Position numbers and translations under genes: made by a program
Notes under the pieces: model-generated
What the model was told of the DNA's origin: nothing
Database searches by the model: none
The model's input: only the letters and a program-made list of their open reading frames with translations
Assembly: GCF_000001735.4 (NCBI RefSeq)
Contig: NC_003070.9
Location: 4,526,001-4,590,000, forward strand
Length of the DNA stretch: 64,000 nucleotides
Direction: 5' to 3'
DNA from: Arabidopsis thaliana
Taxonomy: Eukaryota; Streptophyta; Magnoliopsida; Brassicales; Brassicaceae
Shown: piece by piece, positions 1-64,000 of the stretch
Layout: each line of letters begins with the position of its first letter
Position numbering within the stretch: position 1 is the first letter of the stretch

Positions 1-19
1 GCAAAAACAAAGCAAATTT

Positions 20-100
20 TTCTTCTCTTAGGGTTTGAGAGATGTATTGAAGGATTAATGAAAATGAGGATACAAAGAAGAAGAGAGTCCTTTTTATAGA
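20..100 (-). promoter_or_regulatory. Promoter and leader of a minus-strand gene lying left of the window
   Basis: Read on the minus strand, TATAAAAAGG lies at 98-89 and is followed by a pyrimidine-rich leader. That leader carries AAACCCTAA (telobox) at about 34-26. This is the usual layout of an Arabidopsis core promoter plus 5' leader. No start codon followed by a convincing reading frame is visible before base 1, so the coding part should lie outside the window. The gene cannot be identified from here. Confidence 0.5.
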
Positions 101-2964
101 AGGAGATAAATATTGAAACGTGGCCCTACACACTTCTTATTCACTACCCACTTGTGTGTTTTTTGCGTTATTGCAATTTATTATCATTGAATATTGAATG
201 ATTTATATGGTCACAATTTCACAAAACCCCCCAAACATCTATGCCCTATTTGTCCCCGTTGTTGGTATGTATCATGGCACACATGCACGCCACGTGGTTG
301 ATTTATTTTAATTTTTTGGTTGTAATTCTAATTTATTTTTTATATATAAGAAGTTGCAAGTCTCTCATTACTACGAGGATTTTTCAAACAGACGAAACTG
401 GGTTGTCTTCTTCCACCTATAGATGTTATATTGCTTCTAGATTATTATTTTCTCTCTGGGAATTAGGAGCAACTAATAAATCTTGCTTCTAGATCTTAGG
501 GTGGTAATTCGCAGATCCAACTATAGTTTAAAGCGATCAAAACAAGGTTTTAATTAACTAATGCTCACAAGTCATAACAATAGTGGTTTTATTATTTTAA
601 TATTTTCTACATATGTTTTATTATTTATATACAGAAAATTTTGTTTCTAATTTGGTTTTAAGAATTAGTGCATGACATAGATATATATAGGCTTATCGCA
701 ATGCAAATATTTGTCGTTTTAGAAAATAGATTTTTTCAGTGACGCCTTCTTCTTGTTTCTTTCTGACTCTGCAGATGCAAATGGAGTGGGGCAAATCATT
801 CTTTCTTTTTTGTAATATTTTTAACCAAACAAAAAAAACTCTTTTTTTTCTCTTGTAACAACCATATTTCTTATTTTACAACTAAGTTTCTTCTTCTTCT
901 TTTTTGTCGTGGATTACATCATCGTCAGAAAATTTTAACTTTTATCATACTATTGTAACAAATATATTTCAACTTTTTCTAATTTCGGTAGAATTTTATG
1001 GCGGTTTTTTTCATAGCAGAAGCTTCTAAAAAAGGTATGTTCCGCGAGGCCGGGAAAAAGATTGAATTCTTCAAATATAAAATACTTCGAGAAGAATATC
1101 AAACTCGGATCCTATACATGCAAAGATGATCGCACTGTACTTCAAATAAAAGTCGTGCATCTGACTTTTTAATGTGGATGTCCATTTCCTACACACAAAA
1201 AAAACAATCAGGATAGTTTCTAAAAACCAGACTTCTCAAATCACTAGAACAAAAAGGGTAAAAAGTAACTAAAAACATATTGCCGTCGATTGATAACGTC
1301 TCATGGATATCCAAAAATATCAGCGAGTGAAGGATAATATATTAATTAGGTTGTGACCACAGTCAAATTTTGTGGATGATATGAATTGTTGGGGTTATCA
1401 TAAATCATTTCTATTATTTATTTTACAAACGGGTTGGATCCACGTCAGTGTACCAATCTATTAGACCTTCCACGCACAATTTCAGATTCTATGGTGTGCT
1501 GTGATGTAACAATATAAATTGTCTTTTACTTGCTATTATTATTTAAATTAATAAATTATTTTCATTCACACAACTTACTCATTCTAGACGTATTAATTTT
1601 CTTATTATCATGTACATTACCTGACAAAATAGTTAGTGTTATAGTCAAAATAATTAATTTCAATAGGATGCATGCATGTACGTATTTGACTATTGTCTAT
1701 ATAGTAGAGTTTCTCTCTAGAATCTAGAATCTTTTTTTTCGTTATACAATTCAGTTTTCGTGAGCTTGTTATCAAAACAAAGTGTCCAACGTTAATGAAT
1801 TATGACTTCAAAATATTTGTCTTTTCAGATGTTTTAACTCTTGTAAAGTGTCCATGACGTGGCATGGATGTTGAGATTCGTTTAGTGAGAATGTGTCATT
1901 AATCACAGAATGCGTTAGGTGACGATTACTATAATAACTTCTAACTAATTGGTCTTCTGGTGGCGCACGAACTAATTTATGATAATTATACCAAATACAT
2001 GATAGAGCATATACTTTTCACGTATCTGTCCGTGAGGATTGATTTTTCAAATATTCTCTTTGTTTTGCTAATTATTGATTTAAAACAAAGTTTGGATGCA
2101 TTTTAAATTCAAGTTAAATTAATTAGAAACATTTAAGAAAAAACTATTGATGGAAGATAGAAATGAAGTAGAATTGGTTCAATATTATAAGAAAATAATA
2201 TTTAGAGTTGAAAATAAAATCTTTTAATCTACTTAAAAATCGTTGAAGTATACATGTGTAGAGGCCTTACTATTGATCAAATATTCAATAGAGGCCTTCA
2301 TTTGAAAAAAAAAAAAAAAGATCAGAGTCAAAGACTCAAAGATTGAAACTCTGCTATAAGACTCACAAACAAGTAACCAAATTGTTAAGAAGGCGCAACT
2401 AAAGTGATTGTGAACTTCTCAGCCCAAAAGAATAATGTGGGCTTCTTGGATAAAACATAAAACGAATGCACTTATAAGTGTTCTTAGCCTTCTTCATAAC
2501 CTTTCAAGTTAAAATCGGCCCCAATGTCCAAACCCTATCATTGGCCCACTTTCATCATACACCAACAACTTATGTTTATATGTTTCAATATAATGTTTTC
2601 GTTTACGTGAGCTCAGAGAATTCTGTTGAAAAACGTGGTTACTTTTCCGTAAATTATGTCACACTAATTAGATCCATACAATCAATTTCAAACACATAAT
2701 ACATTTCAATCGATATGAACCAATCTCCGGAACGTTACCGTTACACAATCTTAACTCTTCTAGTTCACTTTCTTCTTTTCGATTACACTTGGCCTGGGAA
2801 TTCTTTATCACATGAATGGTTATACACCGTCCGATCAAAACCTACCACCTCTTCAATCATCTGGCACGTGGCTTGACCAACGTATTTATTACGACCGATC
2901 AAAATAGCTTTATTCCACGTCAGCAAAACACGGTCGTGCCTTCCTCCACCGTCCGATGTTACAA
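101..2964. other. Intergenic region, no gene seen
   Basis: This stretch is AT-rich and has stops in all frames. I see no coding exon, tRNA or clear transposon. Close to the GATL3 stop there is a G-box/ABRE-type CACGTGGC at about 2864-2871, and a further CCACGTCA sits at about 2916. These could belong to a promoter or to the GATL3 3' region. Confidence 0.6.
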
Positions 2965-4002
2965 TCAGCTATCAGAGATCAACGGTGAATAACGAAACAA
3001 ATCATAAGGAGCCCATAACGAATCCAACGGACACGGTCGTCTCGAGTCAAGCCTTAGCCATGGTTTCCCTTTCCCGCTCCAATGCAACAAACTCACCGGA
3101 CCTGGATGCAAATTCCGGCAAAGTCCTTCCAAGTTATCACCACCAAGACCATGCTGATTCCACCTATGCTCCACCGGCTCAACATCTCCGGCGAAAACGA
3201 GCAGAAACGGAGGCAAAGATCCCAATTCGTAAATACGATGTCGTTTTTGAATCCTCATCCATGTCTCTAGCTTCACCGTGACTCTCCTTTCTCTCCATTT
3301 TCCGAGATCAATCACCATCACTCCGGTGTTGAAATAACACGGTTTCCTATCTTTCAACGCCGATTTGTAACCTTGACTCGACCAGAATCTTGAAGTGAAG
3401 TAGTTAGTGAAATTCGCGTGACAGTACTCCGGAGCTCCGACGACGTGCCGACGTAGATCGATTCTCCAGAGTTTAGCCACGTCATCGACGACTACGAGAT
3501 CGGAGTCGAAGTAGATTACGCGGCGGACGGCGATTGGGAGGAGATCGGCGAGGTAGATCCGAGCGTAGTTTAACGGTTGGTCTAAAGCACGACGAATAGA
3601 GGAAGATATTTTGCTGCGGACGAGGTTAGGGTCAAAATGGTAAATGTGGTAGGTTAGGTATGGGAATGTTGAGGAGATTATGCGGCGGAGATCGGCGCTG
3701 CGACGGTGAGTGGCGATGAAGTGGAAAACGATGTTTTCAGGACAAGAAGCGTGTTGGAGAACGGAGAAGACGCCGGCGACTGAGCCACGGAGGTAAATTG
3801 CGTCGAGAGTCATAGCGATGTGGATGATTGATGGGTTGTGTTCGTGATCCGAAGGTATCCATGTCGTTTTGGAGCATTCTCTGCCGTTTCGAAACGCCGG
3901 AGCTTCACGAAACGCGGGGAGGTCAGTGAGAGTGACTGTGACGCAGCTAATTGTGATAGGTAAGAGTAGAAGAAGACATAAACGCAAACGCAGAGAAGAC
4001 AT
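2965..4002 (-). CDS. GATL3: GATL3-type glycosyltransferase, family GT8
   Basis: An intronless reading frame of 345 codons begins at the ATG at 4002. Residues 4-25 form a hydrophobic signal or anchor segment (leucine-rich, then PITISC), as expected for entry to the secretory pathway and Golgi. GT8 hallmarks are visible: the metal/UDP-sugar motif DSDLVVVDD at residues 166-174, the [12 protein letters not shown] stretch near 222, and HWSGKGKPW at 307-315. Length and the lack of introns fit the galacturonosyltransferase-like (GATL) family, which acts in pectin and/or xylan synthesis. The GATL3 identity (At1g13250) rests on remembered gene order beside RAV1. The exact sugar donor and acceptor cannot be read from the sequence. 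Confidence 0.9.
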
Positions 4003-5258
4003 TTTTTTAGGTCTGTGTTGTGTAGTCTGTGAGTGAGTGGAGAGGCAAGAGAGAGTGAACTGTGAAAGAGATGGAGGTTTTTTGTGTCGGTGTTAATGGC
4101 AGATTAGGGGTAGTTTCGACATTTTAGACTTTTTGTGGTTTATGCTTAAGCGTTAATTGATGATTGTCGTTACTTGTAATAAAAAGTTAAGTCATGAAAG
4201 TTAGTGAATAAGTATGTTTTGGGATAATTTTAACAATAATTATGAAGTCTTTCGGTGATTTTGAAAATGCGTACGAAATGGGTAACCGACTCGTGAGGGT
4301 ACAATCGTCTATTTCCACGTGTTAAACATGTTGACCATGATTTTCTAATCATCGGACGGCTATAAATCGTATGGAGATTTTAACGATCGATTAAAAATTT
4401 AAAATAAATAAAAATTACTACAGAGAAACTGAATATCTCAAGAACATTGATATCGATTGAACCAAAAGCATTCATGTTATCATCATTTTCTTTTCTTTGT
4501 TTTTACATTGATATTGGTCAATTGGATTTTAAATACGCCAAACATATCTGATATAAACTGATTAAAGATAAAGAAAAACAGGAGATACAGATAGGCTTTA
4601 TCACTCAAAATGATACCACTCCTCAGTTAGATATCACCACCATTAATGCACTTCTCTCAGCTAACTTATATGCCATAAATGATACCAAATCTAATTTGGT
4701 TATTGCAGAACGGTAAAGCCATTTTTTTTTTATCATAAGTAAAAAAGTAAAGTTGTGAATTTTCAAAATGTACTAGTAAAATCTTTTGTTTTTTCATTCG
4801 AAGAAACCACAAGACTTAGGTATATTGGTCCTTGAGTTGAATATTGAACATGATGCAAAAAATAAAAGATGAAAGTTGCAAACACAAATGTTTGGATGTT
4901 TTTGCTTTGTTAAAGGAATATTATCCTTCATAGATTCTTCTTTCTCACTCTTCCCAATTTTCATATCCACTTAAAGTTTGTCTTAAACTGTAATGTCATC
5001 ATGATTTTGGATATCCCATGTCTACAGTGTAACGATACAAATTCTTGGATTTTCAAAATAGATTTTGAGAATGTTCAATATTTCATCAAGACTACGATGA
5101 TTAAGGCGCAGTTTTGTTCCCTCCTTACAAGCAATTTGTATCAAATCAAGCTAAAACATGTAAGAATACAAATTAATATATCGGTATAGAATGGTCCTCC
5201 CTACTCATTCTATCAACATAAATGAAATCGAGGTTCTATGAACACGTTTGAACCCATT

Positions 5259-5281
5259 GTGCCATAGTGCCATAGTGCCAT
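5259..5281. repeat. 8-bp tandem repeat (GTGCCATA)x2.9
   Basis: GTGCCATA occurs twice in full at 5259-5274 and is followed by GTGCCAT. The copies are perfect. No gene is nearby. Confidence 0.9.
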
Positions 5282-5798
5282 TATTATTTTTAAAAATCAA
5301 AATCCTCCGAATGATGTAGAAAAGTCAGATCCCACCGACACAAAAACACAAATCCCTCATCAATTATTTTTCATATAAAACTAGGGACAGACAAAAGTGG
5401 ATGCCCTATCAATTTTATGTCTCATTAGCTTTACAACAGGTTCAAATTTTAATATTTCCATTTGGTTTACTATTACTAACTAACAAAAACTTAATAAATG
5501 GATCAAATATTGCCGTATTTAGAAGTAGTTGAATAATTAAGAGAGAATAGAATAGAAGCAAAAACGATCGTTCTACTTCTACAAATATAATAAGAATCTT
5601 TTAATGGGAGTGGTGATTCTTTAGAAAGATTAAAAGAGAATGCAAATTATTCATGGGATAAATATTGAATATTATCCTCCGACTCTTAACGAAATGGCAT
5701 AAGAAATTGGAAAAGTATTGTGTTTGAAAATACATGTAATGAATATATTTCCTTCTGTGTGTTATGCATGTGTGTTGTCCGACTTGAAACTTAAAATA

Positions 5799-5850
5799 AG
5801 CCCAATCCTGTTATATCTGTTAAGCCCAATAAGTTTTATATACGGGCCCA
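5799..5850 (-). promoter_or_regulatory. Cluster of three site II (TGGGCY) motifs
   Basis: On the minus strand TGGGCC lies at 5850-5845 and TGGGCT at 5828-5823 and 5804-5799. Site II clusters typically sit 50-200 bp upstream of growth-related plant genes. Here no gene follows on either side. Confidence 0.4.
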
Positions 5851-8800
5851 TTATTTAAAATTCGCGTGGATTCAAATAGCTCTTACAAGAGGCTGATGAA
5901 CCCACAAAATGACTAAAGTTTTAGTCATTCTTGTACGCGATTGCGAATCTACTTCTATGTACGAAATATTTTTTTCATTGACTTCAAAAAAAAAAAAATG
6001 CTACACCTAAATTAACATAGTTATGTGCACCCAAAAAAAAACAATTAGCGTAGTCTTTTCTACTATAGATTTGACTTTCTTCTGTCGGGAAATATTCAGA
6101 AAACAAGTCTAAACCAGAATTGTAATATCGTTTTAAGTAATTAACTATTTATTGTATGATTAGATGGAAAATTCGTCCACGTGAAGATCCTTAAATGCAA
6201 CAAAGAAAAGAAGAGCAAAATCGTTTGACGAAATTTGAAAAGTCAAACGGAGTGTACAAGTGGCATATGCAGAGAGACTTGAGAGAATGAGGTTTATAGG
6301 TGACCGGGAACGTACAAGTCGGTACAACTCATTCTTGCGTGTATTAGGGTTTTTATTTAGTATGATTTTTAGTCGAACAAAATCTAGTGTGCATTACAAC
6401 CGTACATGTTTTAGTTTATAGTTATTCCATTAAAAAAATGGGAGAATGAATGATTCTACTAAATTATTATGCCTACATGGTTTTCTTATCATTTACATAT
6501 TATTTTTGGAAATATCGATCTTCATATTTTTTGTACAGCAAATCGATTCTATCATCTATATTTCTTATGTGCAATGGAGTTTTTCGAACAACGAACCCAC
6601 AACGTTTGGTAAGTGAAAAGATTGATAAACGAGAAAACAGTTTTCTAACAGAAATGGTTAAAACTTTCAAATGCTTGTGAAGACCATGCAAACTTGTTTT
6701 TGTTAGATACTTATCGTAGAATATGGATAGTAAGTTTAAATCCTTAATTGTCTTCTAATAAGCAAATGTTATAATATCAAATGACTTTTTTTCTCTTCTT
6801 TATAGAAATCATTTATCTAACTCTTTCTGTTGGGACTTTACAGATGTTAAAAACAGATAAACCTATGAGAATTTTCCATTTATATACACGTATTTATATC
6901 TATCCCTACAGGGTACAGGCTACACATGCATATTAACATTATATACATTTGTATATTGGTGAATTATCATTGAGAATTGATGGAATGGGGCAAAAAAAGT
7001 CAAAAAATATACATATGCAAAGCTGGCAGATAGACTTTGATGCATTAGAAGGAGGACTTTTATAAAGATTGGTGTTATGTGAAAATTATAAAGATTTGCA
7101 AGTGGGTACTTTCTTTAAGACCAATGACCCATCCTCTTATTTTGTTTTCAATAAGTTGTACTTATAAACAAACTAAAATCACATCTAAAACATAGCATTT
7201 AAATGATCTTTATCCAGGCTCTGTGTCTTAATCATACTGATATGGGTTGGTCCCAATTTATTAAATAGTAACAATATGATTATTTAAGTCTAATGAGATT
7301 ATACCTTTATATCTATGTAATATAATATTTACCAATAACAATGTATAGATTGTAAGTTTACGTATAAATGGACACAGGGAAAGGTTCCATGGATAGATAG
7401 AGACCTTATAATTATGAAAATACTTGGAAAACTATAGAAATTAAATTGTAAATTTGTTATTTGTTCGGTTGAAATTCATGTAGATATATCGAAAGTAAAA
7501 AAGATATAGAAAATATTTCTAGATAAATCAGTCAAGAAAAATAAATAAGACTCTAGATATAAATATCGAACCTCTTCAACGTCGCTGAAATAATGTTAAT
7601 TGTTAATATGTCGAACGTTCTTTAAGTTATTGACTCGTCGTGCTTTTGGTTTAATTTGTCAACTCTATCTTATTTCTATTTCATTTATATAGCTGAAACT
7701 TTTCTGATTTATTTATCGGTACTTTTCATGGGCATATGAGTACAAAAAACCGCGACTTTGCTTTTGACGTCTCCGACCTCTTCTACGTTTGACTATTCGA
7801 AGATTATAAGGTTATTTAGCTCGAGGCACAGAAAGCAATTAATAAAGTTTATTACTTACTTTGCTCACGACACTTCCACTATATAAAGTGAATTATTTGC
7901 TTAATTTTGTATAAATAAATTTGATATTTTCACTTACGAACTATTATTAATATACTCCAAAACTCACATGTACTTAGCTTAGCTATAGCTATTTACGATA
8001 AATGTCAATTCTGAAACAAATACTTAACTTATTAAAATAAGTACATTTACGTTATCATATCAGCCGGAGCCAAAACCCTATATTTTAAAGGGCCCTATTT
8101 AGATAACTTATTTGGCATTTTAACAGCGACTTGTGATGATGGACTCCGTCAAAGTCACCGGCGGAATCTGTAACATCATATGGTGTCTTAAAATTGTCGG
8201 TCCGTGAATACGTATAAAGATATGTCTCTAAGTTCTTAGGAAAATATATACATGATATCATAGATATATAATCAACATTGTGTTATGCGTCAACGAGTGA
8301 TGCTGAACATATAATTGTTTGACTTCCAATAATATCCATGCAATAATTGACTTTTGTATTGCAAAAAAAAAAAGGTAGAAAACACAACTTAATAGTCTTA
8401 ATTTGACGATGGAATATTAGAGTAACATTTACTACTTAATTTTATTGTAACTCCAACTCCAAGTAGCCTGATCTATATGGAATTATTATACTTTATACAA
8501 CTTTTTTAACTGCATGAATATAAATACCAGTAGAATTGTACTAAACATTAAGTGTTATAACTATATATGTGTACAATATACAAATTTAAGGTAATGATGA
8601 AGTATGGAGGAATAGAAGTTGTAGTACAGAATTGCGGTACAGTATCTTACTGGTTTAATTATCTGCAGTCCGAAGCAGTAAAAGAAATCTACAAAATTTA
8701 CAGTAAAATATATATTTTTATATATAATTTTCAATTTATTAAGTTTTAATATTATTACTAATTAATATTTCAAGTCGTTGAACCATTGACGACTTCTTTT

Positions 8801-9481
8801 AATTCTTGCTATTATAGTCAACCAGTTTTTATTTTTATCCTTCTCTTTTGTTGACTTGGTCGCATATTTTCATGGGTTTCATGTTGGAGTCTGTCTATTA
8901 AGCCATTTTACAACAAAATAATATTTTCTTAAAGTTACTGAGTTCTGATTCTGTGAAACTTATTAGATAAAGTGGTTATCATACAAAATTATAAGATCTG
9001 GCTCAGCCGGTTTAATTATATTGGATAATCCGGTGGCATTTCCCGGTTTAGCTCCTAAGGACAATAACGTCTTTCACTGTCTATAGTCCCATATGATATC
9101 ACCTCTCAACCAATGGGACGAGTTATGTGCACACAGAGATTGTAGAGCCTACCTACATCTTTCGTTTTTTTATTTAAATTTAAAGTTCGTCAACAAAAGC
9201 AACTTCGAATTAACATGAGAAAAGATACTAGCTCGTGAACTTAACTATAAAGTATTATTTAAAGGCTAATTGTGCATGTTAATTACTATTAGATTATTGT
9301 TTATTTTATTGACATGATCTGATTTTGTGAGTTCAAGGTTTTTTTGATTCGCAATAAAGTAACTAGATCGGACAGAAATATATAGTTTTCAGAGTTTTCT
9401 TATGATATTAACTAATTACATCTTTGATCAATGAGTAATGTCGTATAATTTTATATACACAAACTACGTTTTGACTAAAAG

Positions 9482-9537
9482 GGTTTGTTTTATACCTTTT
9501 TCTTTTTTCTTTTGTCGAAGAGGTTTGTTTTATACCT
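9482..9537. repeat. 16-bp direct repeat flanking a T-rich insert
   Basis: GGTTTGTTTTATACCT is found at 9482-9497 and again, perfectly, at 9522-9537. The 24 bases between are T-rich and end in GTCGAAGA. Read on the minus strand, this is a short head TCTTCGAC followed by an A-rich tail, flanked by a target-site-like duplication. Confidence 0.75.
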
Positions 9538-9969
9538 AAAAATAGAAAATATAGCAATGACCAAAAACATCTTGGTAATAGTATATTTTTTGCCTTCTTC
9601 CATTATTATATTTAATTCGAATTGTCTATTAATCTTTTTTCAATGAAATTGCCTATGAATATTATTATAGTATGGACATATATATTATCAAATAATGAAA
9701 TTTTTGAATTGCATTTGAACTTCATAGACATTGTTATTTGCTGATCACGAACTTTCTTCTACGCCAATGTTTTTCAATTCCCACATTATTAAAGTCCAAT
9801 TACGATCAGTTGATGTATTAAATTAGTCGTAGGAGATTACATTGTACGTGTATAAAAGTTGGTCTTGTTTGGCTCCAATTGGCGTGGTTTACGTGTGAAC
9901 AGACACAGACAACTTGACGAATCAAAACGCATAAAACGCGTGGCAGAAAGTTTCTATTGCTCCAAAAAC

Positions 9970-10029
9970 AACTTTTTTATTCTCTTTTTTTTTTGACAAA
10001 GAAATACAGTAACTTTTTTTTATTCTCTT
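9970..10029. repeat. About 17-bp direct repeat flanking a T-run plus 16 bases
   Basis: AACTTTTTTATTCTCTT at 9970-9986 recurs at 10011-10029 with two extra T in the T-run. Between them lie eight T followed by GACAAAGAAATACAGT. The minus-strand reading is a short head ending in TTTGTC, then poly-A. Confidence 0.65.
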
Positions 10030-10522
10030 AAAGAAATAAAATTCCAGAGTACTTTAGTTCAGTGTATATCTCTGATTTATTTAATTACTATTATAATGAT
10101 TACATACAACACACCTGCTACTGCCACGCTTTTATTCGGTAAGAGAGATCTTTATTTTCAACTATCCCAAATATCTATAAATTTAAAAATTAATTTTCTG
10201 TACCAACAAAAAATATCTAATAATAAGCATTTTGGGCCGCCACTTGTGCCCGAGACGTTGAAACCAAGGAAAATATTTGTGGTGCTGGTGCAGCTAAATT
10301 CCAAAAATGAATTTATGGGTTCATTTTCAGAGTTTTGTTTTCTAGGACCGTTGTAATAAAAAATCTTTTGTTCTCGTTAAGTATAATAAGAATCTTGATA
10401 ATAGCTCTTTGTAGTTATAGATGTGTATCTATTAGTCTTGGTCAATAAGGCAAAACTAATACATACTACTAAGTTACATGAATTGTTCGAGAAAGTCTTG
10501 TCTTATAAACTCGTTTAGTTTT

Positions 10523-10562
10523 CTTTGAGAGTACTTTTTTCTTTCTTTACTTTGAGAGTACT
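10523..10562. repeat. 13-bp direct repeat flanking a pyrimidine insert
   Basis: CTTTGAGAGTACT is present at 10523-10535 and 10550-10562. The 14 bases between are TTTTTCTTTCTTTA. This has the same architecture as the other A-rich or T-rich inserts of this window. Confidence 0.7.
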
Positions 10563-12939
10563 ATGGTTACGTAGATAATAATCATCGTTATCGGCTTCTA
10601 ATTTGTATAAGATAATAACTTTTATGCATTTTCTAACACGAGAACTTATCGAGTTATCTCAAACGTCACGAAAGAAAAAGGACAATGAACATAATATATT
10701 ATATTATCCATTTGTATATTTAGACATATATTTTAATTTATTAACTAAATCCGTTCATGTGACAAGATCGACCCTTATAAGAAGGAGAGATTCGATTTTG
10801 TCACGAATCCTTATCTGTCCGAAATTGTTTTTAGCAATATGCGATTATCGTAATAATTTTCTTCTTTATAATTAGTGTCATAAATCTATTACTTTCTATT
10901 TTGCTGTTTCCAAAATCTTTTTGTGTTTATGAACTGAACACTCATATAAAAAAAAAATACTTGTAATTGCAACCGTTAAATGAATGTTATATTAGCAACA
11001 AACTTTGGTAGTTGTTGGAATGGAACTAAGCACGACATTATCCACGCACTTCAAACATTTTTTCCCCGACATAAATATATCTCTAATACTACTATGTATA
11101 TAGCTAACTACCAAAGCTGAGAGAGTGAGAGTAACCACAATTTCTTGAAATTTTGTCACAAGTTCTTGCATATATCGATATGTCCACACAAACAATCAAA
11201 ACATTCGGATATTCATAATTATGATTGTATATCTACATGACAGAATATTAAGCAATGCGTAACAATATTTTTATGACTAGTTAATTTTGTTTCAGTTCCT
11301 AATTCCAACGGTGTCGGCCAAATAATACCTGAACCGGCCGGTTTTTAAAGAATGAATAAATAATGTGATATATGACGTGGCGTGTCGTTGGTAGTGGGGG
11401 ATTAAGATGGCGCAGCCATGGCCCATGAGCGATCTTAAGTCATTCTAATTAAAGTTAAGTAAAATTATATTAGTTCATCTCTAACCGAAAGCGCGCGTTC
11501 TATGTGGCACCAAACATAGATTCTTATTTTAAAACATTATCATACTGTATATATCTCCTAACGATAATCGTGATGGATATTAATTAATCTAAAATATATC
11601 TATGCAGATAAACACTCGCTTTTAAGAAATTATTTGCTTTACAAATTAGATATAGCGTTTTGATGATTCGAGGATTTACTTTTCTTTAACCAAACGAATG
11701 TTCCTAAATACATCACCAACGAAATGTTACATACTTAGTTGACTAATCTCGTAAGATAATGATGTGGAAATCTAAATGAGGATATATAAAGAGCCGTAAT
11801 TGTTAACCGATAAGGCGATAACCACTTGACATCATCGAAAGTTCGGTTAGTGGAACAATAAAAGATTAATTAGATGGTAGCAATCGGATTTTCACGTTTC
11901 TTTATTATTGCCGCTCAGTACTGTAATTCATGATAGGACAATGAATCTATTTATAAAGTAATCAACTACATTTTCGATCGAGTGATAATGTATTTTTATG
12001 TAAATATTTAATAAACTATAGCTTTTAATTATTTTAGATAATTACAGAAATCATTTAAAATATAAGTGTGCGCAAATGAAAAAGTCTATTAAGAACTTAA
12101 AGCATAATCAAAACAATTAGTTTAACTTTACAATTATGTTCATTTTATATGCCGTCATTTCTCTTACGTGATTAATAAATAGGTAAGTAACTAACGACTA
12201 AACCATCAGCATTTATAGTCCATATAAAAACCATCAACAGCTGATCCAATTGCGGAAAGTCAATGATGTAAGCAGATCCATCAGCAATTTTTCCAAATCA
12301 ATTCAGATTTTAATATCTTCTTCATTCTCGCTGATAGATATTCGTTTAGACTACGTTTTCTATCTTTGGTCGCATACAGTATATAGAATAATAACAGAAT
12401 CTACAAAATAATATATTCCCCGCCTAATCTTCTGGACATCATCAGTTTATTGCATCCGAAGAGGAAGAAACCTATACTTTGACGATTATCAGCCATCTTC
12501 TATTGTAATTTGATTTGAAAAAGAACTACTTATAAAGCGTTTTGTATATTCTATAGTTTTAATTTATATTATCGGTGTCACAGGGTTAATGTGAAATTTC
12601 CAGCTCAAAGACTCATATTCTTTTATGAGTATAATTGGTAGTATATTCATGAGTTATAGTGGGTATATTGATGAGATTATTGAACATATGCAAATATATA
12701 CTGTTTAAGATAGCATGCAGAGTACCCAATATCAAAATTAAACCATTTATAAAAACACGTTTTTCTCGAGGCTCCATGTAATACTAAATCAGGACTCTTG
12801 TCTTGTTTTCTGAGTTAGATGAATATTGAATACCCAAGCAAGATAAAATAAAATAATTTGAGCCAGCACAAGAAATGGAATCGTTGAGTTGGATACAGGT
12901 AGGAATCCGAATAAATAATTATGTTTGAAATACATGAGC

Positions 12940-12982
12940 AAGATGGAGAAAATTAAAAAATTTAAAAAGATGGAGAAAATTA
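12940..12982. repeat. 16-bp direct repeat flanking an A-rich insert
   Basis: AAGATGGAGAAAATTA lies at 12940-12955 and 12967-12982. The 11 bases between are AAAAATTTAAA. It could be a tandem duplication or a short A-rich insertion with target duplication. Confidence 0.6.
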
Positions 12983-13813
12983 TTCTTAAAGAAGAGTTAC
13001 AGTATTACCTACCAGTTAGTATCGTTTATCAAATATATATTTAATATTACTTATTTTTATATGTTAATTCATGAAAGCTCATAAACATAAAGGGGGAGAA
13101 AAATGTTATAGTTGATTGCATTCGTGGTAGCATAAACTATTTCAAACCTAATTCTTACAATAATTGATATAAATATTATAGTTATGTTAATAATAAACCG
13201 TTGTAAATTATTTACATCATCATCTTTAGAGTCGCTATAAAATAATATAAAAGTTATTTACATTATTAAAAACTAATATAAATATATAAAATAACTTTTT
13301 TAATTGTCGTGTCTGTATATTTTTTCTTCAGTGTGTGTATTTTTAAAATTAAGAAAGACGAAACCATGAAAAAGTTACTTCAACACATTCAATGTGAAAG
13401 CTATATATGAAATAAAAAAATATCCCAACGCATTATAATTCAATTAGACAAGTCGAGTTTTCTGGTTGAGAAAAGAAAAAACTTTAACAAAAAAAATTGA
13501 AAAAAGAAAAGAAACCAAAATCGTTTTTTCCGATATATCGTGTGTTATACGTTGACAAAATAGGTACTGATGGAAATTATTTACCGACAAGAAAATAATT
13601 AAATATATCAACGAATTGACAAGCTAAATAAGCTAAAGGACCAAGTTGAGGAAAAATGAGGTCCACCTGCGGACCAATAACAACTCGTCCGTACTAATAA
13701 TATCTATTTATACCTATGTTGGATGTTTCAAAAAAAAAAAAATTAGCATCATAAATCAGATACTTTTTCCTTTAGCACTCTTATCTATTTTGTTTCTCTA
13801 TAAATCACATTCT

Positions 13814-13861
13814 AAGGTCTTCTACCTCCTTTGCTCAAAAAAAAAAAAGGTCTTCTACCTC
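13814..13861. repeat. 15-bp direct repeat flanking a poly-A insert
   Basis: AAGGTCTTCTACCTC occurs at 13814-13828 and 13847-13861. The insert between is CTTTGCTC followed by a run of ten A, so the head-plus-poly(A) form is on the plus strand. Confidence 0.7.
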
Positions 13862-15799
13862 TTTTTTCTAAAAACATACAGTATATAATTGTAGTTTTCT
13901 TATAAAGGAGTAAAAATATGATAAAAAGTTCTGTTACTCTTTTATCATATAACAAAACAACTTTCACTATCTTTGTAATATCTATAAAAATATGCAATGA
14001 TATAAATTCCAAACAAAATTTACAAAACGTATAGAAGAAACTAACTAATTCTGATATGATCAAATCAAAAGTATAAAACAATGAAAGTGTACTGGTGAAA
14101 ATGTCTCTCTTTTGTAAGCAGAGGTTACACAACTTCAATAATGTATCACTTACAAAACCAATTTTTCAATTTGGAGCTCAAATACTTAGAATCATAAAAG
14201 AAACATGGATGAGCCCAATCTCTCTTACGGAGACAAATTCCATGAGAAAAGAAAGCTGAGTTAGCAACAAGTGCCACGTGACAACATACTCAATTTCTTC
14301 TAAGGAAAATACAACCATCTATTTCTTTTTGTCGCATACCCACCCATATATGATATACTTAGAACCATTTTAAGTTTTTTTAAAACATAAAAATACGATT
14401 TTAAATTTGAAAATTTGATTAGAGTGTGATTATCTAATTATTGTGTTGTCTATAAATCTACACAGTCACTACTTTCTACCACACTGATTTTAACAAAATC
14501 AATTAAAGTTGATCAGCACTTATTTCTTTCATATGGGCTTAAATGCCAATTTACTTATATATATTTTGATGAAAATGTGTGGTAAAACTTAAGAAACAAA
14601 AAAATCCTAACACTAATTAGCGCCTAGGTATTTTGAGCAATGCCTCTTTAACTTAAAAAGAAAAAAACGAAAAAAGACAAAAGTAATTGTCCTGCTGTCA
14701 AGAAATGCCCATATTATTATTCATCCACACAAGACACGTACGACCATGCCTCTTAGTGATTTGTCATTGGCCCACTTCCCATCCTAGTGGATCAAATTGA
14801 TAATAAATACTATAATAAATAATTACAAGAATTCAAATAGAAACCGGCAAATCAATTAATAGATATAAAAAGGAGATATAAATCGTTAACATTTTCTATT
14901 GGAGCAGGGAGAGCCAATAAAAGTCGAATCTCACGATATTTCGCAGTTCTCTAATTGGCTCTTTGCATAAAAAATGAAACCTAACTAATGGGTAGAAGAA
15001 TACTTTTGCAAAGCAACAAATATATCAGATAAGATCGTAAGCTATCCACATCACTTGTTAATTGTCCTCAAACCATATTATATAATGCAAACAATTTATG
15101 GCGTTAAATCCTTACGTATTTATTCTCTATAAGAGTAAAACACACACACTGAAGGCAACTGATTTAATTGGATTTCTATTGACCAGTAGAAATACTTGTT
15201 ATGATGTCGGTCGCTCGTTGGCTAAGTATTTCTTATAAATATATAAGACATATTTAAAATCTTTTTACATTACATACACCCACTTATGAGAAACAAATAT
15301 AATAAAATGTTGATACCAAATATATATATATATATATAATAAAATGGGATAATTACAAGAACAACAAAAGAGAGATTTTTTATGAATTTGGAATTGGAAT
15401 CTATCGAGTGCATATATTATACGGACAATAATCCTCATAGCAATACACATTTTTTCTATAAAAAGAAACGTAGGATAAGATTATAGAAAGAAGAATAAAA
15501 ACCTGGAAATGGAAAATAAAGAAGATATATATCATGAGTTCATGACTAAACAACTATTTATAGCTTTTTCAATAATAATATCATTCAAGAGTGAAGAATA
15601 ACAATCAGATTTGGAAGAGAAAAAAATTTAAAGAGAGACACCATTTAACATCGGTAGGATCTGAACATGGTTATCAAATCTAATACTTTCTATTTTATTA
15701 TTTTTCATATAGTTATTATCGTTACTATAGTATTATAGTGAATTAAAATTTTAAGCATCAAAACTCAGGGGGGATGAACTTCACTAAAATGATGTCAAT

Positions 15800-16310
15800 A
15801 TCTCACGTGGACCCTTTATCCATTCCATGGCCCACACATGGGTCCCACTTCCCCATGCACACAGCCCACAACATATTCATTTCTATATTTGTTCCTATAC
15901 TCTCTTTTCTCTTTTTCTTACATAAATAAAATACTAACTTATTATAAGGATTATTATTGCTTCGTGTGTTTTCTTCTATAAGTTACATCAACAGTTCATG
16001 AAATAGACCCTAATATAGTAACCTAAATTAAATGCCGTATATTTCATTATGTTTCCACGAAGCTTCCTTTGTGTTCTTTGAGTTGACCCATACACACCCA
16101 TCTTACTTCCCATGCACCTGCACATATACTATAATTACTCCCCTCAAACACGCATTCTTACAAATATATTTTTTGTTATTACCAAATAAAAAGTGAAACA
16201 TAAAATAATAATATCAGAAGTGACACTTGCTGTTTCTTATTTCCCTCCCCCCAAGCTCTTTCTCCTTCTTTCTATATATATTATACACACACACGTATAC
16301 ATATACACAA
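15800..16310 (+). promoter_or_regulatory. RAV1: RAV1 promoter region
   Basis: A TATATATA box at 16273-16280 lies about 105 bases before the RAV1 ATG, leaving a CA-rich leader of about 80 bases. Further upstream a G-box CACGTG lies at 15804-15809, and GGGTCCCAC, which resembles a TCP-factor site, is at 15840-15848. Motif function is inferred from consensus only. Confidence 0.55.
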
Positions 16311-16385
16311 CATAATTCACAACACAACACAAACACATTTCTGTTTTCTCCATTGTTTCAAACCATAAAAAAAAACACAGATTAA

Positions 16386-17420
16386 ATGGAATCGAGTAGC
16401 GTTGATGAGAGTACTACAAGTACAGGTTCCATCTGTGAAACCCCGGCGATAACTCCGGCGAAAAAGTCGTCGGTAGGTAACTTATACAGGATGGGAAGCG
16501 GATCAAGCGTTGTGTTAGATTCAGAGAACGGCGTAGAAGCTGAATCTAGGAAGCTTCCGTCGTCAAAATACAAAGGTGTGGTGCCACAACCAAACGGAAG
16601 ATGGGGAGCTCAGATTTACGAGAAACACCAGCGCGTGTGGCTCGGGACATTCAACGAAGAAGACGAAGCCGCTCGTGCCTACGACGTCGCGGTTCACAGG
16701 TTCCGTCGCCGTGACGCCGTCACAAATTTCAAAGACGTGAAGATGGACGAAGACGAGGTCGATTTCTTGAATTCTCATTCGAAATCTGAGATCGTTGATA
16801 TGTTGAGGAAACATACTTATAACGAAGAGTTAGAGCAGAGTAAACGGCGTCGTAATGGTAACGGAAACATGACTAGGACGTTGTTAACGTCGGGGTTGAG
16901 TAATGATGGTGTTTCTACGACGGGGTTTAGATCGGCGGAGGCACTGTTTGAGAAAGCGGTAACGCCAAGCGACGTTGGGAAGCTAAACCGTTTGGTTATA
17001 CCGAAACATCACGCAGAGAAACATTTTCCGTTACCGTCAAGTAACGTTTCCGTGAAAGGAGTGTTGTTGAACTTTGAGGACGTTAACGGGAAAGTGTGGA
17101 GGTTCCGTTACTCGTATTGGAACAGTAGTCAGAGTTATGTTTTGACTAAAGGTTGGAGCAGGTTCGTTAAGGAGAAGAATCTACGTGCTGGTGACGTGGT
17201 TAGTTTCAGTAGATCTAACGGTCAGGATCAACAGTTGTACATTGGGTGGAAGTCGAGATCCGGGTCAGATTTAGATGCGGGTCGGGTTTTGAGATTGTTC
17301 GGAGTTAACATTTCACCGGAGAGTTCAAGAAACGACGTCGTAGGAAACAAAAGAGTGAACGATACTGAGATGTTATCGTTGGTGTGTAGCAAGAAGCAAC
17401 GCATCTTTCACGCCTCGTAA
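16386..17420 (+). CDS. RAV1: RAV1 transcription factor (AP2 and B3 domains)
   Basis: A single-exon frame of 344 codons that I recognise as RAV1 (At1g13260). An AP2 domain spans about residues 61-115 ([18 protein letters not shown], then WLGTF and AARAYD). A B3 domain spans about 186-295 ([20 protein letters not shown] onwards). Near the C terminus RLFGV (303-307) matches the B3 repression motif. RAV proteins bind a bipartite CAACA plus CACCTG site through the two domains and act in the nucleus, mostly as repressors of growth and flowering; RAV1 is repressed by brassinosteroid. Lack of introns is normal for this family. The ATG at 16386 is preceded by an AC-rich leader with no upstream ATG close by. 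Confidence 0.98.
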
Positions 17421-18998
17421 CAACTCTTCTTCTTTTTTTTTTCTTTTGTTGTTTTAATAATTTTTAAAAACTCCATTTTCGTTTTCTTTATTTGCATCGG
17501 TTTCTTTCTTCTTGTTTACCAAAGGTTCATGAGTTGTTTTTGTTGTATTGATGAACTGTAAATTTTATTTATAGGATAAATTTTAAAAAGGGTTACTTAG
17601 ATATGTCTCAAGAGTTTTATTAGCATGAGATGATGAAAATGTTGTTACCAAATCTTACCTTGGTTTCTTTTCATTTTATGTGTATGGGAACTCGTATTTA
17701 TATGTATGCATTAGCTACTGCTTATGGTATTTGCTGCTTTTTGTATATAGATTTGAGGAGTTATGACTTATGCGTACGTAATTTTATAAAATAACTCCAA
17801 CCAAAAGAGAAAAAGTTTGCAGGGTCTGTAAACGTATATAATCGTATGATGATATGATAGACCATACTCCGATACAAATAACCAAAGAGAAAGATATTTT
17901 AAAATGAATGCTATTTAAGCTTTTGCAAGATATTATTTTAAGCTTCAGAAATTATTGTGTTGGTAGAGAGATTCATGTTGCTGTTAAATAATATATATGT
18001 ATTTATAATTCTATCTACTACTTTTTCGGCTTAACTCAATCTAGATATTTGTTTCTAAAAGTGTTTTAGTTTTCTTTCTTTCGCTGGCTGCGACTATGAG
18101 TATCTTCAGATTCTCTACAAACTTAGGTATATATAGCTATTTATTTCGAAGGAATTTGATGGTTAAAACGAATAACATTAAAACTCTGTTAATCTCTTAC
18201 GAAATGGTATATAGTATATGCGTTAGAGTTTGAACATATGATGATAATAGTACACCTGCCGCATACATTACTATGTACCTACATAAAGGAATATATTGAC
18301 CATTGATCTAATGAATGTTCCGTTCATATGCACTTTCTTTCGATACAATTCGGTGGACTATAACATTATTCCATTATAGCATAAAATCCTATTATACAAT
18401 TAAAAATGCCCACGCAATTTTACGTATACTTTTGTCTATAACACACATCCACACATAATTCAAGTTGTGTTCAAATAGTAACACAGCAGTAGCTTTAGTG
18501 AAAATTATTAGACTTGTTGATACCAAAGACTAGAAAGAAAGAAAATAAATAAATGTACTAGAAAAAATCCACCATCATAATCGTTATTGTTGTTTGATTT
18601 TTGTGGATCCATTTAGATATACATTTATCAACGACTAATTCTCAATCTAACAAATTCTATAAGATAGGAAAATTTTGAAAAAGCACGATCATAATTTAGA
18701 AAAACACAAGTTAATCATAAAGTTACTAATTTAATAGCTATAATTTCTTTTAGTTACAAGAACCATAAAAATGTCGTCAAATATCTTTTAGATAATCTTG
18801 TCATAATTCAAAACTTCAAGCAAATCATATCTTCATAAACCCCATATGGCCTAAAGTAGCCTATACTTGATCGATCATATACAAGCCCAATGGGCTTTAA
18901 AGTCCATTAGTTTGTTAATTAAAATATCAAGAACCATTTTTTTTTTCTCTTCACTGCAAATTTTGATATTTTGGGTTTTAGCAGTGAAGTTTGCGAAA
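17421..18998. other. Spacer between RAV1 and MAP1C
   Basis: It holds the RAV1 3' untranslated region (T-rich after the stop) and the MAP1C promoter. Between these I see only AT-rich sequence with no coding features. Confidence 0.6.
18883..18897. promoter_or_regulatory. Site II inverted repeat upstream of MAP1C
   Basis: AAGCCCA, one A, then TGGGCTT forms a perfect inverted repeat about 100 bases before the MAP1C ATG. It gives one TGGGCY site II motif on each strand. Such motifs are TCP targets common in promoters of organelle-related and housekeeping genes. Confidence 0.6.
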
Positions 18999-21155
18999 AT
19001 GGCGTCTTCGGTTTTTCTATCCAGTTTCTCGTCATCGTCTTCTTTGCAACTCTGCTCTTCCTTTCACGGCGAGTACTTAGCTCCGTCGAGATGCTTTCTC
19101 GGAGCTCCGGTCACTTCCTCTTCTTTATCACTCTCCGGTTTGTCATTTTTACTTGTCACTGTTTCTTCGTTTGCTCTGTTCGTTATTCAATTATTGCTTC
19201 GTTTTTCATTGGAAGATATCGAAATTATTGGTCATCTGATTGGAAATTTTGAAACTTTCTCCGTTGTTCCGATTTTGAATGTTGTATAATTGAAGAACTT
19301 TGGTGTATGAAGTTTATCTTCTCTCATATCTGTAGGTAAGAAGAACTCATATTCTCCGAGACAGTTCCATGTTTCTGCCAAGAAAGTTTCTGGGTTAGAG
19401 GAAGCCATTAGAATCAGAAAGTAATTAACTTTGTTTAACTCTCTTGTATCATAAAAATGCAATCTTGAAAAAAGAATTCATCTTTTGGTCATAGAGCTAA
19501 TAGTACATTAATTTGGTTTACATTTTATAGAATGAGAGAGCTTGAAACTAAATCAAAAGTTAGGAGAAATCCACCATTAAGACGTGGAAGAGTATCGCCT
19601 CGTCTTCTTGTACCTGATCACATTCCAAGGCCTCCTTATGTTGAGTCTGGTGTATTACCGGATATATCAAGTGAGTTCCAGATTCCTGGTCCTGAAGGCA
19701 TTGCGAAAATGAGAGCTGCTTGCGAGCTTGCTGCTCGGGTTTTAAACTATGCTGGAACTTTGGTTAAGGTAAGATTTTAGTTTCCTTGTGGATCTTTTGT
19801 TTTCCTATGTTATGGATATGTGGTCTGAGTTGTTGTTTATATGGTTCTGCAGCCATCTGTTACGACTAATGAAATCGATAAAGCTGTGCATGATATGATT
19901 ATTGAAGCTGGTGCTTATCCTTCACCTCTTGGATATGGTGGATTTCCTAAAAGTGTGTGTACTTCAGTTAATGAGTGTATGTGTCACGGAATACCAGATT
20001 CTCGCCAGCTACAGGTCCTCATGTGTGCTTTTTACTGCTTTAAGCTGAATAGCTTTGAAGGAGTTCATTTGTTTATCACTAACTATTAAGTCTTAATGCA
20101 GAGCGGGGATATAATCAACATCGATGTCACGGTTTACTTGGATGTAAGTCATTTGCGCTTCTTTTGTTAATTTGCAGACACTTTCACTTTGTTTGATTTC
20201 TACATACAACTTGAAACATCGACAGGGTTACCATGGAGATACGTCGAGAACTTTCTTCTGTGGAGAAGTTGACGAAGGTTTCAAACGACTTGTGAAGGTA
20301 GTATTCTTCTTCTTCTTCTTCTTCTTCTTCTTCTTCTTCTTCTTCTTCTTCTTCTTCTTCTTCTTCTTCTTCTTCTCTTCACTGTGTTTTGTCTTCAAGT
20401 TCACAAAAAAATGAATTCTGTTTTAATATGCTAACTGTTGTCGGTTTCTTGTTCTGTAAGGTTACGGAAGAATGTTTGGAGAGAGGTATTGCAGTTTGTA
20501 AAGACGGAGCAAGCTTCAAGAAAATCGGGAAAAGAATCAGGTTGCAACCAAAACTATTCTTGATTTCAATATAACCGTGTAGAAATGTACTATTTGAGGA
20601 CACTGCTAGAACAAACAATCTCAATGCTTTCAATTTCCAACAGTGAGCATGCGGAAAAGTTCGGCTACAACGTTGTGGAGCGGTTTGTTGGGCATGGTGT
20701 TGGACCAGTATTCCACTCCGAACCTCTTATATATCATTACCGTAAGTAATCTCTTCCTTAGCAAAATCGTTCTTATGTTAGGAAACATCAATCAAAAACA
20801 ATAGTTGGCTGCATATGCATATGAACCTGGACTTACGGTTGAGGAATTTTAATCCAATTTGCAGGAAATGATGAGCCTGGACTAATGGTTGAGGGACAGA
20901 CATTCACAATTGGTTAGCCATTTTTTCCCCTTCCATGTCATGGCTTTCATTTGCTTATGATTAGGTGATTACTATATAATAAAAAACCGATGAATACATT
21001 ATGTTGCAGAACCGATTCTCACGATTGGAACCACAGAATGTGTAACATGGCCAGACAACTGGACTACTCTGACAGCAGATGGTGGCGTCGCTGCTCAGTT
21101 TGAGCATACCATTCTGATTACTAGAACTGGTTCAGAGATTCTTACCAAATGCTAA
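18999..21155 (+). CDS. MAP1C: Methionine aminopeptidase type 1, chloroplast (MAP1C/MAP1B)
   Basis: Ten exons: 18999-19137, 19336-19420, 19531-19768, 19853-20014, 20102-20143, 20226-20297, 20461-20540, 20644-20741, 20865-20912, 21010-21155. They join in frame to 369 residues. The enzyme removes the initiator methionine from new proteins. Residues 1 to about 55 are Ser-rich and lack acidic residues apart from one Glu, which suits a plastid transit peptide. The metallopeptidase core shows all five metal ligands of the M24A family: D216, D227, H290, E322 and E353. The substrate-site histidine is H199 in CMCHGIPD. The N-terminal SH3/zinc-finger region of cytosolic MAP1A is absent, as expected for an organellar form. 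Gene identity At1g13270 is from memory. Introns 6 and 8 carry unusual repeats described separately. Confidence 0.96.
20304..20375 (+). repeat. (TTC)24 microsatellite in MAP1C intron 6
   Basis: Twenty-four perfect TTC units begin six bases after the intron 6 donor (exon 6 ends at 20297). The tract fills 72 of the 163 intron bases. Its length is likely variable between accessions. Confidence 0.95.
20821..20895 (+). repeat. Exon 9 echo in MAP1C intron 8
   Basis: Intron bases 20821-20845 match the start of coding exon 9 at 20871-20895 in 21 of 25 positions, exactly 50 bases apart. The intron copy lacks an exon-like continuation after GAGGA. Confidence 0.85.
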
Positions 21156-21623
21156 AACTATTCACATTGATCATTTCCATTTCACCTTTTATTTGCTGAT
21201 CATTTAAGGTCCATAGTATAAATTCATTATCTTTGAGACCATAGTCTAACAATTTGTGTTAGTGCCATCTTTTAAGATCTCAAGATTAGTTTGCTATTAG
21301 AAATTTTCCCACATGTTCCCTCAAGTCTTTCTTTATTCCACAAATTCCCATTTCACAACAATTATTTGCGACTTTTTTTGTTTCCCTGTCTTTTTGTGTT
21401 TAATTCTTAGTTATTTTAGATGAAGCTAGAGACCCACTTTCCCATATTTACGCACATGGCTCCTCATCATTCATCATCACGATAAAAATGCATAGTACAT
21501 AAAGTATCCATTAAAACGTAGATCTAGTCTCTTCACAACACTTCAACAGTTCAACTAATAACGCAAAAATCAGTTTCTCTTTGAGTAAGTGTTTATTACA
21601 ATTAAACTAACTCAGGCAAGTCT
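21156..21623. other. Spacer: MAP1C 3' region and AOC4 promoter
   Basis: No gene is seen. Two CACATG hexamers, a variant G-box bound by MYC-type factors, lie near 21310 and 21453, upstream of the jasmonate gene AOC4. Their function here is inferred. Confidence 0.5.
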
Positions 21624-22552
21624 ATGATCATGGCTTCTTCTGCTGCTGCATCGATCTCTATGATAACTCTAAGGAACCTCTCTCGCAATCATCAATCTCA
21701 CCAAAGCACTTTTCTCGGTTTCTCTAGATCCTTCCATAACCAAAGGATCTCATCTAACAGTCCAGGTCTCTCCACACGAGCAAGATCCACCACTTCCTCC
21801 ACTGGAGGTTTCTTCAGAACCATTTGCAGCAGCAGTAGCAATGACTACTCCAGACCAAGTAAGTAAAAAGTTAACCTTTATGCTCACAACTAAGTACCCA
21901 TTTCATGATTTGAGAAAATTAGCATCAAATTAGGTATAAGAACAAAAAAAGAATCAACCTTTAAGCTCAAAATCAAGTACCCATTTCACAAAAACTGATT
22001 TTTATTTTGTGAAAAATCTCAGCTAAGATCCAAGAGCTTAACGTCTACGAGTTCAACGAAGGTGATCGAAACAGTCCAGCGGTTTTAAAACTAGGGAAAA
22101 AACCAGATCAGCTTTGTCTCGGAGATCTTGTCCCCTTCACAAACAAACTCTACACAGGAGATCTCACAAAACGCATAGGAATCACCGCAGGTCTCTGCGT
22201 TTTGATCCAACATGTTCCAGAGAAGAAAGGTGATCGCTTTGAAGCTTCTTACAGTTTCTACTTCGGAGATTATGGTCACATATCAGTTCAAGGACCTTAT
22301 CTCACTTACGAGGACACGTTTCTTGCTATCACCGGTGGCTCCGGCGTGTTTGAAGGAGCTTATGGACAGGTCAAGCTTCGTCAGCTTGTGTATCCTACGA
22401 AGCTGTTTTACACTTTCTACTTGAAAGGTGTTGCTGCTGATTTACCTGTGGAGCTTACCGGAAAACATGTTGAGCCGTCGAAGGAAGTGAAACCGGCGGC
22501 TGAAGCTCAGGCGACTCAGCCCGGCGCTACGATCGCTAACTTTACTAATTGA
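21624..22552 (+). CDS. AOC4: Allene oxide cyclase 4, chloroplast
   Basis: Two exons, 21624-21858 and 22023-22552, join in phase 1 to 254 residues. I recognise AOC4 (At1g13280). The enzyme turns the unstable allene oxide 12,13-EOT into cis-(+)-OPDA, the committed step of jasmonate synthesis in plastids. The first 75 or so residues are Ser/Arg-rich with almost no acids, a typical transit peptide. The mature barrel begins at [18 protein letters not shown] and includes the family stretches [20 protein letters not shown] and [17 protein letters not shown]. Two in-frame ATGs open the frame (codons 1 and 3); I chose the first, which gives the usual family length. The intron contains a 33-bp duplicated segment. 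Confidence 0.97.
21873..21988 (+). repeat. Duplicated 33-bp segment inside the AOC4 intron
   Basis: Bases 21873-21905 and 21956-21988 match at 29 of 33 positions, with a period of 83 bases. Both end in the identical AAGTACCCATTTCA. The intron (21859-22022) is 164 bases, so the duplication accounts for much of it. Confidence 0.85.
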
Positions 22553-24365
22553 AATCTAAATCTTTGTGGGTGTCTTTGTCATGGATCTTATTGGGCTGTT
22601 GTTCATTGTGTTTACATTTTAATAATGGGCCTAAATAATGAGCCTTTGTATTGGGCCGTTCTCGTAAGCGTAATGTGTCCCGTCCCTATAAGCTGGATTT
22701 AAGCGCGTGAACTCCACCTTCCGATATTTTTTTTTGATAGATTATATCAAATCCATGGATACTTTCTATATTTGGAAAGTTTGGCTTAGTAGGCTCGTGG
22801 CCATGTTTGAGCTAAAACTCATAAACGAATCTTTTTAATGTTCTTTCACCGAATGCTTATTTTGTATTTTTCATCCCCTGAATCGGTTTTAAACATAGTA
22901 ATTTTATCTGGTATACACTTTTTTTCAGAAGAAAACCAATTTTGTGTAGCATAAAGGAGAAATCTATTTGCAACTGTTCATTAATTAAGGACTTTGCTAG
23001 ACGAGAATAGTTTTGATCTTTTACAATTTTTATTCTTACAAAAAAAAAGATTGTAGTAGAATAATTTTTTCTAAATTTTATGTACTTGTTTCAGTTTGCG
23101 TATATATATCCATAGACTTTGGTCATAAACTTATACTTTAATGAAGTCATGTTGAATGGAGTATCAGTCCAACACTCCTTCAATATTCATCAGTTTGCAA
23201 TTTCCAAAACGACATTTATGACTCCCGTACCTTCGAGGACCAAATTATTCAAAGTTTCAAACGAAATATTTTTACTTGTAATTTTTTTTTTTTTTTTGGA
23301 ATCGAGATATTTGAAATATGACAAGTAGTCTGACAATTTAACTATTTAGCTATCTTAGCTCACGTAGATTTTTTTTGGTTGTAGAGATTCGAACGAAATT
23401 TATGCTTCCTCCAATTATAAATAGAAGCTGCAGTTATGCGACTTTGGTTTTATCATATACTGATATACATCATGTTATCACGACTTTTTGCACGAATAAT
23501 TTTCGACATATCCTTTTGGTTTAAAATTTAGAGTGGTAGTTAACAAAAACTGAAAAACATTCATAGAATGCTACTTTCAATCTAAGAATTTATTTTCTTG
23601 CATCTCAACTTCTAAATGGAATACTATAGAAATAAAAGAAAAATCAGTAAAAAAAAAGAGAGATAGAGAGAGTGGCAGAGAAACTGAAGTAACCTAAGAG
23701 TCGTGAAATTTCTCTCTCCAAGTGTAAGATAGACAAATGTGTGTAACGTTAGACATCACTACATAAAGTGACAACAGACATTTTCTGTCTTTGGATAAAT
23801 CGAACTGCCACTTTCGATAATTTAGTTACCATTATATTTTACCTCCATTATTTATCACCAGAGATGCGCTCTTTAGGAGTATTCAGTATTCACTACTAGT
23901 CTACTACAGCATATTTATTTTCTTGTATTATATTTTTCTTTTCCTAGAACTGTAGTTAAACGATTTTTGTCCTTGTGTGAATTCCACCATGCTTAAGACT
24001 TAAATGTGTGTGAGTGTTAATTATGATCTTTGGTCTCTATCAATGATGGTAATTTCAACGCTAGATCTTCAGTTCAGTAATAAAAGCATATTGTCGGACC
24101 TTGATCTTAGATCTCTTGGTATTAATTATATACAACCAATTGATTTTTTTTTGGGTCTGAAGATTTACCAAAAATGCAGAAATTGCTTGTTGGAGACAAC
24201 GTTAGAGGCACTTATATAATCCAAAGCCACCACTACATATATTTTTCGGAAAAGGTTACTTTAAGACTCACTAGCTAACTTGACGAAGAGGTAAATACAT
24301 ATCAAACATACCTCACTTAGATAAACCCTAATAGTACCCATCGATCATAAAAATGTCCCATTTAT
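22553..24365. other. Spacer between AOC4 and DOT5 (convergent genes)
   Basis: It contains the AOC4 and DOT5 3' regions. Three site II motifs (TGGGCT 22592, TGGGCC 22626, TGGGCC 22652) follow AOC4. I find no reading frame of known type downstream of them. Confidence 0.55.
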
Positions 24366-25527
24366 TTAGTAATTGTCATCAGAAATCTGACCATAACGAC
24401 GAAAGTGATCATATCTAATCCCATAGTTCTTCTCTCCACGAACATTTTCTTCATGAGCATCTTCTTCTTCTACATCATCTTCTTCCTCTTCTTCCTCCTC
24501 CTCATCATCTTCATCTGCGTCCCCAATGCCTACAACCCGATCACTTACAGTGTGAGCCGCATGACCATCACCGAAAGCCCTAACGTGATCCTTAAGTGAC
24601 CTCTTATGCTTAAAATCTGACCCGCAAACGCAAAACCACAACTTCCCACAATTTTTCTCATGCGTTCTCCAATCGCCTCTCACCGCAAACGTTTTTTCAC
24701 ATTTCTTGCGGCAACGAAAAGGTTTTGCTCCGTGCTTCCGCTTGTAATGCGTTTGAAGCGTTCTAAAGTCTTTGAGAGGCTTTGATCTTGGATGGTCTAT
24801 GTTGTTCTTACAACCTTCAGCACAACAGTAACATGGCAGCCTTAGTATCGAAGATGACGACTTCGTCCCTCTGAGCGACTCTGGGCCTTTTCGGTATTGC
24901 GAACCATGACCCCACATATGCATCTGCAAAAGATGTGATCGAATAAAACACTTGTCCATTTCATTTTTCACGTTAAATTTACATATCCTGAACATTTTAC
25001 TTAATTTTGAACGTGACTGCAAGATTACATATCACGAATTTTTTTTTGACACTTTAATTCAAAAATACATTTCTATAACGATCCTAAATCAGCATGGAAC
25101 ATATATCATACTAGCTATTAATGTGGAAGGAAAGGGAAAGTCAAATCAACAAAACTTTGTGTAGATCATTTCAAACCTGCATGTTGTTGAAGCGGTTGAA
25201 AGTTTTGTTACAGACAGAACAAGAGAACTGAGTGGGACCGACAAGGATCTGCGAAAGTGAAGGGATCCAATACTGTCCCTGCCTCGCCGTTAAACCCTCT
25301 TGGTTGTTCCCGCCGCTAAGGGTTTCTTTGTCGGAACTCGGAGGACCGATATGAAGAGCAACGGTAACACCATTAGGGTTTGTTAATGGGTGATTAAACT
25401 CATGATCAGAAGAAGGTTTAGTACTGGTAGGTTTGTTATGGCTAGGGTATTGTTGGCCAGGAGGTCCAAGGCTGAGGACGACGGAGTCTTCGTCACCGGA
25501 GAAGCTATATTGGTTATTATTATACAT
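24366..25527 (-). CDS. DOT5: DOT5 / WIP6 C2H2 zinc-finger transcription factor
   Basis: Exon 1 is 25527-25177 and exon 2 is 24923-24366; joined they give 302 residues, recognised as DOT5 (At1g13290). The WIP signature is seen as [12 protein letters not shown] (W87-I88-P89), followed directly by the first C2H2 finger (FSCSVC at 101-106, H119, H124). Exon 2 holds the three further Cys/His fingers of WIP proteins, for example CYCCAEGCK and [11 protein letters not shown]. The C terminus has a long acidic run. WIP proteins are nuclear; DOT5 is linked to leaf vein patterning and organ growth. The start is the first ATG in frame; the leader just upstream is a CT repeat on the coding strand (about 25531-25564). 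The splice falls between two Met-containing codons (MQ then MHMWG) of the first finger. Confidence 0.95.
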
Positions 25528-27210
25528 TGAGTAGAGAGAAAGAGAGATGAGAGAGAGAGAGAGATGGGGTTTTGAGGAAATGGTGGAGAAAGACAATGGA
25601 GGCTGGACGAACTGGTAACTAATAAATGATTCTTTTTATTTTGTACTTGCTTTGGCTTTATTTTCCTCCTCGTAAATTTACGTGTTACGAGTGACAAGCC
25701 CATGTTTGGTTCCAAATATCTATATAGCTATTCACTTTTTACAAATGATATATACACATTATTTAGTTGCAGTGTTTTGATGCTACTTTAACTTCTACAT
25801 TTTTTTGACCTGTGGATATGAATTTGATATATATTAATATTCGGTTAGTCTACATCAATGTTTTTTCTTGACATACAAAGAATATATTACAATGTATGAT
25901 ATATGGTTTAAGAATAATATAATTTGTTATCGATAACCAAACTTATATCCTTTTCATTAATATTAGTTTCTAAATATTTTTGATATGAACGTTTATGCAT
26001 GTATATCTTCGCAATGTAATTCTCATTAAAAAAAAATGATTCTTATCATCTTATAAATATACTAGATCATTTTTTAATTTTATTTTTGCCAGCAGATAGA
26101 TTATTTAAGAGAAAAAATTAATAAAGAGAAGGGGATACATATTTAACTTATGAAAAAAAAACTATACATTAAAGTTGACGTGGGCATCTCTCAATATTAG
26201 CAAAGAATGTACTATTCACTTGGAACTCGCTCTCCTTTCTAGGATCTCAAAACCATTCTTTGTTTCATGACTTCTCTCTTTCAATTTCTTGTAATATATT
26301 TTATAATTTTGAGTTTGTATTTATATCTGAGTGATCATTTACTCTCCTCACAAACCAAAATAAAAGGTGAGAGAGTACACTCTGATACAAAAGAAAAGCA
26401 ATAGACATGAAGAAACGTGGCGTTAACTGTATATGCGAAAGCTTCTCTTTCTCCCCACTTTCATCATCTGAGTTCTGAACAACTTACTGAGATAGTGATA
26501 GTCTCAGTGATGATGATATTATTAAAGTTCCCATTTATTTATTTTTCCCTGAATCTTTGCTGCCAAAAGTTACCCTAATATCTTCTCAGACTTTTTACTT
26601 TAGTTTAAATCTAAGGAAAGTGGAGAAGTTTGCTTATTTGCTTATTAATGGAATTGGAATGTATAGTTGGCTGAAAAGTGTACATTTTGTTTTGCTATAA
26701 TACTACAATTAATGGTAAAGGCATATGGTTTTAGGTTTTTCTCTTTTGAAAGAGGTTTCCGGTTTTTTAGTCTCGATCAGTTTTGCTCTTAGATTTTTAA
26801 AATAGAACATTATGCTGCGATCAAATATACGTTTCTGAAAACGTTCCACCGGCTTTCCTATGTCGTTAAAATTTTGAGTATTTTAGGTCAAGTTCGATGA
26901 GATTTTGCCGTTTTGGATTTCAGAAAGCGTATAGGTTTCTCTTTTCTAATTTCGGTTTTGAATCTTCAGTTTTGCTGTTAACATTTAAACAGAAATTATA
27001 TGTTTGACATAAAAGTACGTTGATTCTATCATACACACAAACACCCATAGATATGTTTTTACTGGCACATAATTGCATGTTGTTAACAAAAATAATTATC
27101 AAACTTTGAAATATATATCTTCTCTCCTATGTAGATTGTTAACAAAAATGGATTGTTAGGTCGTATGCAACAAGTTTTTGGATCTTAGACTATTCGTTAG
27201 ACACTAAAAA

Positions 27211-27234
27211 TATATATATATATATATATATATA
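27211..27234. repeat. (TA)12 dinucleotide repeat
   Basis: An uninterrupted TA run in the spacer upstream of HRS1. Confidence 0.9.
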
Positions 27235-28349
27235 ATGCTAAATTAACCAGATTTGCATCAAAAATTTGATTTTGGAAAATTATGAATTGAATCGAATAAA
27301 TTATGGACCCTTTTTTATTTTATTTTTCCAGTTTTTGTCTTCTAAAATTGTTGAGATATTAAAAGTTTGTTAATTATCGAATTATGCTACTAGAACGAAA
27401 CATTTGGAGTAATTGCAACCATTTAATTAGGTTTTTAGCTATTGCTACATGAATGAATAGGATTAGATTACTGTTCAAACAGAATCTTCGAGCATCGACT
27501 GTTGCTTTATAATAGGCTACAAGGCTTTCAACCGAGGTACTTTCTATTTTGATTAGACATATCGAAAGAAACCTTAAAACAATGTCGTAGAGAGAGAAAA
27601 AGAAGTTAGCAAAGAAACACACAAACAGATATTATATGAAATTTTGGTCCGAGCAAAGTTTTTCATTGTTTTGGTTGGTTGAAGCAGTTAGATTCGGAAG
27701 CTTTAAAGGGTCCGAAGAAGAAGAGCACAAAATAGTACGACTGAAACAAAACTGTAGCTCTATCATCTCCTATATCTCTCTGCTCTGTCACATTATTTAT
27801 TTTAAAATTTAAAAAAATATGAATCCTATTTTTTTTTTTCGTATGAATGCAAATTTTTGGAATTGAACACATGAAAGTAATTTGTCAAAGTTTCCTTTTC
27901 CTTCGTCTTGTAAGTTGTAACTCACAACTCTACCCCAACATTTTCTTACTCTTTTTACCTTTTTTTGTATCAAATATATTTAAAATGAGTGCATAATACT
28001 AATATTAATGTCATTTTATTTGATACTCGAGTGAGAAAATAAAGGGTTACTGTAAACTATGACATGTCCGAAACTACTCACAACAATTTATTTGATTTTT
28101 TTTTATGTCACATGTATCGAAACTTTAAAAGAGTGTGTACTTCGACAAAAGTAAATGTTGTGGAAAAGGCCGAAAATAAACTGGTAGGTCTTACGCTTGA
28201 AAGAATACTCATGAGCCTATTGGGCTTGAAAATGACAAGTAAACCGGCAATGGTGTAAAGCGGTGTCATTTTATTGATGTGGTCGCATATGGTTTTGATG
28301 TGAGCCTTTGATATATTTGTGAGTATGACCTCTCGAGTCTCTGAAGGGA

Positions 28350-28412
28350 CAATTAGAAGCTAATTAAGGGCAATTAAAAGCCAATTAGGTACAATTAAGA
28401 GCCAATTAGGGG
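28350..28412. repeat. Three-copy 21-bp tandem repeat
   Basis: Units at 28350-28370, 28371-28391 and 28392-28412 each read roughly CAATTARRAGCYAATTARGGN. Each unit contains AATTA and TAATT/CAATTA blocks that are nearly mirror complementary. Confidence 0.85.
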
Positions 28413-28821
28413 TAGATACATATACAATGCGCCAACTCATTTCAAATTTTCAATCTAATCAAAGACAAATTGACTCAATAATCACAAAAATAGATCATTA
28501 AAGGTACACAACTAGATCATTCTTATTTTTTTAGCGATTTGTTTTGGAATTTTTCTAATCTTCTGGTTAACGTGCAATTTAAAATATGATCGAACAACGG
28601 AATCACATAATATTTTTAGTTATTTAATATTTACAATTGAAGAATATTATTGGTATTATTGAAAAATATTAATGAACCCAAATAATGTCCGATATACATC
28701 TTGGAATATTTTAATAAATACCAGAACATGTATACACATTAGTTTCTTTTTTGGTCGAGAAGAAACCTTTCTTAGATAGTACATACTATAAAGTCATAGC
28801 TCACACTGTATTATTTAACAT

Positions 28822-28856
28822 TCCATGCATCCAAGAAAATTAAAAATCCATGCATC
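28822..28856. repeat. 10-bp direct repeat flanking an A-rich insert
   Basis: TCCATGCATC occurs at 28822-28831 and 28847-28856. The 15 bases between are CAAGAAAATTAAAAA. Confidence 0.5.
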
Positions 28857-30535
28857 GAGGTCAAACCGTATTAGATTTTGATCTCTCTCGTTTTTCATGT
28901 CAACGAAGATAAAAACTACATTTATTAGTACCGCCCAATTTGCGTTAAGATCTGACTAATTGAATAGTCCAAAATGCATTAGAAATTACGGATATTTGTG
29001 ATCACCACTCTTTAGGAGGCCCCAAATCATCGACGATAATATTTGTTCTATTAATCCGGTAGAAATATTTAAACAATTTACGCGCTAATTTATTTGTTTT
29101 AGGTACGCTAGCAATTAGCAAACTAGGTGCTCATTAGACGTCGTTCCTTTTTTGTTCCTTGGCAAACAATATCGTTGAAGTGTTTTTTTTTTTTTTTTAC
29201 TGTAAAAAGGGTATTTTCGTCCAAAATTATAACGTTTTAATTTTGGGGTTGAATTGAAACAGAAAAATCTCAATCACTGGTTCCTCTCAAAATTGCAACA
29301 TCTCCAGCTTTTTCTCCGTTGATTAATAATTTAATATCAAATATCGGAGAGAATTTCTTAGCTAGTTTTCGAGTTCAAGCTAGTCATATTTTCGGATTTG
29401 ATCTAGTTATTTTGTTTTTCCTATTCTATGAATATATATTCCCTCCTTATGTTGTCAATGTCGTGTTTTCATTTGTTTTGTAAATTTTTTAACACAATGT
29501 TCAATTAACGTCTAACGTTTATTATTAACAACGGCCACTCTTTACTTATATTAGTAGAAATGTACAAAATTTTGGGCGACAGGAAAGAAACTTAATTAAG
29601 TATTAGGTCAATTTTAGAAAATACTAAACTATTTACTGATTGTGAAAGGCATTGGCACGCCATTATCTATAAAAGTTGGAATGATGCATGAGGATCTTTG
29701 ATAATACAGTCCAACACGTTATGTTTTTCATGTTTTACTTGGCAATACGAATAATACAACTAATTAATATTACCGGCCAAAATTCAAAGATATTGACACA
29801 TGTAAGATAGATACAATTACACACACTTAAGTAATAATTATAGACGGATACGGATAATTGAATAGAACTAATTTAACAAAGTCAAGATTCTGTGACATTA
29901 CATTTTGTTTTTAAAAATATTTGAATCCTAATGGATAAAGGGCTAAAAACTTCAATGAAGGTGTTATTAGTAGTGCCCCTTTTTTTTGTTTCTTCTCCCT
30001 TCGCTTGTTTTGGCTTCTTCAGTAAGAGACATTTGGCTTTTGAGTTTAACGTCATTTGGTAGTGATCACTTTTCCTTTAACGAAATTAAGATGAGAAAAC
30101 TGCAAATTAAGTACAGTATTAATTAACTAAGATATACTGTATATTATAGGTTACTGCATGCTACACTTTTCTTTTCGGGGGCTTGTTTAAACTAGGATTG
30201 TGCTACAAACCAGATATTTTATTTTAAAATTAAACATTAAAATATCATTTATTTACAGTAAAATATATCTCATTATAGAATGGATGAAGTATAATAGCAT
30301 ATGGTAAGAAAAAAAAAACCTCAACGGTGGATATGTTTATTCTCTCTATCTCCTTTACAAAACTTCTTCTAGTTTGTATATATTGTAAAAGGTTGTCTGC
30401 ATTTACATAAGGCAATATCCACGCGGATCGGAGATTAAAGAATACTTCAGTCGCTTATGTAACACAAAGTTAATGTAATGAAGTTCATAACTCATCAGTC
30501 ACCAGTCACAAGTTAAATTGATTAGATTCTAGACC

Positions 30536-30583
30536 AATAAGTATCCATCTCCTTTTTCTTTTTGGTCGTCTAATAAGTATCCA
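30536..30583. repeat. 12-bp direct repeat flanking a T-rich insert
   Basis: AATAAGTATCCA occurs at 30536-30547 and 30572-30583. The 24-base insert is pyrimidine-rich and ends in GGTCGTCT; on the minus strand it reads as the short head AGACGACC followed by an A-rich tail. Confidence 0.75.
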
Positions 30584-30803
30584 GTTCTTTGCATTTTGAC
30601 AAAATTAATTTATTACCTAATTAACAAAGAATCACATTGCGGAATATTCACCACTCACCATCTACTACTAGCTAGCTAGCCACAACAAGACATAAAATCA
30701 AATTGGTTTTATAAACATATAAAAAAATAAACGCATGATTCGTCTTGTAACGCGACGGGCCGACTTATGCATTTTTAATCACTCAAAATACTGATCCTAG
30801 AGG

Positions 30804-30806
<3 letters not shown>

Positions 30807-30883
<77 letters not shown>

Positions 30884-30914
30884 CCTGATATATATGTATT
30901 GATCCCTCTCTCTA
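30807..30914 (+). repeat. (TA)34 tract plus GA/CT inverted repeat upstream of HRS1
   Basis: Thirty-four TA units fill 30807-30874 and run into GAGAGAGAG (875-883). A complementary CTCTCTCTA lies at 30906-30914, so TAGAGAGAG and CTCTCTCTA could form a 9-bp stem. The block ends 62 bases before the HRS1 start codon. Confidence 0.9.
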
Positions 30915-30976
30915 AAGCAAAAAAACAAATCTCAAAATAAAAAGGTGGATTAAAATTAAGTCCCTAAAGTATCATC

Positions 30977-32591
30977 ATGATTAAAAAGTTCAGCAATATG
31001 GATTACAACCAGAAACGAGAGAGATGTGGGCAATACATCGAAGCCCTCGAAGAGGAACGTCGCAAGATTCATGTATTTCAACGTGAACTTCCTCTTTGCT
31101 TAGACCTTGTAACTCAAGGTATGTATAAATATACAATGAAATATATTTATCTATAAAAACATATATTTGCTACATCAAATGTAAAATTTGTGATCTATTT
31201 TTTTCTAAATTAAATAAAAATTACAATATATTTATGAAAATTCTAGTATGTATAGTAACGTACATTTTACCATTTCCATATTATTTCTTAAGCGATCGAG
31301 GCATGTAAGAGGGAGTTACCGGAGATGACGACGGAGAATATGTACGGACAACCAGAGTGCTCGGAGCAGACGACCGGAGAATGTGGGCCGGTCTTGGAGC
31401 AGTTTCTAACTATTAAAGATTCATCGACATCCAACGAAGAAGAAGATGAAGAATTCGACGATGAGCATGGAAATCACGATCCAGACAATGATTCCGAGGA
31501 CAAGAACACGAAATCTGATTGGCTTAAGTCTGTTCAACTCTGGAATCAACCCGACCACCCACTTCTTCCAAAAGAGGTAATACATTAAATAATTAAGATC
31601 AAAGCTCAGACGAATCTTAATTATGAGTATGCAATGCTATAGTGGCTAATTTTTAACATGTTATTATGTTCTTAACTCCTCTCCAAAATTATTGGTTAAT
31701 AAAAAAAAAAGTCTCAAAGAAAACGCTCTAATATTTGTGATTTGCGTTTCAGGAAAGGTTGCAGCAGGAGACGATGACAAGAGATGAGAGTATGAGAAAA
31801 GATCCGATGGTGAACGGTGGCGAAGGGAGGAAGAGAGAGGCGGAGAAAGACGGAGGAGGAGGGAGAAAGCAAAGAAGGTGTTGGTCGTCGCAATTGCATA
31901 GACGCTTCTTGAACGCTCTTCAACACTTAGGTGGACCTCATGGTGCGTTTTGAATTTATTTATATGATTTACATTGTTTTCAAACTATTTGAATAAATTT
32001 GTTGTTGTTATATAGGGTTTTTGAGATTTTGGTTAGTATATTGATTTTTAGTAAATGAATTTTGCAGTAGCTACGCCAAAGCAAATCAGGGAGTTTATGA
32101 AGGTTGATGGGTTAACCAATGATGAAGTTAAAAGCCATTTACAGGTAACTATATGTCTATATTAAGCACATGCAAATAAGATGTTCATCTTAAGTTGTTT
32201 TTTTTTTTTTTTTTCCTAACTTAAAATCTATGCTATGCAATAATTATAGAAATATAGACTGCATACAAGAAGGCCACGCCAAACAGTCCCTAACAACGGA
32301 AACTCTCAAACGCAACATTTCGTAGTCGTCGGTGGTTTATGGGTACCACAATCGGACTACTCTACGGGCAAGACTACCGGAGGAGCCACCACCAGCAGTA
32401 CCACCACAACCACCGGCATCTATGGAACCATGGCCGCACCGCCACCTCCACAATGGCCTAGCCATTCCAATTATAGACCGTCGATTATTGTGGACGAAGG
32501 ATCGGGAAGTCATAGTGAAGGGGTCGTGGTCCGGTGTAGCTCGCCGGCGATGTCTTCTTCTACCCGTAATCATTACGTCAAGAATAATTAA
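30977..32591 (+). CDS. HRS1: HRS1, GARP/MYB-related repressor of the NIGT1/HHO family
   Basis: Five exons: 30977-31118, 31293-31576, 31753-31942, 32068-32144, 32250-32591, joining in frame to 344 residues. I recognise HRS1 (At1g13300), a nuclear repressor induced by nitrate that integrates nitrate and phosphate signals in the primary root. The N terminus (about 1-60) is the conserved NIGT1 segment ([20 protein letters not shown]) and contains the EAR-like LPLCLDL. An acidic stretch ([10 protein letters not shown]) follows. The DNA-binding domain runs from [12 protein letters not shown] (183) to [12 protein letters not shown] (ending 239). After it come Thr/Ser-rich and Pro-rich stretches. The first of two in-frame ATGs is used; the second lies seven codons on. 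Confidence 0.97.
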
Positions 32592-35216
32592 TTTGTTTTT
32601 ACTGTACTCTAATGTTTTGTGGTCATTTAATACTATTATTTTGTTTATTCTCTCTATACTGTATTAGAATTTGATGCCGGGATTAAAGAGTGTATAGAGT
32701 TTTGCACCAAATCAATCTTTCTATTTTACTTATAATGTATTTCATATTTATTTTGGAGTTAGTTAATTTCCATCTTCTTTTTTTGGGTAAAATGTACAAG
32801 TAGTAATCATCTTACCGTTGTTTTTTTTCGTTTCATTTTTCAACATTGTTGACTTGTCATATTCTTGACTAAGTACGCAAGTGGAAGAAAAAGAAGAGCG
32901 TTTGGTCGTTTATACATATATAAATATGTATTAAGAGAGGTTATGATATTATATAAACTAACTGATCAATTAACAAACAACGGATCTAACTATCTCAACA
33001 ACAGTAAATTGATATTATTGTGGCTGCTGTTTTTGCACTAATAATTATTATATATATATATATGCTGATATTATATCGCATTTTATATGCCTATATATTA
33101 TATATACATATGTATAATAATTAATAATGTATACAGCTTGTATATATGAACATGGCGGCCAGAGTTGAGCAAATGGATCAGTATATACTAAATATTTGTC
33201 GACCAAATTATATAAAGATAATTATATACACAATTCACATGATAACAAAAATGATTTGATTATATTACAATAAGACTCGGAGTAGAAGTTATTGAATTGG
33301 TTGCATTCATGGGACGAATATGCTCGAATCCAAAAAGCATAACTTACTATGAGTATAATTTGACAATTTTATATTATCGTCTTAATTTAAATTTGATTCT
33401 CATGTTGCTTATATATTAAGACAAAATTGCACGTTAGCTACAATGTCCTAGTCGTAAAGTATATTCTCTGCCTCCGGTTTAGAGAAGACTTTTATTCATA
33501 ATATAGATAGGGTTAGGTCACTTAATATATTTGCAAATTTGGACAGTATCTCTCAGAATCTTGAATTAATCTAAAGATTCTTTTAATCAATTGTTTATCT
33601 AAAGATTCTTTTATTTAATAAATTTGTACAATCCCTACCATTAGGTTTAGCTTTCCAGGTGGCTCTATACATGCTATGTGGCCTTTAGAATGTCTCTACC
33701 ATATTATCGGTGTGTACAATATAGAAATAAGTAATACAGTACATCTAAGATACTAAATAAATATGGGGTTTAACGATATTTATTTTGTTTTTGATAATAA
33801 ATATCTCTTCAAGTTTTTGTCCATTACCATTTTTACGATAGTAGTCAACTCTACTAGAAAGGTACTTAAAAACTTATGCTGAATTGTTTTTGGAATTATT
33901 TGATGCAAATTTCTTATTTGCTTCCATTAATTAAGTAGATACATTATTTCTTAAAATTATATATAGTTGCATTTTGAGATAGATTTTCAATATGTGCAGA
34001 TTTTTCTAAAGCACTTATTTATAATTAAGATGATCTTTCGTTTTCAAGATCGGATCAACCTGGCTAGTCATTCCATGTGCAGAATAAACAAACGAATTAA
34101 TTAATGTAATTAGTCAAGTATTTTACTTTTGAAATATAATAGTAATTTATATACAGAGTGTTTTGACGATAGATCCAAATGACCAGGAACCGGATTAGGA
34201 TTCATTAGGTATAAAATAATATAGGGATTTGTTAAGCTTTAAGCATGAGTTAACGTGACCTTTCACACAAGTTAAAGGACAATATGGCTCTTGATACTTA
34301 TTTAAAGAGCAGTAATTATGATTAAAACAAGGGAAAATACAATTCATTAACTAAGTTCAATGCTTTTATTGGTCTGTATATGTCTAACATTAACAAATCA
34401 GATACATGGGATATTCGAATTGACCTAATTAAGTCGCTATACTAAACTAATAAGAACTAAGAAGAGATAGTACATTTTTTTTTATACGACCATACCTTTA
34501 TCACCTTCTGTACCACACATACATGTCTTAAGTACGTGCTAATCTTGTCTTAACCCTTAGCAAAATGTTTGACATTGTGAAATTAATTTTTGACTTTATA
34601 ATATGAAAGCTTTGGAAAGATTCTTTATGACTAGTAACTTGATAGAAACACCGAAAAATGTATTTTTGAATACGTTTGAAAATAATGAGATAATTATAAA
34701 TTAAACGATGTGTAGTCATTACATTACATCTCTAAATAAGAGTCATTATAGATTTATATAGTTTCAGACAATCTGTTTCTGTATATTATTTGAAGGTCAT
34801 ATTCACTACCTTAAGACATCAGAAACCTTAGTATATATTATCTTGGTACTGACTTCTGACTTCTAAGTTCTGATGAGTTTTGGAAATTAAGGCAACAAAA
34901 ATGATTTTCCAACATTTGAGGTTTTGGGCTTAATAGGCCACAAACTAATTTTGGGTAACCCCATCTTTAGAACCTAATGTTAAATGGAACTACATGCATT
35001 TTTTTTATTAAAGAGGAAAATATGTTACTAAATTCAATCGATCATGAGATCAAAGCTTTTTTTGTGTGTGGGGAAAAACAGAGTATATTATTGCACAATC
35101 AGACAAATTTTATCTGATGGCAAATAATTGTATCACATATCAGACACCTTAAATCTCTTCTCCAAACTCAAAAGAACTAAACAAAAGAATTAATCATACA
35201 GTTATTAGATCTTCTT
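32592..35216. other. Spacer between HRS1 and the BRO1-like gene (convergent)
   Basis: About 2.6 kb, AT-rich, with 3' regions at both ends. A 17-bp direct repeat (ATCTAAAGATTCTTTTA, 33569-33585 and 33597-33613) is the only structure I note. No gene is seen. Confidence 0.6.
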
Positions 35217-36929
35217 CTAAGACTTAAATCGAAGTTCTCGTACCACTCTTGTGGGAGTATAAGGAATGAGATTAACAATCTTCTCACCTTTTGGAAAAGG
35301 TATCTCTCTATCAATTGGAATCTTCTGTAACATCATAGAATCGTTTAGCTTCTCATACTTAGCCATGTTTTTAGCTACATCCTCTCTCTCCTTCTTGAAT
35401 ATTGCTATCCACTTGTCATCTTTGGACGGCGTACTCTTCTTCGCCGCTGCTAAGGCACGCCGGAGAACCCCTACCGCATCGCCTACTCGATCTTCGGATT
35501 CTAGCAATTCCGCTAAGTATTTTTGGCTCTTTAGTTCGTGTAAAGCTCCCATTGTTGTTACATACTCCTACATTATCATATGATCAATCAATCAAGTAGA
35601 GATTTTTTTACTTCATCTAGCTTCTGTGGAAGATCTCAAGCAAATTATCGTTATACATTCAAAAAACAGAGGATTAATGCATATGAGTGAACTAAAAAAG
35701 TTACTTGTTTTTCACGTAAAGTTAAATTTTAGGGTTATGCGACTTACGAGAAAGCGGGTCGATAGGTCTTTATATTCTCCTGTTAGTCTAGATGACAAAA
35801 GAGCATAGGCTTCAGAAAGAAATTGAAAAATTCCAAAGTGCAGTTTCGACAAAAGGCTTGCACTTTTGCCGCTTTCTTCAGCCTTCTCTGTAGTTACAGC
35901 CTTATTACAAAAAATGTCTCAATAGTAGCATCAAACAAATATGGATTTGAGGCAAGAACCAAGAGTGGTAAATGAAGGTAAAAGCCACTAACCTGACCTT
36001 CAGCTAAACAGAGGAGACTCAAAGCAGAGCAAAGCGGAGGAGTTAGTTCCGGAAGCTTCCCTGGAGGCAGACAAGTTTGTAATAAAGGAAGAATCTCATG
36101 AGACAGATGATGGAAAACTCCAGATGCTTCTCGGTAAACTGCTACCGCTTTCTTAGAATCTGTTGCAATCAGGAGGAAGAAGATTTTGAGTTAATGAAAG
36201 CAAATATATAGAAGCAAGCAACTACAAAAAAAGACTAACCTGTGGATACTAGTTCCATTGCTCTCTCGCGGAGCTTAACCGCGTAAATGAAAAGAACCAT
36301 TCCAAACTCGAACATTATGTTATCGACTTGGAAGAATTTCGGACATGTACGCTGAATCAAGGTCTGAGAGATCAAACCACTACTCCATCTTATCTTAAGA
36401 TTCGAAACCCGTTTAATCTTATCAGTGTAATGCACCAAGTTAAAGAGTAATGGAAGGTATTCTCCAAGTTTATGAAGATCCTGAATAATAATAATGAAAA
36501 CATCTAAGCAACAGTCAAAAGTTTAAGGTTACACAATTGGTAAAGTTTTATAATATACCTGCTCACAAGCAGAAGTTAGTCCTCTGGTCATCTCTCTTGT
36601 AGTTGAATCAATGACTTTGCTGGTTTTGTTTACAGATTCTTCGATAATTTTACGCTTAGAAGTTAACTCTTTAACTTCTCCTAGAGTAATTGGACCAGCA
36701 GCTTGTAACGTTTTCTCGTACAAAATCTGTTTTTAGGTGACAACAATATCACAAAAAATGAGAAGGCTACAAAACTAAATAACTTGTTTGAAAATCATAA
36801 TTCTACAAAAACCCTAAAATCAGAATGTGGAATCTGAATTGTTCTATTCACAAACAAACTCAAAGGAAAACTAATTAAGGTTACCTCTTTTGTTTTTGGT
36901 TCTGGAATTAGGTACTGCATCATCGTCAT
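35217..36929 (-). CDS. BRO1-like domain protein (endosomal-targeting type)
   Basis: Six exons: 36929-36885, 36726-36559, 36480-36240, 36159-35993, 35900-35748, 35567-35217. All joins keep frame and give 374 residues. Locus At1g13310 is annotated, as I recall it, as an endosomal-targeting BRO1-like domain protein. What I see is a soluble, mostly helical protein with no signal peptide or membrane span; the C-terminal part is rich in Lys/Glu helices (YLAELLESEDRVGDAVGVL) and ends in FKS. BRO1 domains in other proteins bind the ESCRT-III protein Snf7 and serve cargo sorting at multivesicular bodies. It is much shorter than Bro1/ALIX. Three ATGs in one frame (36929, 36923, 36920) could each start it. 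The family call is inference from memory of the locus more than from motifs. Confidence 0.75.
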
Positions 36930-37691
36930 CGTTCTTCTTCCAAACTCTTGGTTACGTAACTATTAAGCCAGAATCATAAACAACATAAATAAACTGAAGC
37001 CGAGAAACAAGAGAAGACTCTATAATATTTGTGTTGTCGTTTAAATAATTCAGATATTATTTGTAATTTCCTAATCCTATTGCGAGTCGAAAACTGTTGG
37101 AAGATCAAATAGAAATATTAAGGAAATTTCGTAGAGTTTTGAAATAGCGAGAGAGGTGTGTGCAAGAGTGGTGAAAAATAATCAACAAAATTTGTAAATA
37201 ATCAAACAGAAAACGTCAATAACACATATATATTGAACTTTTCGAGGGAAGTTCCTAGGTCAATAATTCTCCGTAAGTGCCTTCTACGACAAGGTTTTGA
37301 CTTTTGATAAAATAGTCTTCTAGTTAAAAAGACAACAACGACCTGAATCTGATATGTGGAGTATAAAAGCCCATGGGCTTGAAAACGACTCAATAAGTTG
37401 GTTGACCAATTAAAATATTCCAGTGGTGACCAATTGTACACTCATGCTTCGAGCAAAAACGTTGCCGAATCACTTGATAAGTAAATTATTTGGACTAAAC
37501 AAAATTAAGCACCAAAAAGCAAATACGCCCAACGAACAAATCACAGAAAACATGAAGCCAACATTAACATTAGTAGCAGAGAGAAACAATGGTCACGTAC
37601 GTGTAAAGTAAAAGACAACACACGACAAAGTATCGTTTACAAAATCTCATGAGAACCAAACACAATTCGTTGCTGTCTTCTTTACCTTTTT
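36930..37691. other. Spacer: BRO1-like promoter and PP2AA3 3' region
   Basis: No further gene is seen. At 37367-37380 lies the perfect palindrome AAGCCCATGGGCTT, a double site II element about 440 bases before the BRO1-like ATG. It is the only clear regulatory signature. Confidence 0.55.
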
Positions 37692-40600
37692 TTAGCTAGA
37701 CATCATCACATTGTCAATAGATTGGAGAGCTTGATTTGCGAAATACCGAACATCAACATCTGGGTCTTCACTTAGCTCCACCAAGCATGGCCGTATCATG
37801 TTCTCCACAACCTTTCACAACCAACAAAAATGAAAACATTTGAATATATGGACGTTTAGATTCCCTGATGAGGAGGATAATGTGGAATCATAAGCTGTTT
37901 CTTTACTTGTGAGAGCCAACAAAGAATGTATACTAACCGCTTGGTCGACTATCGGAATGAGAGATTGCATCATTTTGGCCACGTTAAATTTGATGTTTGG
38001 AACTCTGAAAGAGGAGGAGAGAGTGGTTCTTTTAGTTAGCTATTGGGAAAAAAATTGAGTCAATGAGATTTCATGTTAAGAGAGAGACTTGCCTGTCTTT
38101 AGATGCAGTTATTACCGCAGGTAAGAGTTTGGAACATGTGATCTCGGATCCCATTACTGGAGCGAGAAGCGATACTGCACGAAGAATCGTCATCCGATAT
38201 AGATAGTGTGGGTTGTTAATCATCTCTAGAACCTGAACAAGTAAATATACTCCAATAACCAATAGCTAAAATGCTCGATTTGAATTGAAAACATACTATA
38301 TGCTTAAGATTTCTACACAAACCTGAGGAACTATATGCTGCATTGCCCATTCAGGACCAAACTCTTCAGCAAGACGCTTCAGATTGTTTGCAGCAGCTTC
38401 ACGGATTGAGTGAACCTGACAATTTATAATTATTTCAAAATTTCAAGCAGTAGAGACGACAAATTTATTTATCTGGATGATTCAATGAAGGTAGAGAATG
38501 AGGGACCTTGTCTTGTAACCATTGCATGCAAAGAGCACCAAGCTTCTCATCAAAGAAGCCTACACCTAATTGACTGGCCAACAAGGGAATATACTCGATT
38601 ATAGCCAGACGTACTCTCCAGTGCCTGTCTTCAGCAAGTTCTACAATGGCTGGCAGTAACGATTGTGATAGTAGATCAATCCCAATAACCTGGCAATTTT
38701 AAGGAAAAAAAATCGAATCATTATGAAAAATGGATGGACAAAGAATTTGCTGTCAAGTAGTCATTGACTTGACCAAAACATGATACAGCTCCTTTGAACA
38801 TGTGGGAAAAAATAGAAACCCAATGTCGTACAAAGAGATGAGTAACTTGGTCAATAGCAAACCTGGTTCACTTGGTCAAGTTTGCTGATAATGTTTAAGC
38901 GTACATCAGGAAATTCGTCTTTCAATAGAGAAAGAAAGATTGGAAGAAGATGCTCAATTGTTGCATCCTGAAATGAATATCAATGCCAAGTTAAAAGCTG
39001 CAAAATCCAACTAAATATCTTGTGTAGAAAAACATAGTGAGGTTTTCTTATATAGATTATTGTTGCGAGAACCTTCCAGGCACAGTTAAAAAAATTCCTA
39101 AAGATGACAGTGACTAGGACGAAGAAGATATATAGATGGTTTCAAATAAAAGAAAAAATCTTTATCTCTAAGATGCTAAATACATAGAATATTATGAGCT
39201 TACACTCCAAACTATAGAGCCAAATGAATTTTTGTATAGATGACAGTATTCATGATATGAGAGGCAAATTGTATCGGTTTTTAATTCTGCTTACCTTACC
39301 CAAGACTGGAGCCATTCCCATTATAACTGATGCCAATGCAGATCTGACGTGCTGAGAAGAGTCTGATGATAATTCCTACGTGTAGATTTATAGGTAAGCT
39401 TAGCAAACACCGACAGTATTTTGGTCCTTTGCATAATATGAAATCAACACACTCTTCTTAAGTGTGTACCTTTACACAGGGAAGAATGTGCTGGATAGCG
39501 AGTTCAGGGTTTAAAATGCGACAAAACTTGGTAACTTTTCCAGCAGCTGCTATCCGAACTTCTGCCTCATTATCACAAAGTAGACGAGCATATGCAGGCA
39601 CCAGATCCGTCCTTAATACATAAGGCACATGAGAAAGTATAAAAAACGACTCAAAGAAATTTATTAAGATGACTCAACAAACATGGACTTCCAAGTACCA
39701 AATACCTCTGAAGTCAGTAATCTATTGTTTGATATAGAATTGCATACTAAAGGTCAATACTACATTAAACCATAACTAACTTCAACCATCACTGCTTACC
39801 TAGTTGGCTCCGGTCCTACAGCTTCACAAAGTTCATAGAGCTGATTTGCAACCATATAACGCACACGCCAGGACTTATCCTGCTCAAAGACGAAAAAAAT
39901 CAAGATAAAGCAGCTCATACATATCTGCCTTACAGCTTTCCCATAAAGCTCATCAATAGAATTTTTTTATCATATTCACACATTTATTTACCTGCGAGAA
40001 ATTGACAATCACAGGAAGAATGTGTGCAACACAGTCCTGGGGCTCCAACAATTTCCCAAGAGCAGCACAACCCTCAACAGCCAATAATCTAACCGAATCT
40101 TGATCTGATATCAATGTCAATAAGATACTTAAAATCTGTAATATTATAATATAAAAAGACACTGAAGCTGAGATGTAGACAACCGTAATTCTGCTTAACT
40201 TCAGCTAATGGTCAGTGTTCAATGCAGTAACCCTAATACTTGCCTATTACACATCAGCCACCCCCATAACTAGGCTTGATGAAAATTGTAAGAGTATATG
40301 CTGGAAAAACGAAACATATAATAAGGGAGAGCATACCATCTTGCGTAAGATCCTCAAACATGGACATAATGTCTGTCTTCAAATGAGCTGATTCAATTGT
40401 AGCAGCAAACTTCCCCAAATTAGTTGCTGCAGCTCTGCGCACCATTGGCATGTCATCTTGACAAAGCTGACCATATATTGATCTTAGCTCCGTCTTTAGC
40501 ACATCTGGGGCACTTGGGTATGCAATATGGAAAATCCCACATGCTGATACTCTGGCTGTGAACCATTCACCAGCTGAAAGTCGCTGTTACACAATGACAG

Positions 40601-41348
40601 TGTTCAGTAATGCTTAAGTCGGTTTCACATTACGAGCACCTATACCGAGGTATGTATGGTCACATACACAACCACAACCCAAAAGAGCGCTAAAGCCAGA
40701 GCGATGTTCTCTTAGATCAACCAAAATGGATGTAAACAACTTCAACCTACCAATTTCCCAAAACACCTATAAGGGGAACACTGAACAAGAAAAGCATATT
40801 TCCAAACTTTGGGGGACAATTGACAAAGGACCCCAAAAAATCTATGTTCTTCTGTTTTAGTGGCTTAATAATATTAAGTTTGACAGAGCATGGAAAGGAA
40901 TCAATAAAATCGACCAAAGAGATTTGATAAAATAAGTAAACCAGCCTTATCTAACCTTAGCCAGAGGAGTGAAATGCTCAACCAAGTCACTCTCCCTCAT
41001 CTGAGCACCAATTCTACAAAGTGAATCCACAGCTTTCTCCCTCACGCAAGTTTCCTCAACAGTGGATAGAGTCTCCAAAGGTGGAAGCAGAACATATGCA
41101 TACTCAACCCCTCCTACATACAGAATAAAACCCCCCAACTCTTCCGCCATAGCCAAAAGCACCTCATCGTCATCGTCATTGTTCTCACTAAGAAATGGAA
41201 TCAACTCTTTTCTTGTCCTCTCCTCTCCAAGAGCACGAGCAATGATAGAAAGCCGTTTAATAGAGTTCAATCTACGCTGAATATCATCGTTTTTTAGCTC
41301 GTCGATAAGCACAGCAATCGGGTATAAAGGCTCATCAACCATAGACAT
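37692..41348 (-). CDS. PP2AA3: PP2A scaffolding subunit A3
   Basis: Twelve coding exons: 41348-40956, 40583-40337, 40104-39992, 39879-39800, 39611-39470, 39375-39295, 38967-38863, 38689-38507, 38415-38323, 38232-38093, 38004-37938, 37811-37692. Together they encode exactly 587 residues. I recognise PP2AA3 (At1g13320), the 65-kDa A subunit of protein phosphatase 2A and a widely used reference gene for expression studies. It consists of HEAT repeats throughout, with the typical DxxxxVR motifs ([42 protein letters not shown]). The A subunit holds the catalytic C and regulatory B subunits. Intron 10 (38092-38005) uses a GC donor, AG then GCAAGT. A further 5' leader intron is likely at 41688-41377. 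Start chosen at the ATG giving MSMVDEP; codons upstream lack an ATG in frame. Confidence 0.98.
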
Positions 41349-41376
41349 CCTCACCAAAACTCAAATCACTCCCTAC

Positions 41377-41688
41377 CTTCAATCAAACACAAATGTACAC
41401 AAAGTCAGAATAAAACACAATGCATACATAGACACCATCAATACAAAAGACGATAAAGTTACAAACTTTAAACTCAATTCCGCCTCTGAGATAATTCAAA
41501 GGTGACCCATTAGCCTCTAAAAAATGATTAGAATGGAGAACTGAAACTTTGTGCCGTCCCAATCTAGAGAGAAACTATTACCATTCTTAGACTAATAAAG
41601 AGAGAAGATCTAAACAATAATTCGATTTGAGATTCTCAATATACAATTGGAAAATGTTTCGAAATTGAAGAAATGATCGAGAATTTAC
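41377..41688 (-). other. Probable 5' leader intron of PP2AA3
   Basis: On the minus strand the leader reads AATCG then GTAAATTC at 41688. It resumes after ...TTGAAG at 41377, 28 bases before the ATG. The splice sites fit consensus but are not tested by coding phase. Confidence 0.6.
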
Positions 41689-41699
41689 CGATTACGCTG

Positions 41700-42007
41700 C
41701 TTTCCAAGTTCCGAGCGATCTATCAATCAGAAGAACGAGAAATGAGACCGGAGCTCGTCTTTCGCAGCAGCTAAACCATCTTCAAGCTGTGTCCATATAA
41801 TTGGGCCTGTCAAAGATAAGAACTAAATGGGCTTATGTATAATACATAAAGGCCCATATATCCAACAAATACGACTTCGTTTAATATCTCTCTCGTATAA
41901 AGGAAGCTTCTCAGTAACTCTCTTCTTCTTCCTCAGAAAATATCGGAAAAGGAAAAAAGTTGCTCTCGCTTCAGGTTTTTTATTTCCCGCCAATTATTTC
42001 GACAAAA
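41700..42007. promoter_or_regulatory. Short shared promoter of PP2AA3 (minus) and HOP2 (plus)
   Basis: The two genes are head to head. The gap carries TGGGCC at 41802-41807, TGGGCT at 41828-41833 and GGCCCA (TGGGCC on the minus strand) at 41851-41856. Three site II motifs within 55 bases, in both orientations, suit a bidirectional promoter. Transcription starts are not known from the sequence. Confidence 0.7.
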
Positions 42008-42415
42008 ATGGCTCCTAAATCGGATAACACCGAAGGTATAATGATATAATCTCTGAAAAAAATCTGCTAGTTCTCTTTGATCTTATTCCTCATTTTGATT
42101 TCTCTCTTATTTACTTGTTTCCTGAATTTTTTATTTCTGCAGCTATCGTACTCAACTTTGTCAATGAGGTAAGCACTTCTCTGCGATTCTACATTTTTGC
42201 TTTAATTCTAAACGGAGATCACAAACAGATACGACCATAAAAATTAGAATTCGAATTTGAAATTGAGTCTAGGTTAAGGTACGCAGTGATGTTCACATGA
42301 TTCTGAATCTGGGAATTTAATCACTTGGGTTTCAATTTGTGCTATAAGTTTACACATGAATTTTTCGTTTGAAGCTATTGATATTGACTAGGTTTTAAAA
42401 ATTGATTGATACAGG

Positions 42416-42453
<38 letters not shown>

Positions 42454-43410
42454 CAAGTTTTGTTTCAATCTGTTGTATTATTGTTGTTAGATTTTGATGA
42501 ATGTGTTGTTGGTACTTTTTTGATGCAGCAAAACAAACCTCTAAACACTCAAAATGCAGCTGATGCTCTACAAAAGTTTAACCTTAAGAAGACTGCGGTG
42601 CAAAAGGCACTTGATAGTCTTGCTGATGCTGGAAAAATCACGTTTAAAGAGTATGGTAAGCAGAAGATATACATTGCTAGACAAGACCAGTTTGAGATTC
42701 CAAACTCTGAAGAACTTGCTCAAATGAAAGAAGACAATGCCAAACTTCAAGAACAGCTTCAAGAGAAGAAGAAAACTATCAGTGATGTGGAATCAGGTGT
42801 GAAAAAACTACTTTTTCTCAGTGGTTTTGAGGATGTGATATAGCTGCTTGGATAATGTTATGTTCTGTGATGTTATTTGCAGAAATCAAGAGTTTGCAGT
42901 CAAACTTGACACTAGAAGAGATACAAGAGAAAGATGCCAAACTAAGGAAAGAGGTATATGTTTTTCTTACCTTTTGGTTTTTGTCTTTCTTTGAGTAAGG
43001 TTGTTGATAGCTTATAAAGTGATTTCAACTGTGTACCAGGTTAAGGAAATGGAAGAGAAACTGGTCAAACTACGTGAAGGGATTACATTGGTGAGGCCAG
43101 AAGACAAAAAGGCTGTTGAAGATATGTATGCGGATAAGATTAATCAGTGGCGCAAGCGTAAGAGGATGTTCAGAGACATTTGGGATACTGTAACAGAGAA
43201 TTCTCCCAAAGATGTGAAGGAACTAAAGGTGCAAACTCATATTTCTTCAGGAGTTTTTTCTTACAGACTACATCAGCTTCGCCATAATTTTTGACTACTG
43301 TTACTTTGCAGGAGGAGCTTGGAATTGAATACGATGAAGATGTCGGTCTAAGTTTCCAGGCATATGCTGACCTAATTCAACATGGTAAAAAGAGGCCTCG
43401 AGGACAGTAA
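42008..43410 (+). CDS. AHP2: HOP2 homologue AHP2, meiotic recombination
   Basis: Six exons: 42008-42035, 42143-42168, 42529-42796, 42883-42953, 43040-43228, 43312-43410, joining to 226 residues. I recognise AHP2/HOP2 (At1g13330). With MND1 it stimulates DMC1/RAD51 strand exchange and is needed for homologous pairing in meiosis. A winged-helix DNA-binding domain covers about residues 10-70 (NAADALQKFNLKKTAVQKAL, then ITFKEYGKQKIY). It is followed by a coiled coil of about 85-145 (EELAQMKEDNAKLQEQLQEK and on), and a C-terminal region with the basic WRKRKRMF. The first two exons are only 28 and 26 bases, with just 9 codons before the first splice. Intron 2 contains (TA)17. Confidence 0.97.
42417..42450 (+). 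repeat. (TA)17 in HOP2 intron 2
   Basis: Seventeen uninterrupted TA units lie about 80 bases before the exon 3 acceptor. Confidence 0.95.
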
Positions 43411-43621
43411 TTTTCAGGTAAGTTCTTCGAATTTGATTCAAAGTTTTCTAGAAACGTTTCTTGTATAAACACACACATATGCAACTGTACAACATCATTG
43501 AAAGCTTATATCCATAAAGAACACAATAATCTTACATCTTTGACCACAAAAAGAACATAGAAAAGTACAAAACTGAGTGATTACACCGTAGATGCACCTG
43601 AAAAACTTATAACATTTGTAC

Positions 43622-45043
43622 TTAGTATCCACGAACCTGTCTTGTCCTGACTGAAACTGGACCCTTCAAACCTGCTTTACGCATAATAGGATCTTCAATT
43701 GAACGAACCATGTGGTCCACATGTCTTGTATCCGCTCTATTCGAACCAACCATACGATTTTGCTCATCTTTAGACTTACTAATAGTAATAGTCTCAACAC
43801 TAGGTTGGGTTTCTTCTTCACTATCGTAGATAATAGTATCCTTCTCCAATAGCTTCACAGGGTCTTCTCTGAATGACATCACTGGGACATCAATAATATC
43901 TTCTGAATCTGACATCGACCTTTTAGATTCTGACATCACATCCCCTTCCCCTTCTGAAGAATCATCATTACCTTCTTGTTCTTGTTCTGACTCTTTGTTT
44001 TCAGAACCATGAAATGAATTTTCCCCACCAATGTTACCCGGACTGTCATGTCCACGAGGAGAAAACTGAGAAAGCTCCACAGCCGCTTGTGCAGCCTCTG
44101 CTGCATGAGCTGCTGACTCAAACGCTGCTTGTGCAGCATCAGCCACATCTTTGTACTTCTTCTTTCCTCTCTTGACCGAATCAGATAAACCATAACCTTC
44201 TCCTCTGCCATCTTTACTTGTTAGCTTAGTCTTACTAACATCTGATGTTCCCTGCATATTTGTTGTTCCCTGCAAATGTTACAAATTTGATTAGAACATG
44301 ATTTTTTCAACTTTTTGTTATCTTGGTGGTTAATTGCAGATTTCTATACCTCAGTGGACGTAGAAGCTTGGTCTAGTTTCAGAACAATGTTATTCTCTGC
44401 AGCAATCTCCTTCAAAGCCTTCATTCTAACTTCTTTCGGTGGAGGTCTTGTCGACAACTTCTGAATTATCTATAGTAACACCAAAAGAAACATGGAACTC
44501 AGTAAGTATTTTGTTCTATCAAGAGAGATATATAACATAACGTATTGAATATAGTATTTGTTGAATCGAGAACTTGCTTACTTTGGGATCAACCCCACAA
44601 TTACTGCGCAACTCAATAGACCGAGCCGCGAGATCTTTGCCAAAACGCGAAATCAAAACATTACGAATCTCTTGAAGCTCAGGGAATTCACCGATTCTAG
44701 AAGCTGCAAATAGCAAACCCGAAACAGCTTCTAGAAGCTCTTCAGGACAATCTCTGTTGTGTTCAAAGAGGTGAATACGATCGAGACAGAGAGTGAAGTA
44801 GCCATGGATGAAGAAGAGAACGTCGAGAGTGTTTTGGTCTTTGACGACTTGATCGACTCTATGGTAAGCGTGCTCATGTTGGCCGAGCTTAAGAAGCTCG
44901 GTGACATCAGAGATGGCTTGAGAGAGTCTGGCTTGACGCTGGTTCTTGAGAATAGAGAGCCTTGTGAGAGCTAAGGTGATAAGAGACTTGAACTTGTTGG
45001 TCTTGAAACTGCGACCAAGCAAAGCGTCAAGCTTCTTCCCCAT
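43622..45043 (-). CDS. IST1-like protein (regulator of Vps4 in the MVB pathway)
   Basis: Three exons: 45043-44582, 44469-44350, 44269-43622, giving 409 residues. Residues from about 12 to 180 form the helical Ist1 domain: FKTNKFKSLITLALTRLSIL, then QARLSQAISDVTELLKLGQ, AYHRVDQVV, and FGKDLAARSIEL near residue 140. IST1 proteins bind ESCRT-III and the AAA ATPase VPS4 and tune its activity at multivesicular bodies. The second half is low complexity: an Ala-rich helix with repeated A-x-A-A (DAAQAAFESAAHAAEAAQAA) and then an acidic Ser/Glu-rich stretch likely to be phosphorylated. There is no membrane segment. The gap to HOP2 is only about 210 bases (convergent), so the 3' ends may overlap. Locus At1g13340 from memory. 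Confidence 0.92.
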
Positions 45044-46501
45044 GGCCGAGTTGCAGAGAAGAGAGGACAGGTAGAGAATAAGAGTTTATGTTGTCTTCCT
45101 TTGAATTGGAAGTGTTATAAGAGAGGAAAGAGGAGAAGACGCGTTACGACATACGAAGACTTCTTAGCAACGAAGTTTTCAGAAGTTAGAAAAAACGACC
45201 TTAAAGAAGAAAATGTGGTACGAATTACGAAATAATAAGCCAAATAATAATAAAAACAAAATGGACCGCTATTTAATATTGCGCCATCGGATTAATTATT
45301 TTTAGACCAAATTTAAATCCATTGTTGAAAAAAATGAGTATCGTATCTGATTAATCCAAAATGGGTAGCATATCCGAATACGCTATATCCTTAAGAAACG
45401 TTTTGGGCAGTTTCTTCAAACATCTAGATCTTATTACTCTTTCTTATTTTGAATTTTCTTTATGTCCACCTAAAGTTATTAGAATATCTTGTGAAAATTA
45501 TTTGAAGAAAAGCTACATGAACCAGTCTCAAAACATGAAACTAGTAACACTTTGATTAAATAAAGAGAAATAGTCATCGGTACCAGTATCCACATCTGAA
45601 CCGGCCATAACTTGTACCAGTCTAGTCTTAAAACATGAAAATGCATGTAAGATTCAGGTTTCCCCTATAAATTGCAGTCTTTAAAGTTTGTAATTTGTAT
45701 AATGTGAACCATGGACCCATAATTATTGTCTCATGACGAGGAACGTTCGTTCTGTTCTAATTTCTTTAAGTTATTAGAAAACAACAGAAAATAAACGTGT
45801 AAGAGAATCCCTCAGGTCCCAATATTTGTTCGAACTTTCCTTACAAAACTATAAACGGAACACTCATAACAAAGTCGTGAAAAAGACTTGCGAGAAATGT
45901 CATTGTTACGGCTCTTACTATTGCAATTAATTTAAGAATGACAGGTTTAGATGAATTATTAAAGCAGCCATTAGAAAACACACCATTTCATCTTTATTAG
46001 GTGTGACTACAATATCATGATCAAAAGACTACTACAACTCACCTGCACGCAACTTTCCACGTCAAAAACATTAGTAACAAAAATCTTGTTATTATGTTGA
46101 AGAGAGACTTTTTCTTCTGTTAGGTACGAAAAAAATGGAAAGACCTTGTTTATTTACCAATGCAATCGTTTCTCTAGACATAATTCTCCCACTCATCAGA
46201 GGTGAACCAAACAGATTATAAATATTTTGTAATCACAGATTTGCAAAACTAACTTCAAATGCTACCTACTCTTTCGTAATTATACACAAGTCCTCTCAAA
46301 CTCTGATATACTTGTATAGTTGCATGCACGTGATAATAATGTGAAACCGCCAACTAAACAATGGCCAAGAACTTAGATTATGGAAGACTGAATCACATGA
46401 ATCTAGGAACAACATCATTAACAATTTCTTTAGAATCTTAATCAAAAACTAATCGTTTAATATTCAATGTACATGTATCTAGGGTAACAACATTATGAGA
46501 T
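45044..46501. other. Spacer between the IST1-like gene and PRP4KB
   Basis: It contains the IST1-like promoter (right of 45044) and the PRP4KB 3' region. A diverged direct repeat, ACCAGTCT followed within 10 bases by AAAACATGAAA, occurs near 45531 and 45616. No gene is seen. Confidence 0.55.
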
Positions 46502-49500
46502 TCACTTGCCCGTGATGAATGGGTGAGCTAATGCCTGTGACACTGTAATTCTCTTCTGAGGATCAAGTATGAAAATTCTGTCTAGAAGATCCCTGAAATG
46601 AACCAACAACTTGCTATCTTCATCCTTATAACGTTGTTTAATTACTGAACCAAATTCTTTTGGCTTTATGTTTACCATCATTCTCTTTGTTGTCTTTCTA
46701 GTAACACTATCCTCCTCTGTAGCATAGAAGCATAAGTCCTTATCAAAGTGCTGATCGATAAATGCTCCCTTGCGAAGCATCTTTTTAGGGAAGGCACCTT
46801 TCAGTTCCATATGCAGGCGTAACATTTCATTGTTTGTGGAGCCAGGGAACATAATTTTCCCGCTAAAAAGCTCATACAGACAGCAACCAACTGACCATAT
46901 ATCTAACGGATGGTCGTAGGGAAGTCCAAGAACTACAATGAAAAAAGAGAGTACAGCTTTAGTTATAATAGAACATACAGCCATGAAATATCCAAGTAGA
47001 TGATTAAGACAACAGCAACAGTGGAACTTACTTATTTCTGGAGCTCTGTAGAAGCGACTAACAAGATATGGTGTAACTTCGTTTGTACCAGCAAACATTG
47101 CACTACCAAAGTCACAAAGCTTTAACGTGTTTCTTCCCTCATTCACCTGGATAATCAAGGAACGACCAGAAGTTAAAATTTATGTGCATCAAGCAGGAGA
47201 AAAACACAGACAAGTATAGCTTACCAGCATGTTGTCAGGCTTTATATCGCAGTGAAGAACCCCACAGTTCTTGAGATGTTTAAGGGATATGAATAACTGC
47301 GTTGCATACACTCTAACACCAGATAGTTGAATACCAATGTTGCGACCATACTTCTTCACAATCTCACGGAGATTCAGATGAAGAGACTCAAACACCAAGC
47401 AAAGGTGGTTCCTATACTTAAAAGTTGAAAGAAAACGAACGCAGTGGCGCTTATTCTCTGGGTCAGAGCCAGCTAGCTTCTTCAATATCTGAATCTCAGT
47501 CTGGCCGGCCTTATGCCTACACAAAACGTGATATGATAGTGAGACATTCACAACTCTTAGGAAGATAAATCAAACATCACTTGATAAGAATTTTGATAAA
47601 ATTTGTCCGGTCCTAGAGAAGACCACTTACATTGTCTCATTGTTCCGAATAATTTTTATAGCCACTTCCTCAGGTTCACCTAGTTCAGCTTTTGTGTCTT
47701 TTGCCCGCACCACGGTAGAGAAGACACCTTTTCCATGAGTAGCCATGATTTCATATCTATCATCAAGTAGTTCCCCTAATTGATAACCTAAAATTAAGAG
47801 AAGATCTTTCATTGTTAAGACTTAAGATGACAAATATTAGAAGGCCTTTTCCAGTTGAATGATAAAACACGAGCAATGAAATGTTCATGGAATTATACAC
47901 AAATAGGTCTTCAAAGAATTTGAACTTAAATAATACATAGACAAAATAAAAACACTTACTGTAATAACCTTCTGCATCATCCCAATTATCGTCGAGTCCA
48001 CTCCTTACAATAGGAATGCCATTCCCTTTCCCTCGCAGATAGCCCTAAAATAAAATAATTTACGAAAAACTCCTTAGCCAACAGACAATTATTCTCCACA
48101 AACACATGTCAGAATGAAAAGGCAATGAAAGAAGTTTCAGGAGTATGAAGGCAACAGTTGACTAGTGTACAGCAATTGATGAACTACTACCAAAGCAGGA
48201 TAGAAATGTTTCTAGGAAACGAAAGAAGAGAAAAAGCTCACTACAAAAATGTAGTGGACAAAAGGAAGTCCATTTCTTGAGTATCTTGTCAGATGATGTA
48301 CGGGGAAAACAAAGCAGATGAAACCAGAGTTAGAAAACTCTATAAAGACAAGGTCAATAATTTGAGTAAGAGTACATACCATTTTCTGACTATCAGCTGG
48401 AGACTCCCCAAAGATATCATCAGTGAACATGTCATCTGATATTTTATCCTAAAAATATAGCATAATATAAGACCGGGGAAAATAAAATAAACAAAAAGCA
48501 TTCCCCAACAAACAAATTTCCTTTGCAAACGCACCTTTGGGCTGCCTTCCCCAAGCCCTGTGGAAGCTAGTGTCCTATCTGAGTCTGAAATTACAAGCTG
48601 TGCAGGTGATTCCCCAACTGCCGATGAAAGCTTGGCGACTTCACCATCTACGGCATCAATATCCAACCCAGCTTTAGCTTGATTAACTGCAGAAGTAACA
48701 GGCCCCAGAGTACCACTTCCAAGAACATCTGCCACAGTAGAGGACTGCTTGGGAATGTTTGCTAGCTCAAGATCTGGATTCATAAAATATTTGTGTAAGT
48801 AAATGTGGGAGGGTGGGCCAAGAAGAATGACACTTTCAGTGACACAATTAATAAAATCTAATGACTATTCTACTAATCGAATTACAACCCACAGATACTA
48901 ACTTGAAAGGCTCAAGTTGCTCATAAGTGATAGTTTCGGTACACAATACAAAAGATTTGAACAAAATGACTACTCCCATGTCGACTAACAGAAACCCAAT
49001 GTAAACTAAATGTAACAAGTACACACACAAAGTAGAGAAAGGGCAACTTTGAACAACACCCATATACTAAATGAGCAAATATAAATTCTTCATGCATGCG
49101 CTGTTCAGAGCAATGATCATTAAGAAAACTGATAATCCCCTTACCATGAGAAGAAAATCCGTTTTGCTGCTCCAACTTTTTCTTATATTTCTCCATTATG
49201 GCTTGCGTTCTCCTCCTGCTTTCCTCGATTAAATTTAGCTCTTCATCTTCTTGTTCAACTTCCCAAACAACAACGTCACCTTTATCATCATTATCAATTC
49301 TGGTCCTGTTTCAAATATAAGACAATCAAACACTATTGTAAAAGGTGTTGCACATTTATAACCAACCTAAACATTCACAAGACAAAGTTTTTTCTGGGTG
49401 AATATACCTTTCAACATTTCCCCGAGTTTCTTTGACATCGCCACTGTTAGGATCATGGCCATTTACAGAAGTTGGGCTTCTTAACTCTAAGTCATCTTCC

Positions 49501-50547
49501 GCATCATGTCTTGAGTGTCCAGAATGTTTATGCCTCACTTCACCATATCCATCATCAAGACTTTTATGCTTCTCTCTATCACTCTGGAATTCTCGTCCTT
49601 TATCCCTATCTTTTTCACTCCGTCTCTCTCTTTCATTCTCCCTCCCCCTCTCTCTACTACTATACCTGGCTTTATCTCTACTCCTACCTCTGTCGTTGTC
49701 TCTATCCCGTAGGTAATCTTTTTCCCTGTCTCCCCTGCTATCTCTATCAACGCTTCCCCTCTCTTTTCTCCTTTCACGGTCAGGCTCTATCTCTTTTCTT
49801 TTCTCACATTCTCTTTCCCTCCGCTGATTTCTCCCCTGCAATCACCGCCACAACATATTAAAAGACTGGTTACAAGAGAAATATATGGCGTAGAATAAAT
49901 AAGCATGAGCATACATGACATTTATATGAAAGATAGTTATAAACGCGTATCCAGCTCTTACAAATCAAGGGAAAGCCATCATCTCCATTGAACGCCTAGT
50001 GCAACTGCTTTTGCATTTCTTACAAATGCATGAGACATTCAGGTTATCTAATCCCACACACAGACCAAGAACGAACTTCATTATAATAAGATAAATGGCA
50101 CAAAACCACATATTACGAAAGAAAAATCTAGACTTTCCCTACTTTCAATTAAAAGCCTTTTGATTCCACCATCCGAGAAGAAGATAAGCTAGCAAACCGG
50201 AAACAATAAAATGAAGTAAAAGGGCGAATAGAACAGACCAGATTATTCTCCCGGAATTGACCAGATTTTATATCCCCAAACTCGTCGACGGACTCTAATT
50301 TCTTCTTCAATGTCTCCCCAATCCCTTCTTTTCCTAATATCTCACCTTCTTCCATATCAAGATCACCACCGTTAACATTCTCATCATCGTTATATTGAAC
50401 TTCCTCATCACGATGATGACGGTGGCCATGCCTGCGATGGTGATGACGGGACTTGTGCCGCTTCGGAGATTTAAAGACCTCGTCGGACGGCGAAAACGAC
50501 CGTCGGTGTTTGCGGTGGTTTGATTCTACATGCTTGTCACTCACCAT
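46502..50547 (-). CDS. PRP4KB: PRP4-type dual-specificity kinase PRP4KB, splicing-related
   Basis: Ten exons: 50547-50239, 49835-49408, 49305-49145, 48773-48535, 48448-48380, 48044-47960, 47787-47631, 47516-47225, 47146-47032, 46932-46502, giving 761 residues. The N-terminal 230 residues are His/Arg/Asp/Glu-rich with many RE, RD and RS dipeptides (RRHGHRHHRD, RERRSEKDRDKGRE), an RS-like nuclear region. A CMGC-type kinase domain covers about 442-758: lysine K475 in VAIKII, catalytic D573 in HCDIKPDN (Cys replaces the usual Arg of HRD), D592 in CDFGSAM, and RFYRAPEI. PRP4 kinases phosphorylate spliceosome components. PRP4KA/B/C are the Arabidopsis paralogues as I recall; this is At1g13350. Exons are in perfect phase. 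The first ATG in frame is used. Confidence 0.95.
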
Positions 50548-51228
50548 CAGATCGTCGAAATTAGGGGGAAATCGCAAAATTAGGGTTAGGTTCGATTTTG
50601 TCGCGCGCTCTCTCTCAATTTGTGTATCCGTGAAAAAAGACTTACCAGATTTAACTGATTTGTATGGTTACGCGGTAGCCTTAACCGGATATATAAATCA
50701 ACGAATCCCAGGTTTACTTATATTTCCAGTTAATTTGACCGGTTCTCGGATTTAATGATTTTATTTATACAGATTGAACAGTTAACTTGACCAATCTTTT
50801 AATCTGGCATAATCGGTTAGACCCAATCCTTAATTTGTAGTTGTTGTTGGTTTTGGGCCTTTTGGGCTATATAACGTATGATTCATGGGCCATCTTATTC
50901 ACACCAGTCTGAAAATGAAATCAGACTTACCGTTCGATATGTGAAACTGAACGTATAATAAAAACTGACAAAGAGAGTTTTTCATTCTGAAATTTCACAT
51001 TAACAAAAGCTATGAAAAAAAGATCTGGAAGAACAAACAAACGAATTCGCTAATACTAATCTAGCAAATTACCCTTACAAAATATTTAACTTTTCCTAAA
51101 TCCTAATAATTTTAGTTAATAGATATTAACCATCGGGTTAAAAAAAAAAGCGAGGGAGAGCCAAACGCTTTAACAAAACGATATCGTTTTCATTTCCCAC
51201 CTAATTAAAAAAAAAGTTTGTTATTTAT
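50548..51228. other. PRP4KB promoter and 3' region of the acidic-protein gene
   Basis: TGGGCC (50854-50859), TGGGCT (50863-50868) and TGGGCC (50886-50891) form a site II cluster about 310-345 bases upstream of the PRP4KB ATG. No other gene is seen. Confidence 0.6.
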
Positions 51229-51813
51229 TTATTCCGCCGGTAACGACTCCGACCGCCACGAAAACAGATCGCCGGAGTCAAAACAATCGTCGGAAAATTC
51301 AAACAACCCCTCAACAGCCACGTAATCTCCACCATCTCCGACGCCGGAACCAAAATCTAAACCACCGTAATTCGACACGTGATCTTCAAATCCCCAAATC
51401 TCGTCGATTCCTGACGAATCAGAAGACGCTCGTACCAAATCCGTTACCGTCTCCGTCGTTACCTCCTCCTTCGCGACGGGAACCGGAGAAATCGATGGAG
51501 GTGGTGGTAAACCAAGCTCATCATCGGAAGCTTCAAGAAGATATCCGAGATCAGGCTGAGTTTCGCCGGCGGTAGAGGAACCTTGCGCCGTCGTGGTGGT
51601 GACCGTTGATAACTCGTCTTCGAAACTTTTCATAACCGAGTCGAGATCTTGACTCACTGGTTCAGGATCCGAGTCATCCAGGACATCGAATAAATCATCT
51701 CTCAACCTCTTCACCTCCGGCGAGTCAAGAACCGCTTCGTCGAATGACTCGTCTCTGACTCGCTTTTTCTCAGCCGAGTCAGTCCGAGTTATATCCAACA
51801 ACTTCTTCTCCAT
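51229..51813 (-). CDS. Small acidic protein of unknown function
   Basis: A single-exon frame of 194 codons from the ATG at 51813. Codon use and composition look genuine, unlike nearby random frames. It is acidic (many Asp/Glu), Ser-rich and has no signal peptide or membrane span. Near the middle is DLGYLLEASDDELGLPPPP, which looks like a conserved linear motif with CK2-type acidic serine sites; the N terminus has two basic patches (EKKRVRDE, EVKRLRDD). I do not recognise a function. The leader is CT-rich on the coding strand (about 51940-51970). It matches locus At1g13360, listed as a hypothetical protein in my memory. Confidence 0.85.
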   Translation of the reverse strand: MEKKLLDITRTDSAEKKRVRDESFDEAVLDSPEVKRLRDDLFDVLDDSDPEPVSQDLDSVMKSFEDELSTVTTTTAQGSSTAGETQPDLGYLLEASDDELGLPPPPSISPVPVAKEEVTTETVTDLVRASSDSSGIDEIWGFEDHVSNYGGLDFGSGVGDGGDYVAVEGLFEFSDDCFDSGDLFSWRSESLPAE

Positions 51814-53352
51814 AGCTTTGGCAATTACGTTTTTCTTTGTGTGTTCGGTGAAACGTATTTTTTTGAATCAGTGGCAAAATCGAAATAAGTGGGGGATAGA
51901 GGTGCAGAATGGGAAGAAGGGAACACGAGATTATATAGTAGGGGAGAGAGATAGAGAGAGAAAGAAGGAACGCGTGAGATGTGACGGATACTGAGGCGCG
52001 TGGTGAGAGCGAATCCTTTGGAATCACGGATCCCTTGCCTTTTTTATTTTCTTTTTATTTTAAAGCTTTTTCTGGGTTTTTTACTATCATTTTTAGAAAA
52101 AAAATATTAATTAGTTTTGAAAACTTCCAGATGTCGCTTTCTAGTTTTAAAAGCATTATAAATTGATTTGAATTCAGATTTGAAGTCCGGTCACGTTGCA
52201 GTGCACATGCCCAGTCAATTACGCCTTCTCGATATTTCATTTCTTATTTTAATATCCTTCTCTAGATTTTTCTTCAAACATAATTATCTCTTAACCTTTT
52301 TTTAAGACTTATAGATTTTTCTAGAAAATATCGCATGTAATAATAAACACTGAATATTGATTTTTTGTGGCGACAAAATATTGAAGAATATTTTGTTGTA
52401 ATTATTTGTCTGTATAAAAATAGATGCTGAAACAAAAATTATGTCAACAATTTTTTTTATATTTTTCTTGTTTGCCATGGAATTTAAACGAAATTAATGG
52501 GAATGAATGTTATATTAACGAAATTAATGGAAGAAATACTGTAAGCACGTAAGAACTGTTTTAATCAAATTGAAATTATAAAATTGTTAGTGGTTGTATA
52601 TGTCCAGTGGTCATAGATAGACTTATTACTTTGGGTGGTCCTTTAGCTTACTACTATATTCAACTTCATCTACCATTGTACAATTTAAACGAACGAAAAA
52701 GGAAAGAATATATATGTATAAATATACAATAAACTTTTTATCTACTGTTTTCTTTTTTTGATAGAAAACTTTGCTAACTTTTTGTATATTATATTAAAAC
52801 CATTGGTCCATGACGAGCTATGTGAATGCATTTTTTATATGAAGATTTCATTCCATATATATCTATGCTTTTTGATCATTTACACGTAAACGTGAAAGTT
52901 TTATGGGGCACAAATCAAATTACTTTTTCCTATGTTCATATTTAGATATGATAGGACGCAGACAACATTTCCACTACGAGTTTCCTATTGTCTAATAATA
53001 TCATTGGTCGAGTTTGAAGACAATTCATAATAAATAAACAACAAGATGAACCACTTCGAAAATAGTTAGATTTTACTTCATGATATGGGAAACGCTAGAA
53101 CAATTTGCAACCGAGTTAAAACAAACCTTAATGTAATGATTTTGCTAATTTTTTTATTCTTGTGGTATTACTATAGGGAACCTCTATTAAAAAAGTAGGT
53201 TGATGTTGAGAATTTTGAGTTTGGAATAAGGTGTGGATTTAGACAAAAGGTGATTGTTTTAATTGGTGGACAATAGGCATCTTAGTGTTGCCAATATACG
53301 TGGTTTAAGCAAAGTTGTGATTCTTGGGTAATACATTTATGTATCTGTGCAT

Positions 53353-53393
53353 CCATTACTTTCTTCTTCTTTTTCAAATCGAACCATTACTTT
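53353..53393. repeat. 10-bp direct repeat flanking a pyrimidine-rich insert
   Basis: CCATTACTTT at 53353-53362 and 53384-53393 flanks 21 bases that read CTTCTTCTTTTTCAAATCGA plus one A. The minus-strand form is a short head, then an A/G-rich tail. Confidence 0.6.
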
Positions 53394-54769
53394 TTTTTTA
53401 AAGAATATGATTGTATTATCAAAGATGCACGTTTCTCCTCTTTTTTCGGTATGACATTTCGAGCAGTCCATATCAAACATATTGGTACGATTTTTTGGTG
53501 GTGAGTGACCTAAAATTTATTTGCTAGATATAAGCAAAGAACATATAACACTATATTGAATATCCATCGCACTAACGTTTTCTCTTTTCTTTAAGGGAGT
53601 AGCCAAATTATTTTTACTTAGAAACTTGTAGAATGATCATAGGATCCAAATGATCTTATGACTGACCTAAATTTGTGAGGAAAATAATCGTGTCAATCAT
53701 AAATGCTAATACGTTTTGAATCATTCAATATATCGTGTCAATTTGACAACAACGATTTTACCTCTAAACATTACTTTATTGTAGAATGATTCTACATGCA
53801 TCTGACTGTTTTTCTATGTATCATACACGCTTTTATTTAAGCTGATTCTTTTGCATTTAACCCTTCCTTGTTTCAAAGGAAACGTACATATTATGGGTTT
53901 TACGAATACAAAGATACAATAATACATACATTGCTCCAGAAACTGAGTTTAATTTCGAGAAATAAAAAAGTTAGATGACAACAAAAGTAGGTACAGAAGA
54001 CAAAATGTACCTCTTCGGATATTTGGATGGTTTTGGTTATTTTATTCAGAATTTATCTATATATCAATTTTTTTGTGTCGTCCATCTATATCGCTAAGTA
54101 TGCGTATACGTAGGCCTACATGATGTTGGCCTCATCGTGCGAATCATACACGTATCAAGAAATAAATATCAGTAAACCCTTTGTCAAAAACTAACAAAAA
54201 AAAACTGAAGGTCCACTACAGATCAATAAATTGACACTTAATAAAACTCTACACGTATTTATTTACATACTCTATCAAACCTAGAAAACCTCTAAAATGT
54301 CAACTAAAAACCATGAGCGAAACAAATAACCTATTCACAAACAATTGATATTGGTAGACCACCATAAAGAGTTCTTTATATTTGTTACAATTGACAAGTA
54401 ATGCTGATATTCCTGAATGCTGGTACATATTAAAATAAAAACACTGTTACATTATGTATAATCATAGTTAACTTGAAATATTATATGTTATCAGTTTTTT
54501 TACATTAATACAAATGTAATATTTATATTTAACTTTGTATTAATACAATTGTCTTTAAATTCACTTAAAATAAGTATATCGATTTGGGTATAAAAAAAGG
54601 GCTATAAACAGTATAATGTTTTTAATCATCTTATGAATGACTACTCTTAATTAAAATTATGTGAAGTACATAATTGCTTAGATAGATTTACAATAAAAGA
54701 TAAATAACTATACTTTATTTTTTTGGTCAACAATTAAAATTCCCTAATACAGCATAGATACGCAGATGT

Positions 54770-54813
54770 CTTCTTGTATATATTTTAGCAAAAAAAAAAA
54801 GCCTTCTTGTATA
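54770..54813. repeat. 11-bp direct repeat flanking a poly-A insert
   Basis: CTTCTTGTATA lies at 54770-54780 and 54803-54813. The 22-base insert is TATTTTAGC, a run of eleven A, then GC. Confidence 0.65.
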
Positions 54814-56276
54814 GTGATTTTAAAACAAAAGTAAGATATATTGTAAAAACTAATCAAAGTGGAGGTGAAGCATAATTGTGTTTTGTGAGTGGTATATATG
54901 CGCATGTTGGATATGAATATCAAGCTGGGGACAGTTTCAGTCTATCGGGTGTTTTTCTAAATAACAATATACCCGAGCATATATACTAAGGTTTTATATT
55001 TATACGTTTAAATCAAATGTAGTGGAATAAATAAGTAATATATACATTTACTTGATTTATTTTATTGTATTTTTCATTTTGAGGCCAATTCACAACGCAT
55101 CACGTGAGTACGAAGCAATCAAGTACAGAACCTCACAAAGTAAATTACGTGGTCCCCCACCAACGTTCCATGTTATCTATTCTCTAATAATCTTTTTAAT
55201 TGACATTTTATAAAGATTATTTCACAAAAATATTATAACCTATCAATATTTTCCGGATTGACATTTTCTTACCTGACATTTATTTATTTAATATCTGTTG
55301 ATGAAGTTATAATCGATCTGTTCATATTTTAATGGTGTCAATTCAGTTGGATTTAGTTAGGGGTTTGAATGGTTATATACAAATTTGCATTTAGATAACT
55401 TAGAAAGTAGTGAAATAAAAAGTGGTAGTTGATAAATTTCCATGTGCACACCAAATTTTTAGTACGGCATATGGTAGCATTTAAAAAGGTACTATATATA
55501 TGTAAATTAATTATCATCTGAGTTTTGGCTACTCTAAATGCTAATGAATTTAGCTGTGAATTATAGGGGGAAAATATAGATTCTTATAGTTTCTATTTTA
55601 TGTAAACATATTCTAATTGGAAAAAGTATATATGGTACCTTTATTTATAATAATAATATTAATTAAAAGGAAAATTAACCCATCAAAAAGTATTAAAATC
55701 TCACATAAAATGTTTTTTTTAAATAACTGTTTGAGCTAGACCCAATTTAAACTTAACGAAATCCTCCATATAGTCCATCGAGTAACTTATCTGAATAAAT
55801 AAACAATTCCATAAAGATAATTCGTAAAATAAGTTGTATTTATTTGGTGACCACGGAAAGAAGAGTTATAATGTAAAAATTAGCTTTCCTATTCTTTTTA
55901 CATTTTTTTTATTTTTTTTTTATTTTTCATGTGGTCCAAGGAAAGTAATTTTTAAAACGACAATAATTTTATGATTTGGCCTTCTATTAAATTTCTGGCC
56001 ATTGGTTTTAGGTTACATCAGTATGGATATGGATTATAGTAATCAATTCAGCAAAATAAAATTTTCATTTTCTGTGGTAATGGGAGATTTGGAAAAGGAG
56101 CGCAACACATGACACGATTCAATATTTAAAACCATATAAATGACAGGTTTTCTATATTAAACATTTAATATATATATAAACACTTATATATCCTTTTCTT
56201 TATATATATACGGATAACATTTATCGAAGTAATTTTAAATATGAAATTAATAATCAATTAAATATGACATATGAAG

Positions 56277-56339
56277 CTACTAGCCGGCGCCCAAAAAAAA
56301 AAAAAAAAAAAAAAGAAAAAAAGAAAAAAACTACTAGCC
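56277..56339. repeat. 9-bp direct repeat flanking a long poly-A insert
   Basis: CTACTAGCC lies at 56277-56285 and 56331-56339. The 45-base insert is GGCGCCC followed by a long A-tract interrupted by two G. It has the shape of a severely 5'-truncated retro-insertion with target-site duplication. Confidence 0.7.
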
Positions 56340-56796
56340 TGGACTAAAGTTTTGCAGAATGCCAGAATCAATTAACTGACGTTTAGCAAAAAAATAACTC
56401 GTGAATCCTTAAAGTCTTCCCAATATATTTCACTTGTTTCACTATGATTGATGTTTTAAATTAATGTGTGCTGTATGCAAATAAATTTTAATTAAGCATC
56501 ATTTAATTATATTGAAAATTATTACTACAGAGGGCCAATGATAATTTAGAGTTGTGAAAAATACTTCGTAAGAATATCGTATATTGATTCGAAAAAACTT
56601 GAAAAATGATATCACTTACACTTACAATATTATTATGAATTTGATTGGTAATATAAATCCATAAAGATATTTAGCAACAAAGAATAACAAAAAAAAAAAA
56701 AATGACGAAATACTTATAAACCAATTAGATAAACAATATATAATTGCATCTATTAACAAAAATTGGCATTATAAGTCTGTTGAATTTTGACAAAGC

Positions 56797-56841
56797 AAAC
56801 CCTAAACCTCATAATGCCAAACCTAAACCCTAAACCTCATA
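56797..56841. repeat. Pair of telomere-like repeats
   Basis: AAACCCTAAACCTCATA occurs at 56797-56813 and again at 56825-56841, 28 bases apart. The core matches the plant telomere repeat CCCTAAA (telobox). A further AAACCTAAACCC link lies between the copies. Confidence 0.85.
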
Positions 56842-57379
56842 CATATAGGTTAATAAAAATAAAATATAGAAAAAGGAATCTACATTTAAAGAATAAAAAT
56901 ACTGTGTTTAAATTACAAAAATAAGAAATACTTTAGAAATGATGTAATTAAAATTTGTCGAGTTCGTTTAGTTTCTCTAAATAATTCTTCTAACTATATC
57001 TACATATACATTTTTGCAGTCACTTTGTTAAATAAATCTTCAAATTAAGACTTATTTACAGTGGCTGCCATTGATATTTAATAATTGTTTTTGATAATTA
57101 AAAAGTAAAACTTAGAATTAAATGTTTGCATTTAACTACCTTCCCACAATCTCTCCACATTAACTACACAATTAGTTACTAAAATAAAACTTCCAAAATA
57201 TTTAATATCATTTAAACACTATAAAATTATTATTTTTTAAATTCCTTTTTCATGACTATAACAATTCGATTATAAGCACAAACCGTAAAGATATTTGATA
57301 ACAGTTAATTACTACAAAGTTACAAAATATTTAAACAATGATTCATAAACATATCATAAATAAGATCAACATTAACAAA

Positions 57380-57549
57380 ATAAATAGGTTTTTTTACGAG
57401 ACGGATTGGCGGAACGGGTTTGGCAGGACGTTACTTAATAACAATTGTAATTTATAAAATAAAAATATTTTATAGATATATACAATTTGTAAACTTTTAT
57501 ATATAATAACTTTTTTAAAAAAAAATTATTCCCGCGGATTAAAATCTAG
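57380..57549 (+). mobile_element. 3' terminal part of a non-autonomous Helitron (ATREP-like)
   Basis: The sequence ends in CCCGCGGATTAAAATCTAG with a T following at 57550, which matches the conserved 3' end of Arabidopsis Helitrons (hairpin with CCCGCGG, then CTAG inserted before T). About 150 bases earlier, GGCGGAACGGGTTTGGCAGG (57409-57428) resembles the internal GGCGGG/GGTTTGGC motif of ATREP elements. The 3' hairpin appears reduced, as the second GC-rich arm is missing. The 5' end is not located; the AT-rich DNA upstream to about 57100 may also belong to it. Confidence 0.6.
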
Positions 57550-59426
57550 TAGACATACATTTTCACCAAAAAAAAAAACTATATAGGCATACAATTTTGC
57601 AAAAGTTGAAAAATAGCGTTGAAGTGAAAGTCTTTTCGCCTAATGGCAGAGTCTAAAACATACTATATATATGCAACTTTATATTTTAGTGGTTTCTGTT
57701 CGATAAAAATAGGATTTCGTGTTATGAAAAGAGAAGGCACTAAAAGTAACTCATTCTGTATACAGTTCTTTTTAGCTTTCAAATTTCATCAACTTCTTTT
57801 AATCTACACCAGGTATTTGACATTTCCTTTTGAGTATTTGTTTTTTCATATGATTTTTTCTTTCTTTTTTTGGTTTATTCCTTTTCAAAGATATGGTTTT
57901 AAAAGGTTGAGAATTTGCTTCTCATTCTATTCTTCTAGTCCTGTTTTCTGATAGAAATTTCCACCTAAATATTTTGATGACCATAAACTAATTCAGGAAA
58001 AACACAAAACAAAATCTCCTAGAAATCCATATGCGATGGGAGAGGATTGCATCCTAAAATTAGTCACAATATTTTTTTCCATTAAAACTAAATTATTATT
58101 CTAGCTTATTGTAAACTTTCTAAAATCAGCATGTTAAAGTGTGTATAGTTTTTAATAGTACTAAAAATAAATAATGCATGAATATAAAAAGAAATACATT
58201 GTTTATTCTTTTCTTTTCGTGTCAACAGCCAATATATATATATATTTGTGGCGTATGTATATCGTCGACATAAAAAAGATGGGAACAATTAAGCTAAACG
58301 AGGGACCATGTGTTGAAGAACCATCGATGCAAGGGACGTATAGTTCTGTAAATGGCCTAATTGCAAACGATGTTAAACTATTTAATATTCCATAATTCAG
58401 ATTTCAGATTGTTCAAAACATAAAAACCGTAAAAAAAAAAAAACTAAAAAAAAAGCTCTGAATGATAGATATTTTTTTGAGCCCTAATTTATGCCAATCG
58501 TGTCATCATAAATCAGAATCACAAAATTTTCTTGAGAACAATAATAATATATATATTATGCCATGTTGAAAATTGAATTTTCTAATAGAGAATTTAGAAG
58601 GATGGTTAAGGTGCGCGTCGCTTTCATTTAGTGTCGTCTTCGGTCAGCGCCACGATAATTGTCTATGAGCAATCATCCTCTGCTTCTCGACCTTACTCTA
58701 TTACAAGTTACATACAATGACTCGAACTTTGATTAGTAACACATTGATATCGTGGAAAACAATTAAATTATGATTTAAGATTAGTGATCTGCGAAAATCC
58801 TTGGTATTTTTTCGTTGTTTATTCTAACAAAAGTTTTACTAAATTATGTTACAAAAACGAATGACTTTTGATCGTGAAAGTTATTTGTTTTTGTAGAAGC
58901 ACATATATTGTTTTCATTCACTATATATTCACGTAAAAGATATAAAACAAAATATAAAATGAGTTATGTAAATTTTATTTACCTGGCCGATTTTATTTTT
59001 TCAACATCCCTTTGATGTTGATGTTGCTTCGTCTTCATAGTAATGTGTCAGCATTTTTTTTTTCTTTTTTTTCTTATCATGATGATGATGGCTTTTGTTG
59101 ATTCCGGAAATTACTCAATCAAAGTTAATCGTAATAGTTTAAATCAGTCATCTTTTTTGTTCAACGAAAATACCTAGAATTGTCTCGTTTAGTTGGAGGC
59201 GCCGCAGAAATTATATAAAAAATGTCTTAGTTTTTTATATAAAAAAAAAGTCGTGAAAAACACTATCATTTATCCTTTAACAAAATAAATAAATAAATTT
59301 TGCTATTTGTCGTCCGATAATGTTTTAGCCACTTTAAGCAATACTATTTAAAACCAAAATTTGTATTTCATTTGAATTTTCATTCTGGCGTGTAGTAAAA
59401 TTCCAAGCCGACAGCGTAAGGCAGAC

Positions 59427-59579
59427 GACGTGTACATAGAACGTGCCACGTGTATCACACCTTACACAGCAATCTGACCGTTAATTTTTCCCGACCAATC
59501 CACGTCATCGTCACAACCGCCGTTGGATCCACGTACTATAATGGATATGATTAATTGTTTAGAGGTCTCACATATAAAT
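59427..59579 (+). promoter_or_regulatory. Cluster of ACGT-core motifs followed by a TATA-like box
   Basis: Five ACGT cores occur in about 110 bases: GACGTGT (59427), AACGTGCC (59440), the G-box CACGTG (59447), CCACGTCA (59500) and CCACGTAC (59529). TATAAAT lies at 59573. This looks like an ABRE-type promoter, but no reading frame follows within a kilobase. Confidence 0.4.
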
Positions 59580-61562
59580 TTAATACTAGCTGAAACGGTA
59601 AATAATAATAAAAATAGTTGTTGGCCATATGTCCATTACATTTTGTAACGTCTGACCAGAAATGGAAATGGTTGTTTTTAAATTTGACCAGAAAATTCAA
59701 ACTAATTAATGGAAAGTTATGTTTTTGGTGGATTTTAGCTGACCATTAATGATAGTTTTGGTGTGTACTTAAGCTACTTGACAAATGGAATATAGTGCCA
59801 AACAACAAAAATATTTGGCGAATTAATTAGTGAACAAAAAAAAAAAAATTAATTTATGAAATATTTGAAAATGCTCAATATTTCTGATGTAACTTTATAA
59901 GTAAGAGTATTTAAGGTTTTGCTTTTATAGTTTATGATAAATTCTCAAAGTAGTAATATTTGTTTACCCATTTATATTTAATATTTAAAAATGATGATAT
60001 ATTTCTGATAAGATACGTGAATTAAGATTATATAAATCCTTACTTTGGATCTAGATATGTAATAATATGTCAACTCTTAAATGTTATAACATTTCAAGTT
60101 ATTTGATTAATGACCATTTTTACCTACGTTATATAAATCATATACATGATATTATAGTATAATCGATTATGTTACGTACTTACATATGACTCGTTAATAG
60201 AAAAGTGATTGCGTGATTAGGCTGGACAATTGTTTAAGATAGGAATTTCAAATGATAAATAGTCCTAGATTATTCATTATGTTATGAGAAAATTCATACG
60301 ATATTGACTTAAGGCTCTATTGATACTTTAGCTTTCACGGAAAAAAAAGAAGTTGTATCCAATTTGGAAAAGTAGAGAACAATTTACAGAGAAGGTCCCA
60401 TTGGCCCCTTTCTTTATTCATCGAATTTTCAATAATCATTTTTAGTCTATTCTTTTAATTTCTAATTTTTTGCTAATATCTTTTATACAGATGTTGAATA
60501 TAAAGAAATTGCCAAGCAAGCATATCTTATTAAAACGTAAATCTAATGCTTGAGTGGGTATATTTTTGGATATAGTTCAAAAGATATAAGAAATGTGATG
60601 ACCTAACACCTAACCCAACAAGGCCAACGCTATTTTATTTTCGAATTCACGACGTTTTGGTAAGTCTATTATATTGGCTTAGGTTGCTTTCACAACTAAA
60701 CCTGTCAACCTATTTTAATTCTGTAATCAGCTTTTTAAAAAATTTGATTCGGCAGGTTTAACCAAAACGGCACGTAAATCGTCATTAAAAAGTTGTGCTG
60801 GTACCGTAAATCTTTAATTTTTAAGAACATCAAATATAACTAAAAATAGGGACACACAAAAAACTCTATTTCAGATTAAAGATAACTTAGCTTTATTTTA
60901 TTTTCCTTACAAGAAATACACCTTTTTTGAAGAAGATAAAATTCGATTGAACAATTTTGTATGGAAAATATAAAAGCCACGTCAATTGAGCCTTTTTTTT
61001 TCCCTGTTACTTGGGTTTTTGTTTGTCCCATTTGCCTTATGATTCGTCGTTTTTATTTTCTAGCTTCTGATTGTTTAATAGTGAGTTTGATAAATCAGTT
61101 GTGAAAGGAAAAAAAAACTACAAGCCAAATCCATTCGCAAACTGCAATGACGTAATAGTGATAGTCGTGCAAATCACTAAATTACAAATCCTAGTTTTTA
61201 GTTTCAATGGCGAAAGTTTCAAATTTGCAATAAATTTGTTTTCATAGGTCAAGAAAAACGATTATGAAAGTTAAATATTTGCTGATATTTAATAAATAAT
61301 AATAAATAATTTATACAAACGGTTTGATACTATACCGAGATTCAAAAACCACTTGCGTGGGCCTAAATTTAAAAAGCCTTTTTATGAAGCCCAATACGCT
61401 TTATGAAGTCCTTTAGACTCTCGTGTACGTTACAGGAGCTTTATTCTCGGACCAATCATCTTGAACCTGATGATTGGTTAAATTTAGGTTGACATTTTTG
61501 ATTTGGTTTTGAAGATAAACAAACCGTTTTGTTTTGGTTTTCAGTAAATCTCTGTTCGGATA

Positions 61563-61698
61563 TGGGCCAAGTCAATGAAAATATAGGTCTATAAAATTTG
61601 TGTTTTATTGGGCTTGTATATGCTACCATCATTACATGAAGTGGTACTATATTAGGCCTGATTATTTTACGACTTAATTAACGGTGCCGTTAGGGTTT
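61563..61698 (+). promoter_or_regulatory. Site II plus telobox cluster antisense to HTR6
   Basis: TGGGCC (61563-61568), TGGGCT (61609-61614) and TTAGGGTTT (61690-61698) occur in this order on the plus strand. This is the arrangement of many ribosomal and histone gene promoters, but the next gene, HTR6, is on the opposite strand. Confidence 0.45.
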
Positions 61699-61925
61699 GA
61701 TTTTCCTTGGCAATTGAGAAACAAATTCAAAAACAGTGATTTATCACACCATCAATTCGATCTAGAAAACCAGAGTAATAAAGGTTTAATATCATAAGCA
61801 ATTCATCTCTCAAAGAGAATGTGACATAATGTATTTTTGTTAAAAAGCGACAAAGCAAAAACAATCGAAAACCCTAATAGAAAAAAAAAAATACTAGTTC
61901 ATATGAATGGATTAAATTCTAATTT

Positions 61926-63217
<1,292 letters not shown>

Positions 63218-63868
63218 TTATGCATAACCCGCCATACCAATATTGGAACTAGAGCGGTTGGCTTTGTGAGCAGGCGGCGAAGAGACGGACTTGGTAAAAT
63301 ACATGTAGTAGTAGACATTAAGAACCATAGTAGCAACTATAAAGACTGCACCTGCAATGAAAATTCCTTTACGCAATGATGCACACGAAAAGGTTTGCGA
63401 ACTTAAGTACTTTGTGTGGTATGCGTTCTTGGTCGCTCCTGCTATTACACAAGCTTCTGCTACCAGAAATGTCATCCTGAAATTGTCAAATTTGAATATC
63501 AAAATATTGGTTGAGAAATCAAACTACTAATCCATTGATATGTTCAAAGCTTCAAAAACAGAAATCAATCTAAAGCTCTTTCAATATATATCACTCTCAA
63601 GATGAAGCTAAACTTGAAGATATATACATTGCTTTAGAGATGTTTAAGATAAAGGGACTCACCACGAAGAGATGAAATAGATAATAGACCAAGCACGGTC
63701 ACTTCCAGGGGCTAAGGGTCTTCCAAAACACATGCATTTGGTAACACTCATAAGCAATGATTCACTAGAGAGGAGGAAAAGGAAAGCTCCAACTCCATAA
63801 CCAGTGGCTACATCAGAGTCATAAACGCAGAACGTTGTGTTTGTTATTGGGTCTTGAATAGATTTCCC
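63218..63868 (-). CDS. DUF1218 membrane protein, 3' part (gene enters from the right)
   Basis: Two exons are inside the window: 63868-63663 and 63476-63218 (stop at 63220-63218). They encode about 154 residues in a continuous frame; the first exon or exons lie beyond 64000. Hydrophobic segments are seen at GYGVGAFLFLLSSESLLMSV, AWSIIYFISSWMTFLVAEAC and GIFIAGAVFIVATMVLNVYY, with Cys-rich loops (TKCMCFG, FSCASLRKG), typical of plant DUF1218 proteins with four membrane spans. Some members (MODIFYING WALL LIGNIN) affect lignin in secondary walls. The role of this one is unknown. It corresponds to At1g13380 in my memory of the map. Confidence 0.88.
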
Positions 63869-64000
63869 CTGCCACAAAAACAGAGAAATAATGACCTTAA
63901 AGAAGTGTCACAACAGATTATAACTCAATGTCTCAATCTATAACTAAGCTAAGTCACTTAAATGTTTCTCTAGTCTTCAGCTACAAAAACATGAACATAG
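63869..64000 (-). other. Intron of the DUF1218 gene
   Basis: The acceptor AG lies just right of 63868 on the minus strand. The remaining bases to the window edge are AT-rich with no exon-like frame. Confidence 0.6.

Follow-up and report, generated by a model that had tools for sequence, protein, structure and literature searches.

Spacers in the 64 kb stretch analyzed here (the window) contain short direct repeats separated by small A-rich inserts, and the question is whether repeat and insert arose together, and from what source. An earlier note had listed ten such sites, described most of them as a repeat enclosing a unique head and an A-rich tail, and offered two origins: target-primed insertion of strongly truncated poly(A) RNA, or slippage at A/T runs.

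Repeat-flanked inserts in the window and in other arm sequence

All ten sites (10/10) were found at their coordinates in the window sequence (Table 1), with inserts of 11-45 bases, and open stretches of at least 120 codons contain no site. The head-plus-tail architecture is clear in 8/10 sites, 28822 being weak and 12940 having neither head nor polarity, so that 12940 is not diagnostic. A few extra bases follow the A-run in 3 of the 8 clear sites (30536, 53353, and 54770), and 9970..10029 is absent from the exact scan because its repeat copies differ in length.

Table 1. Repeat-flanked sites of the window, a possible extra member, and weak LINE-end matches
Position	Strand	Direct repeat	Insert and remarks
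9482..9537	-	16 bp, perfect	A-strand insert: head TCTTCGAC, tail AAAAGAAAAAAGAAAA
9970..10029	-	17/19 bp (two-T difference)	Head ACTGTATTTCTTTGTC, A8 tail
10523..10562	-	13 bp, perfect	TAAAGAAAGAAAAA, nearly all tail
12940..12982	.	16 bp, perfect	AAAAATTTAAA; scores in both orientations
13814..13861	+	15 bp, perfect (extends with one mismatch)	CTTTGCTC, then A10
28822..28856	+	10 bp	CAAGAAAATTAAAAA, A/T-rich; weak member
30536..30583	-	12 bp, perfect	Head AGACGACC, tail AAAAAGAAAAAGGAGA
53353..53393	-	10 bp	Head TTCGATTTG, tail AAAAAGAAGAAG; A-strand first copy starts inside A9 run
54770..54813	+	11 bp, perfect	Head TATTTTAGC, A11 tail, then GC
56277..56339	+	9 bp	Head GGCGCCC; long A tail, interrupted twice by G
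13466..13510	+	14 bp, one mismatch	Head AACTTTAAC, A8 tail; possible extra member, low-complexity, weak
L017:4495, L023:5342, window 27858, L003:3122			Weak short LINE-end matches without repeat (by eye)

The class recurs beyond the 64 kb window, in other arm sequence. Comparison with shuffled sequence, a check named in the earlier note, came out in its favor: in the 264 kb sampled, exact direct repeats of at least 12 bp enclosing 6-60 inserted bases numbered 48 versus 2.1 in shuffles (ten block dinucleotide shuffles), and the subset with an A/T run of at least 5 inside numbered 20 versus 0.5. Likewise, among 60 repeat pairs (repeat of at least 11 bp, insert of 6-45) found in the window and arm sequence combined (314 kb), 21 carried an A/T run of at least 5, compared with 10.3 ± 2.8 in length-matched neighboring segments, and 0/2000 draws from these segments reached 21. 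We could not confirm the claimed density, about one site per 3 kb of spacer, which is too high: an automatic rule (exact repeat of at least 11 bp plus an A/T run of at least 5) yields 7 sites across the 64 kb of the window and 14 in 250 kb of arm sequence elsewhere, both counted over total sequence. Two pericentromeric pieces (20 kb) held no convincing member, and the automatic polarity of 2:1 there stems from one tandem array.

For the analyses of heads and target sites, we used 24 sites hand-curated from site checks and repeat scans. Left out were 12940, the tandem arrays L012:6100-6480 and L029:2339-2800, and most 9 bp cases, as well as, among others, L018:7629, L019:721, L007:8986, L013:8462, L013:4899, L017:4084, L007:5370, and L004:1958, which have no clear tail or are longer duplications.

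Heads, tails and candidate source RNAs

We consider it probable that the sites are micro-retroposons, left where target-primed reverse transcription of poly(A) RNA, some of it LINE RNA, was abortive. More specifically, the L1-type LINE machinery of the genome would make insertions from polyadenylated RNA: a nick would open the target, the nicked 3′ end would prime on the poly(A) tail, synthesis would halt soon past the tail, after copying at most a few to some twenty bases of RNA body, and the product would be joined to a second, staggered cut, which would leave the 9-17 bp target duplication. We infer the nick and priming steps, early stopping as the cause of the small insert size, and mRNA or other RNAs behind those heads that do not derive from LINE RNA. 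L1-type LINEs are present, with many ORF2 remnants: zf-RVT (PF13966) scored above cut-off at 150/150 scored places, out of 534 first-look candidates, and several of these places lie in open frames of >1000 aa. Plant L1-clade LINEs are thought to recognize the poly(A) tail of the RNA, as stated in PMC3747384.

The earlier note had regarded several heads as related, which is partly right with regard to the final base. This base is C in 18 of the 24 heads, G in 6, and T in 0, versus about a third each in a comparison set of 854 other A-runs of at least 6. Among 40 LINE 3′ ends found in 48 stretches, the last base is C in 28/40 (heads, 18/24); this LINE-end table was rule-made, and its doubtful rows, L047 (second A-run used), L040, and L054, were kept as the rule gave them. 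By eye, LINE tails show T and C interruptions besides G, unlike the inserts. A suffix match of at least 6 nt to a LINE end was found for 4/24 heads versus 28/854 other A-runs (p=0.009 by Fisher test; mean p=0.011 with length matching), the matching heads being identical to the terminal 6-8 nt of LINEs in the genome; at 54770..54813, for example, TTTTAGC coincides with the 3′ ends of two LINEs, L061 and L062. One match, in L014, needs a 13 bp repeat reading, where the scan reads 22 bp with two mismatches and the head CC; with L014 dropped, 3/24 heads match (p=0.05). Matches at weaker cut-offs were not significant (at least 3, 4, and 5 nt: p=0.18, 0.23, and 0.10; MWU p=0.06). That a minority of heads come from LINE RNA is supported but not proved. 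First readings of the heads as a single family or as CCA ends of tRNAs were set aside: in comparisons that covered LINE ends and a SINE-like pattern, objective matches were to LINE ends alone (4/24, one ambiguous).

One head-like word is in excess genome-wide: TTTGAC-A10 occurs at 209 places versus 45 for its mirror, compared with 19 versus 35 for the permuted control word TTTCAG-A10. In a 334 kb sample, 2 of the 3 A-runs preceded by TTTGAC are flanked by a perfect repeat and carry a head of 7-8 nt. Of the TTTGAC-A10 places listed, one is known to fall in a sampled locus (L023), where it is accompanied by a 17 bp repeat. The LINE end upstream is kept at no more than 3 of the 209 places, as judged with one LINE end.

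A related possibility, overlapping with the micro-retroposon reading and in our view rather doubtful, is that the same retroposition drew on SINEs, tRNA-like RNAs, or ordinary mRNAs and not on LINE RNA. In line with it, 20/24 heads have no match of at least 6 nt to any of the 40 sampled LINE ends, and several heads end in ACC, which precedes A7+ runs 24 times versus 2 mirrored. The tails point the same way: interruptions in the inserts are G in 6/6 cases, versus 177/524 in other A-tracts (8 of the 24 tails were given), matching the G in mRNA tails, since G occurs in >10% of Arabidopsis poly(A) tails according to PMC6724284; the G interruptions also speak for the micro-retroposon reading as such. 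A SINE source is opposed by the part-B-box + A10 pattern, which shows no excess (69 versus 68 for the mirror, overlapping matches included). Plant mRNA ends are U-rich, and an mRNA source is opposed by the finding of T before the tail in 0/24 heads.

Polarity, empty sites and mode of origin

In the 314 kb, the A-run adjoins the second repeat copy in a ratio of 13:2 (one-sided p 0.004), and outside the window in a ratio of 10:1 (one-sided p 0.006); its position is thus the 3′ end of the insert, against the second copy. A looser test gave 33:10, with some tandem arrays included. The first polarity scoring (40 versus 28) let short inserts count for either orientation; it was therefore too loose and gave way to the tests above.

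These ratios bear on staggered double-strand break repair, in which overhang fill-in would create the repeat, and A-rich filler or a scrap of poly(A)/oligo-dT cDNA would be ligated between the copies by patch-mediated or theta-type end joining; we judge this origin unlikely. Tandem duplications at plant breaks were reportedly described by Vaughn and Bennetzen (2014) and Schiml (2016). Both are cited in PMC8355091. Such duplications share with our sites a short direct repeat, which here surrounds short filler, the arrangement that patch-mediated spaced tandem duplication would give. Break repair is further favored by the spaced repeats without an A/T run, which are the commoner kind (39/60 pairs in the 314 kb, some of them coding repeats or arrays), and by the lack of a significant nick motif in the 24 sites. 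More specifically, the TTTTAA-like nick site suggested in the earlier note did not reach significance, the 24 duplication starts having a leading A sum of 38 versus 30 ± 7.8 (p=0.17) and a preceding T in 13 versus 11.9 (p=0.41). Genomic filler, however, predicts no polarity, and neither heads ending in C and LINE-end words nor the TTTGAC-A10 excess is predicted by break repair. The polarity-free filler without shared ends that patch-mediated repair would leave is not what the A-tailed class displays (13:2; ends C 18, G 6, T 0); random filler has neither polarity nor head ends that recur, both of which this class shows. The version with captured poly(A) cDNA scrap would produce the observed polarity and is therefore a possible origin.

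Paralogs that span a site allowed the state without insert to be read. Among 25 sites examined, this was so at two, both outside the window, and both (2/2) proved to be empty in the paralog. At L017:5465-5510, a tandem paralog has one repeat copy and no insert; at L008:7374-7428, two Chr2 paralogs (L030 and L031) likewise lack the insert and carry a single repeat copy. A spanning paralog was looked for at the window sites and found for none; to the left of 12940, paralogous sequence breaks off 2 bp short of the site and says nothing on insertion there. At the two sites outside the window, insertion along with duplication of the repeat is thus shown: three paralogous copies are single-repeat and insert-free, and therefore repeat and insert arrived together. 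Polymerase slippage or chance, by which A/T runs would grow or arise between pre-existing repeats, is accordingly very improbable: the spacers are A/T-rich and 12940 and 28822 could be such cases, but the class lies far above shuffles, the heads contain unique bases, and slippage is contradicted by the three copies at L017:5465 and L008:7374. Polarity, empty sites, and LINE-end heads together favor target-primed insertion over slippage; what has held of that proposal is the insertion itself (at two outside sites), the A-run polarity, and the few LINE-end heads, and what has not is the nick motif and the density.

Relation to known LINE-type retroposition

The 5′-truncated LINE and Sadhu retroposons of Arabidopsis resemble the sites described here in their 3′ poly(A) tail, direct target duplications of similar length, and truncation on the 5′ side. 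Partial Sadhu copies are consistent with abortive retrotransposition, as described in PMC2848041. The present inserts differ in retaining only 3-18 body bases, too few for homology-based annotation, and in number, 24 having been hand-listed versus one long LINE copy in the sample (best 40 of 56 places). In addition, a T|AAAA start is reported for Sadhu, and the same start is not significant in our 24 sites.

With the 40 LINE ends as queries, the 334 kb yielded 56 places, and the best 40 of these include the one long copy, L029. Intermediate-size truncated LINEs were sought among the same best 40 of 56 places, which gave weak short matches without repeat by eye (Table 1); as far as could be seen by eye among these places, insert sizes show no visible continuum with LINE copies.

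In mammals, poly(A)-only or nearly tail-only L1-mediated insertions are known as rare disease cases. They too consist of hardly more than an A tail flanked by a target duplication, whereas the inserts described here form a recurrent class in a plant genome, a few of them with LINE-end words. Among the open-access papers that our searches listed, judged by title and abstract start, none is on tail-only micro-insertions in plants.

We tentatively extend the micro-retroposon reading to the genome as a whole: most products of the LINE machinery might be abortive, comprising thousands of <50-base inserts with a tail and the last bases of LINE or other poly(A) RNA, which would seed A-runs and short duplications in gene-rich spacers, with the 209 TTTGAC-A10 places as one putative source family. 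The figure of thousands is an extrapolation from 14 per 250 kb of arm, and the micro-inserts would have stayed unseen because homology-based annotation cannot detect them. If this is true, (i) counts of LINE activity fall far too low in a compact plant genome; (ii) spacer A-runs and short direct repeats have a mutational source; and (iii) the insert size distribution bears on early stopping of plant LINE reverse transcription.

Target duplications in the 24 hand-listed sites are 9-17 bp long (median 13), with the search itself requiring at least 9 bp, and fall within the range of 7-20 bp given for LINE-mobilized elements in PMC2848041.

Spaced duplications relative to chance expectation

The window spans positions 4526001–4590000 of contig C1 (30,427,671 bp) of Arabidopsis thaliana, taken to be chromosome 1. 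The earlier note had listed ten sites at which, in most cases, a short head and an A-run (tail) lie between two direct-repeat copies. All ten were present on direct reading of the window sequence, and the head-plus-tail architecture was clear in eight; the other two are the headless and weak sites in the table. The high density it had proposed was not reproduced, since a single rule found 7 sites across the 64 kb of the window and 14 across another 250 kb; our hand list of 24 sites divides 10 to 14 (p = 0.014), in a comparison for which the window had been picked because of those sites.

Frequency in the sample was far above that in shuffled sequence, a comparison named in the note. In 264 kb (the window together with twenty chromosome 1 arm pieces of 10 kb each), we counted 48 exact direct repeats of at least 12 bp with 6–60 bases between them, versus 2.1 in ten block-wise dinucleotide shuffles; 20 versus 0.5 carried an A/T run of at least 5 in the insert. 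With five pieces from other chromosomes added (314 kb), such runs occurred in the inserts of 21 of 60 repeat pairs of at least 11 bp, versus 10.3 ± 2.8 in length-matched neighbouring segments. These counts therefore demonstrate two facts: spaced duplications of every kind are far above chance expectation, and A-runs are about twofold over-represented inside their inserts.

Coordinates and composition of individual features (bare numbers, window positions; L-numbers, loci sampled outside the window)
Location	Feature	Detail
9482	typical member	A-tailed strand: 16 bp target copy, TCTTCGAC, AAAAGAAAAAAGAAAA, identical 16 bp copy
12940	headless, without polarity	
28822	weak member	
54770	head matching LINE end by at least 6 nt	TTTTAGC
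L023	head matching LINE end by at least 6 nt	TTTGAC
L026	head matching LINE end by at least 6 nt	GTTTGAC
L014	head matching LINE end by at least 6 nt	TTCATACC; requires 13 bp reading of repeat
L017:5465-5510	site inside 81% tandem duplicate	other duplicate with one repeat copy, insert-free
L008:7374-7428	site with two chromosome 2 relatives	each with one slightly diverged repeat copy, insert-free
33569, 56797, 52487, 27080	perfect spaced duplications, 14–17 bp	inserts of 11–42 bases without A-runs
12821-12937	117-base segment	93% identity to C5:8671149-8671265; similarity stops 2 bases short of site 12940
L029:2339-2800	degenerate tandem array	units like TTTTGGCGGGAAAATGTTGAAT; pericentromeric piece of chromosome 5
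L010:627-1552	near-palindrome	~926 bases, 94% match to own reverse complement

The segment at 12821-12937 may be a small mobile piece in its own right, because its flanks on either side appear unrelated.

Polarity, empty sites and tails

If the tail was copied from RNA, the A-run is expected, on the A strand, to abut the second copy of the repeat. Under this flush rule, 13 cases had the predicted orientation versus 2 in the mirror position in 314 kb (one-sided binomial p = 0.004), and 10 versus 1 in the 250 kb unseen by the author of the earlier note (p = 0.006, same test). A looser scan, tandem arrays included, gave 33 versus 10; an earlier one lacking the flush rule was non-discriminating (40 versus 28). 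Two pericentromeric pieces yielded 2 versus 1, every case inside one tandem array.

Paralogs spanning the site were found for 2 of the 25 sites searched, both outside the window (that of L017 was searched only inside the fetched sample), and for none of the window sites. The single repeat copy and missing insert in these paralogs indicate, on sequence comparison, that insert and duplication arrived together in one step at both informative sites.

Tail interruptions (AAA+ X AAAA+) were scored in the 8 of 24 tails seen to hold them. The interrupting base was G in 6 of 6 cases within insert tails, versus 177 of 524 in other A-tracts; in Arabidopsis, G occurs in over 10% of poly(A) tails (PMC6724284). 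Such G-only interruptions suggest RNA tails as the origin. LINE tails, read by eye, also contain T and C interruptions, and the insert tails therefore resemble RNA tails generally rather than LINE copies.

LINE ends as a possible source of some heads

L1-type LINEs are numerous in the genome: PF13966 was above cut-off at all 150 places scored, out of 534 first-look candidates. Among 48 stretches fetched downstream of this domain, 40 had an A-run of at least 7 at the distance set by the rule, preceded by C in 28; the ends seen include TTTAGC, TTTGAC, TTAAACC, TTCATACC and TTC. The earlier suggestion that heads are related held in part. The last head base at the 24 hand-listed sites is C in 18, G in 6 and T in none, versus 286 C, 284 G and 284 T before 854 other A-runs, and 4 of 24 heads match a LINE end by a suffix of at least 6 nt, versus 28 of 854 (p = 0.009); the remaining heads have no such match. 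Taking the L014 repeat as 22 bp, two mismatches included, changes its head to CC and lowers the matches to 3 of 24 (p = 0.05). Differences at 3, 4 and 5 nt were not significant, and a rank test gave p = 0.06. Judged by these suffix matches, a minority of heads looks LINE-derived; the source of the others was not found among the sampled LINE ends.

TTTGAC-A10 is strongly enriched genome-wide, with 209 occurrences against 45 of its mirror; for the permuted word TTTCAG-A10 the counts are 19 and 35. One 17-base LINE end with TTTGAC plus tail was found, with up to 3 mismatches, at 8 places, 4 keeping TTTGAC and 3 of these A10, so that at most 3 of the 209 retained that LINE end upstream and most of the excess does not stem from copies keeping its 17 bases. 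Two of three TTTGAC-A6+ runs in a 334 kb sample carry a perfect 15–17 bp duplication and a 7–8 nt head. These counts fit micro-insertions; they may also reflect more diverged copies, or families of elements not yet seen whose ends read TTTGAC.

Origin of the inserts

Target-primed reverse transcription of poly(A) RNA would leave a near-tail-only retroposon, and we consider it the moderately probable origin of the A-tailed inserts. Our confidence is no higher because of the following points. No significant support emerged for the TTTTAA-like nick site proposed earlier, T|AAAA at the duplication start being non-significant across the 24 sites; in contrast, Arabidopsis Sadhu and SINE insertions are reported to favour a T|AAAA start (PMC2848041). 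Truncated LINEs of intermediate size were all but missing from the 334 kb sample, among the best 40 of 56 places. Tandem duplications are also among the reported products of break repair in plants (cited in PMC8355091), and inserts without an A/T run make up 39 of the 60 repeat pairs in 314 kb, some of them coding repeats or arrays. Finally, a poly(A) cDNA scrap captured at a staggered break would likewise satisfy the polarity test. The four duplications in the table whose inserts lack A-runs are possibly break-repair products. Our verdict is that the class is real and recurrent, and probably represents near-tail-only retroposition in a plant.

Across all loci of the 314 kb sample, ACC preceded A7+ runs 24 times and its mirror followed such runs twice; this excess possibly represents further retroposed ends.
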